A stretch of 64,000 nucleotides of DNA, from contig NZ_LNWY01000006.1 of assembly GCF_001681715.1 (NCBI RefSeq), forward strand, positions 1 to 64,000, written 5' to 3'. The DNA is from Tritonibacter mobilis. Its GTDB lineage: Bacteria; Pseudomonadota; Alphaproteobacteria; Rhodobacterales; Rhodobacteraceae. Shown piece after piece: positions 1 to 64,000 of the stretch (positions are counted from its first letter, which is position 1; each line of letters opens with the position of its first letter). The notes under the pieces were generated by a model. That model searched no databases. It was not told the DNA's origin and was given only the letters and a program-made list of their open reading frames with translations. The translations under genes and the position numbers were made by a program.

Positions 1-1665
1 GCCGCTGACTTCGGCCTCCTGTTTCGCCTCGCCAGTGATCTGTTCGACGCTGCGAGCACTGTCTGCAGCGGACTTAACGCTCACCGTCATCTCTTCTAGC
101 GCGGCGGCTGTTTCTTCCAGTGTCGCGGCCTGACTTTCAGTCCGGTGGGAGAGGTCATTTGATGATTGGTTGATTTCCGCCGCACCATTGCGGATGCGGT
201 TCACCGCGCTCACCACATGCCCGAGTGTTTCATTGAGCGTGGTCACGGTTTTGTTGAAATCCTCGCGCAGTTTTTCGTGTTCACCCGCGAAAGGCGTCTC
301 AATCTTTGTGGAGAAGTCTCCTTGCGACAGACGCAACAGCCCGGTGCTGAGGTTTTCGACGACAATGGCCTGTTCACGCTGTTGCTCAGCACGTTCTTCG
401 TCTGCGCTGCGGGCGATTTTCAGGTCGTCCTGAAAAGAGAGCAGCGCTTTGCCGATGTCGCCGATTTCATCGCCACGCTCGGCCTCTTCGACGCTGGTGT
501 CCAGATTTCCGGAGGCAACTTGGGCCATACCGTTCGCAATTTTATGCAGCGGACGGGTAATCGACGCAGCAACCCGCCAGCCGAGAAAAGACATCATCGC
601 ACAGATCGCAAATCCGATGAGAGCCAGTATCAATGCTTGGCGGCGCAGTGGAGCCATGACGTCTGCGACATCCTGTTCGACAACCAGCGCCCAATTGGCA
701 AGATCAAGTCCGACTGGACGGGATGCCGCCATGACTGGGTGGCCGTCCAACCCCGTTTCACCCTTGGAGAAATGGATCTCTCCCTTCAGGGCCGTTGCAA
801 GATGATCTGCCTCTGGGAGCGTGTCGAGCACGCTGTACCCGTCGTCAAAACGGGAGGTTGTACGTGCTTTATAATCTGCGCCAACGATATAGACCTGTGC
901 GGTCTCACCAAGACCGTCATCATTGTTTGTAATGACACCGAACATATCAACCGGAACCTGTACCGCGACGACCCCCAGCGGGCTGCCATCCGCTGCCATG
1001 ACAGGGGTTGCGAGGAACGCCGCCGCCGCGCCATAACTTGGGGCGTATGGCTCCATATCTGCAAAAACCACTTCACCCTCAGCAGCAGAGCTTGCAGCGC
1101 GATAAGCCTTGCCCAATCCAGAGTCCGCATAGGCGCCATCACTGAGGTTGGTGGCGTAATCCATCTCCTTAAAGACGGAATAGATGATGTTGCCCTCTGG
1201 ACTGATCAGGAAGGCGTCGTAATAGCCTTTGCTTTCAATCAAGGTGCGCAAACCGTTATGATAGACCGCGTGCGTCTCGTGATAGGCCGCGCCCCCTTCG
1301 GCGCGCTGTAGCTTATGCTTCTCACCGGTAGGGAAGCTGTTTTCAGTGATGTAAGCGGTTTGCAAACTGGCTGCCGCCTCAGATCCAAGAGCGTTCCATG
1401 TTTCTTCAAAACTGATCAGCGCAGTTGAGGTGGCGGGAGACTGGGCCAGTGAGACCAGATCGTTACGAATATTGAACATGATCTGGCGCACAGAATAGCT
1501 CCGGTCCGCCAAAAGCGATGCCATCTGGTCTTTGACGGATCGTTCGGCGAACCGGTTGAAGGCAATCAGCGCCGCAGCGATCAGGAGGAAACTGGTTACC
1601 GCGCAAAATCCCGCAAAGAACAAGGGCAGTTTGCGAGAGATTTTTATGGTATTCGTACGAAACAT
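1..1665 (-). CDS. Methyl-accepting chemotaxis protein, C-terminus beyond left edge
   Basis: A membrane chemoreceptor that would signal through CheA/CheW to the flagellar motor. Reading the minus strand from the ATG at 1663-1665, I see an N-terminal membrane segment (about residues 13-38), a periplasmic dCache-like sensor region, a second membrane segment (bases about 595-650), then a HAMP linker beginning with the motif ITRPLHKIANG. The signalling domain follows, with the conserved stretch SSNDLSHRTESQAATLEETA near bases 110-165. The frame stays open to base 1, so the tail of the signalling helical hairpin and any C-terminal receptor-modification pentapeptide are missing. The gene is transcribed alone toward the left edge, and its upstream region is the AT-rich gap after 1665. 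The ligand cannot be predicted. Large plus-strand open frames over this gene are shadows. The family call is very secure. Confidence 0.93.
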   Translation of the reverse strand, partial: MFRTNTIKISRKLPLFFAGFCAVTSFLLIAAALIAFNRFAERSVKDQMASLLADRSYSVRQIMFNIRNDLVSLAQSPATSTALISFEETWNALGSEAAASLQTAYITENSFPTGEKHKLQRAEGGAAYHETHAVYHNGLRTLIESKGYYDAFLISPEGNIIYSVFKEMDYATNLSDGAYADSGLGKAYRAASSAAEGEVVFADMEPYAPSYGAAAAFLATPVMAADGSPLGVVAVQVPVDMFGVITNNDDGLGETAQVYIVGADYKARTTSRFDDGYSVLDTLPEADHLATALKGEIHFSKGETGLDGHPVMAASRPVGLDLANWALVVEQDVADVMAPLRRQALILALIGFAICAMMSFLGWRVAASITRPLHKIANGMAQVASGNLDTSVEEAERGDEIGDIGKALLSFQDDLKIARSADEERAEQQREQAIVVENLSTGLLRLSQGDFSTKIETPFAGEHEKLREDFNKTVTTLNETLGHVVSAVNRIRNGAAEINQSSNDLSHRTESQAATLEETAAALEEMTVSVKSAADSARSVEQITGEAKQEAEVSG

Positions 1666-2014
1666 GACGAGATCCTGTGGTGTTGCTTGACCTTCAGAGT
1701 ATCTGTCGTCGCCGCTGTTTAAGAATTCGCAAATATAGCCATAATCGTATATCTTTCGAGCGAACCTATACTTTCGCGCTGTCGAAGTGTTCGGAATTCC
1801 GGTCAGCTATGGCCTCAATGCGAAACGCCTTGATCTCACAGGGAAAGTCCGATTCGAATCGGGGGAATGATGGCGGGGGGTAATTGCCCAATATTTGCGC
1901 ATAAATTTGGATATGCTAATATTTTGGGCGTATCGATGAGGGCGCTATTGCGTGTTGGGATGCGCGCATCTGCTGGCACCGAGCTCACGTGGCCCGGTGC
2001 CATGATCCGTGATG
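1666..2014. other. Intergenic gap with palindrome and stem-loop; probable chemoreceptor promoter region
   Basis: No convincing gene lies in these 349 bases. Three symmetrical elements are visible. A perfect 14-bp palindrome (CCGATTCGAATCGG) sits at 1849-1862. An imperfect AT-rich inverted repeat pairs GCCCAATATT at 1886-1895 with AATATTTTGGGC at 1918-1929. A GGCACCG/CGGTGCC stem (1975-1981 with 1995-2001) lies just past the stop of the minus-strand kinase gene; it lacks a T-run, so it is at best a weak terminator. The AT-rich part near 1720-1780 is the likely promoter of the chemoreceptor. Confidence 0.5.
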
Positions 2015-3007
2015 TTAGAGAAGACCCGCTTCTTGCAGCAAGACGCGCATGTCTGCTTTGGGGCGGGGTCCGATGTGGCTGATGACTTCGGCGGCGCAGG
2101 TGTTGCCCATGCGTGCGCAGGTCTCCAGATCACGTCCTTGGGCGAGGCCAAACAGGAAGCCTGCCGCAAACTGATCGCCTGCCCCGGTCGCATCCACAGG
2201 GACAACCTTTGTTACGGAGATATCGATACGACCGTCCGGGCTGACCACAGTCACGCCATCGCCCGAGCGAGTGCAGATCACCAAAGGACAGATTGCTGCC
2301 GTTTTCGCCAAGGCCTCTTCCAGATCATCGGTTTCAAACAGAGAGCGAATTTCGTCCTCATTGCCGATCACAAATTCCAGTTCGGTTTCGATCAGCTTTA
2401 GAAAATCGGCACGGTGACGTTCGACGCAAAACGGGTCAGAGATTGCGATGCCGGGTTTGCCGCCGCCTGCGCGGCAGTCACGCGCCGCTTCCATAAAGGC
2501 GGTTTTGCCTTTGTCCTTGTCGAAGAGATACCCCTCAAGGAACATGATCTGCGCCTGACCTGCGACCTCGTTTGGTACATCGTCAGAACTGAGTTCAGAT
2601 GAAATCCCCAGGTAGGTGTTCATCGAGCGCTCGCCATCGGGCGAGACAAAAATCATCGAACGAGAGGTGGGGAGTTCGCCGCCCGCGACGGGCGGGTTCA
2701 CAAAATCAACGCCATCGTCCTGCATGGCTTGCGCGTAAAACCGCCCCAGAGCGTCGTCATGCACGCGACCGATGAAAGCCGAAGAAAGCCCCAGCGCACC
2801 AGCACCCGCAATGGTATTGGCGACAGAGCCACCGGGCGTCTGCACCCGCTCTTTCATCGCGGCGTAGAGCACTTCTCCACGCTCACGCTCGATCAGCTGC
2901 ATGATGCCCTTCTCGATCCCCATATGGTCGAGAAAACTGTCGTCGCATTGAGAAATCACGTCGACAACGGCATTGCCGATACCGACGAGTTGATAGGTTT
3001 TGGTCAT
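2015..3007 (-). CDS. PfkB-family carbohydrate/adenosine kinase
   Basis: An ATP-dependent kinase of the PfkB/ribokinase fold, 330 aa, presumably cytosolic. The PfkB N-terminal glycine motif TPGGSVAN is at residues 57-64, and the C-terminal signature DATGAGD is at 272-278, with Asp278 as the expected catalytic base. Family members of this length in alphaproteobacteria are usually annotated as adenosine kinase; sugar specificity (ribose, fructose and similar) cannot be excluded from sequence alone. The start ATG (3005-3007) overlaps the TGA of nth by an ATGA, so the two are translationally coupled in an nth-kinase operon. Fold call secure, substrate call moderate. Confidence 0.9.
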   Translation of the reverse strand: MTKTYQLVGIGNAVVDVISQCDDSFLDHMGIEKGIMQLIERERGEVLYAAMKERVQTPGGSVANTIAGAGALGLSSAFIGRVHDDALGRFYAQAMQDDGVDFVNPPVAGGELPTSRSMIFVSPDGERSMNTYLGISSELSSDDVPNEVAGQAQIMFLEGYLFDKDKGKTAFMEAARDCRAGGGKPGIAISDPFCVERHRADFLKLIETELEFVIGNEDEIRSLFETDDLEEALAKTAAICPLVICTRSGDGVTVVSPDGRIDISVTKVVPVDATGAGDQFAAGFLFGLAQGRDLETCARMGNTCAAEVISHIGPRPKADMRVLLQEAGLL

Positions 3008-3648
3008 AGTGTTTTATCCTCGTAGAGGCAGAGATCTCGGATGATGCAGGTGGAGCACAAGGGTTTGCGCGCCTTGCAGTGATAGCGGCCGTGCAGGATC
3101 AGCCAGTGATGCGCGTGCAGTTGGAAATCGACCGGGATATTGTCCTCGATCGCCCGTTCAACAGCGTTCACATCCTTGCCGGGGCAGATGCCAGACCGGT
3201 TGCCGACGCGAAAGATATGCGTGTCCACCGCCTGTGCCGGGTAGCGCCACCACATGTTCAAAACCACATTGGCTGTCTTGCGCCCCACACCGGGCAGGCT
3301 TTCCAGCGCTGCACGAGAACAGGGAACCTCGCCACCGTATTGATCGACAAGGATGCGGGAGAGCTTGATGACGTTCTTGGCCTTGTTACGATAAAGGCCA
3401 ATCGTCTTGATGTGTTCGATCACACCCTCTTCGCCAAGGGCGAGCATCTTCTGGGGTGTGTCGGCGATTTTGAACAAATCCTTGGTGGCTTTGTTCACGC
3501 CTGCGTCGGTTGCCTGAGCGGACAGGGCGACGGCCACGACCAACGTGTAGACGTTGACATGGTCGAGTTCGCCCTTGGGTTCGGCCTCGGCGTCCTGGAA
3601 CCGCGTAAAGATCTCGCGGAGCGTATGATAATCGAGTTGCTTGGCCAT
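3004..3648 (-). CDS. nth: Endonuclease III (DNA glycosylase/AP lyase)
   Basis: A base-excision repair enzyme that removes oxidised pyrimidines and cleaves the abasic site. The 214-aa product starts at MAKQLD (ATG 3646-3648); an open frame continues upstream but is not needed to match the family length. The helix-hairpin-helix LPGVGRKTA is at 118-126, giving catalytic Lys124; the catalytic Asp is Asp142 in VDTHIFRV. The C-terminal [4Fe-4S] loop is complete, with Cys191, 198, 201 and 207 in C-x6-C-x2-C-x5-C spacing. Its stop overlaps the start of the downstream PfkB kinase. The 184 bp upstream separate it from the divergent alkyltransferase, so two DNA-repair genes share one control region. Confidence 0.97.
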   Translation of the reverse strand: MAKQLDYHTLREIFTRFQDAEAEPKGELDHVNVYTLVVAVALSAQATDAGVNKATKDLFKIADTPQKMLALGEEGVIEHIKTIGLYRNKAKNVIKLSRILVDQYGGEVPCSRAALESLPGVGRKTANVVLNMWWRYPAQAVDTHIFRVGNRSGICPGKDVNAVERAIEDNIPVDFQLHAHHWLILHGRYHCKARKPLCSTCIIRDLCLYEDKTL

Positions 3649-3832
3649 CGGGCGTTCTTTTGCCCGCTGAGGACACAGGGCGCAAATTAAAAACGCGTGG
3701 TATTCGCAAGGGTTCAGGCGTTGCGGTGCAAAAGTCGCGCTTTTGCGTCGCGCAACAAAACAAACCGCAGGTTCCGGGTCGCGCCGCGTGCTTACTGTGG
3801 CTAGTCTCAATGCCAAAGTAGAGAGAATACCA

Positions 3833-4699
3833 ATGAGGACGAGTACCATGCCGCGGGACGAACAGGCTTATCACTATGGGGTCATCCGCCGCGCGATCGA
3901 GGTCATTGATGCGGATGGGGCGGATCTGTCTCTCGAAGAGTTGGCGGCCCGCATGGATATGAGCTCGGCACATTTTCAGCGTATATTTTCAGCCTGGGTT
4001 GGTGTTTCGCCCAAACGCTACCAGCAATACCTGCGTTTGGGGCATGCAAAGTCGCTGTTGCGTGAGGATTTGCCCTTGCTGGAGACCGCCCATGCCGTTG
4101 GGCTTTCCGGGTCTGGCCGCTTACATGATTTGTTCGTGCGTTGGGAGGCCATGAGTCCCGGTGAATATGCCCGCCGGGGTGAGGGGTTGACCGTTCGTTG
4201 GGGCTGGTTTGACAGCCCCTTCGGGCTGGCGCTCGCCATGGGCACTGAAAAAGGCCTGTGTGGTCTGGCCTTCGCGGCCGAGGTCGGGGCCGAGACGGCC
4301 TTGAGCGATATGCGTGCCCGCTGGCCCAAGGCCGCGTTTGTCGAGGATGCAGCTGCGTTGCGCCCACAGGTCGAAGCGGCCTTTGCCCGCAAAGGCGATA
4401 CTGCGCTGCATCTGATGGGAGCACCTTTGCAGATCAAGGTCTGGGAGGCGCTCCTGCAGATCCCCGAGGGCGAGGCCACCACCTATGGCGAGATTGCCGA
4501 AGCTATCGATAACCCCCGTGCTGTGCGCGCCGTGGGAACGGCGGTGGGGAAGAACCCGCTGAGCTGGCTCATCCCCTGTCACCGGGTGTTGCGCAAGGGC
4601 GGCGAGATGGGCGGCTACCACTGGGGCGTGCCGGTCAAACGCGCGATGCTGGCTTTTGAGGCCGCCCGCGCGGAGGTCGCGCAGGAGAGCGCCGCGTGA
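3833..4699 (+). CDS. HTH-methylated-DNA-[protein]-cysteine S-methyltransferase fusion (Ada-like)
   Basis: A suicide repair protein that takes alkyl groups from O6-alkylguanine onto a cysteine. The 288-aa product has an AraC-type helix-turn-helix at about residues 15-115 (with SSAHFQRIFSAWVGVSPKRY), then a methyltransferase domain with the active-site PCHRV (Cys249). The N-terminal zinc/phosphotriester domain of E. coli Ada is absent, so the activating-methylation switch of Ada should be missing; this shortened form is common in alphaproteobacteria. I chose ATG 3833 because GAGAGA lies about 8-10 bases upstream; ATG 3848 is also possible. It is divergent from nth, and its 3' end overlaps the end of the small minus-strand gene 4635-4892. 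Confidence 0.93.
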   Translation: MRTSTMPRDEQAYHYGVIRRAIEVIDADGADLSLEELAARMDMSSAHFQRIFSAWVGVSPKRYQQYLRLGHAKSLLREDLPLLETAHAVGLSGSGRLHDLFVRWEAMSPGEYARRGEGLTVRWGWFDSPFGLALAMGTEKGLCGLAFAAEVGAETALSDMRARWPKAAFVEDAAALRPQVEAAFARKGDTALHLMGAPLQIKVWEALLQIPEGEATTYGEIAEAIDNPRAVRAVGTAVGKNPLSWLIPCHRVLRKGGEMGGYHWGVPVKRAMLAFEAARAEVAQESAA

Positions 4700-4892
4700 A
4701 CATGCGCGTGAGCACCCTTTTTATGCTCTGCAAAAGCGCTTTGCGGCGTGCGCGGCGTTTCGCAGTCAGATGTGCTTCGACTTTGTCCCAAGCCTCTTTG
4801 CGCTCAATTTCATAAGCGGTGCGCGGTGGGGCAGGCTCGTTCCAGCGATCCAAGCCGAGGGTGACAAGAGCGATCCAATCATAAGACGACAT
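4635..4892 (-). CDS. Small conserved-looking hypothetical protein (85 aa)
   Basis: I do not recognise this family. The start ATG (4890-4892) has a good ribosome site, GGAG, six to seven bases upstream, which is why I prefer it over the antisense alternatives. The product begins with a hydrophobic, aromatic segment (MSSYDWIALVTLGL), continues with an acidic stretch, and ends in a strongly basic tail rich in Arg, Lys and Pro. Its last 65 bases overlap the 3' end of the alkyltransferase tail to tail. It is divergently transcribed from the WYL regulator at 5030 and shares with it a 137-bp region carrying TGACA-type inverted repeats, so it could be a target of that regulator. It may still be a chance frame. 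Confidence 0.5.
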   Translation of the reverse strand: MSSYDWIALVTLGLDRWNEPAPPRTAYEIERKEAWDKVEAHLTAKRRARRKALLQSIKRVLTRMFTRRSPARPPRGRPQKPASRV

Positions 4893-4944
4893 GAGCAGAC
4901 TCCATTGGGTGTGATGTGACCCTCTGAGAAAAGCAAATCGCTGC

Positions 4945-4992
4945 TGACACCCTGTTGTCAGTGGGGCATGCTAGGATGGCAGCAGGGTGTCA
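4945..4992. promoter_or_regulatory. TGACA-type inverted repeats, probable operator of the WYL regulator
   Basis: TGACACCCTG at 4945-4954 is repeated in inverted orientation as CAGGGTGTCA at 4983-4992. The left copy also forms a compact palindrome with its right neighbour (CTGACA, six bases, TGTCAG at 4944-4961). The element lies between the divergent genes starting at 4892 and 5030. Short palindromes of this look are typical autoregulatory sites of YafY/WYL regulators; assignment to this regulator is inference. Confidence 0.6.
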
Positions 4993-5029
4993 CGGTATGT
5001 GCCCGCCCATCTGCATCACCGGAGGTGTC

Positions 5030-5719
5030 ATGACCCGCAGCAATCGGATGTTTGAGTTAATCCAGATCCTGCGCGCGGCCTCTGCGCCGGTTCGGGCCGA
5101 GGATCTTGCCGCTCAGCTTGAGGTCTCCAAGCGCACGATCTACCGCGATATTGCCGCGCTTCAGGCGATGCGCACGCCCGTCGAAGGAGAGGCGGGGATC
5201 GGCTATATGCTGCGCAAGGGGTATGATCTGCCGCCGCTCAACTTCGATGAAGAAGAAATCGAGGCGCTGCATGTCGGGCTTGCGATGTTGATGCGCACGG
5301 GGGATGGCGCGCTACAGCAGGCGGCGGCAAGGGTTGGGCGCAAGATATGCGATGTCCACGCCAGCGCCGAGTGGTTGCAGGTTGCCCCTTATGGTGCGCC
5401 ACTTGATGACCCCGACAATGGCTGTGTGTCCAAGGCGATCTTACGCCAAGCGGTCCGCAGCGCCCAGAAACTGCAACTGGTCTATGTGAATGAGGCCGGA
5501 GAGCAGAGTGAGCGCATCCTGCGCCCCTTGGCGTTGATCTATCACATCGATTGCACGCTGCTTGCGGCGTGGTGCGAGCTGCGCAGCGGCTTTCGGCATT
5601 TCCGCACGGACCGGATGATGTCTGCTGACTTGCTGGAGGCCCATTTTACGCGCGAAGCCGCGCTGTTGCGCAAGCTGTGGCGGGAACAAGAACGCGACAC
5701 GTTTGTTTACAAGGCGTAA
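5030..5719 (+). CDS. YafY-type HTH/WYL-domain transcriptional regulator
   Basis: A 229-aa DNA-binding regulator. An N-terminal DeoR/HTH_11-type winged helix spans residues 1-55, including VSKRTIYRDIAAL, the recognition-helix region. A WYL ligand-binding domain occupies about 110-215, with LRPLALIYHIDCTLLAAWCE near its core. The ATG at 5030 follows an excellent GGAGG at 5021-5025, so the longer in-frame start at 4955 is unlikely. Inverted repeats directly upstream suggest autoregulation and control of the divergent small gene. WYL proteins often sense nucleotides or stress signals; the effector here is unknown. Confidence 0.9.
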   Translation: MTRSNRMFELIQILRAASAPVRAEDLAAQLEVSKRTIYRDIAALQAMRTPVEGEAGIGYMLRKGYDLPPLNFDEEEIEALHVGLAMLMRTGDGALQQAAARVGRKICDVHASAEWLQVAPYGAPLDDPDNGCVSKAILRQAVRSAQKLQLVYVNEAGEQSERILRPLALIYHIDCTLLAAWCELRSGFRHFRTDRMMSADLLEAHFTREAALLRKLWREQERDTFVYKA

Positions 5720-5825
5720 CCTAGCCCGCCGCTTTGCGAGTTGGGTTGCGCGGCAATCCGCCGAACGCGATGCCTGCACGCTTGCTGCGCGCGGCGATGC
5801 GCACAATATCTACACACAACGTCTC

Positions 5826-5850
5826 CGCCCGCGAACAGAAAACGCGGGCG
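5826..5850. other. Perfect GC-rich hairpin upstream of the OmpA-like gene
   Basis: CGCCCGCG at 5826-5833 pairs perfectly with CGCGGGCG at 5843-5850 around a nine-base A-rich loop, ending 38 bases before the start at 5889. No T-run follows, so it is either a factor-assisted terminator of the WYL gene or a 5'-leader structure of the lipoprotein mRNA. The sequence alone does not decide. Confidence 0.45.
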
Positions 5851-5888
5851 ATAAAAGACAGGTTTGAGGAAGAAAAGGTAAACTACGT

Positions 5889-6554
5889 ATGTCTTTTGCA
5901 AAAATCCCCGCCCTTGGCGTGCTGGCCGCTGCCGTGGCGCTGAGCGCTTGTGACGATCCTGCCTCCTATGGTGCGCCCGGCGGTATCAACCGCTCTCAGA
6001 ACGGGGCCATCATAGGTGGCCTGATTGGCGCAGGCATCGGTGCGGCGACCTCGGATGACGACAAGGCCGAGACCATCATCGGCACCGCTGCTGTCGGCGC
6101 ACTGGCTGGCGGCCTGATCGGGCGAGAGTTGGACAAGCAAGAGGCTGAGCTGCGTCAAAGCCTCGATAACGACTCGATTTCCATTGTGAACACCGGTGAT
6201 CGTCTGATTGTCTCGCTGCCCAATGATCTGACCTTTGCCACCGATAGTTCTGCTATTTCCTCGGTGGTGCGGAGCGATCTGCGCAAGGTTGCAGGCAGCT
6301 TGCAGCGCTATCCGGGCAGTGTGGTTCAAGTGATCGGTCACACCGACAGCGATGGTGCTGCGTCCTATAACTATTCGCTGTCTGAACGTCGGGCCAATGC
6401 GGTCGCCGATGAAATAGCTGCCGGGGGTGTTTCTTACAACCGTATGCGCATCATCGGTCGTGGTGAAGATCAGCCTGTCGCCAGCAACCTGACGGCAGAA
6501 GGAAAAGCGCGCAACCGCCGGGTGGAGATCGTCATCATCCCGCAGGCGAGCTAA
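5889..6554 (+). CDS. OmpA-family peptidoglycan-binding lipoprotein (YiaD-like)
   Basis: An outer-membrane-anchored envelope protein of 221 aa. A signal peptide ends in a lipobox, LSAC, giving lipidated Cys21. Residues about 38-85 form a glycine-zipper segment (AIIGGLIGAGIG and AAVGALAGGLIG), which may insert into or oligomerise in the membrane. The C-terminal OmpA domain (about 108-218) contains VQVIGHTDSDG and the SLSERRANAV and RRVEI motifs expected for meso-diaminopimelate binding. It is a single gene: a leader hairpin lies upstream and a strong terminator directly downstream. Confidence 0.94.
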   Translation: MSFAKIPALGVLAAAVALSACDDPASYGAPGGINRSQNGAIIGGLIGAGIGAATSDDDKAETIIGTAAVGALAGGLIGRELDKQEAELRQSLDNDSISIVNTGDRLIVSLPNDLTFATDSSAISSVVRSDLRKVAGSLQRYPGSVVQVIGHTDSDGAASYNYSLSERRANAVADEIAAGGVSYNRMRIIGRGEDQPVASNLTAEGKARNRRVEIVIIPQAS

Positions 6555-6577
6555 GCCAGTCTCACGAACAAAACCCC

Positions 6578-6606
6578 AAGGCCGCGCCCAGAGCGCGGCC
6601 TTTTTT
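6578..6606 (+). terminator. Rho-independent terminator of the OmpA-like gene
   Basis: An 8-bp perfect GC stem (GGCCGCGC with GCGCGGCC), extended by an AA/TT pair, is followed by six T residues at 6601-6606. It lies 24 bases after the stop codon. Confidence 0.9.
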
Positions 6607-6721
6607 CGTTATTTCGCATCGCCTGTGTAAAGGTGCACAGCCCGTCTGCGGTGGTCGGCCTTTGTTCGCGGACAGGCACGCCCTAGCTTTGTGAGCGAGA
6701 TTGATAATTTGAAAGGACCGA

Positions 6722-7270
6722 ATGATGGCTGATCCTGTGTTGCTTATTATTTCCGGCTCTCTCCGTAAGGAGGCGACGAACCGTAAACTGGCCAGAGAGG
6801 CCGCTCGGCTCTTTGGACCCGCAGAGGTCATCGAGGGCGAGCTGAACCTGCCGCTTTATGATGGCGACGCTGAAGAGGCCGATGGTATACCGACCGCTGT
6901 TCAAGCGCTGGCAGACCAAATTGCGCGCGCTGATGCGGTGGTCATCTCGACGCCGGAGTATAACAAGGGACCGTCAGGTGTGTTGAAGAACGCGCTGGAT
7001 TGGGTGAGCCGCACCGAGGGCAACCCCTGGGCCGACAAGCCAGTGGCGGTGATGTCTGCGGCAGCGGGGCGTGCAGGTGGGGAGCGTGCTCAGATGATCC
7101 TGCGCGGTTTCATGGTGCCCTTTCGCGCAAATGTTCTGCCGGGGCCGGAGGTGCATCTGGCGGGGTCCAGCAAGGAATTCGATGAGACGGGCACGCTCAC
7201 CAGCGATCTCTATACCAAAACGCTTGCGGATTTGATGACACAATTGCGCGCATTGGCCACGCGGTCATGA
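6722..7270 (+). CDS. NAD(P)H-dependent FMN reductase (NADPH_red flavodoxin fold)
   Basis: A flavodoxin-like oxidoreductase of 182 aa that would reduce FMN, quinones or chromate-type acceptors with NAD(P)H. The N-terminal FMN phosphate loop reads ISGSLRKEATNRKLA (residues 9-23). The central family signature is TPEYNKGPSGVLKNALDW (about 78-95). Two adjacent ATGs (6722 and 6725) follow GAAAGGAC, and either may be used. It is convergent with the CDF transporter gene, with a hairpin in the 45-bp gap. The physiological substrate is unknown. Confidence 0.92.
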   Translation: MMADPVLLIISGSLRKEATNRKLAREAARLFGPAEVIEGELNLPLYDGDAEEADGIPTAVQALADQIARADAVVISTPEYNKGPSGVLKNALDWVSRTEGNPWADKPVAVMSAAAGRAGGERAQMILRGFMVPFRANVLPGPEVHLAGSSKEFDETGTLTSDLYTKTLADLMTQLRALATRS

Positions 7271-7284
7271 CATAGCGAATGTTT

Positions 7285-7307
7285 GGCGGGGCTGATGGCC
7301 CCGCCTT
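7285..7307. terminator. Probable bidirectional terminator hairpin between convergent genes
   Basis: GGCGGGGC at 7285-7292 pairs with GCCCCGCC at 7298-7305 around a five-base loop, between two convergent stops. The flanking T-runs are short in both directions, so efficiency is uncertain. Confidence 0.55.
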
Positions 7308-7315
7308 GCGCTTTA

Positions 7316-8230
7316 TTACAAAGCGGTGGGTTCAATCCCATCTTCTTCCAGTTTGTTGTCCGGTTCGACATGTATTGTCACATGAACACCGGGCAGGGCG
7401 GCTTCGATCTCTTCTTCCAATCGGTCGCAGATGTCGTGGCTTTCCGCCACAGACATGTCGCCGTCCACAACCATGTGAAACTCCACAAAAATCGCCTTGC
7501 CTGCGCGCCGGGTTTTAATGTCGTGGATTTGCAGTGCACCGCCGCCAGAGCCAAGGATGACGGCGGCGATCTTCTCCTGTTCTTCGGGGGAGGCGGCCTT
7601 GTCCATCAGCCCATCCACTGAGTCAGAGACCACATGAAGCCCCTCGCGGAGGATGTTTACCGCAACCAGCAAGGCAAGGATTGGATCTAGGATGTGCCAA
7701 CCGGTTGCCAGCACCAAAACCAGACCGACCATCACACCGGCGGAGGTCCAGACGTCGCTCATCAGGTGTCGGCCACCTGCGATAAACGCCGGAGATTTCA
7801 GGCGCCCGCCTGCTCGCAGCAACACCTGAGCCCAGCCGAGGTTTACCATTAGCGCCAATGCGTTCACAGCCAATCCGACAGGTGTGAGGTTCGCAGAGGC
7901 CCCTGAGACCAGAGCGACAACCGCCTGATGCAGGATCAAAACGGCGGCGAGGATAATCATGATCCCCTCGATCACTGCAGAGAAATACTCGGCCTTGTGG
8001 TGCCCAAACGGGTGCCCATCATCGGCCGGGCGCTCTGCATAGCGGATTGCAAACCATGCCAGCACCGCCGCCGACACGTTCACAAGGCTTTCCATCGCGT
8101 CGGAAAAAAGCGCGACCGATCCGGTCAGCGCCCAAGCGCCGAGTTTTAGCGCCAGCACCAAAACAGAGACCGCAATCGTGCCGGTTGCGATCTGACTGGC
8201 ACTGAGGCGCGAACTGAGACCCAAGGGCAT
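7316..8230 (-). CDS. Cation diffusion facilitator (CDF) family metal transporter
   Basis: An inner-membrane divalent-metal/proton antiporter, about 304 aa from the chosen start. Hydrophobic segments alternate through the first 200 residues. The metal-site motif FSDAMES lies in the second membrane helix, and its partner HLMSDVWTS in the fifth; HPFGHHKAEY is the conserved histidine-rich loop. The C-terminal cytosolic domain carries the DIKTRRAG and HVTIHVEP strands. I prefer ATG 8228-8230, four bases after the upstream TauE/SafE stop, over the longer in-frame start at 8275 inside that gene. The Ser-Asp and Ser-Asp site residues do not let me call Zn, Fe or Mn. It is the second gene of a two-gene operon. 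Confidence 0.92.
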   Translation of the reverse strand: MPLGLSSRLSASQIATGTIAVSVLVLALKLGAWALTGSVALFSDAMESLVNVSAAVLAWFAIRYAERPADDGHPFGHHKAEYFSAVIEGIMIILAAVLILHQAVVALVSGASANLTPVGLAVNALALMVNLGWAQVLLRAGGRLKSPAFIAGGRHLMSDVWTSAGVMVGLVLVLATGWHILDPILALLVAVNILREGLHVVSDSVDGLMDKAASPEEQEKIAAVILGSGGGALQIHDIKTRRAGKAIFVEFHMVVDGDMSVAESHDICDRLEEEIEAALPGVHVTIHVEPDNKLEEDGIEPTAL

Positions 8231-8234
8231 CCGC

Positions 8235-9002
8235 TCAACCCACCAAGGCGCGGCGTAGCAGATTGAGGCCGGCAATCAGCAGAACGAACAATGTGGCTCG
8301 GCGGAAGGTTTTCTGATCAATGCGGTCCTGTAGCCTGCCACCGATCCACATGCCCATCAGCGCAGGCACAATCATCAAAACGGAAAATGGCAGTGTCTCG
8401 CTGCGCATCACGCCAGAGCCGATATGGGCAAAAAACAGCACCACTGCGCCAAGGCCGTAGATGACGCCTTGAATACGCATCTGCTCTTTCTTTTCAGTGC
8501 CAAGAGCAGTCAGATACGCAACGGTGGGCGGCCCCCAGATGCCAGAAAAGCCACCGATAAACCCTGCAAACGCCCCGATGCCAATCTCCACTCGGCGCGA
8601 GGCTTCATGCAAAACCAGATGCTTGCCCAATAGTTGCGTCACCGCAAAGAGCGTGATCGGTGCGCCAATAATCAACAGCATCACCTGCGCAGGCAATACC
8701 CGTACCATCTGCGCGCTCATCATGAGGAACAGCCCGCCCACCAGCAAAAAGGCCCGAAATCGCTTGATCGACTCCCAAGCCGCACCCGGTCCTTGTTTGA
8801 GCGCCTGAAACCCATTGGTGACCAATGTGGGCAGAATCAGCCCCGCCAATGCCAGGTCCGGCGCCATGATAGAGCTGAGGCCCGAGACCATGATCATCGG
8901 CATGGCAAAGCCAACGAGGCCTTTGATCGTGCCAGCAACCAACGCCACGACAAAGGCCAACACGAATCCAGCGGGCGCGAGAAAGGGAATGAGATCAGTC
9001 AT
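8235..9002 (-). CDS. TauE/SafE-family (sulfite/sulfonate exporter-like) permease
   Basis: A polytopic membrane protein of 255 aa with about seven to eight hydrophobic segments. The two repeat motifs of the family are visible: the glycine-rich loop AGTIKGLVGFAMPM near residues 23-36 and AGFIGGFSGIWGPPTVAYL near 150-168. Members export sulfite, sulfoacetate or other organosulfur anions, but substrate cannot be inferred here. It starts the two-gene operon with the CDF transporter four bases downstream, an unusual pairing of a metal exporter and an anion permease. Confidence 0.92.
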   Translation of the reverse strand: MTDLIPFLAPAGFVLAFVVALVAGTIKGLVGFAMPMIMVSGLSSIMAPDLALAGLILPTLVTNGFQALKQGPGAAWESIKRFRAFLLVGGLFLMMSAQMVRVLPAQVMLLIIGAPITLFAVTQLLGKHLVLHEASRRVEIGIGAFAGFIGGFSGIWGPPTVAYLTALGTEKKEQMRIQGVIYGLGAVVLFFAHIGSGVMRSETLPFSVLMIVPALMGMWIGGRLQDRIDQKTFRRATLFVLLIAGLNLLRRALVG

Positions 9003-9150
9003 ATCCTTGCGTTTAGCACAACCAACGGGTGCTGCACCGCAAAAACGAAAGGGTAATTATTGAACGATATGAGTGCTATTTGAGATTTAATATTGCGCTG
9101 CAGGTGCAAAGTGGCCTATCACAGGGCAAGCTCTGAGGAGGATGGCACTC

Positions 9151-10848
9151 ATGCCCCACGACGGACAATTGGACGGACAGGATATGAAACCTACCACGCC
9201 GCTGCTGCCGGATTTGCTGGCTTTGACACAAAGCGCACTCGCGCCTCTGGATCAGCTGCTCGAGATCGCAACCTCGCGGGTTCGCGAAACTGTCAGCGAT
9301 GGCGGCCGTGTTTCTGGTGCGTTGGTGGAGCAGCACCAATACGCCGCCCACGGCCTCGCGTGGTTGGCGACGTATGTCTATTCTCTGCGTCAGATGCACC
9401 GCTGGGCCGAGACGCTCTCAGGAGAGGGTAAGTTTGGTGAGATGGAACAGCTGATCCACCAGATCGCCTTTGGTGAATACCTCTGGCAGATCTACGGTGG
9501 CATTCAGATGAACCAGGGCGAAGTTCTGCGCCTGCGGGATCTGGGCCTCAGCCAGGACGACCAGCGCGCGATGATGGCACCTGCGGTGATGACGCTGACG
9601 CAGTCCGGCAATACGCAGGCAGCGCGTGTGCGTCTGGTCGAACTGATGGAGCAGCAATCTGGTAGCACCATGTTCGGAGCATCAGGTCTGGACGACGAGC
9701 TGGAGATGATCCGAGATCAATTCCGCCGCTATGCTCAGGAAAAGGTCGAACCTTTTGCACATGACTGGCACCTCAAGGACGAGCTGATCCCGATCGAGGT
9801 GATCGAAGAACTGGCGGAGATGGGCGTCTTTGGCCTGACTATACCAGAGGAATTCGGCGGTTTTGGTCTATCCAAGGCCTCGATGTGCGTGGTCTCCGAG
9901 GAGCTTTCACGCGGCTATATCGGAGTCGGCAGCCTTGGTACCCGTTCTGAGATTGCCGCCGAGTTGATCCTCGCCGGTGGCACCGATGCCCAAAAAGCGA
10001 ACTGGCTGCCCAAAATTGCCAGCGCGGAGATCCTGCCGACCGCTGTTTTCACCGAGCCAAACACGGGGTCTGACCTCGGCTCTTTGCGCACCCGCGCGGT
10101 CAAGGATGACAATGGCGACTATAAAATCACCGGCAATAAAACATGGATCACCCATGCGGCGCGGACCCATGTGATGACACTCTTGGCGCGGACCGATCCG
10201 GAGACAGCCGACCATCGCGGTCTTAGCATGTTCCTCGCTGAGAAAACGCCGGGAACAGAGGATAATCCGTTCCCGACCGACGGGATGACGGGTGGAGAGA
10301 TCAAGGTGCTCGGCTATCGCGGCATGAAAGAATACGAGCTGGGCTTTGACGGATTCCATGTGAAGGGTGAAAACCTGTTGGGGGGCGAGGAAGGCAAGGG
10401 CTTCAAACAACTGATGGAGACCTTTGAGAGCGCGCGCATTCAGACTGCGGCGCGGGCCATTGGTGTGGCGCAATCGGCGCTCGATATTGCCATGCAATAC
10501 GCTCAGGATCGCAAACAATTCGGCAAGGCGCTGATCAACTTCCCTCGGGTGTCGTCGAAGCTGGCGATGATGGCGGTCGAGGTCATGGTGGCGCGGCAGC
10601 TCACGTATTTTTCGGCTTGGGAGAAAGACAATGGCCACCGCTGCGACCTTGAGGCCGGTATGGCAAAGCTCCTTGGTGCGCGCGTGGCATGGGCCGCTGC
10701 AGACAACGGTTTGCAGATCCACGGCGGCAATGGCTTTGCGCTTGAGTATAAGATCTCGCGGGTGCTGTGTGATGCGCGCATTCTGAATATCTTTGAAGGT
10801 GCGGCAGAGATCCAAGCGCAGGTGATCGCGCGACGGCTGTTGGCCTAG
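9151..10848 (+). CDS. mcd: (2S)-methylsuccinyl-CoA dehydrogenase
   Basis: A flavoprotein of the ethylmalonyl-CoA pathway oxidising (2S)-methylsuccinyl-CoA to mesaconyl-CoA, allowing growth on acetate and C2 precursors. The product (565 aa) is longer than ordinary acyl-CoA dehydrogenases (about 380 aa) because of a roughly 160-residue N-terminal extension, the mark of Mcd. The acyl-CoA dehydrogenase core has FTEPNTGSDLGSLRT (flavin/substrate loop), QDRKQFGKAL, and the C-terminal IHGGNGFALEY and FEGAAEIQ motifs. GAGGAG at 9135-9140 directly abuts ATG 9142, so I placed the start at ATG 9151; the difference is three codons. No other pathway gene is adjacent. Confidence 0.92.
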   Translation: MPHDGQLDGQDMKPTTPLLPDLLALTQSALAPLDQLLEIATSRVRETVSDGGRVSGALVEQHQYAAHGLAWLATYVYSLRQMHRWAETLSGEGKFGEMEQLIHQIAFGEYLWQIYGGIQMNQGEVLRLRDLGLSQDDQRAMMAPAVMTLTQSGNTQAARVRLVELMEQQSGSTMFGASGLDDELEMIRDQFRRYAQEKVEPFAHDWHLKDELIPIEVIEELAEMGVFGLTIPEEFGGFGLSKASMCVVSEELSRGYIGVGSLGTRSEIAAELILAGGTDAQKANWLPKIASAEILPTAVFTEPNTGSDLGSLRTRAVKDDNGDYKITGNKTWITHAARTHVMTLLARTDPETADHRGLSMFLAEKTPGTEDNPFPTDGMTGGEIKVLGYRGMKEYELGFDGFHVKGENLLGGEEGKGFKQLMETFESARIQTAARAIGVAQSALDIAMQYAQDRKQFGKALINFPRVSSKLAMMAVEVMVARQLTYFSAWEKDNGHRCDLEAGMAKLLGARVAWAAADNGLQIHGGNGFALEYKISRVLCDARILNIFEGAAEIQAQVIARRLLA

Positions 10849-10964
10849 GAAACGGCATACAGGACTGCGCCCGACCTCGGGAGGAAGCGCCCTCCCGTGG
10901 GGAGGGCGAGAATTTTCGCCAAATTGCCCGGCGCATCTGGCGAGATCTGTGATATCGCTCCGGT

Positions 10965-11648
10965 ATGATGCGCTTCCTTCTCCTCAGCCTGTTTTTTCTA
11001 ACCGCCTGCGGCGACAGCCCCGTTGGGCGCGAGGCTCGCATTCTTGCCATGGGCGATTCCATGATGGCGTGGAACAGCCTTGGCGGGCAGTCGATCCCGG
11101 ATGTTGTCTCTGATGTGCTCGGGGAGCCGGTTGTAGATCGCTCTGTATCGGGCGCGCGCATGATATATCGCCTGCCGGTCAGCGGGGCAGCGGGTCTGTC
11201 GATCCCGAAACAATATCGCGCTGGCAATTGGGACTGGGTGATCCTGAATGGCGGCGGCAACGATTTGTGGTTGGGGTGCGGCTGCGGGCAGTGCGACCGA
11301 AAGATGGATAAGCTGATTTCCGAAGATACTCAGACAGGGGTTTTCCCCGAACTTGTCACACGCATCCGGCAGGACGGCGCGCGTGTGATCCTGCTGGGGT
11401 ATTTGCGCACGCCGGGCCGGTCCTCCCCGATCGAGAACTGCCGTGACGAAGGCGATGAGCTGGATGCACGCCTTATGAGGCTGGCAGAGGGCGATCTTGG
11501 CGTGACCTTCCTGCCCGCTGCTGACCTGGTACCCTATGGCGATCTGAGCTTTCACGCCGTGGATCGTATCCATCCCTCGCCAAAAGCCAGCCGGATCATC
11601 GGGGGCAGGGTGGCGGAGGTCATTCAATCGGTACCTGCCAGCCGCTAA
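10965..11648 (+). CDS. SGNH/GDSL-hydrolase-family lipoprotein
   Basis: A predicted secreted or periplasmic esterase-like protein of 227 aa. The signal sequence ends in the lipobox LTAC (lipid Cys15). Block I reads AMGDSMMAW, with Ser in GDSM as expected nucleophile; block III reads LNGGGNDLW; block V has HAVDRIHPS with the catalytic Asp and His. All four SGNH blocks therefore appear intact. A CGCGQC cluster just after block III adds three closely spaced cysteines, possibly disulfide-forming. The natural ester substrate is unknown. A shared terminator separates it from convergent pckA. Confidence 0.9.
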   Translation: MMRFLLLSLFFLTACGDSPVGREARILAMGDSMMAWNSLGGQSIPDVVSDVLGEPVVDRSVSGARMIYRLPVSGAAGLSIPKQYRAGNWDWVILNGGGNDLWLGCGCGQCDRKMDKLISEDTQTGVFPELVTRIRQDGARVILLGYLRTPGRSSPIENCRDEGDELDARLMRLAEGDLGVTFLPAADLVPYGDLSFHAVDRIHPSPKASRIIGGRVAEVIQSVPASR

Positions 11649-11689
11649 GAGACAGAAATCGCCGCCTGACCTTTTTATGCGCGGGAACG

Positions 11690-11720
11690 AAAAAGCCCTC
11701 GCAGAGGCGAGGGCTTTTTA
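11690..11720. terminator. Strong bidirectional terminator between the SGNH gene and pckA
   Basis: GCCCTCGC pairs perfectly with GCGAGGGC around an AGAG loop, and the stem is extended by AAAAA on one side and TTTTT on the other. It works for both convergent genes: T-runs occur on both strands. Confidence 0.92.
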
Positions 11721-11740
11721 ATCTCAAGGTCGAAGTTGGA

Positions 11741-13339
11741 TTAGGAGATCGCAGCCGCTTTTACATCTTCGTCGATGTAGGGCAGGTACTGTTCAAAATT
11801 GTCAGAGAACATCTGAACCAGTTTTTCAGCCTGGGTGTCATAGGCGGCCTTGTCATCCCAAGTGCGGCGCGGATCGAGAAGCACTTCGGCCACGCCCGGC
11901 GCAGCCACCGGCACATCAAAGCCGAAATTCGGATCCTTGCGGAACTCCGCATTGGCGAGCGAGCCGTCCAGCGCTGCGGTCAGCAGGGCACGGGTGGCTT
12001 TGATCGGCATCCGCGAGCCGGTGCCATAGGCGCCGCCGGTCCAACCAGTATTCACCAGCCAGCAGGTCGCGCCGTGGGCAGCGATCTTCTCGCGTAGCAG
12101 GTTGCCATAAACCTCTGGGCGGCGCGGCATGAAGGGCGCACCAAAGCAGGTGGAGAAGGTCGGCTCCGGTTCGGTCACACCACGCTCGGTCCCGGCCACC
12201 TTGGAAGTGAAGCCGGACAGGAAGTGATACATCGCCTGCGCAGGAGTCAGCCGCGCAATCGGAGGCAGCACGCTAAAGGCATCACAGGTCAGCATGATGA
12301 TATTCTTCGGATGGCCGCCACGCGCCGACTCGGAGGCATTGGAGATGTAATGCAGCGGGTAGGCACAGCGCATGTTGGCGGTCAGGCTGTCATCATCAAA
12401 GTTGAGATCGAAGCTTTCCGGATCGAAAGTCATATTCTCGATCACGGTGCCGAATTTCTCGGTGGTGGCGTAGATCTCGGGCTCCGCCTCGGGGTTGAGG
12501 TTGATGGTCTTGGCGTAGCAACCGCCCTCGAAGTTGAAGGTGCCGTTAGAGGCCCAGCCGTGCTCGTCATCGCCGATCAGCACGCGGTCGGGGTCTGCTG
12601 ACAGGGTGGTCTTGCCGGTGCCGGAGAGGCCGAAGAACACAGCGGTGTCGACCGGGTTGCCCTTGGCGTGGTTGGCAGAACAGTGCATCGGCATGATGCC
12701 TTTTTCCGGCAGCAGGTAATTCAGCAGGGTGAAGACGGATTTCTTGTTCTCGCCCGCATATTCTGTGCCACCGATCAGGATCAGCTTACGGTCGAAGTTC
12801 AGTGCGATTACGGTTTCGGACCGGCAATTATGCTTTTTGGGGTCTGCCTGAAAGGACGGGCAGTTGATGATGGTGAAATCAGAAGTGAAATCATCCAGAT
12901 CTTCGCGGTCGGGGCGACGCAGCAGATGGCGGATGAACAGGCTGTGCCATGCCAGCTCGGTTACCATGCGCACGTTGATCGCGTGGACCGGGTCCGCACC
13001 ACCGACGAGATCCTGAACGAAGTAGTCGCGACCCTTCATATGCTCGACCATATCGGCATAGAGCGCATCAAAGCCCTCTGCGCTCATCTCGGCGTTGTTT
13101 TCCCACCAGATGGTGTCGGCAACAGAGGCGGTCTTTACAACATGTTTGTCCTTCGGGGAGCGACCGGTACATTTCCCGGTGGTCACGAGGAAGGCGCCGC
13201 CCTTGCCGAGGCTGCCTTCGCCGCGGCTCAGTGCTTCCTGCACAAGGGCCGGTTCCATGAGGTTGTAATAGACATTGCCCAGACCCTCTATTCCCTGATC
13301 CTCGAGGCGGAAGTTCGGGTTTACCCGTCCAGATGTCAT
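11741..13339 (-). CDS. pckA: Phosphoenolpyruvate carboxykinase (ATP)
   Basis: The gluconeogenic enzyme converting oxaloacetate and ATP to phosphoenolpyruvate, CO2 and ADP; 532 aa, cytosolic. The P-loop GLSGTGKT is at residues 237-244, followed by the metal-binding DDEHGW. The [12 protein letters not shown] and [10 protein letters not shown] motifs are also present. The ATG at 13337-13339 follows AGGAGAG at good spacing; the 20-residue upstream extension is not needed. It is divergent from chvI across a 398-bp region. In Agrobacterium the same neighbourhood is known, and pckA there is controlled by ChvG-ChvI in response to acid, so control by the adjacent regulator is a reasonable inference. 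Confidence 0.97.
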
Positions 13340-13737
13340 CTTGTGTCTCTCCTGGTGTCGGCCCTGCTGATTGCGCTGTAGCTGTGACAGGGACCGCATA
13401 GATCAAAGGCTGCGCCATAGGGCACCGGAGCGCAACATTAGCACTCATGCAGGCGGTCTTAACATGAGGCTTTGCAGAATGAACAGGATGGTTTCAGGTA
13501 GTTAGCGCAACCATGCAAACCTTTAGCGCCACCAAAAGTTTCCCATAGTGAACAGAGGTGTTTCACAGCGCCGCCATCGGTGTTTCACATGGCTGTCTTT
13601 AACAGTTGATAAGGTATTTTTGCGTCAATGAACGCCAAAGTTTCGCCTGATTCGTTAATCAGGGATTGATTCGTGCCGTCTTCCAAGCGACAAAGGGCAT
13701 AAAACAAACGAATAATGAGCAGATAAGGGCAAGTTCG
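13340..13737. promoter_or_regulatory. Divergent pckA/chvI control region
   Basis: These 398 bases contain no convincing gene and must hold the promoters for pckA (minus) and the chvI operon (plus). The only clear structure is a pair of identical 11-mers described separately. A further partial match, GGTTTCAGG, lies near 13490. The part around 13595-13680 is comparatively AT-rich and is the likely chvI promoter. Confidence 0.6.
13557..13589. repeat. Tandem direct repeat GGTGTTTCACA, 22-bp period
   Basis: Two identical 11-base copies lie at 13557-13567 and 13579-13589. Their starts are 22 bp apart, two helical turns, so both face the same side of the DNA. This is the usual geometry for an OmpR/PhoB-type dimer, the class to which ChvI belongs. 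Autoregulation by ChvI or regulation of pckA is inference. Confidence 0.55.
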
Positions 13738-14439
13738 ATGTCAAAGATTGCTTTGGTCGATGACGACAGGAACATCCTGACCTCGGTGTCTATGACACTG
13801 GAGGCCGAAGGGTTCGAAGTCGAAACTTATAATGACGGACAGGCGGCGCTAGACGCCTTTAATAAACGACTGCCGGATATGGCGGTGCTGGATATTAAGA
13901 TGCCGCGTATGGATGGCATGGATCTGTTGCAGCGCCTGCGCCAGAAAACCCAGATGCCGGTGATCTTCCTCACCTCAAAAGATGATGAGATCGACGAGGT
14001 TCTGGGCCTGCGCATGGGGGCGGACGACTACGTCAAGAAACCGTTTTCCCAACGTCTTCTGGTGGAACGCATCCGCGCGCTCTTGCGTCGGCAGGAGGCG
14101 GTCGCCACGGATGAGGTCGGCACTGCGCCAGAAACTAAGGTGATGGAGCGCGGGCACCTGCGAATGGATCCGTTGCGCCATGCGGTCAGCTGGAAAGGGC
14201 AGGATGTATCCCTGACCGTGACCGAATTCTTGCTGCTGCAGGCGCTGGCCCAACGCCCCGGATTTGTCAAAAGCCGTGACCAGCTGATGGATGTGGCCTA
14301 CGATGATCAGGTCTATGTGGATGACCGGACCATCGACAGTCATATCAAGCGTCTGCGCAAGAAAATGCGCAGTGCTGATGCAGATTTCGCGGCGATCGAG
14401 ACCCTTTATGGGATCGGCTACCGCTATAATGAAGAATAA
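13738..14439 (+). CDS. chvI: ChvI-type OmpR-family response regulator
   Basis: The DNA-binding half of the ChvG-ChvI envelope-stress/acid/host-contact system of alphaproteobacteria; 233 aa. The receiver domain (1-120) has the acidic pair DDD at 8-10, phospho-acceptor Asp52 in LDIKMP, and Lys in VKKPFS. The C-terminal winged helix shows [20 protein letters not shown], the recognition-helix region. ATG 13738 is the family start; the longer open frame from 13666 is upstream leader. It is the first gene of an operon with chvG, hprK, rapZ, a PTS EIIA and HPr, and is divergent from pckA. Confidence 0.96.
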
Positions 14440-14478
14440 GTTCCCGATTTTCGGGGACTTTGGCGGAGGCATGCGCGC

Positions 14479-16212
14479 ATGCGCGACAATAGCATGACCG
14501 ACACTCACCGGCAGACGGGCCGGAATGCAGGCCGGGACGGAGAGCTGGTTCTGGGCGACGACTGGGTTGCGCCAGAACAAACCGTTGGGCGTGAAATGCG
14601 GGCCAAACGGGCGCGGCGTGGCTGGTTTTCGCTACGCGGCTCCCCGTTGACCCGTAAGATCATTACGTTCAATTTGATCGCTCTGATCATTCTGGTTTCC
14701 GGAATTCTCTATCTGAACTCCGCGCGACAGAGTCTTGTGTATCAGCGATTGGGTACACTCGTGTCTGAGGCGATGCTGGCGACTGATGTGCTGGAGGCCC
14801 AACTGCCTGAGGGCGGTTCAGTTGGCGTCACCGTAAGCCAAGACGGCATCTCGCGCATGCTCGACAACATCTCGTTGCGCGGTGGCGTGGAGATTTTTGT
14901 TTTTGATACCTCTCTCACCTTGCTTGATCAGCAAAAAGGTATCATGCGGGCAGATGCGCTGAACCGCCTGAACGACAATGAAGGTGGGCGCACTCTCATT
15001 ACCGATACGCTCAAGGCCATTTGGTCAGCAGTTGGTGGCCAGAGTGCGCCGGAGCACACCGCGGCCGAGATCGAACTGTCGGAACCTCAGCTAAAGGATC
15101 TCATCCAGCGTTCGCTAACAGATGGCACGCAAGTGGGGGCCGTACCGGATAGCGCAGGCGGTACAGTTTATGCAGCAGCCACGCCGATCCTGCAGCAAGG
15201 TCAGGCGGCTGGCGTGTTATTGATGACCTCCGCCACCGGCGAGATCGACCGTTTGGTGCGTATCGAGCGCGAGCGCGTGTTGCAGATGTTTATTGTGGCT
15301 TTGATGGTGTCTATCGGCCTCAGCCTCGTTTTGGCATCGACAATCGCTAATCCTCTTGCCGATTTGGCTGAGGCGGCAGAGCTCGGTAAGGACCGCGACG
15401 ATGACAAGGTAAAACCCGGTCGCATTCGCATCCCGGACCTTTCGGCGCGCCCTGATGAAATCGGACGATTGAGCCGCGCGCTGCGTGGTATGGTAAAAGC
15501 GCTATATAATCGTATCGATAGTAACGAACAATTTGCAGCTGATGTGGCACATGAGATCAAGAATCCTCTGGCCAGTTTGCAGTCTGCGGTCGGCACGCTG
15601 CGCATGGTTCATCGAGAGGACCAGCGGGAGAAGCTGATGGAAGTGATTGAACATGATGTGCGTCGTCTTGACCGGTTGGTGAGTGATATCTCCAACGCGT
15701 CGCGACTGGATGCGGAACTGGTGAAGGAAGACGAAGAGGACTTTGACCTCCTCAACATGCTCGGCAACTTGAACCAGTATCTGGGCGAAGATGCGCGTAG
15801 CAAGGGCATCGACTATATTGCCGAACTGCCCAATGAGCCAATCCTGATCCGCGGTCTCGAGGCGCGGTTGGCGCAGGTCTTTGTCAACCTGATCACCAAT
15901 GCGATTTCCTTCTGCGAAGAGGGTGACGCCATTCGCGTCTGGGCGCGGCGTCGCGACAATCGCGTTTTGGTGGTGGTCGAAGACACGGGACCCGGTATTC
16001 CAGAACAGGCGCTGTCCAAAGTGTTCAAGCGATTCTATTCCCAGCGCCCGGATGAGCATTTCGGCAACAACTCGGGTCTCGGTCTGGCGATTTCCAAGCA
16101 AATCGTAGAAGCGCACGGTGGCGTGATTTGGGCCGAAAACATTCGCCCCACAGAGGCCGATCTGACGTCAGAACCTCTTGGTGCGCGTTTCGTAGTCGGG
16201 CTGCCGGTCTGA
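14479..16212 (+). CDS. chvG: ChvG-type sensor histidine kinase
   Basis: The membrane sensor partner of ChvI, 577 aa. Membrane segments lie at about residues 59-80 and 268-288 and flank a periplasmic sensor domain of roughly 185 residues. A HAMP linker follows, then HisKA with phospho-acceptor His358 in VAHEIKNPLAS. The HATPase domain carries NLITNAISF (N box), VVEDTGPGIPE (G1) and NNSGLGLAISKQI (G2). ATG 14479 lies about ten bases after GGAGG at 14464-14468. In Sinorhizobium the periplasmic regulator ExoR binds ChvG (ExoS); no exoR is in this window. Four bases separate its stop from hprK. Confidence 0.95.
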   Translation: MRDNSMTDTHRQTGRNAGRDGELVLGDDWVAPEQTVGREMRAKRARRGWFSLRGSPLTRKIITFNLIALIILVSGILYLNSARQSLVYQRLGTLVSEAMLATDVLEAQLPEGGSVGVTVSQDGISRMLDNISLRGGVEIFVFDTSLTLLDQQKGIMRADALNRLNDNEGGRTLITDTLKAIWSAVGGQSAPEHTAAEIELSEPQLKDLIQRSLTDGTQVGAVPDSAGGTVYAAATPILQQGQAAGVLLMTSATGEIDRLVRIERERVLQMFIVALMVSIGLSLVLASTIANPLADLAEAAELGKDRDDDKVKPGRIRIPDLSARPDEIGRLSRALRGMVKALYNRIDSNEQFAADVAHEIKNPLASLQSAVGTLRMVHREDQREKLMEVIEHDVRRLDRLVSDISNASRLDAELVKEDEEDFDLLNMLGNLNQYLGEDARSKGIDYIAELPNEPILIRGLEARLAQVFVNLITNAISFCEEGDAIRVWARRRDNRVLVVVEDTGPGIPEQALSKVFKRFYSQRPDEHFGNNSGLGLAISKQIVEAHGGVIWAENIRPTEADLTSEPLGARFVVGLPV

Positions 16213-16216
16213 TCCG

Positions 16217-16675
16217 GTGGTTCCTTCCACTCTTGAGAATACAACCCTACATGCCAGTTGCGTCGCGCTCGATGGGCGCGGCGTTCTCATTTGCGGCCCC
16301 GCAGGCAGTGGGAAATCGGCATTGGCACTGGAGTTGATGGCGCGCGGGGCGAGCTTGGTCGCAGACGACCGAACAGAGGTACGCCGCGTGGGAAAACGCC
16401 TGCTGGCAGGTGCACCTGCCGCGATCTGCGGCCTTATTGAGGCGCGCGGTGTTGGTATTCTGCGCGCGGATGTTGTGACGGAGGTACAACTCCACGTCAT
16501 CGTCGATATGGGGCAGCTTGAAACCGTGCGGCTTCCACGCCACCTAGAGGGGCAGATACTCGACATTGCGCTGCCAAGATTGAACCGCGTGGATGGCGAT
16601 TACTTTCCGGCAGCCCTGATTCAATACCTGAAAGGTGGAGCAATTGACCCCGAAGGAGAGCCAAAACTCCGTTAG
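16217..16675 (+). CDS. hprK: HPr kinase/phosphorylase, short alphaproteobacterial form
   Basis: It phosphorylates HPr on Ser46, linking PTS phosphorylation state to metabolism. The product is only 152 aa, against about 310 in Firmicutes: the N-terminal domain is missing and only the catalytic domain remains, which is normal in this bacterial class. Walker A reads GPAGSGKS (27-34) and is followed by LVADDRTEVRR. Translation starts at GTG 16217, four bases after chvG. The cognate substrate gene, ptsH with its Ser46, is three genes downstream in the same operon. Confidence 0.93.
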   Translation: MVPSTLENTTLHASCVALDGRGVLICGPAGSGKSALALELMARGASLVADDRTEVRRVGKRLLAGAPAAICGLIEARGVGILRADVVTEVQLHVIVDMGQLETVRLPRHLEGQILDIALPRLNRVDGDYFPAALIQYLKGGAIDPEGEPKLR

Positions 16676-17546
16676 CGCCATTGCGCTCCAGCCGCCACTG
16701 GTGCTGGTGACCGGCCCATCGGGTGCCGGGCGCACCACGGCTATTAACGTGCTGGAGGATCTCGATTTCGAGGCGATCGACAATTTGCCCCTGCGCCTTG
16801 TGCCTGCCTTGGTGAATGCCGGTGGCGCCGACCGACCGCTTGTTCTGGGGCTTGATCCACGCAATCGGGATTTTTCTACCGAGGCGATGGTCGATATGAT
16901 CGACATGCTCAAGGCGCGGCAGGGGATTAAAACCACGGTTCTCTATCTCGATGCACAGGCAGATGTTCTGTTGCGTCGCTTCTCAGAGACACGCCGCCGT
17001 CACCCGTTGTCCCCCGCAGAAAGCCCAGAGCTGGGCGTAACCCGTGAACTGGATTTGATGCGAATGATCCGGGAGCGTTCTGATGTTGTGATCGATACTT
17101 CCGACCTGAATGTGCACCAGCTGCGTGCAGAGGTAGAGCGCCTCTTTGCGCCCAAAGGGCGCACTCTTGCTGTAGCCCTGCACAGTTTTTCCTACAAACG
17201 CGGCATTCCGCGCAGTGTCGATATGGTGTTTGATTGCCGCTTTCTCGCAAACCCTTACTGGGAGCCGGAACTGCGTGCGCATAACGGGCAAGATAAGGAA
17301 GTGCAGGATTACGTCATGAAGGATGCGCGATATCAGGGCTTTTTCGACCGCGTGCTCGATTTGACCCTGATGTTGCTGCCAGCCTATCGTGAAGAAGGTA
17401 AATCGCATTTTTCGATTGCCTTTGGCTGCACAGGCGGGCAACACCGTTCCGTCACTTTGGCGGAAACCTTGGCAAAGGCCCTTGCACGCGAGGGGCAGCA
17501 GGTGTCAATTAGGCACCGCGAGCTGCTTGGCCAGCAATTGAAGTGA
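16635..17546 (+). CDS. rapZ: RapZ-family nucleotide-binding protein (RNase adapter)
   Basis: A P-loop protein of 303 aa. In E. coli RapZ directs RNase E to the GlmZ small RNA and so controls glucosamine-6-phosphate synthase, an entry point to cell-wall precursors; the alphaproteobacterial role is less certain. The P-loop reads GPSGAGRTT, with Arg where most kinases have Lys. Conserved family stretches are DFEAIDNLPL, DTSDLNVHQLR, FSYKRGIPR and FGCTGGQHRSV. The start is a GTG that overlaps the end of hprK by 41 bases, implying tight coupling. Confidence 0.93.
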   Translation: MEQLTPKESQNSVSAIALQPPLVLVTGPSGAGRTTAINVLEDLDFEAIDNLPLRLVPALVNAGGADRPLVLGLDPRNRDFSTEAMVDMIDMLKARQGIKTTVLYLDAQADVLLRRFSETRRRHPLSPAESPELGVTRELDLMRMIRERSDVVIDTSDLNVHQLRAEVERLFAPKGRTLAVALHSFSYKRGIPRSVDMVFDCRFLANPYWEPELRAHNGQDKEVQDYVMKDARYQGFFDRVLDLTLMLLPAYREEGKSHFSIAFGCTGGQHRSVTLAETLAKALAREGQQVSIRHRELLGQQLK

Positions 17547-17550
17547 GAGA

Positions 17551-17961
17551 ATGCCCTTGATCGGGATCGTGATCGTCGCACACGGCGGATTGGCCAAGGA
17601 ATATCTGGCCGCCGTAGAACATGTAGTTGGGCGTCAGCCTGCGCTGATGGCAATCGCCATCGGCCCGGAAGACGACCGCGATGCCAAGCAAGATGAAATC
17701 TGCGCCGCCGCCAACTCTGTCGACATTGGCGATGGCGTTGTGGTGGTGACCGATCTTTTTGGCGGCAGTCCCTCGAACCTTAGCCTGCGTGCCTGCGCCC
17801 CTGCGAACCGGCGCATCCTCTACGGGGCCAATCTTCCCATGCTGATTAAGCTGGCGAAGTCACGTCATTTGCCGGTGGCGGATGCGGTGCGTCATGCGAT
17901 GGAAGCCGGACGTAAATATATCAATTCTCAAAATGTGAACCCTGAAGGGGGCGTGGCATAA
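17551..17961 (+). CDS. PTS EIIA component, mannose (EIIA-Man) family
   Basis: A soluble 136-aa phosphotransfer protein. The phosphorylatable histidine is His11 in IVAHGGLA, and VTDLFGGSPSN is the second family signature. It carries no EIIB or membrane EIIC, and none is nearby, so it is regulatory rather than transporting: the alphaproteobacterial PTS lacks sugar permeases and signals phosphorylation state. It lies four bases after rapZ and three before ptsH. Confidence 0.94.
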   Translation: MPLIGIVIVAHGGLAKEYLAAVEHVVGRQPALMAIAIGPEDDRDAKQDEICAAANSVDIGDGVVVVTDLFGGSPSNLSLRACAPANRRILYGANLPMLIKLAKSRHLPVADAVRHAMEAGRKYINSQNVNPEGGVA

Positions 17962-17964
17962 TCA

Positions 17965-18234
17965 ATGGCTCGAAAAACGCTCAAGATTGTGAATGAAAAG
18001 GGTCTGCATGCGCGCGCGTCGGCCAAATTGGTTGAGGTCGTCGAAGGCTTTGATGCCTCCGCTGAGGTGATCAAAGACGGAATGTCGGCCTCCGGAGACA
18101 GTATCATGGGGCTTTTGATGTTGGCAGCGTCGAAGGGAACGACTATTGACGTCGAAACCTCGGGACCGGATGCTGATGCGCTGGCTTCTGCCGTAGAGGC
18201 CTTGGTGGCTGACAAGTTTGGCGAAGGCTACTAA
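17965..18234 (+). CDS. ptsH: HPr, phosphocarrier protein
   Basis: A small 89-aa phosphocarrier that receives phosphate from enzyme I. The active histidine is His15 in KGLHARAS. Ser46, in GDSIMGLLML, is the HprK site and is intact, matching the presence of hprK in the same operon. Enzyme I is not in the window. Its last 17 bases overlap the TTG assigned to the acyltransferase. Confidence 0.96.
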   Translation: MARKTLKIVNEKGLHARASAKLVEVVEGFDASAEVIKDGMSASGDSIMGLLMLAASKGTTIDVETSGPDADALASAVEALVADKFGEGY

Positions 18235-19171
18235 TCTGGCGGAACGGTCCAAAAAGACGGGACAGGTGAAAGTGGCTGACACCGCGCACGATAATGATTC
18301 CGGCATCACGCCGCAGGAGCCTAAAGGGGCGTCTACGGTTGAAGTCTATGACCGGCGCACGCTGACCTATGCGAATTCCTTCGATGATCGCTGGACGTCT
18401 CTGGCGATCCGTACGCTGGAATGGCTGACAGGGAAATTCACCATTCTTCGGATGGTGTCAAAGTTTGAATCTCGCAATGCTGACTATCGCGGGAACAAAT
18501 TCTGGCGCGGTGCGCTCAATGTGATGGGCATTGAACTGAAGACCCCGCAAGAGCAGATTAACAATATTCCCGAGACAGGGCCTGTTGTGGTTGTGGCCAA
18601 CCACCCGCACGGGATGGTCGATGGCATGATATTTGCTGATTTGATCGGCCGGCGGCGTCAGGATTACCGCATTTTGACACGCTCTGTTCTGACCGGATTG
18701 GATGAGGCGGCGACCTCCTTCATGATCCCGGTGCCCTTTCCTCATGACCCTGACGCCCAACGCAAAATGGTCGAGATGCGCGCCAAGGCAATGGCCCACC
18801 TGAAAGAGGGCGGTGTTGTGGCGTTGTTCCCGTCAGGCGTCGTGATGTCATCCGACAGCTGGTGGGGCCCCGCTGTAGAGCGCGAATGGAATGTCTTCAC
18901 GGCACAGCTCATCCGACGTTCAGGTGCAAAGGTCGTTCCGATGTTCTTTCCGGGGCGAAATTCCCGAGCCTATCAGATTGCGTGTCAAGTCTCGCCAATC
19001 CTGCGCCAGGGCCTTCTCCTGCATGAGATCGTGCGCTCCTGTAATAAACCGCAAGCGCCTGTTGTGGGGGAGCCATTGACGGATCAGGAGATGGAGCGAC
19101 TACACAGTGATCCTCGCGGCTTTATGGCGTGGCTGCGCGAGCACACACTGAACCTTGGCCGCAAAGACTGA
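18218..19171 (+). CDS. PlsC-like lysophospholipid acyltransferase family protein
   Basis: A membrane-associated glycerolipid acyltransferase-like protein of up to 317 aa. The acceptor motif reads NHPHGMVDG; the His-Asp spacing is HX5D (or HX3D), not the textbook HX4D, a variant I recall in the NHPxGxxD branch of the family. FPSGVVMSS and VPMFFPGRNSR correspond to the later phosphate-binding blocks. Start is uncertain: TTG 18218 overlaps ptsH, while in-frame GTG codons at 18266 and 18272 lie after a purine-rich GGGACAGG and would give about 300 aa. It is the last gene of the chvI operon. Confidence 0.85.
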   Translation: MAKATNLAERSKKTGQVKVADTAHDNDSGITPQEPKGASTVEVYDRRTLTYANSFDDRWTSLAIRTLEWLTGKFTILRMVSKFESRNADYRGNKFWRGALNVMGIELKTPQEQINNIPETGPVVVVANHPHGMVDGMIFADLIGRRRQDYRILTRSVLTGLDEAATSFMIPVPFPHDPDAQRKMVEMRAKAMAHLKEGGVVALFPSGVVMSSDSWWGPAVEREWNVFTAQLIRRSGAKVVPMFFPGRNSRAYQIACQVSPILRQGLLLHEIVRSCNKPQAPVVGEPLTDQEMERLHSDPRGFMAWLREHTLNLGRKD

Positions 19172-19547
19172 GATCTGAGGCAGCGGGGGAGCGGAACGCT
19201 CCTGTAGCGTAGACATTCAGAACTTCGCGGACACAATCGAAAGCGCTTAAGCGACGCCTCAGTTTTTTTCGAAGGAAATGCATTTCGAAGGCTTGTTGCT
19301 TATGGGCCGCCTCCATCGGCGTGCCGACCGCGACCAGCCTTGGAACAAACGCCGCGTTCAGCTCTACTCAACGTGCGGTCCGGCCTTCACGCGCCGCGCT
19401 GTTTCAGGAAAAGATGAACTGTCCATATCTCAACTCTCATTCTATTCCACACGTTCAGTGAGAGCGTCGGGGCAAATGTTATGACAATCTGTCAAACTCA
19501 GAATATGTAGTGAATTGGATGCCCGACCCGGAAAAATTCGGGTGATC
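19172..19547. other. Intergenic gap; short hairpin, no gene seen
   Basis: A six-base stem (GGAGCG 19188-19193 with CGCTCC 19197-19202, GAA loop) lies 17 bases past the acyltransferase stop; it lacks a T-run, so it is a weak terminator candidate. The open frame at 19278-19484 shows no recognisable protein and no good ribosome site. I see nothing else in the gap. Confidence 0.5.
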
Positions 19548-19637
19548 TGGCGGAGACGAAGGGATTCGAACCCTCGAGACGGTTTCCCGCCTACTCCCTT
19601 AGCAGGGGAGCGCCTTCGACCACTCGGCCACGTCTCC
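19548..19637 (-). tRNA. tRNA-Ser (anticodon GCU)
   Basis: The minus strand folds as a 90-base class II tRNA. The acceptor arm is GGAGACG with CGTCTCC, discriminator G, and CCA encoded. The D-arm begins TGGCCGAGTGG, the anticodon stem-loop CTCCCCTGCTAAGGGAG displays GCT, a long variable arm follows, and the T-arm has GGTTCGAATCC. It decodes AGC and AGU. No integrase or attachment-site repeat is beside it. Confidence 0.97.
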
Positions 19638-19775
19638 GCTGATCCGTATATGTGGCAGTGCGCGGAGAGACAAGGCGTTTTTTGAAATTTCTGCGACGGT
19701 TGTTAAATCAACGGCTTGGTATGGGGCGGTGTCCGTTGGCTTGCTTTGGAATGGGCACGAGGCGAGATGCGAAAC

Positions 19776-20918
19776 TCAGCGATCCAGAGGTACAAAGACG
19801 GAACTGCTCCAGGCCGATACGCCCGTCTGACCAGTGTTGCGATGGGCCATGCGTTCCAGATTAACAACGGTCGACAGCATGAGGCGATCGTGACTCCAAT
19901 CTCCGGGACGCTGGATCAAAAACGCGGTCGCAATTACGGCGCAAGCAATGGCCGCAGACACGCCGCCCCAGACTAGGCCTTGGTGTTCGTGAGGGCGCTG
20001 TTCGGTTACGGCAATAATCCTGCGCGCGAGAATGGGCGTGTGACGGATTTCCCGACGCTCCAGCAGGGCAACAGAGGGGCTGCGGGAACTGAGAAACACC
20101 GGAGACTTGCGGGCGCGTTCGGTCGCGCGGATCAGGCATTCGCAATAGCTCCGCAAGTCAAAGCGCCCTCTGCTGCTGAGCGCCTGATCACAGGCGTATT
20201 CCCGTACCGCCCGCATATCGCGGCGCCACAGGTAATAGGCAGGGTTCCAGAACAGGAGCGGTCGCAGGCATTCCATCAAAAAGGCAGTCTCAACATCACG
20301 CTGGCGAAAATGTTGCAGCTCATGCGCAAGTGTAAGGCGCAAATCGCGTGAATCATTCAAAAGCGAGGTCGGCAGAACGACATAGCGACGAAACAGGCCG
20401 CGGGTAGAGTAGGCAACCGCTGTATCGTCACTGAGAAGAAGGTCCACGCGACCGATGCGCTTCCACCGATACGCTGATGCAAGTGCGTGGCGCAGGCGCA
20501 GGATGGCGGTGCCAAGCAGAAGCACTGAGATCGTGGTGCCGACGAGGATAAATGCGCTTACGAGCTGGCTCCACAGCGCTGTGCCAGTGCTGAGATCACG
20601 GACCAAATCCTCACGCATCCCGATCATGGTCTCAAACTGTACTGCGGACATGCTGACATTGCCTTGCAGGTACTGCGCGACAAGTACATCGGAGAGAGTG
20701 GGGGGATTGCCAATGCCGCTGGCGTTGAGGGCCAGAACCAAAATCGGTGTCGCGGCCAGCAGCACCGTCATCCCATTCAGCAAATACAGTTGCGGTCCAT
20801 AGGACGTCGCAAGGGACGTTCGTCGCATCAGGTAACGTGCGGCGAGCCAGAGCAGCGCGCCTGCGCAAACCAGAAGGTTCAGATCGATATAAGCGTTCAG
20901 AAGCGCATCAGCTTTCAT
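19776..20918 (-). CDS. M56-family (BlaR1/MecR1-like) membrane metallopeptidase
   Basis: A membrane-embedded zinc peptidase of 380 aa, the sensor-protease type that cleaves BlaI-like repressors. Four hydrophobic segments are visible (near residues 8-28, 45-66, 115-140 and 325-345). The zinc motif HELQH lies in LTLAHELQHFRQRDVE, with the downstream EYACDQ glutamate motif. The C-terminal penicillin-binding sensor domain of BlaR1 is absent: only about 50 residues follow the last membrane segment. So it senses something other than a beta-lactam, or acts constitutively. Its start lies 11 bases inside the upstream BlaI-like gene. Confidence 0.88.
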   Translation of the reverse strand: MKADALLNAYIDLNLLVCAGALLWLAARYLMRRTSLATSYGPQLYLLNGMTVLLAATPILVLALNASGIGNPPTLSDVLVAQYLQGNVSMSAVQFETMIGMREDLVRDLSTGTALWSQLVSAFILVGTTISVLLLGTAILRLRHALASAYRWKRIGRVDLLLSDDTAVAYSTRGLFRRYVVLPTSLLNDSRDLRLTLAHELQHFRQRDVETAFLMECLRPLLFWNPAYYLWRRDMRAVREYACDQALSSRGRFDLRSYCECLIRATERARKSPVFLSSRSPSVALLERREIRHTPILARRIIAVTEQRPHEHQGLVWGGVSAAIACAVIATAFLIQRPGDWSHDRLMLSTVVNLERMAHRNTGQTGVSAWSSSVFVPLDR

Positions 20919-21303
20919 TGTCCCCCAGCCTTTCGTTCAGCAAGGCCCTCATTTCCTCGAGCATGGCATCGGTGATGTCCTCGTCATCGACCAACCGCGC
21001 CACGAGGGCGGCGGGTGCACCGTTGAAGAGCTTGCTCGACAAGTTCTTGAGCGACGTTTTCTGATACTCGGCCTTAGGAATCGCAGGACGGTAGACGAGA
21101 GAACGATCAACCCGTTCGCTGGTCAAAAAGCCCTTTTGCTCCATGATCTTAAGCACCGTAGCGACAGAAGTATAGGCGCGCTCTTGTACTGTGTTCAGTT
21201 CGGCAAGGATGTCACGCACGGAGCCTTGTTCCAGCTCCCAGACCACGGTCATGAATTCGAGTTCGACCTCGGTCAAAAGAGAGTGGTGCTGTTTCTTGCG
21301 CAT
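20908..21303 (-). CDS. BlaI/MecI/CopY-family transcriptional repressor
   Basis: A winged-helix repressor of 131 aa. LTEVELEFMTVVWE opens the HTH domain, and AYTSVATVLKIMEQKGFL is the recognition-helix segment typical of the family. The cleavable dimerisation tail (about 85-131) is present, so proteolysis by the co-encoded M56 peptidase is plausible. The two genes overlap by 11 bases. No beta-lactamase, PBP or copper pump is beside them, so the regulated gene is unknown; autoregulation from the upstream region is likely. Confidence 0.9.
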   Translation of the reverse strand: MRKKQHHSLLTEVELEFMTVVWELEQGSVRDILAELNTVQERAYTSVATVLKIMEQKGFLTSERVDRSLVYRPAIPKAEYQKTSLKNLSSKLFNGAPAALVARLVDDEDITDAMLEEMRALLNERLGDNES

Positions 21304-21549
21304 ATGTCCAAGCTTTGCTGTTCGGGCCGCGACCGGGGAGAAGCCACGGTGATCTGTTTGCGATCAAGGGCGAGGGTAGGGGATTTCCGGGAATTCGAAA
21401 ACTATTTTTTTAGAAGATGCGCGAGGCGTGCCCTCAGGGTTGTTAAATTGTGCGCTTCCGCGCGCCTATTTCTCGCAGGAAGAGAGGTGATGGCCTTGTT
21501 GCAGCGGACGTAACTGGCGCAGACCTTTGATTTGGCTTGCTGCGATAGC

Positions 21550-21583
21550 CCTGAGGGGCAGGTTTGCCCTCAGGACCGTTTTT
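21550..21583 (+). terminator. Terminator-like hairpin with no obvious upstream gene
   Basis: CCTGAGGG at 21550-21557 pairs with CCCTCAGG at 21567-21574, then ACCG, then five T residues. The T-run is displaced by four bases, which weakens it. It is oriented for plus-strand transcription, yet no plus-strand protein gene precedes it. Confidence 0.4.
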
Positions 21584-21605
21584 GAGTTTGTTCGTGTGTG
21601 GCGCG

Positions 21606-21649
21606 TCAAGGGCAAGCCGCCCGGTGGGCGGGGCCTGCGGCCCCCTTGA
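21606..21649. repeat. GC-rich three-way-junction inverted repeat
   Basis: An outer stem TCAAGGG/CCCTTGA (21606-21612 with 21643-21649) encloses two hairpins, CCGCCC/GGGCGG (loop GGT, 21617-21631) and GGCC/GGCC (loop TGC, 21632-21642). All pairs are perfect. It lies 13 bases from the last gene of the ABC operon. There is no T-run on either strand, so it is not a standard terminator. Confidence 0.55.
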
Positions 21650-21661
21650 CCCGCGGGTGGT

Positions 21662-21940
21662 CTACACCTTCCAGAAGCAGAAGATCCCCCACGCGATTGC
21701 GAGGCCGAGAGGGGTCCAGAGCGGCATGCCGACCAGCCCCAGCCACGCGAGAAAGATGTAGGACGTGCCGAGGAGGCTGATGAACAACCGGTCGCCACGT
21801 GTGGTTGTAAGGCCGAGGATACCCTTGCGGGCGTCTCCACCGGGGGTGCGGATTTCCAGCAGGATCAACACACCGATGGCGGAGAAGATCCCGATGAAGA
21901 CAAGGGCGGTGGGCCAGGTCCAGGCCATCCAGCTCAGCAT
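21662..21940 (-). CDS. DUF2160-family small membrane protein of the glycerol-type ABC importer
   Basis: A 92-aa integral membrane protein with three hydrophobic segments (about residues 7-28, 53-71 and 73-90) and a short charged loop between the first two. Genes of this family accompany glycerol ABC transporters (the GlpSTPQUV system described in Rhizobium leguminosarum, where a small membrane protein is part of the operon). It is the last gene of the six-gene operon, separated from the permease by one base. Its role in transport is not known to me. Confidence 0.85.
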   Translation of the reverse strand: MLSWMAWTWPTALVFIGIFSAIGVLILLEIRTPGGDARKGILGLTTTRGDRLFISLLGTSYIFLAWLGLVGMPLWTPLGLAIAWGIFCFWKV

Positions 21941-21941
21941 A

Positions 21942-22739
21942 TCAAACCCTCCCCATCGCGAAGCCCTTCGCGATGTAGTTGCGGACGAAATAGATCACGA
22001 TCGCGCCCGGAATGATGGTCAGTGTACCCGCCGCCGCCAGCAGGCCCAACTCGTAGCCTGCGGAGGATGCGGTCTTGGTCATCGTGGCGGCGATGGGTTT
22101 TGCCGCAACTGCCGTCAGGGTCTTGGCCAGCAAGAGCTCGACCCAGGAGAACATGAAGCAGAAGAAGGCCGCGACGCCGACGCCGGCCTTGATGGCAGGC
22201 AGGAAGATCGACACGAAGAAGCGCGGGAAGGAGTAGCCGTCCACATAGGCGGTTTCATCCAGCTCCTTGGGCACGCCGCCCATGAAGCCCTCAAGGATCC
22301 AAACCGCCAGCGGAATATTAAAGAGGCAATGCGCCAGCGCCACCGCGAGATGGGTGTCAAAGAGACCCACAGCGGAATAGAGCTGGAAGAAGGGCAGGGC
22401 GAAGACCGCTGCAGGCGCCATCCGGTTGGTGAGCAGCCAGAAGAACAGCTGCTTGTCGCCCAGAAAGCGGTAGCGCGAGAAGGCATAGGCTGCAGGCAGC
22501 GCCACCGCCACAGAGATTACCGTGTTCACCGACACATAGAGGATCGAGTTGATATAGCCCCAGTACCAAGTCGGATCGGTGAAGATGACTTGGTAGTTTT
22601 CCAGCGTGAAGGTTTGCGGAAACAGCGAGAAGCCAGAGAGGATTTCATTGGTTGTCTTGAAGCTCATCGCCACCAGCCAGTAGATCGGCAGCATGAGGAA
22701 CAGGATATAGACGATGGGGACGATAGATCTTTTCTGCAT
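21942..22739 (-). CDS. Carbohydrate ABC transporter permease, MalG type (glycerol-type system)
   Basis: An inner-membrane permease of 265 aa with about six hydrophobic segments. The cytoplasmic EAA loop, which docks on the ATPase, reads ELDETAYVDGYSFPRFF (about residues 170-186). The N-terminal PIYWLVAMSFKT and the proline-rich TNRMAPAAVFALP stretch are typical of the second permease of CUT1 systems. It lies 14 bases after the first permease and one before the DUF2160 gene. By position and relatives it corresponds to GlpQ. Confidence 0.92.
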   Translation of the reverse strand: MQKRSIVPIVYILFLMLPIYWLVAMSFKTTNEILSGFSLFPQTFTLENYQVIFTDPTWYWGYINSILYVSVNTVISVAVALPAAYAFSRYRFLGDKQLFFWLLTNRMAPAAVFALPFFQLYSAVGLFDTHLAVALAHCLFNIPLAVWILEGFMGGVPKELDETAYVDGYSFPRFFVSIFLPAIKAGVGVAAFFCFMFSWVELLLAKTLTAVAAKPIAATMTKTASSAGYELGLLAAAGTLTIIPGAIVIYFVRNYIAKGFAMGRV

Positions 22740-22753
22740 ATCAGGTCCCTCCC

Positions 22754-23617
22754 TTAGTTCTGATCGTCTTTGGTCATCAGCGTGTAGAACAGCCAGCTGA
22801 CCAGAAGCGTGATTGCAAAGTAGATGAGCGACATCGCCGCGGCGGGGCCGAGGTCGAACTGACCAAGGGCGATTTTCACCAAGTCGATCGACAAGAGCGT
22901 GGTGGAGTTGCCGGGGCCACCGCCGGTGAGCACAAACGGCTCGGTGTAGATGTTGAAACTGTCCATGAACCGCAAAAGGATGGCGATGGTGAGGACGGTC
23001 TTCATCTTCGGCAGCTGGATATAGCGGAACACCGACCAGTTGGATGCGCCGTCGATCTTGGCCGCCTGATAATAGGCGTCAGGGATCGATACGAGACCGG
23101 CGTAGGACAGGAGCACCACAAGCGAGGTCCAGTGCCATACATCCATGGTGATAATGGTCACCCAAGCCGCAATCGGGTCCTGCGTCATATCATAGTTGAT
23201 GCCCAGCGTGTGGTTCAGGAAGTACCCCAGAAGGCCGATGTCGGGCAGGGTGAAGATGTTCCACATCGCGCCGACGACGTTCCAAGGGATCAGCATCGGC
23301 AGCGCCATGAGCACAAGGCATACGGGTACCCAGAACCCTTTGCGCGGCATCGACAGGGCAATCGCGATACCGAGCGGCACTTCGATGATGAGGATCAGGA
23401 AGGTGAACAGGAACTGCCGACCAAGGGCTGCGTGGAAGCGATCCGAGCGCAGGATCTGTTCGAACCAGTCCAGTCCTTGCCAGAAGAAGACGTTGTCGCC
23501 AAAGGTCTCCTGCACGGAGTAGTTGACGACGGTCATCATCGGGATCAGGGCGTTGAAGGCCACCAGCAGCAGGACCGGCAGCACAAAGAACCATGCTTTT
23601 TGGTTTTCGGTTTTCAT
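22754..23617 (-). CDS. Carbohydrate ABC transporter permease, MalF type (glycerol-type system)
   Basis: An inner-membrane permease of 287 aa with six hydrophobic segments. The EAA loop reads PDAYYQAAKIDGASNWSVFRYIQLP (split in the middle by the usual G). FNIYTEPFVLTGGGPGNST is the conserved loop of MalF-like partners. It pairs with the following permease to form the channel and would dock on the two unequal ATPases upstream. Six bases separate it from the second ATPase gene. Confidence 0.92.
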   Translation of the reverse strand: MKTENQKAWFFVLPVLLLVAFNALIPMMTVVNYSVQETFGDNVFFWQGLDWFEQILRSDRFHAALGRQFLFTFLILIIEVPLGIAIALSMPRKGFWVPVCLVLMALPMLIPWNVVGAMWNIFTLPDIGLLGYFLNHTLGINYDMTQDPIAAWVTIITMDVWHWTSLVVLLSYAGLVSIPDAYYQAAKIDGASNWSVFRYIQLPKMKTVLTIAILLRFMDSFNIYTEPFVLTGGGPGNSTTLLSIDLVKIALGQFDLGPAAAMSLIYFAITLLVSWLFYTLMTKDDQN

Positions 23618-23623
23618 TTGCTG

Positions 23624-24697
23624 TTACTCCGGATCAGTGGCGAGCCAGCCGTCGACATAAAGCCGGGTCTGGTCTTGGCGGAAGGCGAGGTGGGTGCTGT
23701 CGCCCTTTTGCGGCGCGGCGCCTTCCTCGATCACGGCGTTCACCTTGTGGCCGAGGCAGTCGCATTCGACGACCGTATGGCGGCCCACATCGGAAACCTT
23801 GGTGACCGTGGCGGGCAGGCCGCTGTCAGACAGCGAGACAAACTCCGGGCGGATGCCGATTTCGGTCTGGCCGGTGGGCGTGCCGCGCACGGGACCTTCC
23901 AAGGCGACGGGCTGGCCCTCGATCCTGGCGCTGCCATCGTAGGAGCAGGGGATGATGTTCATGCCCGGCGAGCCGATGAAATGGCCGACGAATGTGTGTG
24001 CGGGACGTTCGAACAGCTCGACCGGGGTGCCGATCTGCACCACTTCGCCCAGCTGCATCACCACCACTTGATCGGCAAAGGTCAGCGCCTCGGTCTGGTC
24101 GTGAGTGACGTAGATCATCGTCGCCTTGACGCGCTGGTGCAGCTCCTTGAGTTTGGAGCGCAGCTTCCATTTCAGATGCGGGTCGATCACGGTGAGCGGT
24201 TCGTCGAACATCACCACATTGACGTCCTCGCGCACGAGGCCGCGCCCCATGGAGATCTTCTGCTTGTTGTCGGGGCTGAGGCCGGCGGCCTTTTGGCCCA
24301 GCATCTCGGTGACTTCCAGCATCTCGGCAATCGCCATGACGCGGCGCTCCACCGTGGCCTCGTCGCGGCCGCGATTGCGCAGCGGGAAGGCGAGGTTGTC
24401 GTAGACCGTCATCGTGTCGTAGATCACCGGAAACTGGAACACCTGCGCGATATTGCGCTGGTCGGGGGGCAGTTTGGTGACGTCCTTGCCATCAAACAGG
24501 ATCTGGCCCTCAGAAGGCACCAGCAGGCCGGAGATGATGTTCAAGAGGGTGGACTTGCCACAACCGGAGGGGCCGAGCAGCGCATAAGCACCACCGTCGT
24601 TCCAGTCGAGGTCGATCTCCTTCAGCGCGTAGTCGCTGTCGGATTTGGGGTTGGACAGGTAGCTGTGCCGCAGTTTGGACAGGGTAATCTTGGCCAT
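23624..24697 (-). CDS. ABC transporter ATPase with degenerate signature motif (glycerol-type system)
   Basis: A MalK-like nucleotide-binding protein of 357 aa with a C-terminal OB-fold regulatory domain. Walker A GPSGCGKS is at 42-49; Walker B MFDEP has Asp165 and Glu166; the H-loop THDQ has His199. The signature motif, normally LSGGQ, is LSPDN at 140-144. Its partner ATPase has an intact LSGGQ but has lost the H-loop histidine, so the pair should build one standard and one degenerate ATP site. By order it resembles GlpT. It is nine bases downstream of the partner. Confidence 0.9.
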   Translation of the reverse strand: MAKITLSKLRHSYLSNPKSDSDYALKEIDLDWNDGGAYALLGPSGCGKSTLLNIISGLLVPSEGQILFDGKDVTKLPPDQRNIAQVFQFPVIYDTMTVYDNLAFPLRNRGRDEATVERRVMAIAEMLEVTEMLGQKAAGLSPDNKQKISMGRGLVREDVNVVMFDEPLTVIDPHLKWKLRSKLKELHQRVKATMIYVTHDQTEALTFADQVVVMQLGEVVQIGTPVELFERPAHTFVGHFIGSPGMNIIPCSYDGSARIEGQPVALEGPVRGTPTGQTEIGIRPEFVSLSDSGLPATVTKVSDVGRHTVVECDCLGHKVNAVIEEGAAPQKGDSTHLAFRQDQTRLYVDGWLATDPE

Positions 24698-24706
24698 CTT
24701 TTCGCC

Positions 24707-25783
24707 TCACGCCACGCGGGAGCCGTCGGGGGCAAAGACATAAGCCGCCCGGGGGTCCATATAGAAATCATGCAGTTCACCGACCTTGTAGGGGTGCACG
24801 CCATGGCTGAGCGACACCCAGGAGGTCTCCTGCCCGGAGGCGGCAAGGTCGAAATGCGCGGAGCTCTCAGAACCCGAAAGCTCGGTCACTTGCACCCGGC
24901 CGTTGAGCTTGACCAGACCGGCGGCCTCGGCCACCGGCACCACGTGGTGCGGGCGAATGGCGATGGTGTAGGTACCGTCCTGCAGGCTTGCGGCCGCACC
25001 GTCGAGGGTCCAACGAACGTCATCGCCGAGGCGTGCTTCAAAGCCTTGCTTGGTGATCGTGGCAGTGTTGATTGGCGGGTCTGAGAAGACCCGCGCGGCC
25101 TCTACGTTTTCTGGGTTGCGGTAGATCTCGGCGGTGGGGCCGAATTGGGTGACGCGCCCATCCCGCATCAGGGCGGTCTTGCCACCCAAGAGCAGCGCCT
25201 CTTCGGGTTCGGAGGTGGCATAGACCACCACCGCGCCGCGACCTGCAAAGAGTTCGGGCAGCTGGTCGCGCAGCTCTTCACGCAGTTTGTAGTCGAGGTT
25301 CGCCAGCGGTTCATCCAGGAACACCGCCCGGCTTTCCTTGGCGATGGCGCGCGCCAGCGCGGTGCGCTGCTGCTGGCCACCAGAAAGCTCATGCGGGCGG
25401 CGGTGCAGCATCGGGGTCAGTTGCAGGATCTTCGCGGCTTCCTGCACGCGGTCGTCCAGTTCCGACTTGGCCATGCCCGCGACCTTCAGCGGTGAGGCGA
25501 TGTTGTCGTAGACCGTCATATGCGGATAGTTGATGAAAAACTGATGCACGAGGCTGATATTGCGCTTTTGCGTGCTGAGGCGAGTCACATCCTGCCCGTC
25601 CATCAGGACCGTGCCGGAGGCAATCGGGTCAAGCCCGGCCATCATCTTGATAAGAGAGGTCTTTCCTGACCCGGTGGCGCCCAGAAGGACGTTAAAGTGA
25701 CCGGGTTCTAACGTCAGCGACGTCTCCTTAATATGGAGATCACCGCCCACGCGTTTGGTCACGGATCTGAGTTCGAGTGCCAT
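24707..25783 (-). CDS. ABC transporter ATPase lacking the H-loop histidine (glycerol-type system)
   Basis: A MalK-like nucleotide-binding protein of 358 aa. Walker A GATGSGKT is at 35-42, signature LSGGQ at 133-137, Walker B FLDEP with Asp157 and Glu158. The H-loop, usually VTHDQ, reads ATSEP, so Ser191 replaces the switch histidine. I start at ATG 25783; the frame extends 31 codons upstream without family similarity. By order it resembles GlpS. A 195-bp gap separates it from the upstream binding-protein gene, and no strong terminator is obvious there. Confidence 0.9.
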   Translation of the reverse strand: MALELRSVTKRVGGDLHIKETSLTLEPGHFNVLLGATGSGKTSLIKMMAGLDPIASGTVLMDGQDVTRLSTQKRNISLVHQFFINYPHMTVYDNIASPLKVAGMAKSELDDRVQEAAKILQLTPMLHRRPHELSGGQQQRTALARAIAKESRAVFLDEPLANLDYKLREELRDQLPELFAGRGAVVVYATSEPEEALLLGGKTALMRDGRVTQFGPTAEIYRNPENVEAARVFSDPPINTATITKQGFEARLGDDVRWTLDGAAASLQDGTYTIAIRPHHVVPVAEAAGLVKLNGRVQVTELSGSESSAHFDLAASGQETSWVSLSHGVHPYKVGELHDFYMDPRAAYVFAPDGSRVA

Positions 25784-25978
25784 GGTGGTTTGGAACTTTC
25801 CGGTCCTGCGCCCGCATTGATGCGTGCTCGGGACAATCGTGGTGTCGAGGGAAAAACCCCGGCTAACAAGCCGCACAGAGGCAGATCAATCAGCCGGGGC
25901 AGGTGGGGCCGGGCCCAGACCCATAAGGGGTCAGGCCCGGCACGTCAGGGGAAGATCCCCGGGGAGATCAGGTTGAGA

Positions 25979-27712
25979 TCAGTTCTCGGCCCAGCGAGCG
26001 ACCAGCTCGTCATAGTTGACCGTCTGGCCTTGGGGCTTTTCGTTCTCCAGCTTCGGCTTGGCGCCGCCATTGGAGTACCACCATTCCGCATCCTTCTCCT
26101 CGTTGAGGCGTGGGCCACAGCCGCCGTAGACATTCGCCTGCTCGTCTGCACGCTGCATCCGACCCATGGTGATGTCCATTTCCTGCGCCAGACGATCCAT
26201 CGCTTCTTGCGGGGTGAAGGCACCGGAGTTCACGTCCCCAATTTGCTGCCACCAGATCTGGGCCAGCTTGGGGTAGTCGGGCACGTTTACGCCAGTCGGT
26301 GACCAAGCAGTCCGATCGGGCGAGCGGTAGAATTCAACCAGACCACCCAGTTTCGGGGCGCGTTCGGTGAAGCTCTCATGGCGCACAGAGCTGTCGCGGA
26401 TGAAGGTCAGACCGACGTGAGATTTCTTCACGTCCACGGTCTTGGATACGACAAACTGTGCATAGAGCCATGCAGCCTGCGCACGATCAAGCGGCGTGGA
26501 GTTGAGGAAGGTCCAAGAACCCACGTCCTGATAGCCGACCTTCTGGCCTTCTTCCCAGTAAGGGCCATGCGGGCTGGGTGCCATGCGCCACAGCGGGGTG
26601 CCGCTGTCGTCTACAGTGTTGTTGCCTTCGGATTTCGGCTTCACCATGTCGGCAGTAAAGGCGCTGTACCAGAAGATCTGCTGTGCCACATTGCCTTGTG
26701 CCAGTGCGGGCAGCGACTGGTAGAAGTCATAAGACGCCGCACCTGGAGGCGCGTATTTACGCAGCCATTCGTCCCATTTGCGGATCGCGTAGACCGCCGC
26801 CGGGCCGTTTGCAGCACCACCGCGGGTGACGCTTGCGCCCACCGGGTTACAGGTGCCTTCTTCCATCCGGATGCCCCATTCGTCGATTGGAACGCCGTTG
26901 GGTTTACCTTTGGAACCCGCACCCGCCATGGAGAGCCACGCATCGGTCATCCGCCAGCCAAGGTCCGGCGCGCGTTTGCCGTAATCCATATGGCCGTAAA
27001 TGGCGGTGCCGTCGATTTCTTTGACATCCTCAGAGAAGAACTCGGCGATGTCCTCATAGGCGGACCAGTTGACCGGAACGCCCAGCTCGTAGCCGTATTT
27101 CTCCTTAAAGGCTGCTTTCAAATCTTCGCGGTCAAACCAGTCTTTGCGGAACCAGTAGAGGTTCACGAACTGCTGGCTTGGCAGCTGGTAGAGATCGCCA
27201 TCCGGGCCGGTGGTGAACTGCGTGCCCATGAAGTCATCTAGGTCGAGACCGGGGTTGGTCACATCCTTGAAGTCACCTTCCATCATGTCGCTGAGGTTGT
27301 AGGCGAGTTGCAGGCGCGAGTGGGTGCCGATCAGGTCGGAGTCATTGACGTAGGCGTCATAGAGATTCCGCTTGGTCTGCATCTGGGTCTGAACGGCCTG
27401 TACGACCTCTCCTTCGCCCAGAATTTGGTGGTTCACCTTGATGCCGGTGATTTCCTCGAACGCCTTGGTCAGCACCTCGGATTCGTAGCTGTGCGTGGGG
27501 ATGCCCTCGGACAGAACGTTGATCTCCATGCCCTTGTAAGGCTCGGCGGCGTTGATGAACCACTGCATCTCTGCAAGTTGTTCGTCTTTGGTCAGAGCCG
27601 AGGGTTGAAACTCCTCGTCGATCCATTTCTGGGCTGCTGCCTCATCGGCATACGAACCCGTTGCCGCAATCACAGCCCCGGCTGCAACTGCGGTCAAAAG
27701 ATACTTCCGCAT
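25979..27712 (-). CDS. Periplasmic solute-binding protein of a glycerol-type ABC importer
   Basis: A secreted binding protein of 577 aa, long for a CUT1-type receptor but usual for the GlpV-like branch. A signal peptide ends near residue 22 (AAGAVIAATGSYADE). The mature part has the SBP_bac_1 fold features, including VNDSDLIGTHSRL and a tryptophan-rich middle (GVPVNWSAY, DLGWRMTDAWL). ATG 27710-27712 follows GGGAGG/GGAAAAG; a 15-codon longer frame is possible but less likely. It is the first gene of the six-gene operon (receptor, two ATPases, two permeases, DUF2160). No glpD or glpK is in the window, so glycerol as substrate rests on operon similarity only. Confidence 0.9.
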   Translation of the reverse strand: MRKYLLTAVAAGAVIAATGSYADEAAAQKWIDEEFQPSALTKDEQLAEMQWFINAAEPYKGMEINVLSEGIPTHSYESEVLTKAFEEITGIKVNHQILGEGEVVQAVQTQMQTKRNLYDAYVNDSDLIGTHSRLQLAYNLSDMMEGDFKDVTNPGLDLDDFMGTQFTTGPDGDLYQLPSQQFVNLYWFRKDWFDREDLKAAFKEKYGYELGVPVNWSAYEDIAEFFSEDVKEIDGTAIYGHMDYGKRAPDLGWRMTDAWLSMAGAGSKGKPNGVPIDEWGIRMEEGTCNPVGASVTRGGAANGPAAVYAIRKWDEWLRKYAPPGAASYDFYQSLPALAQGNVAQQIFWYSAFTADMVKPKSEGNNTVDDSGTPLWRMAPSPHGPYWEEGQKVGYQDVGSWTFLNSTPLDRAQAAWLYAQFVVSKTVDVKKSHVGLTFIRDSSVRHESFTERAPKLGGLVEFYRSPDRTAWSPTGVNVPDYPKLAQIWWQQIGDVNSGAFTPQEAMDRLAQEMDITMGRMQRADEQANVYGGCGPRLNEEKDAEWWYSNGGAKPKLENEKPQGQTVNYDELVARWAEN

Positions 27713-27985
27713 CTTTTCCTCCCTAAAGTCTGCAAGGTCGGATGTTTGCCCATCCAACTGGCCTAAAGGATTTCACCGAGCCAGCGATGATGTCAAACTA
27801 ATTATTTAGTAATCGTGTATCTATCAGAAAGTAAACAATTATGTATTGGCTACGATGCTGCTTACCTTGGGTCCAGAAACCGACCTTACGCCTAAATCTG
27901 GTGTTGACCTACCACGGCAGCGAGCGGTTTTACGCCGAACGTTTGGGGATACCGGAGGTCAGTGATTCCGGTTAAGAGATGCCTC
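27713..27985. promoter_or_regulatory. Promoter region of the ABC operon, divergent to the RNA methyltransferase gene
   Basis: The stretch 27790-27850 is strikingly AT-rich for this genome (for example AACTAATTATTTAGTAA) and is the obvious place for the operon promoter and a carbon-source regulator site. A 45-codon frame at 27841-27978 has no recognised similarity. Confidence 0.5.
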
Positions 27986-29107
27986 ATGACAGCAGATAGC
28001 ACCTTTGAGATCTTTCTCGTGGCCCCACCGGGGCTGGAACACATCCTTTGCGATGAGGCCCGTCGTGTGGGTTTTGCCGCTGCGCGACAGGTCGCGGGCG
28101 GTGTCAGCTTTGATGGCACATGGGAGGATGTGCGGCGTGCGAACCTCTATCTTCGTGGCGCCACTCGTGTGTTGGCGCGGATTGGCTCGTTTAGGGCATT
28201 TCACCTTGCGCAGCTTGATAAGCGCGCGCGCAAATTCCCATGGGGTGAGGTGTTGCGCAAAGACGTGCCGGTGAAAGTCGAGGTTGTCACCAACAAGAAA
28301 TCCAAGATTTATCATGCCGGTGCGGCGACGCAGCGGATCGAGACTGCAATTTCCGAGGAACTCGGCGCGCCGATTGCTGCGGATGCGCCAGTGACGCTCA
28401 AGGTGCGGATCGACGACAATACTTGTATCTTCAGCGTCGATACCTCAGGCGAAGGGCTGCATAAACGCGGTCACAAAGTTGCAGTCGGCAAAGCGCCGAT
28501 GCGCGAAACGCTGGCGGCGCTGCTGCTGCGTGCCTGTGACTATGACGGGCAAGAGCCTGTCGTAGACCCGATGTGCGGCTCCGGTACCTTTGTGATTGAG
28601 GCGGCAGAGATCGCCGCAGGGCTTGCCGCAGGGCGCAGTCGAGAGTTCGCGTTTGAACGGCTCGCCAATCATGACGCCCTAGCCTGGAACGACGAACGGC
28701 AGGCGCTGCCAACTGCGAAATCCCCGGATCTGCAGTTCTTCGGCTCAGATCGCAACACCGGGGCAGTAGAAATGGCCGGTCAGAATGCCGCGCGGGCTGG
28801 GGTTGGGGACTTGTGCCGCTTTACCCATGCGGCTGTCAGCGACCTGCAACGCCCAGACGGACTTCCGGGCCTTGTGATGGTCAACCCACCGTATGGGGCG
28901 CGGATCGGCAATAAGAAGCAGCTATTTGCGGTCTACGGTGCTTTGGGCGAGGTGCTGAAATCCCGCTTTTCGGGTTGGCGCGTCGGTATCGTCACCAGCG
29001 ATACGGCGCTGGCGCGGGCAACGGGGCTGCCGTTCCTGCCGCTTGGCGCGCCAATCGCGCATGGTGGCCTAAAGGTTCGCTTGTTCCGCACTGCTCCCCT
29101 GGCCTGA
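27986..29107 (+). CDS. THUMP-domain class I SAM-dependent RNA methyltransferase (RlmL/Trm11-like)
   Basis: An RNA base methyltransferase, 373 aa. The N-terminal THUMP/ferredoxin-like RNA-binding region covers about residues 1-165. The catalytic Rossmann domain begins with VDPMCGSGTFVIEAA (SAM loop) and contains the NPPYG motif typical of N-methylation of bases. It resembles the N-terminal half of E. coli RlmL, which makes m2G2445 in 23S rRNA; it lacks the RlmK half. I start at ATG 27986 (MTADST); the eight extra upstream codons look dispensable. Confidence 0.92.
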   Translation: MTADSTFEIFLVAPPGLEHILCDEARRVGFAAARQVAGGVSFDGTWEDVRRANLYLRGATRVLARIGSFRAFHLAQLDKRARKFPWGEVLRKDVPVKVEVVTNKKSKIYHAGAATQRIETAISEELGAPIAADAPVTLKVRIDDNTCIFSVDTSGEGLHKRGHKVAVGKAPMRETLAALLLRACDYDGQEPVVDPMCGSGTFVIEAAEIAAGLAAGRSREFAFERLANHDALAWNDERQALPTAKSPDLQFFGSDRNTGAVEMAGQNAARAGVGDLCRFTHAAVSDLQRPDGLPGLVMVNPPYGARIGNKKQLFAVYGALGEVLKSRFSGWRVGIVTSDTALARATGLPFLPLGAPIAHGGLKVRLFRTAPLA

Positions 29108-29231
29108 GGCCCAATGTGCAAATCTCTGGCGCATAGTTCGTTGCGTCAGCCTTTTGATCACCGGTTGCCAAAGCCTGCGCAACCGCCTCAAACTCGCATC
29201 AATACATCGTCGTAATTCGAGGTGAGATGCT

Positions 29232-30032
29232 ATGCAGCAGGCCAATGACTTTCAGGAGGAGAGCCGGATTCTCGCGCGCTGTCTTGAAGCGGCTCCTGAC
29301 ACGATCTTTGCTGCGACCACACAGTTCAAGGATTGGACCGTCGAGGATATTCTGGGGCATTTGCATTTCTTTAATGCCGCTGCTGAGGCCGCGCTGGCTG
29401 GTCCAAAAGCATTCGATCGTATGATGGCACCAGCGATGGCCGAACTTGCCGCTGGTGGCAGTATCTTGGCGTTGCAGTTTCCGTGGCTTGCCGGGCTTTC
29501 TGGGAGAGAACTGTTTGTTGCGTGGCGCGATGGTGCGACACGTCTTGCAGACGCCTACAGCACCGCAGATCCCAAAAAGCGTGTGAAATGGGTCGGACCT
29601 GAGATGAGTGCGCTGAGCGCAATCACCGCCCGGCAAATGGAAACATGGGCGCATGGGCAGGCGATTTTCGACCTCTTGGGCCAGGAACGCCCCGAAAGCG
29701 ACCGTATCCGCAACATCGTGCATCTCGGTGTTGCGACGTATGGCTGGAGCTTTCGCGTATGGGGGCAGACGGTGCCAGAGCCTGCCCCCTATGTGGAGCT
29801 GATCGCCCCATCTGGCGAAGTCTGGATGTGGAACACGCCGCAAGACAACAATAAGGTCACTGGAACTGCGGTAGAGTTTGCACAGATCGTCACTCAGACA
29901 CGCAATTGGAAAGACACAAGTGTTGCCGCATCTTCTGAGGTGGCGCAGCGCTGGATGCAGCAGGCGCAGTGTTTTGCGGGGCCTCCCAACAAGCCGCCGG
30001 AGCCGGGAACGCGCTTTCGCCGTCCACTTTGA
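29232..30032 (+). CDS. TIGR03084-type DinB-like metal-binding protein
   Basis: A four-helix-bundle protein of 266 aa related to the DinB/mycothiol-dependent maleylpyruvate isomerase superfamily. The putative metal histidines are in ILGHLHFFN (about 41-49) and ETWAHGQAIFD (about 136-146), spaced as in the family. The C-terminal half (about 165-255) resembles the sterol-carrier-like tail found in these proteins. Function is unknown; relatives bind a divalent metal and use a low-molecular thiol. AGGAGG at 29255-29260 lies inside the frame, so a shorter start is possible, but no ATG follows it closely. Confidence 0.82.
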   Translation: MQQANDFQEESRILARCLEAAPDTIFAATTQFKDWTVEDILGHLHFFNAAAEAALAGPKAFDRMMAPAMAELAAGGSILALQFPWLAGLSGRELFVAWRDGATRLADAYSTADPKKRVKWVGPEMSALSAITARQMETWAHGQAIFDLLGQERPESDRIRNIVHLGVATYGWSFRVWGQTVPEPAPYVELIAPSGEVWMWNTPQDNNKVTGTAVEFAQIVTQTRNWKDTSVAASSEVAQRWMQQAQCFAGPPNKPPEPGTRFRRPL

Positions 30033-30060
30033 GTGGCGCTATTTGGGGGCCTGCGCGGCG

Positions 30061-30867
30061 TCAGGTTTTAGTCTTATAGTAGGCGTAGGCGCTGGCCAGT
30101 CCTTTGATCGTCATCTGCGCTTCGTCGACCTCGGTAAATGGGACATACTGGCTGGAGAGCGCTGCCTTATAGGGTGCGGCCAGCGCCGAAGGGGCGATCA
30201 GGGCAAGGTTCTGCCCCAGCCAATAGGCGCGGGCTGCCGCCAGTTCAGCCCCCAGTGCAGCCCCCCATGTTTGCGACAGTACCGCCGCATCGTTCAGCTC
30301 GCCCGCAGCCCAAAGCGATCGGCTCTCCGCAAGGCGCAATCCCAGGGTTTCGGGTTTGGAAATCACATCCTGCAGTGGGGAGATCAGAGCGTCCGAGTCG
30401 ATTGATGCCGAAACAGCAATAGGTGATAGCGCTTCGACCAAGGGGGCTGTGGTAAAGGAGAGCACACTTACCACTTCATTTGCGCTTATCAGGGCCCAAA
30501 CCGTTGTTGCAAACCCCGGCAAACACAGCACACCATCCCAGTCCTTGTTGACCTGCAAGAACCCCCGGATTTTTGACACCGCGGCACATAGCCGGGTGTG
30601 TGGCTGAGCCTGCGTTAGGGCCCCAAGGCGCAAGGTATCGCCGTCCGCGTGAAGGTTCAGGTCTGCGGGTGCGGCAGGTAGCGGCAAGGCCGGGGTGGCT
30701 GCGTGCGCATGTGTCACCAACGGGTGTCCCAATGCGACCTTGCGGGCTTCATCAAATCCGGCAACGACTTCTGCAGGGCCGTCGGGCGTGGTTCTTACCA
30801 TTCGCCAGATGCGGGCGGGGCGGTGGCTGTCATCGACGGCGAACCAAGTATCGGAAGGCTGTGACAT
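30061..30867 (-). CDS. Degenerate 2-dehydro-3-deoxygalactonokinase (DgoK)-like protein, probable pseudoenzyme
   Basis: The 268-aa product aligns by eye with DgoK over its length, best in the C-terminal part (residues 203-264, ALGAELAAARAYW ... LALIAPSALAAPYKAAL). The active motifs of the kinase are lost. The N-terminal VDWGTTN-type phosphate loop is VDDSHRPARIW (11-21), the RGEETQ motif is RGFLQV (101-106), and the PGTHSKW motif is PGFATTVW (117-124). The frame is intact and has no stop or shift, so it looks like a maintained non-catalytic protein rather than decay. It is a single gene, convergent with the DinB-like gene; no DgoA or galactonate gene is nearby. Identification is by memory of DgoK and should be confirmed by alignment. 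Confidence 0.7.
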   Translation of the reverse strand: MSQPSDTWFAVDDSHRPARIWRMVRTTPDGPAEVVAGFDEARKVALGHPLVTHAHAATPALPLPAAPADLNLHADGDTLRLGALTQAQPHTRLCAAVSKIRGFLQVNKDWDGVLCLPGFATTVWALISANEVVSVLSFTTAPLVEALSPIAVSASIDSDALISPLQDVISKPETLGLRLAESRSLWAAGELNDAAVLSQTWGAALGAELAAARAYWLGQNLALIAPSALAAPYKAALSSQYVPFTEVDEAQMTIKGLASAYAYYKTKT

Positions 30868-31327
30868 ATTGTGGCCCCATTCAGTGTTTGGATCGTTTGT
30901 GCCACTGATGCCTTGAATTTAAGCAAAACTCAATCACCCGGCTGCGCTCCCACTCTGGATAGGGGCGCTATACTTTTGGTTTGGCGAATTAAGCGGATGC
31001 TATGATGAGAATTTTATACATCTCTACAATACTGGACAAGGTCAGGGTGCGTAGAGAAGTCGCGTTCTAGGCAGGGTTGTGTTGCGGAATTTGCTGGTTG
31101 AAACGTTGCCTTCCGGGCAACAGTCAGGATCTTTTGTGTCGCATCCTGTCGGCTGACTATGTAAAATTTTGAAATCTGTTAACGCATGCAGACATTTGAA
31201 GTATGCGTATCTGCGAGGTCTTCGGAATGCTCAGCGACGGGATGGTGGCGACAGGATATAATATGTTTTCGAACCCTTCTACCCACGCGTGTTCCAATAG
31301 ATCTGCGCAGCGTGCGGGAGGCGTGTT
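30868..31327. other. Intergenic gap before the AraC regulator; one hairpin, no gene
   Basis: No convincing gene in 460 bases. A perfect six-base stem (GTTGCC 31105-31110 with GGCAAC 31116-31121, loop TTCCG) is the only compact structure. The region is AT-richer than its flanks near 30985-31030 and 31155-31185, consistent with promoters for the regulator. Confidence 0.5.
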
Positions 31328-32356
31328 GTGAAGGATGTTTTTGCCCCGAACGGTGGGGTATTTGTCAATCGGTTGGTAGAGTATGTGTCTGGTAAGGGCC
31401 ATGATTTTTCAAGTCTGATCAACAATAAAATTACCATCCCTGGCCAACTCAGTGACAGCAATCAGGTGCTTCCTGTATACGAGCACTCTTTGGTGTTTGG
31501 ACTGGCAGAACGGGTCTGTAATGATGCGTCGATCGGCTACTCTCTGGCGCATCAATGTACATTGCGCGACGCAGGTCTTGTTGGATATGCGATAAGCGCC
31601 TCCGAGACGTTGGGAGAAGCGCTTCAAACGTTAACCCGACTTAGCAGCATCTTTGATGTCGTATCTACATCGGTCGAAAACGGGCAGGTGGATCTGCGTT
31701 GGGATTATGGGTCACAAGGTAAGCTGGATCTGCGACACTGGAGCGAGTTTATTGCGGCACTGCTGGTGCGCAGTCTTAAAACGCTCAGCACAGGAACAGC
31801 TACTCCGGTCGCCGTCGAATTCACCCACGCGCCGCAGGCGGCCTCTGAACCCGCAGTTTTGGCGTTTGGGCTAAGGCCGGGATACCGTGGCCGGGTGAAC
31901 CGTCTGACATTTCGAGAGCAAGATCTGGCGCAACCTCTACGCAGCGCCGATGCGGGGCTGTTACGTCTCTTGCTTGAACATGCCGAATTGCTGCGCCGCC
32001 GCCCGGATCGAAATAGCAATGATCTGTCGATTACGGTCGAACGTCTCATTATGGATGGCATGTCGGATGGAGAGGCGAGCCTCGCGCAGGTGGCTGACTT
32101 GCTCGATATGAGTCAGCGGACTCTCTCGCGTAAATTGGCGGGCGAAGGCACCAGTTTCTTTGCAATACTGGAGGGGGTAAGAAAGTCGCTTGCGCTGCGT
32201 TACCTGCACCAGAATGAGAAATCTCTGTCAGAGATTTCCTTCGCGCTGGGCTACTCCAGCCTGAGCAGCTTTAACGATGCCTTTCGCCGTTGGTATGACC
32301 AAAGCCCCGGCAGCTATCGTAGTGAAGCACTGCGTGAGAGCGTCGTGAGATCGTAG
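31328..32356 (+). CDS. AraC-family transcriptional regulator with AraC_binding_2/PF12625-type N-terminus
   Basis: A 342-aa regulator. Residues about 20-205 form the PF12625-type effector domain (as in OruR/ArgR-like AraC proteins), with GYAISASETLGEALQTL in its core. The C-terminal double HTH (about 235-335) contains LAQVADLLDMSQRTLSRKLAGEG and SLSEISFALGYSSLSSFNDAF, both helices clear. The start is GTG 31328; ribosome-site support is weak. It is the first gene before the polysaccharide locus, on the same strand as the initiating sugar transferase, and may control it. The effector is unknown. Confidence 0.88.
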   Translation: MKDVFAPNGGVFVNRLVEYVSGKGHDFSSLINNKITIPGQLSDSNQVLPVYEHSLVFGLAERVCNDASIGYSLAHQCTLRDAGLVGYAISASETLGEALQTLTRLSSIFDVVSTSVENGQVDLRWDYGSQGKLDLRHWSEFIAALLVRSLKTLSTGTATPVAVEFTHAPQAASEPAVLAFGLRPGYRGRVNRLTFREQDLAQPLRSADAGLLRLLLEHAELLRRRPDRNSNDLSITVERLIMDGMSDGEASLAQVADLLDMSQRTLSRKLAGEGTSFFAILEGVRKSLALRYLHQNEKSLSEISFALGYSSLSSFNDAFRRWYDQSPGSYRSEALRESVVRS

Positions 32357-32728
32357 GATCAACGAGGTTCGATCAAGATCCGATATTCCCATCTAAGAAT
32401 GTGATTCCCGTCCGGTCCCGGCATGCGCTGGGCTGGACCGTATACAATAGTAGTGTTAACAGCGGAATGTTTCGCAAATGAGCGGTTCAAAACCCGGATG
32501 GGTAGCGATAGTAACCATTTGGTCAGATTTACATCGATTTTTCTATAAATACGGTATTTTGAGAAGGAAGTTAGGACACGGGAGAATGTGTCCGACGTAC
32601 TGCACTGGATCGAACCGACCGTCATTAGGGGACTTTGGCCGTTTCGATTGCACGGATCTCCGGGGGATTGGAGAAGCTGTGTTGCCTCGCAAGAGGCCTG
32701 AGTGGTGCGTGGTTTTTTGGGGGTAACA
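32357..32728. promoter_or_regulatory. Upstream region of the polysaccharide initiation genes
   Basis: No convincing gene in 372 bases. The AT-rich stretch 32515-32575 is the best promoter candidate for the sugar-transferase/CpsD/Wzz operon. I see no clear operator repeat. Confidence 0.45.
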
Positions 32729-33442
32729 ATGAAAATACTCAATCACGGGGCGATGACTGGTTCTGCAGTTCGCGACTTCCCAGAGTTGACGCTGGCTGCT
32801 GCGTTTCGCGAGGCTGGGACCGACTACGGGCATGGCAGTTATGCGGCCTATGGAAAGCGGATGCTGGATATTGTCCTGGTGCTGTTTGCGCTGCCTATTG
32901 CACTGCCGTTGATGCTGCTTTGTGTTCTGGCTCTGTGGTTTGAGAGCGGATCACCTTTTTATCGCCAAAAGCGATTGGGCAAGGATGGGCGCGTGTTTCA
33001 GATGTTGAAACTGCGCACGATGGTCCCCAACGCCGATGAGCTATTGGAGTGGCATCTCGCTCAAGACCCGAAGCTGCGTCAGGAGTGGGAGCGGGATCAG
33101 AAACTCAAGGATGACCCAAGAATCACGCGCTTTGGCCGGATGATGCGGACCACATCACTTGATGAGTTGCCTCAGCTTTGGAATGTGCTGATCGGTGACA
33201 TGAGCATTGTTGGCGCACGCCCGATGATGGTGGATCAACTGTCGATTTACGGTAAGGCGGATGCATACTTCATGCTGCGCCCGGGGATCACCGGGCCGTG
33301 GCAAGTGGGGGATCGCAATGAAACCAGCTTTGCCGAGCGCGCCAAAATTGACGAGGCCTATTGCCGAAATCTCTCTTTCCGCGAGGATTTGAACATCTTG
33401 TTCAGAACTGTTGGGGTCATATTGCGCAGCACCGGATACTAA
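32729..33442 (+). CDS. Initiating sugar-phosphate transferase (ExoY/WcaJ-like bacterial sugar transferase)
   Basis: It would transfer a hexose-1-phosphate to undecaprenyl phosphate, starting repeat-unit synthesis. The 237-aa product has a single membrane segment (about 46-72), then the family core: FYRQKRLGKDGRVFQMLKLRTM, DPRITRFGRMMRTTSLDELPQ, and NVLIGDMSIVGARPM, with C-terminal RPGITGPWQV. Only the catalytic domain is present, as in ExoY, without the extra membrane half of WbaP. Start ATG 32729 follows GGGGGT; a GTG at 32702 is possible. It is followed by the CpsD-like and Wzz-like genes. Whether it uses galactose or glucose is not decidable. Confidence 0.93.
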   Translation: MKILNHGAMTGSAVRDFPELTLAAAFREAGTDYGHGSYAAYGKRMLDIVLVLFALPIALPLMLLCVLALWFESGSPFYRQKRLGKDGRVFQMLKLRTMVPNADELLEWHLAQDPKLRQEWERDQKLKDDPRITRFGRMMRTTSLDELPQLWNVLIGDMSIVGARPMMVDQLSIYGKADAYFMLRPGITGPWQVGDRNETSFAERAKIDEAYCRNLSFREDLNILFRTVGVILRSTGY

Positions 33443-33590
33443 GCGCGGGTTTAAAGACGCACGCCATTGCGTGCGGATATGTGCCGATGGATCGCAGAGT
33501 TTTGATAGGTGTGACGTGAAAGACTACGTAGATCATAATGGCGAAAACATAGCGTCCATTCTATGCTTGGAAGAAGGTGGTGAGACACTG

Positions 33591-34718
33591 ATGACGGACC
33601 ATGGGTTCAGGAAATTTCGGCGACGCCGCAAGCGTGATGAAGCGCCTGCGAAAGATGCCGTGCATCCTAACCCATCTGATAAGGCGCCAAGCTCTGATGT
33701 CGTAGACCAGCCCGAGCCTGCCAAACCTGTGCGCCCGTCACGCCCCGTACGTCCCGCGCAGTCTGCGCGCCCGCCGCAATCAGAGCGCCCGTCGCGGCCT
33801 GAGCGCGCGCCTCAAACGGCGCAGCCCCGTCACACGGGCGCAAAGCCACTGAACGGTGCACAGGTTGCAACGGAGACCGAGCAGCTACAGCCAACGCGTG
33901 GTGAAATGCGACACGTGCCCAGCGTTGAGACACCTGCGATTGAGGACATAGCCGCGCCGCGGTCGCACGACTCTGTGGCCCTGCCCGCCGCGCTCCCCGA
34001 TCCGTGGCATGTGATGAGACAGGTTGAAGTCACCGGCCTGAATGAACGCCGCAGCCGTCTGCCATTGGTCGATTTTTTCCGCAGCTCACCCACTGCGCGG
34101 GCTTTTGATTTGCTGCGCACCCGGATGCTGCATAGCCTGCGCGCCCATGGCTGGAAGCGTGTGGCGATCTGTGGTCCGACACCGGGGTGTGGGGCGAGCT
34201 TTACCGCCGCCAATCTCGCACTGAGCCTTGCTCGAGTACCGAACAGCCGTACGGTTCTGATGGATATGAACCTGCGCAACCCCGGCATCGCCCGCGCATT
34301 GGGGCTGGAACGCTCTGCGCTTTATAACGGCGATATGCTTGGATTCTTACGGGGCGAAACCCGTCTGGAAGAGCATTTGGTGGCGGCTTCCGACCGGCTG
34401 GCATTGGGGCTGAGTTCCTCGACGTTTCACAACGCGGCCGAAGTTCTGCACGAAACCCGCTGTGCCGCGATCATCGACGATGTGGTTGCGCGCACCCGCG
34501 CAGATGTTGCGCTTTTTGACCTGCCGCCGGTGTTGCACAATGATGATGTGGCAGCTTTTTTACCACAAGTTGACGGGGTGCTGTTGGTGTCTGATGGCAG
34601 TCAAACAACCGCACGTCACTTGAAAGCCTGCGAGAAAATGCTTGCAGGACACACACAGCTTCTCGGGGTGGTGCTGAACCGCGCCCGCAGTGAGGATGAA
34701 TTCTCCGGCGGTGCCTGA
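33591..34718 (+). CDS. CpsD/CapB-like chain-length ATPase homologue lacking the Walker A lysine
   Basis: Homologue of the cytosolic BY-kinase partner of Wzz-type co-polymerases; 375 aa. The first 90 residues are basic and proline-rich, with repeated RP dipeptides and no predicted fold. The P-loop domain begins near residue 185. Its Walker A reads GPTPGCGAS (195-203), with Ala202 where kinases have Lys. Walker A' is VLMDMNLRNP (Asp225) and Walker B VALFDLPP. There is no C-terminal tyrosine cluster. It may therefore be a structural or regulatory partner rather than a tyrosine kinase. Start ATG 33591 is chosen by the GAAGGTGG upstream. Its end overlaps the region upstream of the Wzz start. Confidence 0.86.
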   Translation: MTDHGFRKFRRRRKRDEAPAKDAVHPNPSDKAPSSDVVDQPEPAKPVRPSRPVRPAQSARPPQSERPSRPERAPQTAQPRHTGAKPLNGAQVATETEQLQPTRGEMRHVPSVETPAIEDIAAPRSHDSVALPAALPDPWHVMRQVEVTGLNERRSRLPLVDFFRSSPTARAFDLLRTRMLHSLRAHGWKRVAICGPTPGCGASFTAANLALSLARVPNSRTVLMDMNLRNPGIARALGLERSALYNGDMLGFLRGETRLEEHLVAASDRLALGLSSSTFHNAAEVLHETRCAAIIDDVVARTRADVALFDLPPVLHNDDVAAFLPQVDGVLLVSDGSQTTARHLKACEKMLAGHTQLLGVVLNRARSEDEFSGGA

Positions 34719-34752
34719 ACCGGCAGCGCAGGAGAGGAAAACGGAATTCACC

Positions 34753-36027
34753 ATGGCTTCGATTTACTCAGTTGCAGATTTCATCGATATGCTGCGCCGC
34801 CGCATGTGGTTGATCCTTGTGGTGACGATTCTGGGTTGTGTGGCCTCCGTGTGGATGGCGCTGCAGCAGCAACCGGTCTATTCGAGCACGGAAGTGATTC
34901 AGATCACCCGTCCCAAGATCGCGGGCGAATTGGCGCGGTCCACCGCCGACGGATCATCAGCGCGGCGCATCCAGTTGATTGAGCAGCGTTTGATGGCGCG
35001 TGGCACCATTCTTGAGATCGTGGATCAGCTCAACCTATTTGCAGATCGTCCGGGTTTGCTCGATTCTGAAATTGTCCCAATGATGCGGACTTCGGTGTCG
35101 TTGATGGGGACCGCAGCCGTGCGAGAAGGGTCTTCGGATGATGGGGCGATTTCGGTGCTGACGATCACCGCCAATATGCCCACGCGAGAACAGGCTCAGG
35201 CGGTTGCGCGGGAATTTTCCAAGCGTACGATTGCCTTGAGCCAGAGCACGCGGCTGGATCAAGCGCGCGAGACGTTGCTGTTCTTTGACCAAAAAGAAAA
35301 GGCTTTGGTGCGCGACATCTCGGCTCTTGAGGAAGAAATTGCCAATTTCCGCTACCAGAATGAGGTGACTCTGCCCGGCGCCATCGAGATGCGCGGGGCC
35401 GAGATCGCCGCCATCAATGAGAGCTTGCTCGAACTTGCGCGGCAAGAAATCGAATTGCGCAAGGGTGCAGAAGAGGCTGAGGCGACCCAGCGTGAAGCCT
35501 ATGCACGCCGCGTTCGTGAGGAGTTTGAAAGCCAGTTAGAGACGCTTACGGCGCAACGTCAATTGTTGCTGGACCGACGCGCGGAGTTGGAAGCCTCGCT
35601 TGAGTTGACGCCCGAGGTCGATCGCCAATTGGCAAGCTATGAGCGGCGGCATCGACAGATGCAGTCTGAACTCGAAGTGATCACGGCGCGCCGTGCAGAA
35701 GCGGAAGTGGGCTTTCGCCTGGAGACTGCAAGTCAGGGTGAACGCCTGACGGTGATCGAGCCTGCTCCTCTGCCAGATTATGCCATGGGGGGCGGTCGCA
35801 AGGCTCTGGCAATCAAGGGCGGGCTTGCGAGCTTTGTGCTAGGGGTTCTTGCGGCCTTTGCGCTGGATTTACGTCATCCTGTTTTGCGGACCAGCGGACA
35901 AATGAAACGTGAAACGGGCTTGTCGCCTGTGGTCACAATTCCGGTTCTGACCCCGCGCAAAAAGGGGCTGTTTGGGCGCCTGTTTGGGGGCGGAGCGCGT
36001 CCGACAACTGGCGAAATGCACGGTTAA
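34753..36027 (+). CDS. Wzz/GumC-type polysaccharide co-polymerase
   Basis: An inner-membrane chain-length regulator and export partner, 424 aa. Membrane helices lie at about 18-37 and 355-377, bracketing a large periplasmic part. This contains a long predicted coiled coil (about 165-315, rich in Glu, Arg, Ala and Leu). The C-terminal helix is preceded by VIEPAPLPDYAMGG, a typical proline-rich motif of this family. No kinase domain is fused, so it pairs with the preceding CpsD-like protein. ATG 34753 (MASIYS) is preferred; an in-frame ATG at 34696 would overlap the upstream gene. Confidence 0.91.
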   Translation: MASIYSVADFIDMLRRRMWLILVVTILGCVASVWMALQQQPVYSSTEVIQITRPKIAGELARSTADGSSARRIQLIEQRLMARGTILEIVDQLNLFADRPGLLDSEIVPMMRTSVSLMGTAAVREGSSDDGAISVLTITANMPTREQAQAVAREFSKRTIALSQSTRLDQARETLLFFDQKEKALVRDISALEEEIANFRYQNEVTLPGAIEMRGAEIAAINESLLELARQEIELRKGAEEAEATQREAYARRVREEFESQLETLTAQRQLLLDRRAELEASLELTPEVDRQLASYERRHRQMQSELEVITARRAEAEVGFRLETASQGERLTVIEPAPLPDYAMGGGRKALAIKGGLASFVLGVLAAFALDLRHPVLRTSGQMKRETGLSPVVTIPVLTPRKKGLFGRLFGGGARPTTGEMHG

Positions 36028-36102
36028 AGTCCCGTCCCTGATTACCTGAAGCAGAAGACAGGAAGGGCGCGGCGCATCATTCAGCGTCTTACATCTTGCC
36101 GA

Positions 36103-37455
36103 TCACATCAGCCCTAAACTGCTGCTGATTTTGGGCCAGTGATACCACAACGCACCGCCGCATAAGATCGCACTTGCCGCCAGAAAAACCAGATCATGTC
36201 TTGGGTCTTCGGCGCGGTAAGGTCGCGTCTGCCGCATGAGTGTCGGATAAGATAGAAAAACCGCAAGCCCCATGGCGGCGATACCTCCAACCAGTCCGAA
36301 GTTCGCCACCCCGGCTAGAAACAGCGCCGTTTGCACAAATGCGCGAGTCGCAGTGTAGAAAAAGAACCCTTTGGTGTTGCCCGCCGCCAATGAGGCGCGA
36401 TCATAGGTTAATACAATGATTGAGGGGGCCAGACTGCTTGCCAGCAGGACAATGACCGGTCCTGCAGAGGCGTAGCGGTGATCATAGAGCAGGTCCACGA
36501 GCCATGGGCCGATCCATGCCATAAGCCATAGGATCGACAAGATCCCTCCGGTGAGCGCGTAGCGCAATTGACGTTGCTTGCGCCGGTTTTCGTCGCTGTG
36601 CAGGGCAGGTTTGTCGCGATAAACTGGTATCATCAGGCGCTGGTTGACGTCTTGCCCCAGTTGCACTGGGAAATTCGCCAGAAAAAATGCGATGTTGTAG
36701 ATCCCCATCGCTTCGAGCGAGAGATATTTACCAAGGATCGCCCGATCACCCTGCGTGGTCAAAAAGAAACATGCGGTAGAGAGAAAAATCCATTTGCCCA
36801 TGCCGATCAATTCATGGGTGGCTGCCGGCTCCCAACGCAGGGCGTTACGCCGCCCCGGCAAGGCCCAATGGGCAAGCGCCAGTTTGGCAGCTTCTTGCAG
36901 CACGCTGCCGATGGCAAGCGCGATGACGGATTGAGTCCAGATAGCGAGAGTGACCATGCTGACGATCCCGCAAACCTGCGCCATCAGGTTGATTGCGGTG
37001 ACGCGCCCAACCAGTAGGTGACGATAGGCGGTCTCCACCCGCGTCGGCTGAAGCCCCTGAATGACCAGACTGAACCCGGCAAGAGGCAGGCAGTAAGCCA
37101 ATTCGGGGGCGTCATAAAATGTGGCGGCGGGCAGAGCGAGCGCACAGGTCAAAAGCCACAACAAGCCGCCTCGGATGATTTGAACAGTCCAGGCAGAGTC
37201 GAGAAAGTCCGGCTCATCTCCTCGCGGATTTTGGGCAATGGCATTGGAGATGCCCATATCCGAAAACAGCGATAGGCCGATGATAATGACTGTGACCAAT
37301 GCCATCAGCCCGAAGGCTTCGGGAAAAAGGATGCGGGTCAGCAGCAGGTTTGACCCCAGCCGCAAGATTTGCCCGGTGCCAAATCCGAGAATAATCCAAG
37401 AGGTAGAGCGTACGACGCGCGCCATGAGGCTCTGATCGTTGATCGCAAGTTTCAT
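36103..37455 (-). CDS. Wzx-type oligosaccharide flippase (MOP superfamily)
   Basis: A polytopic membrane protein of 450 aa, about 12 hydrophobic segments, expected to flip undecaprenyl-linked repeat units across the inner membrane. The N-terminus LGFGTGQILRLGSNLLLTRILFPEAFGLM is typical of the polysaccharide_synt/MATE-like flippases, and the Arg-rich loop QPTRVETAYRHLLVGR is conserved in the family. It is convergent with the Wzz gene and divergent from the GT4 gene at 37665 across 209 bp, so this strand block is transcribed on its own. Confidence 0.92.
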   Translation of the reverse strand: MKLAINDQSLMARVVRSTSWIILGFGTGQILRLGSNLLLTRILFPEAFGLMALVTVIIIGLSLFSDMGISNAIAQNPRGDEPDFLDSAWTVQIIRGGLLWLLTCALALPAATFYDAPELAYCLPLAGFSLVIQGLQPTRVETAYRHLLVGRVTAINLMAQVCGIVSMVTLAIWTQSVIALAIGSVLQEAAKLALAHWALPGRRNALRWEPAATHELIGMGKWIFLSTACFFLTTQGDRAILGKYLSLEAMGIYNIAFFLANFPVQLGQDVNQRLMIPVYRDKPALHSDENRRKQRQLRYALTGGILSILWLMAWIGPWLVDLLYDHRYASAGPVIVLLASSLAPSIIVLTYDRASLAAGNTKGFFFYTATRAFVQTALFLAGVANFGLVGGIAAMGLAVFLSYPTLMRQTRPYRAEDPRHDLVFLAASAILCGGALWYHWPKISSSLGLM

Positions 37456-37664
37456 TGAAGTCCAGATCGCGCCGTTTCAGATCAGCCGCAGGCTATGGCC
37501 GCACTGCAGCAAGGTCAATCACAGCACGGGCTCAAGCGTGCCGATGGTGACCTTTTGGACCAAATTCCTCTCCATTAGAGAGTAGATGCGCTGTGGTTGA
37601 TACTGGGCAAAACTCTGTGATCCCGCTAGGTTGCAAGCCGGACCGCAGGAAGGGATGAACCGGC

Positions 37665-38879
37665 GTGAAGATTGCATATGTGCTGAATACTTATCCGCAA
37701 CCCTCGCAGAGTTTCATCCGCCGCGAAATCCAAGCGTTGGAACGGCGCGGTGTTGATGTGCTGCGACTGCCGATGCGCCCCTCAGAACAGCGGCTTGTTG
37801 ATCCCGGTGATCAGACCGAGTCAGAGTGCTGTCACTATGTTTTGGCGGCAGGAGCGGCGCGTTTCGCGTTGGCGTTTTTGGTCTGCGTTGTCCGCGCGCC
37901 GCATCGCGGCTGGCGTACCTTCTGGCTGGCGATGCGGTTGGGTGGCGCAAATGCAGCGCGTCTGCGGCATCTGATCTACCTGATGGAAGCCGCCTATGTG
38001 GCGCGCGTCACCCGGCGCGAAAACTGCCAGCATATCCACGCGCATTTTGGCACCAATGCGGCTACGGTTGCCTTATTGGCAGAGGCTTTGGGCGCTCCGG
38101 GATATAGTTTTACGACCCACGGACCAGAAGAATTTGATGCCCCGCATACATTGTCGTTGGGGCAGAAGGTGGATCGCGCCCGATTTGCCGTTGCGATATC
38201 GAGTTTTGGCCGCAGTCAGCTGAGCCGCTGGGCGTCTTTTGGGTCCTGGGCACGGATCAAGGTTGTGCATTGCGGCATTGAGCCTGCGCGCTTTGCCGAG
38301 CCGCGAGCGGTGCCGCAAGGGCCTCTGCGTCTGGTGGCCATAGGGCGCTTTGTTGAGCAAAAGGGACTGATGGTTCTGATCCACGCGCTTGCAGATGCGG
38401 TCAGGGATGTACCGGATATTCATGTCTCTTTGGTTGGGGACGGCGAGATGCGTGCGGATCTTGAGGCGGCAATCGCAGCGCATGGATTGAGTGAGAATGT
38501 CACGCTGACCGGCTGGCTGTCAGAGGCGGGCGTTCGCGATGAACTGGCCAATGCGCATGCTCTGGTGATCCCTTCGTTTGCCGAAGGGTTGCCGATGGTT
38601 GTTATGGAGGCCATGGCTTCGGGCCGTCCGGTATTGGCGACATATGTCGCGGGCACGCCGGAGCTGGTGGTGCCAGAAGAGACAGGCTGGATGGTGCCTG
38701 CAGGTGATGTGCAGGCGCTGGCGGATCTCATGGTGCGGGTCGCCGCGGTGCCGCAGGCCCGGCTGACTCAGATGGGCCAACAGGCGCGTGAGAGAGTGCT
38801 GGAGCGCCACGACATAGATCAGGAGGCCGAAAAGCTCGCAGGCCATTTCGCCGAAGCAATCGCTGCAGGCGAGCGCTGA
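37665..38879 (+). CDS. Glycosyltransferase family 4
   Basis: A retaining GT-B glycosyltransferase of 404 aa, cytoplasmic face. The N-terminal domain begins IAYVLNTYPQPSQSFIRREI, a familiar opening of EPS GT4 enzymes. The C-terminal donor domain has IGRFVEQKGL, LVGDGEMR and the E-x7-E motif region FAEGLPMVVMEAMASGRPVLAT. Translation starts at GTG 37665 behind AGGAAGGG. It is alone on the plus strand, convergent with the GT2 at 38891 with only 11 bases between. The sugar is unknown. Confidence 0.94.
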   Translation: MKIAYVLNTYPQPSQSFIRREIQALERRGVDVLRLPMRPSEQRLVDPGDQTESECCHYVLAAGAARFALAFLVCVVRAPHRGWRTFWLAMRLGGANAARLRHLIYLMEAAYVARVTRRENCQHIHAHFGTNAATVALLAEALGAPGYSFTTHGPEEFDAPHTLSLGQKVDRARFAVAISSFGRSQLSRWASFGSWARIKVVHCGIEPARFAEPRAVPQGPLRLVAIGRFVEQKGLMVLIHALADAVRDVPDIHVSLVGDGEMRADLEAAIAAHGLSENVTLTGWLSEAGVRDELANAHALVIPSFAEGLPMVVMEAMASGRPVLATYVAGTPELVVPEETGWMVPAGDVQALADLMVRVAAVPQARLTQMGQQARERVLERHDIDQEAEKLAGHFAEAIAAGER

Positions 38880-38890
38880 AGGGGAGGCGA

Positions 38891-39733
38891 TCAGCGTCCC
38901 CGTGCCCAGACGACGTTGGAAGAGAACAGTCGCGTCTTTACCGCCAGTGAAACAGCGACGTAGACTGCCGCGCCAATGGGGTTATTGAGCGCGATCCGGG
39001 CCATAGCACGCATGCCAGATGGGCGCGGGTCATCGTTTTGCAACAACTGTGGGAAAAGCGTTTTGATCTCAGCGACGCCGCGATCTTGCCGTCTGCGCAC
39101 CCGGACCAAGTTGCGAAACCCCTCCACCATGGGCCAGTGATAGCGACCGGGTAGGCGGATACGTTCCTCTGGTGAGAAATGCAGCCGCGCATAGGTGTCG
39201 TCAGAGATAATTGCAGGCCACTGACCCCAGCGCTCTCGGCCTGCGCGTGTCATGGCAAAGATCCCAAATCCCGGCGCACCTTTACGAACAAACGGCAGAC
39301 GGACCCATGCGCTCGCATAGGCGCGGGTGAACGCGTTTCGTGCGGGAGTGACGCAGGGGCTGCCGCTCGCATAAAGCGCGCGCTCGGGGCAGAGCGCGTG
39401 GGCGATTTGCGACAGCAATTCCGGCTCGACCTGCACATCCGCATCCAGATAAACCAGTATGTCACCGTTCGCAGCCTTATCGCCCTCGGTGAGCGCGGCG
39501 AGCTTGCCGCCTTCTGCGCGCTCCAGGACTCTCATCTCCCAACCATCTGGAACGGATACACTGCGGGCGCGCGCCACTGTGTCATCTGTGCAGCCATTGG
39601 CCAGCACCAGTACCTCGATCCCGTGCCCGCTGATGGCTGAGGCATAGAGCGCGGTCAGGCAGCCCGTGATATAGTCGGCTTCGTTATGGGCCGGGATGAG
39701 AACCGAGATCCTGCGCGGAGGGGAGCCTGTCAC
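38891..39733 (-). CDS. Glycosyltransferase family 2 (last gene of the PKS-NRPS operon)
   Basis: An inverting GT-A glycosyltransferase, 280 aa. The nucleotide-sugar site opens with VLIPAHNEADYI, and the metal motif is DADVQ (in VYLDADVQVEP, about residues 94-104). A C-terminal hydrophobic stretch (NPIGAAVYVAVSLAV) may anchor it to the membrane. Its start overlaps the stop of the SGNH-GH gene by four bases (ATGA), making it the seventh and last gene of the translationally coupled operon. It may glycosylate the PKS-NRPS product or the polysaccharide repeat unit. Confidence 0.92.
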   Translation of the reverse strand: MTGSPPRRISVLIPAHNEADYITGCLTALYASAISGHGIEVLVLANGCTDDTVARARSVSVPDGWEMRVLERAEGGKLAALTEGDKAANGDILVYLDADVQVEPELLSQIAHALCPERALYASGSPCVTPARNAFTRAYASAWVRLPFVRKGAPGFGIFAMTRAGRERWGQWPAIISDDTYARLHFSPEERIRLPGRYHWPMVEGFRNLVRVRRRQDRGVAEIKTLFPQLLQNDDPRPSGMRAMARIALNNPIGAAVYVAVSLAVKTRLFSSNVVWARGR

Positions 39734-42267
39734 CGAGCGGCCTCCAGCACATCCCAGCGCGGGTTGTCATCCGACAAGGTCCGGAGCGCCCCCCAGCTGC
39801 CCCAACGCCCGGGCACGGATACATCGGAATAGGCACCAAACAGCGTGCCACCAATGTCGGGCCAAGTGTTCAGGAGCTTGCGGTAAAGTTCCGCCATTTC
39901 TGGCGTGTAATTCAGGTAGGTAAAAAACGCGGTGAGGTCGTCATCATCGACCGATGCGCCATGGCCGACCACATGGGTTCCGCCCTCGTACATAATCAGT
40001 TCAAGCTCGTGTTTTTGCGCAACCTCCGCGTGGTACGGCAGCACACGGGTCAACAGGTCGTTCAGTGATCCTTCTTGAGATCCGGTGTTTAGCCCATCCT
40101 GCAACTCCACTGCAGCCTGCGCTGCGGCCACGTCAAAGCGGTGATCGCGGATGTAATCGCTTGCGGCGTCGCCACTCAGTCCCTGCGCGGAGGCCGCAGC
40201 GCGCGCGCGATCCTGACTGTCGGCAATCCATGCCCGAACCATTGGGGCCTGCTCCTGCATACCAAGGGACGCGCCAAAATAGCCGGTCACGGCATAAGCA
40301 TCAAAGCTGCGATAGGGCGCTTCACGACCCGCTTGTGCTGCGGTCCAAAGCGGTGCGTTCAGGATTTGCTCTTCGAGACCGAGCCACCCGGTCTGGGTCG
40401 AAATCACCCGCACCAGTCGATCCGATAGGTCAGTTTGGCCCGCACCTTCCGAGAACACTTCTGTCCAGATGCCTGCAACCTCGGCAGCGCGTCCGCCGTA
40501 ATACTGAAGCCAGAGACCGTCCTTGCCCCAAGTCTCTCGTGCCTGTTTGTCGGCCCATTGTGCCTGCTGAAACTGCCAATTCCACACTTCATTGGAATAT
40601 TCGACGTATGTTTTCAGGTCTTCGTCCAGACCGTCGCGCACCAATGTCGCAAGGTTGCGCACATAGGTGTCGTCGGCCATATGCGGCAGGGTGAACCACG
40701 AATCTGCGCCAACGCGATTGGCAAGTGTCACCAGCACTTCGGCGGGTATACCATTGGTGGTCCATGTGTAATCGCTGTAACGCGGGCGGTCCTCCCAACC
40801 GATCTGTTTGGAGTTGTTGGTGTCCATCCAATCCATAAAACGCAGGGCGGCAAAGCCCTCAATCCGGTCAAGCCAATCAGGGTTGAACAGAGCGCCCTGA
40901 TCATAGGCTTGCAGGTCACGTTCGCGCACCACGGTGATATTGCGCACGTAATCTCCGGTGCCTTCGCGGTCGGTGCGCTGAATACGGATGTCCACAGCAC
41001 CGGGTCCGGGTTCAAAGTCAAAGGACACTTGATTGCGGCCGTATCGAACATTTTTCGCCCGGCCCCCGGTCTCGACGATGCCTTGTCCTTCAAACCGCAG
41101 CACATAGCGCCCGGAGAGGCTAGTCGCGCTTTCAGGCAAATCGTTCAGGATCACAGTTCCAATCGAGCCAAGCTCGGGCGGCAGGGCCAAGGGCCAGCCA
41201 TCCGGATCAAGGTATCCTGCGTCACGCAATTCGTCTTCGGTAACACCGCCCCAACGGCCGGGCAAATGACCGATCCAGGCGCGCGCGGTTTTGAAATGGT
41301 CAAGAAACGGCGCCTGCGGGCTCCAATCGCGCACAGAAGCCAGATTCATGGCAATCGGTTGCCTGCGCACATCTGGCCTGCCGGTCGGCAGCGAAGGGAC
41401 AGTAATATTGGCGTTAAGGATGGCAGGTGCCGGGTCCGCGGGCAGGTCCACCGGGTCTGGTGGCAAGGTCATACGTGCCTGTGACCCGCTGGCAGCGCCC
41501 GCAGCGATTTCCTGCAAGCGCTGGGCGAGTTCGGCAGAAGGGGCCTTATAGGCGGTGCCCCACTCGGTTTTCAGAACACGCGGCAACCCTTCGGGGGAGT
41601 TGCCAGTGAGCACCGCATATTGCACCAAAGCGAGATAATAAAATCCGATGTCATTGGGGTGAATATCGTCTGAGAACACGTCTCTGATATCCTGCAAACC
41701 CGGCACGGTGCCGGTCTGGATGGCATCGGCTAAACAGCCCAGAGCCTGTCCTGTCGGCAGCAAACGAATGTCTCCGCCGGTATTGGCGCGCACTTTGTCC
41801 ACAACACCCTGCCAGCGGGGCAGATCGTTGTCGAGCCTCTCGCGCCATGCCACATCGCCACCATTATCAAACGGCACTTCAACGCCGGTGCCGCTCAGCA
41901 GGCTATGCCAGCCTTCTTGCAGGTAAAGCGTCACATTGGGATTTGATTGAGCGGCGAGCGTGTAGAAGTTCTCGACAGAGCCTTCGGTGTCACTCCAGCG
42001 CAGATGATTGGCGAGCGGAATGGCCTCGGTGACGATCACCGCATCAACGGGTCCTTTGGCGAGACGTTCGCGGGCGTTGATGCCTTGGGCCTTGTCGGCG
42101 TGTTCCCAGTTGTACCGCAGGGGCGCGCCGTTGATCACCTGATACTCGACCACAGGCCGGTTGTCCTGCCCGGCTGCGAGCAACTGCTGTAACATGCGCG
42201 GATTTTCGGGACCGATCAGCGAATGACCGATCATGACAAGCGCCGTGAGGAGCGTTTCCGGTGTCAT
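39730..42267 (-). CDS. SGNH-like domain fused to a glycoside-hydrolase-like (clan A type) domain
   Basis: An 845-aa two-domain protein. Residues 1-255 form an SGNH-hydrolase-like domain: GHSL (Ser16) and the block V motif DDIHP (Asp200, His203). After a proline-rich linker (about 265-300), residues 300-845 look like a beta-sandwich plus TIM-barrel glycoside hydrolase: VEYSNEVWN places a candidate acid at Glu560 and IMYEGGT a candidate nucleophile at Glu761. I cannot assign a GH family. No signal peptide is evident, since GHSL begins only 13 residues from the start, unlike the paralogous gene just upstream. It overlaps both neighbours by four bases. Likely partners are an acyl or sugar group of the polysaccharide or the PKS product. 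Confidence 0.8.
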   Translation of the reverse strand: MTPETLLTALVMIGHSLIGPENPRMLQQLLAAGQDNRPVVEYQVINGAPLRYNWEHADKAQGINARERLAKGPVDAVIVTEAIPLANHLRWSDTEGSVENFYTLAAQSNPNVTLYLQEGWHSLLSGTGVEVPFDNGGDVAWRERLDNDLPRWQGVVDKVRANTGGDIRLLPTGQALGCLADAIQTGTVPGLQDIRDVFSDDIHPNDIGFYYLALVQYAVLTGNSPEGLPRVLKTEWGTAYKAPSAELAQRLQEIAAGAASGSQARMTLPPDPVDLPADPAPAILNANITVPSLPTGRPDVRRQPIAMNLASVRDWSPQAPFLDHFKTARAWIGHLPGRWGGVTEDELRDAGYLDPDGWPLALPPELGSIGTVILNDLPESATSLSGRYVLRFEGQGIVETGGRAKNVRYGRNQVSFDFEPGPGAVDIRIQRTDREGTGDYVRNITVVRERDLQAYDQGALFNPDWLDRIEGFAALRFMDWMDTNNSKQIGWEDRPRYSDYTWTTNGIPAEVLVTLANRVGADSWFTLPHMADDTYVRNLATLVRDGLDEDLKTYVEYSNEVWNWQFQQAQWADKQARETWGKDGLWLQYYGGRAAEVAGIWTEVFSEGAGQTDLSDRLVRVISTQTGWLGLEEQILNAPLWTAAQAGREAPYRSFDAYAVTGYFGASLGMQEQAPMVRAWIADSQDRARAAASAQGLSGDAASDYIRDHRFDVAAAQAAVELQDGLNTGSQEGSLNDLLTRVLPYHAEVAQKHELELIMYEGGTHVVGHGASVDDDDLTAFFTYLNYTPEMAELYRKLLNTWPDIGGTLFGAYSDVSVPGRWGSWGALRTLSDDNPRWDVLEAAR

Positions 42268-43229
42268 GTGACCTCCACTGCAGCGCTGGCAAGACCAGTG
42301 CGGGGCAGGGCGGTTACCACCTGCCAGACAAGGGATTGCAGGATGCCCGCGCCCTCTGCGTCAAGCGCGGTATAGGCGGTGCCATCTGAGAGTGTAACCT
42401 GATGTGGCAGACCCTCGGGACTGCGGTGATAGAGCACCGCGTAATGGGTCAACGCAACGATATAAGCACCAAGCGGGCTCAGGTGGATCTGATCCCTTGT
42501 CCCATCTGGCAGAAGATCAAACAACGCATTCCGGTCTGTAAGGCCCGGAATGCCTCCGGCCTCTGCCGCGCGGGTGATCGCCGCGAGCACCTGCCCGCCG
42601 GGGATCAGATACAGCGGTTGATCGTTTGCGGTGCGGTCATCCTTGGATGTGAGTTGCCCGAGCCAAAGCGCGTCCAGATCCTTGTCTATCCGAGCAAGCC
42701 AACCATCCGGATCATCGAGACGGTGCCATGTCTCATATAGATAGAGCCGCGCATTCGGGTTGCCTTTGCGGGCCAGATCAGCCCAAAGGTTTAGGTAATG
42801 CGCCGCGTTAAAATATTTAATCGCATCGCGCAACTCCACCATTTCGGTAAAGATAACAGCGTCATAGCCCAGCGTCGCCAAGGCGTCTTTGGGCGCGCGC
42901 CAGATTGGTGCCGCGTTGACTTTCTCGAAGTCGAGGATCGGTTCACCCTCTTCCCAATGCGCGCGCAGAGACGTGCCTGAGCCGCGTTGCACGTTGTAGC
43001 GATGACCCTCGCCCGCAAATTGCGCCAGCAGATACGGAATTTCTGCACCGACCAGTGAATGGCCGAGATGATATACTCTCAAGGGACCGCGTGGAGGGGG
43101 GAGGGTTGCGACCTCTCTGGGCGTGCTGTTGCGCTGCCCAAGGGCCCAAACTCCCAGAGCACCGACCGGCAATGCGGCGCAAGCCATGAGGATTGCGCGA
43201 CGGGGCAGGCGGCGGAGACGGTTCATCAT
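42264..43229 (-). CDS. Exported SGNH-hydrolase-like protein, paralogue of the fused SGNH domain
   Basis: A 321-aa protein with an N-terminal basic stretch and hydrophobic helix (RLPRRAILMACAALPVGALGVWAL), a Tat-like or uncleaved membrane anchor. The SGNH-like blocks are GHSLVG (about 56-61) and DQIHLSPLGAYI near residue 262-273. It shares with the next gene GHSL, YDAVIFTE versus VDAVIVTE, LYLYETWH versus LYLQEGWH, IPGGQVL versus LPTGQAL and HRSPEGLP versus GNSPEGLP, so the pair arose by duplication. SGNH relatives in EPS clusters are often O-acetyltransferases or esterases. It overlaps the PPTase and the next gene by four bases each. Confidence 0.82.
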   Translation of the reverse strand: MMNRLRRLPRRAILMACAALPVGALGVWALGQRNSTPREVATLPPPRGPLRVYHLGHSLVGAEIPYLLAQFAGEGHRYNVQRGSGTSLRAHWEEGEPILDFEKVNAAPIWRAPKDALATLGYDAVIFTEMVELRDAIKYFNAAHYLNLWADLARKGNPNARLYLYETWHRLDDPDGWLARIDKDLDALWLGQLTSKDDRTANDQPLYLIPGGQVLAAITRAAEAGGIPGLTDRNALFDLLPDGTRDQIHLSPLGAYIVALTHYAVLYHRSPEGLPHQVTLSDGTAYTALDAEGAGILQSLVWQVVTALPRTGLASAAVEVT

Positions 43230-43936
43230 GGGTGCAGCTCGCTTCTGGGGATCTCGACCGCTGTGATGATTACCTCAGAGCCGATGGCAAATCGACCCTT
43301 GAGGCTGTCGCCGCCTGAAAATGGAGGCTGATCAGAGGTGAAACATGCAGTGAAGCGGCCTGCGCTCATTTCGAAGGTGAGTTCCATACCGCTGAAACCA
43401 AAAAAGCGGCCAGAAATGGCGTATTGCGCCTTATAAGCGGCCTCTTTGGCTGAAAACAGCAGCTTGCCTGCTCGGCCGGGGTCTGGCTGCGCGGCCATCC
43501 AACCCTGTTCAGTGGCGTTTGCGATGCTGTCCCATAAGTCGCCAGAAAGAGGTGTGTCTTTCTCAATGTCAATACCGATACCAGCAAATGTCTCAGTCAT
43601 TGCGACGGCTGCCAACGCACAGCTGTCGCAATGAGAGATACTGCCCGTCAATCCTGCTGGCCAAAGAGGCGCGCGTTTCGGGCCAACAAGGATAGGCGCA
43701 GGCCGTAGATTCAACGCGCGCATCGCCTGATGGGCTGCGGCGCGACCGGCGGCAAACTCGCGGATGCGTTTCTCAACCGCATTGGGTGACAGGCAGGCGC
43801 TTTCCTCTGGCAAAGGTGCCGGGGGCGTTCTCAGAGGATCGCAGGATGCAATGGCGATTGCTTCCGACAGCAATGGGCGCAGCAAACGTCGCCGTGCTCC
43901 AGCAAGTTCTCTTGAAACGCTTGGGGCCTCTATCAT
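43226..43936 (-). CDS. 4'-phosphopantetheinyl transferase, EntD/Sfp type
   Basis: It converts apo carrier proteins to holo form using coenzyme A; 236 aa, cytosolic. The EntD-type motifs are in order: GRAAAHQAM (68-76), GLTGSISHC (94-102), GIGIDIEKD with the Mg-binding acidic pair, and FSAKEAAYKA. All catalytic residues I can identify are present. Its position between the NRPS and SGNH genes, overlapping both by four bases, strongly suggests it activates the ACP (Ser1805) of the PKS and the PCP (Ser1442) of the NRPS of this operon. Confidence 0.94.
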   Translation of the reverse strand: MIEAPSVSRELAGARRRLLRPLLSEAIAIASCDPLRTPPAPLPEESACLSPNAVEKRIREFAAGRAAAHQAMRALNLRPAPILVGPKRAPLWPAGLTGSISHCDSCALAAVAMTETFAGIGIDIEKDTPLSGDLWDSIANATEQGWMAAQPDPGRAGKLLFSAKEAAYKAQYAISGRFFGFSGMELTFEMSAGRFTACFTSDQPPFSGGDSLKGRFAIGSEVIITAVEIPRSELHP

Positions 43937-46900
43937 CCTGAGCGGGCCTTGCGGTTGGCGCGCATTGCACGGCGTTTGGACATGGTATCTGCACGGCCAG
44001 CGGTATTTGCGGTGGACGAGGCGGTTTCTGTTGGTGCTTCACCACCGCTATGGAGCTGTTCCACATGTGTCGCCAGACCATCGAGCGTCGGGAAACGGAA
44101 GATATCCGTAATCGACAACCGCTCTATGCCCAACAGGCTGCGAATATCGCGATGGGCCTGAACCGCTAGCAGCGAATGCCCGCCAAGGGCGAAGAAGTTG
44201 TCGCTCTGCCCCACAATACTCACACCGAGCAGTTTTTGCCAAACCTCGGCGATCTTTTGCTGCGTGAGCGATTGCGACACTGCCGCCACCGCAGATGCTT
44301 CGCGACGCGTCGGTTGCGGGTCGGGCAGGGCTTTACGGTCAATCTTCTTGTTAGGTGTTAGCGGGAAAGCCTCAAGCGTCACGATATGTGCAGGCACCAT
44401 GACCTCTGAGAGGTGGCGCGCCAGATGGGCCTTGGCTTGTGCTTCGGAAAACGGCGCAGAGGCGGCTACATAGCCGACCAAACGCTCGTCCGTGCCGATC
44501 TTGCGCGGGATGACCACGGCGGCTGTCACGCCATCAATCGCGGACAGGGCGGCCTCGATTTCACCGAGTTCAATCCGTTGGCCCCGGATCTTGACCTGAT
44601 GGTCGGTACGACCGAGGAACTCCAGCGTGCCATCCGCGCGCCAGCGCACGAGATCACCGGTGCGATACATTTGCTGACCGGTCCTGAACGGGTCAGCCGG
44701 GAAGCGCTCCGCTGTGAGATCCGCGCGCTGCCAGTAGCCAGCGGTCACACCCGCGCCGCCGATGCACAGCTCACCCGCGGCCCCGATCGGCACCGGCTGG
44801 TCCGTGCCGTCGAGGACATAGACGGTGGTATTGGCAACAGGCGTGCCGATGGGCGCGATCCCCTGCGGCGTCCCGTCAAGGGTTTCGACCGTGGACCAGA
44901 TCGTCGTCTCGGTCGGGCCGTACATGTTGTGAAGCGTCGCGCGAGTCTGATTGCGCAGGGCGTTCACCAAATCGCCGGGCAGGGCCTCACCGCCCACCAG
45001 CAGATGCTGCAATCGCGCCAGCACCGGGCCCGCATCTGCATCGGTGGCGATCATCCGCGCCATCGAGGGGGTGCATTGCATATGCGTGACGCCGTGGCGC
45101 ACGATCTGGGCCGCGAGCGAGAAGTCATCCGCTGCCAGTTCCTGTACGCGATTGGCGCGGCGCAGCACTTCGGCGAGGGGTTTCAGACCCTCCAGCACCA
45201 CGTGTGGCTCGATGCCGTAGTCGATCAGACAGGCCACCTCATCCACGCCAATACGTTTGAGGTCTTCGACCCGCGTCACGGCGTCCTCAACGGTGCCAAA
45301 CAGGCCGGAGTCCTCGAAATAGCGTTCAAAGGCAAAATCCAGGATCGCTTCAAGTTCCTCGGTGCTGAGGCTGCCCAGATCCATCTCGAACGGGTTGTCG
45401 ACGCCCTTGGGTTTCTTGAACGCCGGGAAGGCCCAGGCGTATTGCTTGATGAGCCCCGCAGCAGAGCGCAGGTAGTCTTTCATTGGCTCGCGCGCCACCT
45501 CGCGGGCGGCCTCGCGGGTGTCAGCCAGATAGGTGTGCAGCATGAGCGTGACTGTGAAATCGGCCGGATCATGCCCCGCCTCGCGCAATGCGGCGTGATA
45601 GAGCGCGATTTTGTCGCCCACCTCATCAATGCTTTGTCCCAACAGATGCGTGAGCACATTGGCCCCCACACGCCCCGCCTCGCGCCATGTTTCCGGGTTG
45701 CCCGCCGTGGTGACCCAGACGGCAAGCTCGTCCGAAACCGGGCGCGGCTGTGTTACCACCGAATGGAGGCCGCCATCCTTGCGCGGAAAACCCACCTCTT
45801 CGCCGCGCCAGAGTTTGCGCACGATCTCAAGCGCTTCGAACAACGCGGGTTTGTTGGCCGGCGGCGTGTTCTCTGGCCGCAAGATAAAGTCATCCGGCTG
45901 CCAGCCCGAGGCAAACCCGATGCCCGCGCGCCCACCGGTGAGGTTGTCGATCACCGCCCATTCTTCGGCAATGCGGGCCGGGTGGTGGAGCGGGGCCACA
46001 CAAGAGCCTGCGCGCACACCGATGTTGCGAGTCACGGCGGCGACGGCGGCACCGGTGACCGACGGGTTCGGATAGGGGCCACCAAAAGCGTGGAAATGCC
46101 GCTCCGGCGTCCAGACCGCGTTAAAGCCATGGGCGTCGGCAAATTTCGCGCCCTCAAGGAGCAGCTCGTATTTCTTCTCGCCCGCGCCGTCGTCGTTGCC
46201 CCAATAATAGAGGTTGAAGTCCATCTTGCGATCGCTGAGCGCGATGGGGCCATTTGAGAGTTGCAGACGGCTTTCATCGCTAGAGAGCACCAGTTTGAAG
46301 CCACGCGCCAGCGTCCAGAACAGCTCCAGCACGGAAATGTCGAACGACAGGCTGGTGACTGCGAGCCATGTGTCGCCGACCTGATGCGGGATACGTGCAT
46401 CCATGGCGGTGAAGAAATTGGCGACATTGCGGTGCCGCACCATCACGCCCTTGGGCAGGCCGGTCGAACCGGAGGTATAGATCAGATAGGCCAGATCCTC
46501 GCCGGTGCCTTCGCTGACGGGTTCGGCAGACGATGTGGGATCGAGCGTGTCGAGATGCAGCGAGTGCGCGCTGCTGTCGGGCAGGTCCGGCGCCAGTGCG
46601 GCATGGGTGACAATGACCGAGGCCTGACTGTCGGTGATATAATGCGCGATACGATCACCCGGATAGGCCGGATCAAGCGGGACATAGGCCGCGCCTGCCT
46701 TCAGAATACCAAGCGTTGCCACGACCAGATCCATCGAGCGGCGCAAATAGACGCCGACATGGCTGCCGGGTTTCACACCTTGCTCTTGCAGATGCCTTGC
46801 CAGCGCATTGGCGCGCTGGTTCAGCGCAGCATAACTTAGGTGTTGATCTTCAAAAACGAGGGCCGTTGCATTCGGTGTTCGCGCCACCTGAGCCTCAAAC

Positions 46901-48498
46901 GCGGCGTGAATGGTCTGATCTGCCGGATAGTCCGCGTCGGTTGCATTCCATTGCTCCAGCATCTGCTGGCGTTCAGTGTCGGGCAGCAAGGGCAGGGCTG
47001 AAAGTGCAGTGTCTGCCTGCGATGGCAGTGCCGCCAGCAGGCATTCGAGGCGTGCCGCCAGCACGGACAGCGCCTGTTGGGACAGATGCCGGGACTGTAG
47101 CTGCACGCGGTCCTCGGACTGGATCAGGGCCAGTTGAGCGTGGTCCGGCACGCTGTCGGTACCTATACACAAGACAACCGCCGGAGGGGCCTGCACAGAA
47201 ATCTCTGGCGCGCGCAGGATCAGATCCGTTGCAAAACCACCCTGATCTCCCGCTCGGGTCAGAACCGCCTCAGCACGGGTCACAAGGGTCGAGAATGCTT
47301 CATGCGTTTGGGCATTGAGGGGCACCCAATCGGCCATCAGCCCGGACTTTGCCGCAGACTGTAGCGTGGGCAGGCTGAGCGCGATTGACCCCTCGGTCTC
47401 GCCCAGACTGCGCAACAACCATGCAAGCGCAGCCGCAGCCAATGTTGCGGGCGGGCACTGTGCAGGCAGTGTGATGTCGGCGGTTTGCGCGTCGCCTTTT
47501 TCAGCAGCGTGCAACGGGACCGGCAGGGGCAGCATGTTTGACAACGCGCGCCGCCAGTAGGTCTCGGGCGTCTGGCTGGTTTGCGCAGCATTTTCCAGCG
47601 CGTTGATCTCACCCTCGGCAAGAGCGGGGAGTAAATCGCCAGCGCGCAGAAGATCACGCAGGCTCAGGGGCGTGCCAGACAAGGAAGTCAGCGTCCCGAG
47701 CCGAATGGCCCCATCGGCGCAGGCAATGGTGACGTCGTCACCCGTGACGGCGAGGATCTCTCCCGCTGGGCCTGTTCCCTCGGCAGGATGCGCCTGACCC
47801 ACCGCAACGAACTGATCGGCCAAGCGGATCTTTGCAGTGGTGAGCGGGTTCCAATAGCCGCCCATATCCAGACCACGGACAACGCGCAGCAACTCCGCAA
47901 CCGGGCGGTCAAAGCGTAAGACCCCGGCGGCCTCCGGGCGATCCGCGCGGGCGTGATAGCGGCGCTGGCTCAGATCCTGTGGCTGGCGGTTGAGGGTGCC
48001 GCTCTCTAATTGGTCGAGCACTTCGGCAAAGCTATCAAGCGCTGCGCCATAACATTTCGAGTTGAGGCTAAAGGCGGTTTCATCCTCAGAGACCGCGAAA
48101 CGGCGCTGGGCGAGGATATCGCCTTCGTCCACACCGCCCTCAATCATGTGCCATGTGATGCCGTGTTCCGCGGCACCTTCGAGAATGGCCCAGTTGGGCG
48201 TGTTCAGACCTGCGCGTTCGGGCAGCGGGCCATCGTGGAAATTCACCGCCCCGCGGCGGGCCTTGGCAATCACTGCTTCGGGCAATACCCGCAGGTTGGC
48301 AATCGACAAGAGCCAATCAAAGTCGCCCTCGATGCCACGCGGAGCAGCAAGAACCTGCAGCCCTTTGGATGCGGCCCAGGAGGTGATCTCTGCATTTTCG
48401 CTGACCACAGCCCGGATCTCGTGACCACGTGTCAGCAATGCCTCGCTACACCCGATCAGCAGGGATTCATTGCCAATGACGACGGTTGAAAATGTCAT
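43933..48498 (-). CDS. NRPS-like protein: formyltransferase, half condensation, adenylation interrupted by luciferase-like monooxygenase, PCP
   Basis: A 1521-aa assembly-line enzyme. Order by residues: formyltransferase 1-290 (NFHDGPLPERAG at 86-97, GVDEGDIL at 122-129); C-terminal lobe of a condensation domain 312-495 without any HHxxxDG; adenylation domain 510-1395 with A3 YTSGSTGLPKG (674-684), A4 FDIS (719-722), A5 NMYGPTETT (1191-1199), A7 YRTGDL and A10 NKKIDRK; PCP with Ser1442 in GGHSLL. Between A4 and A5 (about 757-1090) lies an FMN-dependent luciferase-like monooxygenase of the MupA/Atu3671 type. The pocket residues read D-I-L-Q-L-G-M-I-W-K, a glycine-type code. Likely an initiation module (compare the F-A-T start of linear gramicidin) that oxidises its aminoacyl group, as in MtaG/MelG of myxobacteria. 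It overlaps the GT2 and PPTase genes. Confidence 0.92.
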   Translation of the reverse strand: MTFSTVVIGNESLLIGCSEALLTRGHEIRAVVSENAEITSWAASKGLQVLAAPRGIEGDFDWLLSIANLRVLPEAVIAKARRGAVNFHDGPLPERAGLNTPNWAILEGAAEHGITWHMIEGGVDEGDILAQRRFAVSEDETAFSLNSKCYGAALDSFAEVLDQLESGTLNRQPQDLSQRRYHARADRPEAAGVLRFDRPVAELLRVVRGLDMGGYWNPLTTAKIRLADQFVAVGQAHPAEGTGPAGEILAVTGDDVTIACADGAIRLGTLTSLSGTPLSLRDLLRAGDLLPALAEGEINALENAAQTSQTPETYWRRALSNMLPLPVPLHAAEKGDAQTADITLPAQCPPATLAAAALAWLLRSLGETEGSIALSLPTLQSAAKSGLMADWVPLNAQTHEAFSTLVTRAEAVLTRAGDQGGFATDLILRAPEISVQAPPAVVLCIGTDSVPDHAQLALIQSEDRVQLQSRHLSQQALSVLAARLECLLAALPSQADTALSALPLLPDTERQQMLEQWNATDADYPADQTIHAAFEAQVARTPNATALVFEDQHLSYAALNQRANALARHLQEQGVKPGSHVGVYLRRSMDLVVATLGILKAGAAYVPLDPAYPGDRIAHYITDSQASVIVTHAALAPDLPDSSAHSLHLDTLDPTSSAEPVSEGTGEDLAYLIYTSGSTGLPKGVMVRHRNVANFFTAMDARIPHQVGDTWLAVTSLSFDISVLELFWTLARGFKLVLSSDESRLQLSNGPIALSDRKMDFNLYYWGNDDGAGEKKYELLLEGAKFADAHGFNAVWTPERHFHAFGGPYPNPSVTGAAVAAVTRNIGVRAGSCVAPLHHPARIAEEWAVIDNLTGGRAGIGFASGWQPDDFILRPENTPPANKPALFEALEIVRKLWRGEEVGFPRKDGGLHSVVTQPRPVSDELAVWVTTAGNPETWREAGRVGANVLTHLLGQSIDEVGDKIALYHAALREAGHDPADFTVTLMLHTYLADTREAAREVAREPMKDYLRSAAGLIKQYAWAFPAFKKPKGVDNPFEMDLGSLSTEELEAILDFAFERYFEDSGLFGTVEDAVTRVEDLKRIGVDEVACLIDYGIEPHVVLEGLKPLAEVLRRANRVQELAADDFSLAAQIVRHGVTHMQCTPSMARMIATDADAGPVLARLQHLLVGGEALPGDLVNALRNQTRATLHNMYGPTETTIWSTVETLDGTPQGIAPIGTPVANTTVYVLDGTDQPVPIGAAGELCIGGAGVTAGYWQRADLTAERFPADPFRTGQQMYRTGDLVRWRADGTLEFLGRTDHQVKIRGQRIELGEIEAALSAIDGVTAAVVIPRKIGTDERLVGYVAASAPFSEAQAKAHLARHLSEVMVPAHIVTLEAFPLTPNKKIDRKALPDPQPTRREASAVAAVSQSLTQQKIAEVWQKLLGVSIVGQSDNFFALGGHSLLAVQAHRDIRSLLGIERLSITDIFRFPTLDGLATHVEQLHSGGEAPTETASSTANTAGRADTMSKRRAMRANRKARSG

Positions 48499-49517
48499 GA
48501 CTTGTGTTCCTCCAGAACGGGATCGGACGCAAATGGCCGCGCCGGGTTTGGCGCGGGCAAGGGGCGCAGCAATCGTTTGAAATGATGACGCAGCAGGTCG
48601 CGATGAAAATGGGGCGCATCGGCGCGGGGCTTACCAGAGGTCAGCCGGCGCAGACCATAGACTGCACCGCCCAACAGCCGTGCAAGGGTTGCGCCAATCG
48701 CATAGATCGGACCGTGGGTTTGCGTGAAATAATGCAACCGCGAGTCCAGCCAGAACTCAGGTGTGCGCGCCCATGTCTTCATGCCGGTTGAGGCCGACCC
48801 CACATGGGCAACGGTGCTGTGTGGGATGTAATGCGTCCGCCAGCCCGCACGTGCGGCGCGGTGGCAGAGTTCGGTTTCCTCGAAGTATAGAAAAAACGTC
48901 TCGTCAAAGCCGCCGATGGCCTCGATGACCTCGCGGCGGATCATCATGCTGGCCCCGGCGGTCCAATCCACTTGTTGTGCGTCATACGGGATCTCCAGTG
49001 GCACGATAGCGTGTTTCAACAGGCGGGAGATCACACCGGTGCGCGCCGCACCTTCAAATTCGCTCGCGATGGTCGGAAAGCGAAACAGCGTGCAATGGGG
49101 CGTGCCGTCTTCGCCATGCACATACGACCCCGCGAGCCCCGCACCCGGAGCACTCAGTAGAAAATCCCGCAATCTGCGAATGCAGTCCTGTTCGGGAAAG
49201 GCGTCAGAGTTCAGGAGATAATAGAAATCGGGGCGCGATCCATCCGAAAGCCGCGCGCAAAATCCGATGTTCATGCCCGCACCAAAGCCGCCATTGACAG
49301 GTGAGGCCTCAATCCGCAGGTGACCACTGTCGAGCCAGCCGCGCGCTGTCGCCCCGGCCCGCAGGGCTTCAAAAGATCCATCACCCGATCCATTGTCGAT
49401 AATCAGCACTTCGCCGGGCAGATCTTCCATTTCCTCCAAGGCCGCTTCTGCGGAGCGCAGCGTCATGGCAGGCGTGCGAAAGTTCAGGATGATCGTGAGG
49501 ATAGAGTTGGCGGCCAT
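48495..49517 (-). CDS. Glycosyltransferase family 2, rhamnosyltransferase-like
   Basis: A GT-A transferase of 340 aa. IILNFRTPAMTL opens the domain, LLIIDNGSGDGS-type nucleotide loop (LIIDNGSGDGS) follows, and LLNSDAFPE is the DxD-equivalent (NSD). GGFDETFFLYFEETELCHRA is the acceptor/catalytic motif of rhamnosyltransferase-like (WbbL/RfbN) members. It sits between PKS (three-base gap) and NRPS (four-base overlap), an intimate position that suggests it decorates the PKS-NRPS product, for example as a glycolipid, rather than acting only in repeat-unit assembly. Confidence 0.92.
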   Translation of the reverse strand: MAANSILTIILNFRTPAMTLRSAEAALEEMEDLPGEVLIIDNGSGDGSFEALRAGATARGWLDSGHLRIEASPVNGGFGAGMNIGFCARLSDGSRPDFYYLLNSDAFPEQDCIRRLRDFLLSAPGAGLAGSYVHGEDGTPHCTLFRFPTIASEFEGAARTGVISRLLKHAIVPLEIPYDAQQVDWTAGASMMIRREVIEAIGGFDETFFLYFEETELCHRAARAGWRTHYIPHSTVAHVGSASTGMKTWARTPEFWLDSRLHYFTQTHGPIYAIGATLARLLGGAVYGLRRLTSGKPRADAPHFHRDLLRHHFKRLLRPLPAPNPARPFASDPVLEEHKS

Positions 49518-49520
49518 GGG

Positions 49521-52500
49521 TTACTCTGCCGCCTTTGCGACACCGCGCGGGCAGATGATTTGGCGTGTATTTTTCCCTAGGAGATCGCGAATTTCGTTCC
49601 CCAGTACGCTGACGTTGGGCACCAGAACCATACCGTCGTGGTCGCCGGGAACCTCGCGTACGACCAGTGACGGCGCAAATCGGGTCCAGTCGTTATCCGC
49701 GTAGACATATTCACGATCTCGGCTCACACATTGCCCACCAGAGACTTTCCAATGCCGGTCCAGCACAGGTCGATAGAGTGTCACCGGACCCGTCCAGGGC
49801 TGAACCTCATACCCGACCACCGCGCGCAGGAAGGCCAGTTCGATCTTGCGATTGTTGAAACCGGTGCTCTCGCCGGTTTCCGCCGGGCGGTCCTGACGCT
49901 TGCGAATTTCCCAGGCAATGCGGTTGCGCAGCCATTCACCGAGGTAGCCCGGCCCTTTGCTGCGGATCTCTGCGAGCTTGATCAGCGCCTTGTCAATGGG
50001 TTTGAGGTCTGGGCGCACCGGCAGCGGCGTATCCAGCAGCACCAGCGCATCCACCGCCTCGCCAGAGGCCTTGAGCTGCTGGGCAATTTCATATGCGGTG
50101 ATGCCGCCGCCAGAAAACCCACCGATCAGATAGGGCCCTTCGGGCTGCACCTGTCGCATCTCGGCGATATAGTCGCGGGCGGCGTCCTCGATCCGCTCGT
50201 GCGGTTCATCCGTGCCGATCAGGCCACGCGCCTGTAGCCCATAGACCGGACGATCCTCGCCAAGGATCCGTGCCAGATGCCGCAGGTTCAACACGTTGCC
50301 AAACATGCCCGCCACGATGAACATCGGTGCGGCTTGGCTGTCCTTGCCGGGGGCAAGGCGCACGAGGTGGCTGAAGCTCTGCGGTGCGGCCTCTTGGTCG
50401 TCCGCGGCATTGCCCTGGGCCTCCAGCGGCCCGGTCTCAGCCTCGACCCGGGCCGCCAGCGCGGCGACGGTCGGGGCATCAAATAACACGGACATTGGCA
50501 ATTCGACCCCGAAGCTGCGTTTGATCTGCGCAAAGAGCCGCACGGCGATCAGAGAATGACCGCCCAGATCAAAGAAACTGTCCTCTACACCGATCTGCGA
50601 TAAGCCCAGCAGTGTGGCGAAATGACCGGCGAGGGCCTCTTCGGTTGCCGTGCGGGGCGCAACATAGTCGGTATCCAGATCGGGGCGGTCAAAGCTCTGC
50701 CCTTCACCTTCGGGAGCTGTTTGCCCGCTGGTGTCCGCCTGCTGGCGCAAGGCGTCCAAGTCCAGCGAGGAGACAACAACCTGTGGCAGACTCGCAGCGA
50801 GCGCGCGTTCCAGCGCGATGCCGCCCTCGCTGGTGTGGATGCCATTCTCCAGATTGGCGAGCAGGCGCCGCTCGTCCGGCGACAGGGGCTGCGTCTCCGC
50901 ATCAGGGGTCAGGCCAAGCGCGGCGGCTGTGGTGTCGGTGCGGGTGGGCAGAAGGTTGAAGCCGCCGCTCAGTTGCTGCATGCGGAAATGCGAGATTTCC
51001 ACCAAAACGGTCCCTGCCGGGTCGGACAGGGTGATGTCAAACAGCACCGCGCCCTGCTCGGCCTGCCCGTCCGCAAGCCGCACATGGCTGTAGATGTCCT
51101 TGGTCAATGGGGCGAGCACCCTGATCGTGCCGTAGGAGACCGGCACCCAGAGCGTGCTGGACTCGTACCCCGGCGCAAGTTCGATGGCCCAGCCGGTGGC
51201 AAGATCCATAAGCCCCGGATGCAACAACGCGCCGTCACTTGCTGCAACATCAGGCAAGGACAGTTGGGCGAGCCCTTCGTCCCGACCAAGCGCCACTGAT
51301 TGCAGCACATGCCAGCGCGGACCAAACCGCAGGTTGGCTTCTTGCGGGGACCTGATGCGTGCGCCCGCGACATCTGCCTCTTGCGGCGTGCAGCGCGCGG
51401 AGATTGCATTCAGATCCAGGGGGGCGGCGGTACTGTGGTCCAGCGTGACCACCTCAGCCTGTGCCGTGCGTGCATATCCCTCTGTCGTTTCCGCGTGGAT
51501 TTGCACCTCATAGCCTGCTGCACCGGGCCTTAGATGCATCACCGCCTCGCGCGGCATATGATCCTCGACCACAAAGGGTTGCAGGAAATAGAGGTCCCGG
51601 ATTTCGTAGGGCGCGGTGCTGCCGAGCGCATCCAGCCCTTCGGCAATGAACTCGATATTGCCGGTGCCGGGGATCAGGGCGGTGCCATCATGGGTGCGGT
51701 GATCATCCAGCAGCCAGTCGCTGCGCGCGTCAAAACGACTGCGGAACACCGGCGCGCCGGAGCGATCAAAGCCTTGTGTCTGCCAAAGCGCGGCCTCTGA
51801 CGGCAGTGGTTCCGAGGGGGCAGCGCTGCCGCGCCGAGCGGCCATAGCGTCCGCTGCCATGCCGGCATCCGCCCAGATCCCCCAGTCGAGGGCCATCACG
51901 CGGGTTTGCCCGCCCTGACGGGATTTCGCCCAAGCGTTGAGGTATTCGTTGGCGGCCACGTAATCCACCTGCCCGGCAGGGCGCGTCACGGTGGAGGAGG
52001 AGGAAAACAGCACCATCAGGTCGAGGGTGCCATCCGGGAAGACCTGATCCAGCACACGCAGGCCGTTCACTTTGGGCGCGAGTACCTCGGCGATTTGGCG
52101 ATCTGTCTTGGCCAGAAGGGGGGCGTCGGCAATGTAGCCTGCGCCGTGGAACAGCCCGGTGATGGGGCCAAATGCGGCGCGTGCGGCCTCTGCCGCGTTG
52201 CGCATGTCCTGGAGGTTGCAGACATCGGCGCTGAGCGTGAGCACTTCGCCGCGTCCGGTCGCCTCCAGTTTTTGAACGGCGCGAATGCGGGTTGCGATCC
52301 GGTCAGCCGGGCTGTGGCGGCGCAGGTAGCGGTCCCATTCGGCACGCGGTGGCAGGGCGTCACGGGACAGGAGCGTGATGCGCGCTTCATACGTCTGCAT
52401 CAGGTGCTCCGCGATCGTCAGCCCGATGCCGCCGTAGCCGCCAGTGACGAGATAGTGCCCCCCGGTTTGCAGCGGCAGGTCGCTTGCCGTTGGTGCCGCG

Positions 52501-55500
52501 AGGGGCACCGGGCGATAGTCAAGCTCCAGACGTTTTTCGCCACGCCAAGCAGCGGCGTGGTTGCCGGGTGCGGCCAGCAGCTCTTCGAGCAGGCGCGAGG
52601 TGATTGGGGCGGGTTTTGTGCCGGATATGAGGGCAGAAAGGCCCGCAGGGGTTTGCGGCAGCTCAATGTCACAGGTTGCGACGGTGACACCGGGGATCTC
52701 GCGCGGGATCACACCCGCGGGGCCGGAGATCATTGCTTTTTCCGGATAGGGCAGGGGCTCGCCACGTACCTGCGCGGCACCGGTGGTCAGCACGCTCAGA
52801 TGCACCGGATGCGGCAGCTCTGCCTGCGCCAGCGCTTGTCCTAAGGCGGTAAGCGACATCAGCCCCATTTCGATATTGCGATCAAAGAAGGAGGAGCCGG
52901 GGCGGTAATCCTCGGTGTCGGTGACCAGCCAGAAATGCGCGATCCGCTGCGGCAGAAGATCCGCCTCGGCCAGATCCGCCAGAAGGGCCTCGGTACCGAA
53001 CCGGCCTTCTTCCGGGGCCAGTTGATAGACATCGGGCGCAAGCTGCGCATAGGTATCCCCAGCCCGCACGCGGGCCACCCGATGACCGGCGGCAAGAAGA
53101 GTCTCGGCGCAGGCGGCGGCCTGTCCGGCGGTGTCTTCAAAGATTAGCCAGGTGTGCGGCTCCAGCGTGAGTTCGTTTTCTACATCCAGCGCGCAATCGG
53201 CCAGACGGGGTCGCCAAACCGGGCGGTAGCCCCAATCGGCAATGTCCGCGTGCCGTGCGGGCAAGGCAATCTCGGGCGCTTGCACTGATTTTCCGGGTTC
53301 GATGAAGTAGCGGCTACGCTGGAACGCGTAGGTGGGCAGGCTCAGGCGGTTGCGGCGGGCATCGCCCCAGATCTGAGGCCAGTCGGCCTCGACCCCGCAG
53401 GCCCAGAGACGGCCGATGATGCCAAAGAAATAGGCATCATCCGCGATATCCTGCTCCGGGTGACGCAGAGAGCTGAGCACCTGACCGGACGCGACCTGAG
53501 GCGACATTTGAGCCAAGGCGCTGAGGGCCTTGCCGGGACCGACCTCCAGGTAGACGCGGCCTTTGGTGGTTGCGAGCGTTTCGATGCAATCGGCAAAACG
53601 CACGGTATTGCGCAGTTGTTCAACCCAGTAGTCGGCGCTGGTCGCCTGTTCCGGCGTCAGCGGCTGGCCGGTGCGGTTGGACATCACCGGCAGGTTTGGC
53701 GGTTGCAGATCGAGACGGCGCAGGAAATCGCCATAGGCCGCGAGAATCGGCTCCAGCATGCGGCTATGGGCGGCGATGTCGATGGGAATACGCTGGAACT
53801 CCACATCGCGGGCGCGCAGCGTCTCGGCCAGCGCATCCAAGCGATCATCCGGACCGGATACAGCGGTTAGTTCCGGCGCGTTGACGCTAGCGATGTCGAG
53901 ATCCGCACCCACAAGCGTCTCGACCTCAGAGAGCGGCAGCGAGATCGACAACATGCCGCCCGGCTCAACCGTGTCAAACAGCCGCCCCCGCAGTTGCACC
54001 AGGTCGATGCAATCCTCAAAACTCATGACACCGGCCAGACAGGCGGCAGTGTTTTCCCCCATGGAATGGCCCACCATGGCCGCAGGCCGGACGCCCCAGC
54101 TGATCCAGAGCTGCGCCAGCGCATATTCCACGATCATGATGAGCGGCAATTGTACCGAGGGTTTCAGCAGCGCCGCATCAGCGCCTGCCTCCGCGCCGGG
54201 GTCCGGCAACCACAGGGCGCGGATGTCGAAATCGAGGCTCTTTTCCAGATGGTCCAGCCCCTGATCCATCCAGTCGGCAAACACCGGCTCCGTCTCATAG
54301 AGGTCGCGCGCCATGCCCGCAAATTGTGCCCCCCCGCCGGGGAACATAAACACCACCTCGGGATGCGCACCGAGATGGTCGTGGGTGAAGACCTCACGCG
54401 GGTTCGCGGCTTCCAGCATGTCGGCGGCGTCCGTCGCGGTTTCGGCCACCACCACGCGACGTTTGGCAAAGCCGCGGCGGCCTTCCTTGAGGGTGTAGGC
54501 CACATCCGCCAGCTCCACATCGGGGTGGGCGCGCAGGTAGGTCGTGAGGTTCTGCGTGTTTGCCTCCAGTGCGGCCTTGGTCTGGCCGGAAATACAAAGC
54601 ACCTGAAACGGGAAATCGCTTTCCTCGGAAGGCGCACGCACCGGGGCCTCTTCGAGGATCGCATGGGCATTGGTACCGCCGACGCCAAGGGCATTCACAG
54701 CAGCGCGCCGGGGGCCCTTGTGCGAAATCCACGGGCACATCGTATCGTTCACTCGGAAGGGCGAGGTTTCAAAGTCGATGGTCGGATTGGGTTTTTCATA
54801 CCCCAGCGAAGGCGGCAGCGATTTGTTCTCCAGCGCGAGGGCGGTTTTCACAAACCCGGCCACGCCGGCTGCCGTGTCCAGATGGCCGATGTTGGTTTTG
54901 ACCGATCCGATCCGGCAATAGCCCTTTGCATCGGTGCCATCGCGGTAGGCATCGGTGAGGGCGGCAACCTCAATGGGATCGCCGATATAGGTGCCGGTGC
55001 CGTGGCATTCGACGTAATCGATGGTTTCAGGGTTCACCCGTGCAGCCGTCAGCGCCTTGCGCACCGCCGCGGATTGCCCATCCACCGAAGGGGCCAGATA
55101 TCCCGCCTTGGCCGCGCCGTCGTTGTTGATCGCTGAACCTTTGATGACGGCCCAGATGTGGTCGCCATCGGCCACCGCATCGCTGAGACGCCGGAGCGCC
55201 ACGGCCCCCGCGCCAGAACCGAACACGGTGCCCTGCGCGCGGTGGTCAAAGGCGTGGCAGTGGCCGTCGGGCGACAGGATTTCGTTTTCCTTGTAGAGGT
55301 AGCCGCGCCCCTGCGGCAGTTCGATTGTTACACCACCGGCCAGCGCCATATCGCATTCGCCCTTGCGCAATGCCTCGGCGGCGTAGTGGATCGCCACGAG
55401 CGAGGTGGAGCAGGCGGTCTGCACGTTGACCGATGGTCCCTTGAGATCAAAGACATGGCTGACGCGCGTGGTCAGAAAATCCTTGTCGTTGCCGGTATGG

Positions 55501-55967
55501 CGCAAGAGGAACATGCCCACGTCATCGACCAGATCCGGGTTCGAGCAGATGTTGAAGTAAAAATAGCTGCCCATGCCGCAGCCCGCATAGACACCGACCT
55601 GGCCTTTCAGGCTTTCGGGTGTGTGACCGGCATCCTCCATCGCGCCCCATGCGACCTCGAGGAACTTGCGATGTTGCGGGTCGAGGATCGCGGCCTCTTT
55701 GGGCGAAAATCCAAAGAACTCCGCGTCAAACTCATCAAATCCTTGTAGCCGGGCGGAAGAGGGCACGTAGTTGGGATCGCGCAAGGTCTCGGCGCGTTCG
55801 CCAGCAGCAAGCAGGCTGTCTTCGTCAACGACCTCAATCGACTCGATGCCATCACGCAGATTGGTCCAATACTCGTGAATTGAAGCCGCACCGGGTAAAG
55901 TGACAGACATGCCGACCACTGCGATATCGTCGGGGCTGTGGTGATCGAGTTTTGTCATCTTATCCAT
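49521..55967 (-). CDS. Type I polyketide synthase: KS-AT-KR-DH-ACP-TE
   Basis: A 2148-aa single-module PKS. KS (about 12-443): Cys186 in TACSTS, His322 in HGTGT, His362 in NIGH. AT (540-820): GHSMGE with Ser635, and AAHS at 732-735, a motif that does not decide the extender unit. A structural ketoreductase half spans about 930-1150; the KR (1165-1375) has GGYGGIG and Tyr1336/Asn1340. A double-hotdog DH (1410-1665) follows, with H1423, GTALIP and D1588. ACP (1780-1845) has Ser1805. TE (1875-2140) has GFSGG with Ser1952 and His2110. The KR precedes the DH, unlike the common DH-ER-KR order. It is the first gene of the seven-gene operon; the NRPS two genes on could prime it, and the TE would release the product. 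Confidence 0.95.
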   Translation of the reverse strand: MDKMTKLDHHSPDDIAVVGMSVTLPGAASIHEYWTNLRDGIESIEVVDEDSLLAAGERAETLRDPNYVPSSARLQGFDEFDAEFFGFSPKEAAILDPQHRKFLEVAWGAMEDAGHTPESLKGQVGVYAGCGMGSYFYFNICSNPDLVDDVGMFLLRHTGNDKDFLTTRVSHVFDLKGPSVNVQTACSTSLVAIHYAAEALRKGECDMALAGGVTIELPQGRGYLYKENEILSPDGHCHAFDHRAQGTVFGSGAGAVALRRLSDAVADGDHIWAVIKGSAINNDGAAKAGYLAPSVDGQSAAVRKALTAARVNPETIDYVECHGTGTYIGDPIEVAALTDAYRDGTDAKGYCRIGSVKTNIGHLDTAAGVAGFVKTALALENKSLPPSLGYEKPNPTIDFETSPFRVNDTMCPWISHKGPRRAAVNALGVGGTNAHAILEEAPVRAPSEESDFPFQVLCISGQTKAALEANTQNLTTYLRAHPDVELADVAYTLKEGRRGFAKRRVVVAETATDAADMLEAANPREVFTHDHLGAHPEVVFMFPGGGAQFAGMARDLYETEPVFADWMDQGLDHLEKSLDFDIRALWLPDPGAEAGADAALLKPSVQLPLIMIVEYALAQLWISWGVRPAAMVGHSMGENTAACLAGVMSFEDCIDLVQLRGRLFDTVEPGGMLSISLPLSEVETLVGADLDIASVNAPELTAVSGPDDRLDALAETLRARDVEFQRIPIDIAAHSRMLEPILAAYGDFLRRLDLQPPNLPVMSNRTGQPLTPEQATSADYWVEQLRNTVRFADCIETLATTKGRVYLEVGPGKALSALAQMSPQVASGQVLSSLRHPEQDIADDAYFFGIIGRLWACGVEADWPQIWGDARRNRLSLPTYAFQRSRYFIEPGKSVQAPEIALPARHADIADWGYRPVWRPRLADCALDVENELTLEPHTWLIFEDTAGQAAACAETLLAAGHRVARVRAGDTYAQLAPDVYQLAPEEGRFGTEALLADLAEADLLPQRIAHFWLVTDTEDYRPGSSFFDRNIEMGLMSLTALGQALAQAELPHPVHLSVLTTGAAQVRGEPLPYPEKAMISGPAGVIPREIPGVTVATCDIELPQTPAGLSALISGTKPAPITSRLLEELLAAPGNHAAAWRGEKRLELDYRPVPLAAPTASDLPLQTGGHYLVTGGYGGIGLTIAEHLMQTYEARITLLSRDALPPRAEWDRYLRRHSPADRIATRIRAVQKLEATGRGEVLTLSADVCNLQDMRNAAEAARAAFGPITGLFHGAGYIADAPLLAKTDRQIAEVLAPKVNGLRVLDQVFPDGTLDLMVLFSSSSTVTRPAGQVDYVAANEYLNAWAKSRQGGQTRVMALDWGIWADAGMAADAMAARRGSAAPSEPLPSEAALWQTQGFDRSGAPVFRSRFDARSDWLLDDHRTHDGTALIPGTGNIEFIAEGLDALGSTAPYEIRDLYFLQPFVVEDHMPREAVMHLRPGAAGYEVQIHAETTEGYARTAQAEVVTLDHSTAAPLDLNAISARCTPQEADVAGARIRSPQEANLRFGPRWHVLQSVALGRDEGLAQLSLPDVAASDGALLHPGLMDLATGWAIELAPGYESSTLWVPVSYGTIRVLAPLTKDIYSHVRLADGQAEQGAVLFDITLSDPAGTVLVEISHFRMQQLSGGFNLLPTRTDTTAAALGLTPDAETQPLSPDERRLLANLENGIHTSEGGIALERALAASLPQVVVSSLDLDALRQQADTSGQTAPEGEGQSFDRPDLDTDYVAPRTATEEALAGHFATLLGLSQIGVEDSFFDLGGHSLIAVRLFAQIKRSFGVELPMSVLFDAPTVAALAARVEAETGPLEAQGNAADDQEAAPQSFSHLVRLAPGKDSQAAPMFIVAGMFGNVLNLRHLARILGEDRPVYGLQARGLIGTDEPHERIEDAARDYIAEMRQVQPEGPYLIGGFSGGGITAYEIAQQLKASGEAVDALVLLDTPLPVRPDLKPIDKALIKLAEIRSKGPGYLGEWLRNRIAWEIRKRQDRPAETGESTGFNNRKIELAFLRAVVGYEVQPWTGPVTLYRPVLDRHWKVSGGQCVSRDREYVYADNDWTRFAPSLVVREVPGDHDGMVLVPNVSVLGNEIRDLLGKNTRQIICPRGVAKAAE

Positions 55968-56158
55968 CTATATCGCCCTGTCTCACGTTGCGTCGGCGGT
56001 CGTGCCCATAAGTGTGCGGCGCTCAATGATATTCGCTTAGGTAATGTGGCGGTTCTGCGTTGGCTTTTGTATGTATGAATTACGAAACATCTTGGGCAGC
56101 GCTGAGGTGTGATTGTGGTCAAACTGAGGATCTGCGCTGTGGATTATATGGCGCAGCG
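55968..56158. promoter_or_regulatory. Probable promoter region of the PKS-NRPS operon
   Basis: This 191-bp gap between the Wzy-like gene and the PKS gene is the only sizeable break upstream of the seven coupled genes, so the operon promoter is expected here or further up within the Wzy transcript. No clear repeat or operator is seen. Confidence 0.45.
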
Positions 56159-57640
56159 CTAGTCCATCACCGGATGAGAACGCTCTTTGCTCAGCGGCAT
56201 ATCGAGTGCTTGCCGACCTTCGAACAAAGCTTTGCGTGGCTCAAAATCCCGAGGGTAGAGCTGACGCTCCGCGTACCCCAGAATTGCCCCCGCACACATC
56301 CAAGTAATTGGGACCAGCGTGTCGTTTAGCAACATGTCGATCATTGTTGCGCCCAATATGAGCGATATACAAGAAACATAAGGAGAAATTTCCCCCTCTG
56401 GCATCCTGCGCAGTGCCAAGTATAGCAACGCAAGCGTGCCTGCCAACAGCCCCATCTCAGCAAGGTAGCCAACCCATCCAAAACTGCCGAAGGTGATAAT
56501 CCACCGCCCATCAGGGATGGACAGGATACGACCATCTTGTGGATCCCGGATCAGGTTTCTACCCCAAGCCCCCCAGCCGAAAACTGGTTTTTCGGCGGCG
56601 CGTTCTAACAATACCTCCTCATTATCAAATCGGTAGCCCAGCGATTGTGCCCGCTCCGGACTGAAATCCTCTACTTGTGTCAGAATCGCGTCGAGCGGAA
56701 TGACATGCGCGTTTCGTAGCATCGGGTAGACGCAGCCGATCAACGCAATAACCAAGGCCAATTTAACCTGCAAACGGTAGGAGGCCAGCGCGACGATTGG
56801 TGTAAAAGCCAACCCATAAGAGAGCGACGCCATGCTTTTGCATAGGACCAGCATGCCGAAGAGATAAAACGCCGCGAGGCACAAGCGGATGCGGTTGTTC
56901 TCTTTTGCGACGCGGGCCAGAGATACTGCGGCGATCATGGCGCTGAACATAAAGAGCGCAAGCCATAGCGCATGCGGCAGGAACACAATGGGCCGATAGC
57001 CCCCTTGGCGGATCATCTGGGCGAAGTCGTGTTGGAAAAAGCCGTAGATCCAGACGTTCATCTGCGGGCTGAGACGGATTTCGATGAGCGAAGGGATGGA
57101 GTAAAACAGACCCGCAATACAGAACGCCAGCAGCAAATCCCGATGAGCGTCAGGCGTGGAAAGATGCCGGCGTGCGATGACGAATGGTATTAAAACAATA
57201 ACTTGCCCGATCACCACTGAGCCCATATCGCGCCAACGCAAACCGGGAAGTTCGGAGTGATAGAAGATGATCGGTGCGGCGTTTGGGACGGTCTCGAACA
57301 AAACACGGTCTGTATTTGTAAGGACCGTCGGGATCGCGCTGAGGACGAAGATGATCATCAAAATGCGCAGGATCAACGGACGTGGCAGGATCGGAACAGG
57401 AACCTTCGCCACAAAGAGACATCCGACCAAGGCCATGATGGAACTGATCGAGAATTTGTCGAGATCGGGCACCAGTGGCAGATCGAATGCGGCCACCGGA
57501 GGCAGGATCAGATACCCTCCGATGAGGCAGAGCAAGATCGCACGCCGCAAGGGCAGCCGCTGAAAGAATACCAGCGCCGCCACCGGCCACACCAGCAACA
57601 TCAAGTTCGCAATCGCGTTAGGCACCAGAGCTCGCCTCAC
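56159..57640 (-). CDS. Wzy/O-antigen-ligase-like polysaccharide polymerase
   Basis: A polytopic inner-membrane protein of 493 aa with about 11-12 hydrophobic segments. A large loop in the C-terminal half (about 320-410) contains FGWGAWGRNL and FGSFGWVGYLAEMG, the Wzy_C-like signature that separates polymerases/ligases from flippases. It would join repeat units at the periplasmic face. Start is GTG 57640; a GTG five codons in is also possible. It is upstream of, and on the same strand as, the PKS operon, and divergent from the WecG-like gene across 102 bp. Confidence 0.86.
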   Translation of the reverse strand: MRRALVPNAIANLMLLVWPVAALVFFQRLPLRRAILLCLIGGYLILPPVAAFDLPLVPDLDKFSISSIMALVGCLFVAKVPVPILPRPLILRILMIIFVLSAIPTVLTNTDRVLFETVPNAAPIIFYHSELPGLRWRDMGSVVIGQVIVLIPFVIARRHLSTPDAHRDLLLAFCIAGLFYSIPSLIEIRLSPQMNVWIYGFFQHDFAQMIRQGGYRPIVFLPHALWLALFMFSAMIAAVSLARVAKENNRIRLCLAAFYLFGMLVLCKSMASLSYGLAFTPIVALASYRLQVKLALVIALIGCVYPMLRNAHVIPLDAILTQVEDFSPERAQSLGYRFDNEEVLLERAAEKPVFGWGAWGRNLIRDPQDGRILSIPDGRWIITFGSFGWVGYLAEMGLLAGTLALLYLALRRMPEGEISPYVSCISLILGATMIDMLLNDTLVPITWMCAGAILGYAERQLYPRDFEPRKALFEGRQALDMPLSKERSHPVMD

Positions 57641-57742
57641 TTCGACCCAAATTCACTACTACGGTATACGCAAGAACTGGCACAAGCCCTTAGGGCAGGG
57701 GTAATAAAATCAGGCACTTTAGTGATCTGGATCGAGAGCAAG

Positions 57743-58504
57743 ATGAAATTCGCATTTGAAAATCAAGAAATTGAAGTGAACGTGCCGGATGCCGACCAAC
57801 TGAAGAAGCTCATCAAGGATCGGTTTGATCGCAAGGAAGGTTTTGGCTTGGCGACAGTCAATCTGGACCATCTTGTCAAACTTGCGGGTGATCAGCAGTT
57901 TCTGAAGGCCTACCAGCGTCAGGATTTTATCGTCGCCGATGGGCGCCCCATCGTGTGGCTGTCTCGTTTGGCGGATCGCCCGGTCGAACTCGTGCCGGGA
58001 TCTGACCTGGTGATCCCATTGTGCAAACTTGCGGCAAACGCGGGGGTCAAAGTCGCTCTTGTGGGATCAACCGACCCAATCTTGCAGCAGGTGCAATCCG
58101 CGCTGATGCACAAGGTGCCCGGTCTCAATGTGGCTTATGTGCGGGCACCGAGTTATGGGTTTGACCCGCATGGCGAAGAGGCTCGCGACATCCTGAAGGA
58201 ACTTGCCACGCAAGAGATCAGCCTGTGTTTTCTGGCGCTGGGCGCGCCAAAACAAGAGCAGTTTTCTGAACTTGGCCGCAGCCTTGCACCTCAGACCGGG
58301 TTTGCATCCATCGGCGCAGGTTTGGATTTTATTGTCGGGGCACAGCGGCGCGCGCCACGATGGATGCGCAAATTGGCGCTGGAGTGGCTGTGGCGCATGC
58401 TGTCCAATCCGATGCGACTCTTTCCCAGATATATGCAGTGCTTTGCTATCCTGCCGGGACAGATTGCGCAGGCCTTGCGTTTACGCGCGGCTTCAAAACC
58501 CTGA
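57743..58504 (+). CDS. WecG/TagA/CpsF-family glycosyltransferase (GT26)
   Basis: A membrane-associated transferase of 253 aa that typically adds the second sugar (for example N-acetylmannosaminuronate or glucuronate) to undecaprenyl-diphospho-sugar. Family signatures: TVNLDHLVKL, VADGRPIVWL, LVPGSDL, GLNVAYVRAP and LGAPKQEQF, with the basic tail RAPRWMRKLALEWLWRM. I start at ATG 57743; a very long open frame continues far upstream over the Wzy gene and is spurious. It is convergent with the GT2 at 58520. Confidence 0.93.
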   Translation: MKFAFENQEIEVNVPDADQLKKLIKDRFDRKEGFGLATVNLDHLVKLAGDQQFLKAYQRQDFIVADGRPIVWLSRLADRPVELVPGSDLVIPLCKLAANAGVKVALVGSTDPILQQVQSALMHKVPGLNVAYVRAPSYGFDPHGEEARDILKELATQEISLCFLALGAPKQEQFSELGRSLAPQTGFASIGAGLDFIVGAQRRAPRWMRKLALEWLWRMLSNPMRLFPRYMQCFAILPGQIAQALRLRAASKP

Positions 58505-58519
58505 GAGGTTTGGCACAGA

Positions 58520-59503
58520 TTATTTATACTCAATCAAAGTGCGCTGATTGCCGCGCAGCCGATTGATGTGGAACTCTAACACTCCCAAGGCTTCCGCGAA
58601 TTTTCCAACAATGGAATAAAACGCTGCCGTGCCCCCCATACGCCGGGACAGGCGCAAGAACTGGAGCAGGTACAAAAGAGCGATTGACCCGGCAAACATT
58701 GGCGCTGCCAATAGGGCTGCGGCGGTCATCAGGGGCAATACAGCCCCCCAAAGGAGCGCGCGTCTTGTTTCCTTGACCCAATGGCGTTCTGGTGGAGCGC
58801 CATGCAAGAAAGCGCCTTCGGCAAATGCGTGACCCGCGCGTCTGGTGCGTTTCCACCACTGTGAAAAATGCAACATCTGCGCGTCATGCAGGGTCATTTC
58901 CAGATCAAGACGCCAGATCTTCCATCCGGCTTGGCGCAAGCGCACGCAGAGTTCTGGCTCTTCACCTGCGATAAGCGTTTCGCGATAGCCGCCTGCATCC
59001 TGTAGCGGCCCGCGCCGCATCAAGGCATCACCTCCACAGGCGCGTGCCTCGCCGATTGGGGTGTCCCACTCCCGATCGCAGAGCCTGTTGTAGACACTTT
59101 CCTCCGGTGCGCGCTCGCGTCTGCGCCCGCAAACGATCGCAACATCGGGGTGTTGCGCGAGGAAAGCTGCCGCCTGCGGCAACCATTCGGCAGCCAGCAC
59201 GCAATCCCCATCGACGAATTGCACCAGCCTGCCTTCGGTGGTCTCTCCGAGATGTGCAAGCCCTGCGTTGCGTGCCCGCGCTGCTGTGAAGGGACGCGAC
59301 ATGTCCAACTCCACAACCTCAGCACCGCGCGCCTGCGCGGCGGCGACCGAACCATCAGTCGATCCGCTATCAACATAAATGATCCTGTGAACCTGCCCCT
59401 TGAGACTGTCGAGACAAGCCAGAAGACGCGCGCCCTCATTGCGCCCGATGACAATGGCATCAATGGGTAAGGGGGCAGTCATCTTTGCGGGAGTTGTGGT
59501 CAT
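58520..59503 (-). CDS. Glycosyltransferase family 2 with C-terminal membrane segments
   Basis: A GT-A enzyme of 327 aa. IVIGRNEGARL opens the fold, VDSGSTDGS is the nucleotide-sugar loop, and VDGDCV is the metal motif. ERHWVKETRRALLW is followed by two to three hydrophobic helices (about 240-290), suggesting membrane attachment. ATG 59503 and ATG 59482 are both possible starts; neither has a strong ribosome site. It is the last gene of the polysaccharide block before tamB, with 102 bp to the tamB stop. Confidence 0.9.
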   Translation of the reverse strand: MTTTPAKMTAPLPIDAIVIGRNEGARLLACLDSLKGQVHRIIYVDSGSTDGSVAAAQARGAEVVELDMSRPFTAARARNAGLAHLGETTEGRLVQFVDGDCVLAAEWLPQAAAFLAQHPDVAIVCGRRRERAPEESVYNRLCDREWDTPIGEARACGGDALMRRGPLQDAGGYRETLIAGEEPELCVRLRQAGWKIWRLDLEMTLHDAQMLHFSQWWKRTRRAGHAFAEGAFLHGAPPERHWVKETRRALLWGAVLPLMTAAALLAAPMFAGSIALLYLLQFLRLSRRMGGTAAFYSIVGKFAEALGVLEFHINRLRGNQRTLIEYK

Positions 59504-59605
59504 GCGCCAGACAATGCGTTGAAAATACCGCCCAATCCTATGCAAGCACCAGCAAAGCGCAAGATGCGCAATGGGTTGGCGGTGCAGGATTGGGGTCAGC
59601 CCCCT

Positions 59606-62600
59606 TTAATAATCCCGTTTGAAGAACACCCCAAGCCCGGTTTCACCTTCGCTATCGGCCTTGCCTGTCACGGTGAGTGACTTGGTGAGGTCAAGGTTGA
59701 TCGACAACTCGCTGTTGCCCTCTGCGGTCACATTCACATCGGTATAGATGTTATCTGCAAGATACCCACCCAGACCAAGCTGGCCAACGCCGAGGTTGTC
59801 GACGCCGATATCGACGTTGTCTGCCCCGGTGCTGTTGCGCAGCGCCTTATTCGCGCCGCCACCTCGGCCACTCAATGTGAGCGCTGAACTGGCCAGACGG
59901 GCCAGCGCCAGAGGTGAGATGTCCTGAATGTTGTCACCAAACAGCAGCAGGGCCAGCGCTTCTTCGCTGGGGCGCGGCGGCTCTGATGTGACCTCGATCT
60001 GCGGGCTGTCAACCTGACCGGAGATCGAGAGCGTTGCGGTGCCTTGTTCCGTATTGGCGCTGGATACAAATTCCAGATAGGGCTTCAGATCACCCAACAA
60101 GGTGATGCGACCCTCATCAAGGTTCAATCGGCGTCCAAGAATATCGAAAGTACCCCGGATCAGGCCGATTTGCCCCGAAGGTGCCAGATTAGAGGTGGTC
60201 CCGCGCAGGGTGATCGCACCGCCCAATTCCGCGTTGAGGCCACGGCCTCGGGCAAAAATCTTGTTTGGTGCGTTGATCAACACGTCGAGGGCAATATTGC
60301 TGTTGCCTCCTGAACCACCTGACCCTGTCTCAATCAGGCCAGCGCGGGATCTGGTGGCGATTTGCGCGCGGGACTGGCCCTTATGGCGAATGGGCGGGAT
60401 GGGGGCGGCCGAAACAGCACCACCAGCGGTGTTGAGGTTAAAGCTCGTCTCGCCCACATCAATACGGCCCGTGAGGCTACTGTTTCCCGCAAGTGGCCCC
60501 GACAGGCGCAACTGTCCCCCAAGCGAGGTGTCATAGGAGAGGTTATCGGTCAAAACCACGTCGGATAGTGAAATGCGCAAGTCACCCGAGTAGGGCGCGC
60601 TAAGAGATACGGGACCATTGACCTGCACGCGACCGCCATCGCGAGGGCGGGCGGAGAGAGCAAGCGAGGCGGAGCCGTTGTTCAGCGCGATGCGGGTAGA
60701 AATGCCATCAATGGCCTGTGCGGCCTGTGGCAGAACCAGTTGTGTATCGGATGTGGTCACTGTGCCGCTGAGTGAATTGAGCTGTGCCGGGCCGCGCAGG
60801 GCCAGATCAAATCGGGCAAGCCCTTTGATAAGATTGGGTTTCAAAAAGGCGTTGGCGCCCTCCAGACGCAGAGAACCTTTGGCGGTGATATCCGCAATGG
60901 ACTGGGTCTCATCCCATGTGCCGGCAACGCGAGAGTCGATCCCAAGCGGACCGTCAGCGGTGCTCTCGATCGTCCACACCCCGTCGGCGCGGCTGGCATC
61001 CCCCTTGGCAGTGAGGACCCCGTCGAGCCCAGGTACAATTTGTTGCAGTTGTCGTACCACAGCGTCGTAATTCACGCGAGCAGAGCCGTCAGCCTCATCG
61101 AACTGGCCGTCCACTTTGGCAGAGGCACCCGCTGGGCCGGTGATTTCACCACCGCCCTTCCATTCTCCTGAGCGCCGGGTCGCAGAGATATCGGCTGAGG
61201 CTTGACCGGGTAGGGTGGGCGCATAGGCGCGCACATCCGCCACCTCAGCTTTTAGGTCGAGATCAACATCGCCAGAGCTTTCCGTAAAAGCACCATCAAA
61301 CCGCGCGGTGGTTTCACCGGGGGCGGTCACATCGCCTTCTGCTTGCCATTGCCCATCGCGTCGGGTTGCGGTCAGTTTTGCTGTCGCTTCGCCTTTGATT
61401 GAAGGGACAAATTGTTCGACCCGTGCGATCAAAGTCGAAAGATCAAGATCAACGGCACCGTCTGTTTCGCTAAAGCCGCCTTTGATGCGTGCGCGTGCGC
61501 CGCCGGTTGCGCTCACATAGGCTTGGCCCGTCCATTGTGCCTCACGTCGGCTTGCGGTGCCTTCGGCAATCAGTGGCGCGTCGGCCAGTTGTGGCGCAAA
61601 GGCCTCTGGCGCGCCGACAAAAGCCTCAAAGCCAAAGTCAGCCGCCCCGGCGAGGGTAAAGCTGCCGTCCAGATCCATTGAGGTTTTACGCGGCCCGCGC
61701 AATTCCACGGTGCCATCAAGACGGTCTCCGGTGCGGTCGAAATTCGCGGCCAGTGTCAGTGGACCGGGAAGTTCCGCCACAAAACGCTCGAGTTTGGCGA
61801 GCTTGGCATCCAGGCGCAGCGCGCCTTCGCCACTGTCCAGCGTCCCTTGCCCGTTGGCAGTTACTTCGGCGGTTTTTAAATCGAACTGGTCAATGCGCAG
61901 CCCTGCTGTATCACGTGCGGCGACCAACTTTAGCGTGCTATCGCCCACCAAAAGTGGGTCCACATCCGCGATGCCAGTGCCAAGATCCTGCCCGAGCAGT
62001 GACAGATCCACACCAAATGCCCCACTGAGCGGTTGGTAATGCCCTGTGACATCTGCGGTGGCAGCACCCGACAGATCCAGCCCGGCAATGTCGGAAAAGC
62101 GGGTCAGGTTTTCCGCCTCAAGCGCCAGTTCGGTTGCGATACGTACGTCGCCCTCGACGCCGTTAAATCTCAGTTCTCCCCGTGCGGCATATGTATCGCC
62201 TTGCAGGTCGAGGTCACGGATCAGGAAATCCGCACCATCTTCGGTGGTCAGACGCGCACTCAGCGTCAGATCGCTGCCTGTTGCTGCCGCAAGGGCTGGA
62301 TCTGCAAGAACAAATCCATTGAGACGGGCATCAAGGGCACCATCCAGCGCGAAACCTGCGCTTTGATCCAATTCGCCCGCGGCGCTGATGACAGCGCGTT
62401 TGATGCTCATGTTCGGGGTGCGCAGGCTGTCGAGTTCTGCGTTGATGGTCCAGTTTTCGCCTTCGGGCTTTTTCAAATCCATGGTGACGGCAGCAACGGT
62501 GGTGTCTGCGCCCGAAACCGGCAGGATCACAGCGGCTTGACCCTGCGGTGGCGTGATGGCGGCCTTGAGGTTGGCGGTCTGCAAGTTGCCACCCTCAAGC

Positions 62601-63613
62601 AACAGCGCCCCGGTCATTTGCAATGCACGGGTGCGCAGGACGAGATTGTCCAGTTCAACGCCACCGGAAGCCAAGGTGCGCCCTTTCACGTTGGCGCGCA
62701 GGCCGGGGCCAAAGAACGGGCGATAATCCGGTGGCAGGAGCGGGTCGATATTGCCGCCCAGATCAGCGGCGAATGCCAGTCCTGCCTCTGCGCCACCCGC
62801 CACATCCGCAAATCCCGCGAGACTGACGGTGCCGGTGATCCGGTCGTTACCATTGGTGGCAAAACCGATGTCTGCGGTGAAATCGGCCAGTGGCCCTTCG
62901 CCCTTTACCGCGAGGCTCAGATCCGGACGGCCGGGAAGGTCCATGACGGTCGACAACAGCCCGCCAGCTGCCTCGTTCAAGGCGAGATCCAGTGCCAGTT
63001 GCTCTGTCGAGTTTGCGAATGAGGCCTTCAGCGTCAATGCATCACCACGCCGGTCCAGCCGCGCGACGCGCAGGCTGGTATCCAATGCACCATCAGCGAG
63101 AGTCAGCGCGCCATTAACGGATAGGGCCGCTTCTTGCCCGGCAAGTTCCTCGCCCAGCAGGATTTCATTGGCTGAGATTTCGCCAATTTCCAGCGCTACG
63201 GGTAATTCAGGCAGTGAAAAGGGCGTGGCTTCTGGTGTGGGCAGGTCCGGGTCAGCAGGCAGCGATTTGGGGCTGCGCTCGACGATGATACGATCCGCCT
63301 TGAGGTGGTTCACAGAGAAACGTCCGCGCACCAATGCCAGACGATTCCAATCCAGTTCGGCCCCTTCCACTGTCAGCCAGACGCCGTCCTCGTCGGACAC
63401 TGTCAGTTTGGCGATCTTGGCTTGTGAGGAAAATGCGCCCTCCAGCCCCTGCACGCTAATGGCGCGGCTATCGCCGGAAAGCGTGTCCTCCAAGAACGAT
63501 ACCAGAAGGCCACCGGACTCGGAGGCGTCCTGCGCCATCAGGGACACCGGTGTCAGCGCGGTGCTGGCGGTCAGGCCGCCGATGACAATGAGGCTGCGGA
63601 ACTTATGTTTCAA
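59606..63613 (-). CDS. tamB: TamB, translocation and assembly module inner-membrane protein
   Basis: A 1335-aa AsmA/DUF490-type protein that spans the periplasm as a beta-taco and helps outer-membrane protein assembly and phospholipid transport with TamA. Signal or anchor sequence at 1-28 (SLIVIGGLTASTAL). The middle consists of repeated beta strands, several of near-identical style (DGAVDLDLSTLIARV, SGDVDLDLKAEVADV), and the C-terminal DUF490 region shows GQIGLIRGTFDILGRRLNLDEG and the terminal FFKRDY. Its ATG overlaps the tamA stop by four bases, giving a tamA-tamB operon. Confidence 0.96.
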   Translation of the reverse strand: MKHKFRSLIVIGGLTASTALTPVSLMAQDASESGGLLVSFLEDTLSGDSRAISVQGLEGAFSSQAKIAKLTVSDEDGVWLTVEGAELDWNRLALVRGRFSVNHLKADRIIVERSPKSLPADPDLPTPEATPFSLPELPVALEIGEISANEILLGEELAGQEAALSVNGALTLADGALDTSLRVARLDRRGDALTLKASFANSTEQLALDLALNEAAGGLLSTVMDLPGRPDLSLAVKGEGPLADFTADIGFATNGNDRITGTVSLAGFADVAGGAEAGLAFAADLGGNIDPLLPPDYRPFFGPGLRANVKGRTLASGGVELDNLVLRTRALQMTGALLLEGGNLQTANLKAAITPPQGQAAVILPVSGADTTVAAVTMDLKKPEGENWTINAELDSLRTPNMSIKRAVISAAGELDQSAGFALDGALDARLNGFVLADPALAAATGSDLTLSARLTTEDGADFLIRDLDLQGDTYAARGELRFNGVEGDVRIATELALEAENLTRFSDIAGLDLSGAATADVTGHYQPLSGAFGVDLSLLGQDLGTGIADVDPLLVGDSTLKLVAARDTAGLRIDQFDLKTAEVTANGQGTLDSGEGALRLDAKLAKLERFVAELPGPLTLAANFDRTGDRLDGTVELRGPRKTSMDLDGSFTLAGAADFGFEAFVGAPEAFAPQLADAPLIAEGTASRREAQWTGQAYVSATGGARARIKGGFSETDGAVDLDLSTLIARVEQFVPSIKGEATAKLTATRRDGQWQAEGDVTAPGETTARFDGAFTESSGDVDLDLKAEVADVRAYAPTLPGQASADISATRRSGEWKGGGEITGPAGASAKVDGQFDEADGSARVNYDAVVRQLQQIVPGLDGVLTAKGDASRADGVWTIESTADGPLGIDSRVAGTWDETQSIADITAKGSLRLEGANAFLKPNLIKGLARFDLALRGPAQLNSLSGTVTTSDTQLVLPQAAQAIDGISTRIALNNGSASLALSARPRDGGRVQVNGPVSLSAPYSGDLRISLSDVVLTDNLSYDTSLGGQLRLSGPLAGNSSLTGRIDVGETSFNLNTAGGAVSAAPIPPIRHKGQSRAQIATRSRAGLIETGSGGSGGNSNIALDVLINAPNKIFARGRGLNAELGGAITLRGTTSNLAPSGQIGLIRGTFDILGRRLNLDEGRITLLGDLKPYLEFVSSANTEQGTATLSISGQVDSPQIEVTSEPPRPSEEALALLLFGDNIQDISPLALARLASSALTLSGRGGGANKALRNSTGADNVDIGVDNLGVGQLGLGGYLADNIYTDVNVTAEGNSELSINLDLTKSLTVTGKADSEGETGLGVFFKRDY

Positions 63614-64000
63614 AACGCCTGTCCTATGCCAATGTAAAACTGCAAGCCGTCGTCAGTGTCGCCAGAAACGGGCATCGCAAGATCCAGTCGGATGGGGCCA
63701 ATCCCGGTTACATCGTAGCGCAGGCCGATCCCGGCACCCGCATGATATTCGCTGTCGCCACTGATAAAGCTGTTCTGGTCTACAAACCCTACATCATAAA
63801 AGCCCACCAGCGAGATGCTGTCGGTGATACGCCCGCGCACCTCGCCGGAAAGGGCGAGGTAGGACCGCCCGCCAGCGGTGCCACCGGGCGTGTCGATGCC
63901 AAGCGACTGATATTCTTGCCCCCGCACGGACCCGGCCCCGCCCGAAAAATAGAGGAAGGTTGGTGATACATCACTGGGGTCAGGACCAACAATGGATCCC
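63610..64000 (-). CDS. tamA: TamA outer-membrane Omp85-family protein, N-terminus beyond right edge
   Basis: C-terminal part of an Omp85 barrel; the frame is open to the window edge, so POTRA domains and most strands lie outside. About 130 residues are visible, including GGAGSVRGQEYQ, the VRGY/F-type motif of the lid loop 6, and the final strands DLAMPVSGDTDDG and FYIGIGQAF ending in aromatic Phe, as needed for barrel assembly. Stop codon overlaps the tamB start by ATGA. Family identification rests on this loop and the neighbour. Confidence 0.9.
   Translation of the reverse strand, partial: GSIVGPDPSDVSPTFLYFSGGAGSVRGQEYQSLGIDTPGGTAGGRSYLALSGEVRGRITDSISLVGFYDVGFVDQNSFISGDSEYHAGAGIGLRYDVTGIGPIRLDLAMPVSGDTDDGLQFYIGIGQAF

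Follow-up and report, generated by a model that had tools for sequence, protein, structure and literature searches.

A PKS-NRPS assembly line in a Wzx/Wzy polysaccharide locus of Tritonibacter mobilis suggests that a roseobacter orphan pathway serves the sugar coat

Introduction

Roseobacters carry a widespread gene cluster, composed of a PKS, an NRPS, a glycosyltransferase (GT) and a 4'-phosphopantetheinyl transferase (PPTase), which was named an orphan in 2015 (PMC4337385). It was found in 28 of 57 genomes, is attributed to Martens et al. and is described as a secondary-metabolite cluster with an uncharacterised product (Collins et al. 2015, PMC4337385). This raises the question of what the pathway makes. 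We analysed a 64,000-nt stretch of the Tritonibacter mobilis contig NZ_LNWY01000006.1 (the window), in which these four gene types occur in an operon flanked by polysaccharide genes. The same assembly line lies within polysaccharide clusters of many marine and soil alphaproteobacteria, which suggests that the orphan pathway supplies the sugar coat with a chemical group, as opposed to making a free antibiotic or iron carrier.

Results

Organisation of the locus

Seven open reading frames run on the minus strand from position 55967 to 38891 (Table 1). Their junctions, taken from the bases, are +3, -4, -4, -4, -4 and -4, just as a first-pass annotation of this DNA had read them, and the last gene starts with GTG. 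Pfam and NCBIfam back the identities proposed there for the PKS, the NRPS, the PPTase and both operon GT2 enzymes. For the other two genes, labelled SGNH and SGNH-GH there, neither protein has a Pfam match at E≤0.001, but invariant motifs and predicted-fold matches agree with the names. In relatives, the start codon nearest the overlap was picked, so that counts of -4 junctions there are biased upward. A scan for sigma-70 promoters and terminators gave a signal close to that of shuffled sequence, and an Rfam scan of 28-64 kb returned 0 matches.

Table 1. Features of the polysaccharide locus and the embedded operon in the window
Feature	Position	Strand	Basis
Initiating sugar-phosphate transferase, WbaP-like	32702..33442	+	profile match
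CpsD/XrtA-type tyrosine autokinase-like protein	33411..34718	+	below NCBIfam cut-offs
Wzz-like chain-length protein	34690..36027	+	profile match
Wzx flippase	36103..37455	-	profile match
GT4 glycosyltransferase, EpsE-like	37665..38879	+	profile match
GT2 glycosyltransferase GT2b	38891..39733	-	Pfam
Fused SGNH and barrel glycoside-hydrolase-like protein, 845 aa	39730..42267	-	predicted fold
SGNH/DUF4886-like hydrolase or acyltransferase	42264..43229	-	motif alignment, DUF4886 matches
PPTase	43226..43936	-	Pfam/NCBIfam
NRPS, 1521 aa	43933..48498	-	Pfam/NCBIfam, PDB sequence matches, alignment
GT2 glycosyltransferase GT2a	48495..49517	-	Pfam
Type I PKS, 2148 aa, KS-AT-KR-DH-ACP-TE	49521..55967	-	Pfam/NCBIfam
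Wzy-like polymerase	56159..57640	-	Wzy_C E=0.0015, weak, under cut-off
WecG/TagA/CpsF glycosyltransferase	57257..58504	+	profile match; true start probably downstream of 57257
GT2 glycosyltransferase GT2c	58520..59545	-	profile match

The direct neighbours of the operon are polysaccharide genes. A flippase, a polymerase (a weak match), a co-polymerase and an initiating transferase occur together, as in a Wzx/Wzy locus, and the two Poly_export matches in this genome were found on other contigs. Among the flanking genes named in the first-pass annotation, the initiating transferase, the Wzz-like protein, Wzx and WecG were recovered, while Wzy and the CpsD-like protein are less secure. An ABC transporter with an SBP_bac_1 protein lies further away, at 21942-27757.

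A formylating starter module and a single extension module

The NRPS contains a formyltransferase (FT; residues ~1-290), an adenylation (A) domain (534-745 and 1121-1392) interrupted by a luciferase-like monooxygenase (761-1111), and a carrier domain (1414-1479). No Pfam condensation model matched the protein; residues ~300-520, read by eye, may be the remnant of such a domain. Catalytic motifs are kept over 60 aligned rows. An FT with Asn-His-Asp, an A domain and a PCP in the absence of a full condensation domain are the hallmarks of a formylating starter, and the NRPS shows all of them. As the FT is present and a full condensation domain is not recognisable, the NRPS is most likely the chain starter. 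We take the adenylation pocket code to be that of glycine, in which case the line probably starts with formylated glycine.

The inserted monooxygenase scores 471.4 bits against TIGR04020, well above the curated cut-off of 244.45, and thus belongs to this family; the solved structure that covers this part is a PuwE chain. MupA, a member of the same family, hydroxylates the alpha position of an ACP-bound thioester (PMC10952193). By analogy, the NRPS monooxygenase probably alpha-hydroxylates the carrier-bound N-formylglycyl unit.

In the PKS, the KR is placed before the DH, the AT motif is AAHS, and catalytic motifs are kept over 59 aligned rows. An ER is not among the Pfam matches. Judged by their domains, PKS and NRPS would form a two-module line, comprising a formylated starter, one extension and release. 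The formyltransferase, the monooxygenase within the adenylation domain, the lack of a condensation domain by Pfam and the KR-DH order had all been overlooked in the first-pass annotation.

Glycosyltransferase and SGNH proteins

GT2a is encoded between PKS and NRPS. Across 28 sequences, its NSD and FFLYFEE-type residues vary little or not at all, and its predicted fold resembles that of GT-A enzymes, among them GlfT2 and GalNAc-T2, a likeness that names neither sugar nor acceptor. With presence cut at the visible gap in E values from 2e-95 to 8e-55, GT2a was found in 97 of the 105 family genomes with the NRPS and in 2 of the 190 without it (raw counts that ignore kinship). Five divergent loci (Rhizobium, Shinella, Aminobacter, G802 and G907) have no GT2a between PKS and NRPS, which we count against a role of the line in polysaccharide acylation.

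An alignment of 45 SGNH sequences shows GHS, Asp and the IH of DxIH to be invariant, and 22 of the 45 match DUF4886 at E≤1. A hydrophobic N-terminal segment suggests that the SGNH protein is probably exported. For the 845-aa protein, the predicted model (mean pLDDT 91) matched GDSL hydrolases and a DUF4886 structure, whereas its matches to barrel glycoside hydrolases were weaker; no signal peptide was seen in its called frame. PDB sequence searches with this protein and both profiles gave no credible match.

Conservation of the core and its polysaccharide setting

The first-pass annotation had suggested looking for all seven genes as a conserved block, but we reject such a block as the unit of conservation. 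The SGNH gene (presence at E<1e-50) occurs in 53 of 295 family genomes and the NRPS in 105, of which 53 are without SGNH; the conserved core is PKS-GT-NRPS-PPTase. Conversely, 52 of the 53 SGNH genomes carry the NRPS (raw counts, kinship ignored), even though the two genes lie 160-580 kb apart in three genomes and on separate contigs in ten. Two counts, each spanning ~10 kb from the SGNH gene, tell against polysaccharide acylation: 31 of 80 named SGNH loci are without a full NRPS match (~10 kb per side), and of 49 named loci with both genes, 27 have at least two of the five polysaccharide genes Wzx, Wzy, Wzz, CpsD and initiating transferase.

The wider neighbourhood was compared in the window and 54 family genomes, out of the 105 with the NRPS (window genome included). 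The choice was not random: closest relatives were taken first, then genomes with absent or distant SGNH, then others, mostly excluding short contigs, and the neighbourhoods of G178 and G185 were extended past the initial stretch. At least two of the five polysaccharide genes lie near the NRPS in 38 of the 40 clade neighbourhoods read first and in 52 of all 55. A tree of 68 rows contains one starred clade of 63, for which de novo counts gave Wzz 54, Wzx 50, CpsD 50, Wzy 39 and initiating transferase 35; these counts omit G574, G632, G144, G933 and L281, five loci that fall outside it. As a control for chance, 23 of 41 genomes have an initiating transferase no more than 25 kb from the NRPS, where 1.4 would be expected. 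The link is kept through several gene orders, also in Shinella and Aminobacter, and a flippase and GTs were found at named Ruegeria, Paracoccus, Aminobacter and Shinella loci. The idea that PKS and NRPS belong to the polysaccharide pathway is thus strongly supported by a synteny that is retained despite rearrangement.

Homologous operons away from polysaccharide genes, which the first-pass annotation had named as a refutation of this link if common, are few among the clade neighbourhoods compared. G185, with PKS-NRPS-PPTase amid housekeeping genes and no GT2a, is the one clean exception; G178 and G802 have one of the five genes nearby. In the sister clade, the same NRPS type occurs outside polysaccharide loci, with none of the five genes at four loci, and this we count against polysaccharide acylation. 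Several clade copies are plasmid-borne. On the tree, immediate-neighbour states change 16 times among 15 states (minimum possible 14), some of which, such as an additional NRPS at two Paracoccus loci, are artefacts of defining states by tblastn matches and a 2.5-kb rule.

Discussion

We consider it fairly probable that a surface polysaccharide of the Wzx/Wzy-dependent type receives an acyl group from the two-module line. Both the structure of the product and its attachment to the polymer are inferred. The NRPS would load N-formylglycyl onto its carrier, where it is probably alpha-hydroxylated. The PKS would extend this unit once and, by reduction, yield a small hydroxy- or enoyl acid with a formamido group; the TE may release this acid or transfer it to a sugar. 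The dedicated GT2a could then make the acceptor or the acylated sugar of the repeat unit, to be exported and polymerised by Wzx, Wzy and Wzz, and the SGNH and SGNH-GH proteins may adjust the acylation of the polymer or the length of its chains. It counts against this reading that we identified no acyltransferase that would attach the group. Whether the locus typifies a whole class of alphaproteobacterial exopolysaccharides, bearing a formamido, hydroxylated short acyl chain from a hybrid line with a dedicated GT and an SGNH/GH editing pair, is a more tentative proposal, for which we put the chances slightly below even.

Alternatively, the line might make a free, possibly glycosylated small molecule, such as a signal, siderophore or antibiotic, and merely share its locus with polysaccharide genes. 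The unlinked copies in the sister clade and G185 would fit such a molecule, as would the nearest solved FT-A module by sequence, that of linear gramicidin synthetase (LgrA), whose product is a free peptide. However, the synteny outlasts rearrangements and plasmid settings, the probably exported SGNH protein is co-inherited even where unlinked, and polysaccharide genes adjoin the operon in the window; we therefore regard a free product as unlikely. A generic siderophore cluster in particular is not favoured, because the NRPS handles a single residue, the neighbours are polysaccharide genes and no TonB receptor was matched among the proteins scanned in the annotated part of the window, from 19.7 kb on.

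Where capsules are linked to a PKS of the RkpA/WcbR type, an anchor or primer role of the product has been supposed. Here too, the line could build a reducing-end anchor or primer, one per chain, instead of a substituent of the repeat unit: PKS genes do occur within capsule clusters (PMC3908369), and GT2a could add the first sugar to the released product. Yet the locus encodes an initiating sugar-phosphate transferase and a flippase of its own, a set typical of undecaprenyl-linked assembly, and the predicted product of one module, in which an ER was not found, would be short, polar and non-lipid. An anchor thus appears quite improbable. A hitch-hiking relic, in which a block inserted once into an ancestral polysaccharide island was moved on plasmids, would agree with the apparently single origin of the clade and its plasmid-borne copies, but we regard it as very improbable: immediate neighbours vary by lineage while polysaccharide genes remain close, and SGNH is co-inherited without linkage in some genomes.

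If acylation of the polysaccharide is indeed the role of the line, its placement would tie assembly-line biosynthesis to surface glycans, which control attachment and biofilms, and the product should be sought in the polymer and not in solvent extracts. Roseobacters amenable to genetics allow a direct test of this reading.

The individual parts of the line resemble known systems. LgrA shares, by sequence, the order FT, A, PCP; unlike LgrA, the NRPS has a putative condensation remnant, a monooxygenase insert and a PKS partner. Its monooxygenase belongs with the TIGR04020 MupA/Atu3671 group (MupA, PuwE), another such luciferase-like enzyme being MtaG; in contrast to these relatives, it is inserted within an adenylation domain, in a module that acts as a formylating starter. 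The acyltransferase of zwittermicin ZmaA is among the closest solved ATs to that of the PKS and shares AAHS, but enzymes that would supply special ACP-linked extender units were not seen among the window genes scanned. PKSs of the RkpA/WcbR type are typically fully reducing and contain an ER, a domain not found by Pfam in the PKS described here. Like the latter, they are type I PKSs within a polysaccharide locus (PMC3908369); compared by description, no NRPS partner is mentioned for them, whereas here a hybrid line occurs with Wzx/Wzy genes and a TE.

The closest counterpart is the cluster of Collins et al., whose four gene types, side by side, are also those of the window core. A strain of that study, Leisingera sp. 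ANG1, carries PKS-GT2a-NRPS-PPTase (locus L097), and the PKS-NRPS pairs that the first-pass annotation attributed to roseobacter genome surveys are indeed in print (PMC4337385). The passages on this cluster make no mention of polysaccharide genes, a formyltransferase or a monooxygenase (PMC4337385). In the open-licence PMC literature, we found neither a published polysaccharide link for the cluster nor anything on formylglycine in polysaccharides.

Polysaccharide context of the PKS/NRPS core

The PKS/NRPS core, so far an orphan of roseobacters, is very likely part of a polysaccharide pathway of the Wzx/Wzy type. The seven genes (PKS, GT2a, NRPS, PPTase, SGNH, SGNH-GH and GT2b, GT2a being the GT2 glycosyltransferase gene between PKS and NRPS) lie in a host genome of 4.7 Mb. 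Their boundaries and junctions (+3, -4, -4, -4, -4 and -4 bases) proved on re-check to be exactly those of the first-pass annotation. The features are collected in the table. XrtA-system models score best for the Wzz and CpsD of the window, with scores below cut-off. Poly_export (Wza-type) genes of the same genome are found on other contigs, C7 and C34 (loci L284 and L285), and C34 also carries its second initiating transferase.

Features of the operon, its flanks and related loci
Sequence	Coordinates	Feature
Window	29232-30032	TIGR03084/MDMPI_N mycothiol-enzyme-type metal-binding protein; host alphaproteobacterial
Window	55967 to 38891 (- strand)	Seven-gene operon
Window	49521-55967	PKS, KR ahead of DH
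Window		One operon flank: Wzy-like, WecG, GT2, TamB, Omp85 piece
Window		Other operon flank: GT4, Wzx, Wzz-like, CpsD-like, initiating transferase
L276; L281; L282	5152-6804; 35121-40014; 26989-27675	Three plasmid copies: VPLPA-CTERM proteins or exosortase XrtD nearby
L277; L280	653-4531; 1-3605	Two Paracoccus plasmids: second NRPS beside WecB/TagA/CpsF glycosyltransferase, same polysaccharide locus
L281	20007-33746	Sister-clade formyltransferase-A-monooxygenase NRPS
L282	28317-32231; 40857-41489	Near the cluster: UbiA prenyltransferase, GtrA, FAD oxidoreductase, SDR, HAD phosphatase

The NRPS was found in 105 of 295 sampled family genomes (E<=1e-150) and, at E<=1e-120, in 7 of 385 class-sample and 11 of 299 phylum-sample genomes, five and seven of which, respectively, belong to the family. 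For 59 genomes we compared the neighbourhood of the NRPS, some 40 kb in each. Five polysaccharide genes were scored (Wzx, Wzy, Wzz, CpsD and the initiating transferase), and two or more of them were present in 38 of the first 40 neighbourhoods and in 52 of the 55 from the NRPS clade. This synteny strongly supports the earlier proposal that the PKS-NRPS is tied to a polysaccharide. G178 and G802 have only one of the five genes. G185 (L218-L219, L250) has none and is a real exception, the sole clean one: its PKS-NRPS-PPTase genes lack GT2a and neighbour glutamine synthetase, TerB, phosphoribosyltransferase and radical-SAM genes. Outside the clade, four of the 59 neighbourhoods (G574, G632, G144 and G933) contain none of the five. 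Within the stretch covered, a flippase and glycosyltransferases also accompany the plasmid copies of Ruegeria conchae, Paracoccus marcusii, P. liaowanqingii, Ruegeria sp. SCSIO 43209, Aminobacter sp. MSH1 and Shinella zoogloeoides; the unannotated copy of Rhizobium sp. BG6 has a Wzx match. The gene set near the cluster on L282 is reminiscent of the polyprenyl-phosphoryl-arabinose route.

Inheritance and possible functional linkage

In a FastTree phylogeny of 68 NRPS sequences, 63 fall into one (starred) clade. De novo clustering of these 63 neighbourhoods recovered GT2a in at least 58, Wzz in at least 54, Wzx and CpsD each in at least 50, GT2c (window 58520-59545) in at least 48, Wzy in at least 39 and the initiating transferase in at least 35, all lower bounds because windows were cut. 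The 15 states of the immediate flank, some of them detection artefacts, need 16 changes on the tree (minimum 14). A chance control covered 111 initiating-transferase genes across 41 genomes: 23 of these genomes have such a gene no more than 25 kb from the NRPS, against 1.4 expected.

In a sister group of four (G574, G632, G144 and Aliiroseovarius M344) the NRPS precedes the PKS, and tblastn found none of the five polysaccharide genes; on the Aliiroseovarius plasmid, glycosyltransferases and TamA/TamB lie 10-20 kb from the cluster. The same formyltransferase-A-monooxygenase NRPS occurs at L231-L232 (G574), L233-L234 (G632), L235-L236 (G144) and L281 (20007-33746). These lines probably make free natural products, and would be useful for learning the starter chemistry.

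A second, named sample of 80 loci, located via the SGNH gene, was less clean than the first; its loci extend only about 10 kb from SGNH. Within this reach the NRPS (>300 bits) was present in 49 loci, together with PKS in 45, GT2a in 46 and at least two of the five polysaccharide genes in 27; in these 49, PKS and NRPS take up much of the reach. The other 31, some of them short contigs, contain no GT2a within the same reach, and seven have three or more polysaccharide genes. L117, L122, L128, L133, L136, L138 and L167 are polysaccharide loci with SGNH, SGNH-GH and GT genes, with no NRPS within the stretch covered. L143 is an SGNH relative on a contig labelled as a Planctomycetota MAG (mis-binning or transfer).

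Dedicated partners

By raw counts that ignore kinship, GT2a occurs in 97 of 105 genomes with the NRPS against 2 of 190 without it; among all 295 genomes, 53 carry SGNH (E<1e-50), and the NRPS accompanies it in 52. The sole other, G147, is a 73% complete assembly. GT2a lies within 150 bases of the NRPS in 90 of 100 copies, and its predicted model adopts a GT-A fold close to those of GlfT2, GalNAc-T2 and WrtF. SGNH is within 5 kb of the NRPS in 38 genomes, at 12-16 kb in G276 and G126, at 160-580 kb in G034, G121 and G175, and on a different contig in ten, some of them fragmentary assemblies in which contig breaks can mask closeness. That co-occurrence is kept where linkage is lost suggests that SGNH acts on the product of the line.

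The N terminus of SGNH carries a hydrophobic stretch, and its catalytic Ser, Asp and His positions are invariant in 45 aligned sequences. The 845-residue SGNH-GH protein is, in its AlphaFold model (mean pLDDT 91), a fusion of a further SGNH domain with a barrel. Foldseek matched the model to a DUF4886 protein (E 2e-7) and GDSL hydrolases and, at E values around 1e-3 and low TM-scores, to barrel glycosidases including GH5 and GH1. Lipase_GDSL_2 matched 6 of 49 relatives; judged by length, 7 of 49 aligned relatives lack most of the first domain. Glu556, Glu560 and Glu761 are invariant and would be fitting candidates for a retaining pair. No signal peptide was seen within the called frame.

Proposed chemistry

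Two NRPS features are additions to the first-pass annotation: an N-terminal formyltransferase with conserved N-H...D, and a luciferase-like monooxygenase of the TIGR04020 family (471 bits, where the cut-off is 244) that interrupts the adenylation domain. No Pfam condensation model matched the NRPS; reading by eye points to a C-terminal condensation remnant. The adenylation pocket, aligned by eye with the GrsA positions, reads D-I-L-Q-L-G-M-I-W-K; position 299 varies among relatives, whereas conservation of the remaining nine reaches 95% or more across 60 rows. We take this pocket to be near-identical to the glycine code, glycine being the predicted substrate. The PKS is ordered KS-AT-KR-DH-ACP-TE, the reverse of the usual DH before KR, and 95% or more of 59 rows retain the catalytic residues. 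Its AT carries AAHS in place of the usual HAFH or YASH; so do its two closest solved counterparts, 5yda and ZmaA.

The line most likely works from NRPS to PKS despite the PKS gene coming first, since formylation should bar extension from the amino end and the TE terminates the PKS. It would add one residue and one ketide, then release. MupA, a TIGR04020-family monooxygenase, acts on an ACP-bound thioester, which it hydroxylates at the alpha carbon (PMC10952193), and the aminotransferase and monooxygenase of PuwE, whose chain is the solved structure aligning to our monooxygenase part, are assigned to a 3-amino-2-hydroxy acyl product (PMC4219810). From these three points, the simplest prediction would be an alpha-hydroxylated N-formylglycyl starter. 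The best mechanism, to which we lean, is that the core makes a short formamido acyl group which the polymer carries.

Comparison with known systems

Among open-licence PMC papers we found none tying the roseobacter PKS/NRPS cluster to a polysaccharide. New, as far as searched, are the consistency of the polysaccharide context, a starter module that formylates and probably hydroxylates, the dedicated glycosyltransferase, and the co-inheritance of SGNH, in part without linkage. One PKS and three NRPS genes of P. inhibens are listed in print (PMC4062626). The four-gene core and PKSs inside capsule loci are already known: Collins et al. 2015 (PMC4337385) report the four-gene cluster, its product uncharacterised, for 28 of 57 roseobacter genomes, and PKS genes are described in capsule clusters of Burkholderia, Nitrosomonas and Rhizobium (PMC3908369).
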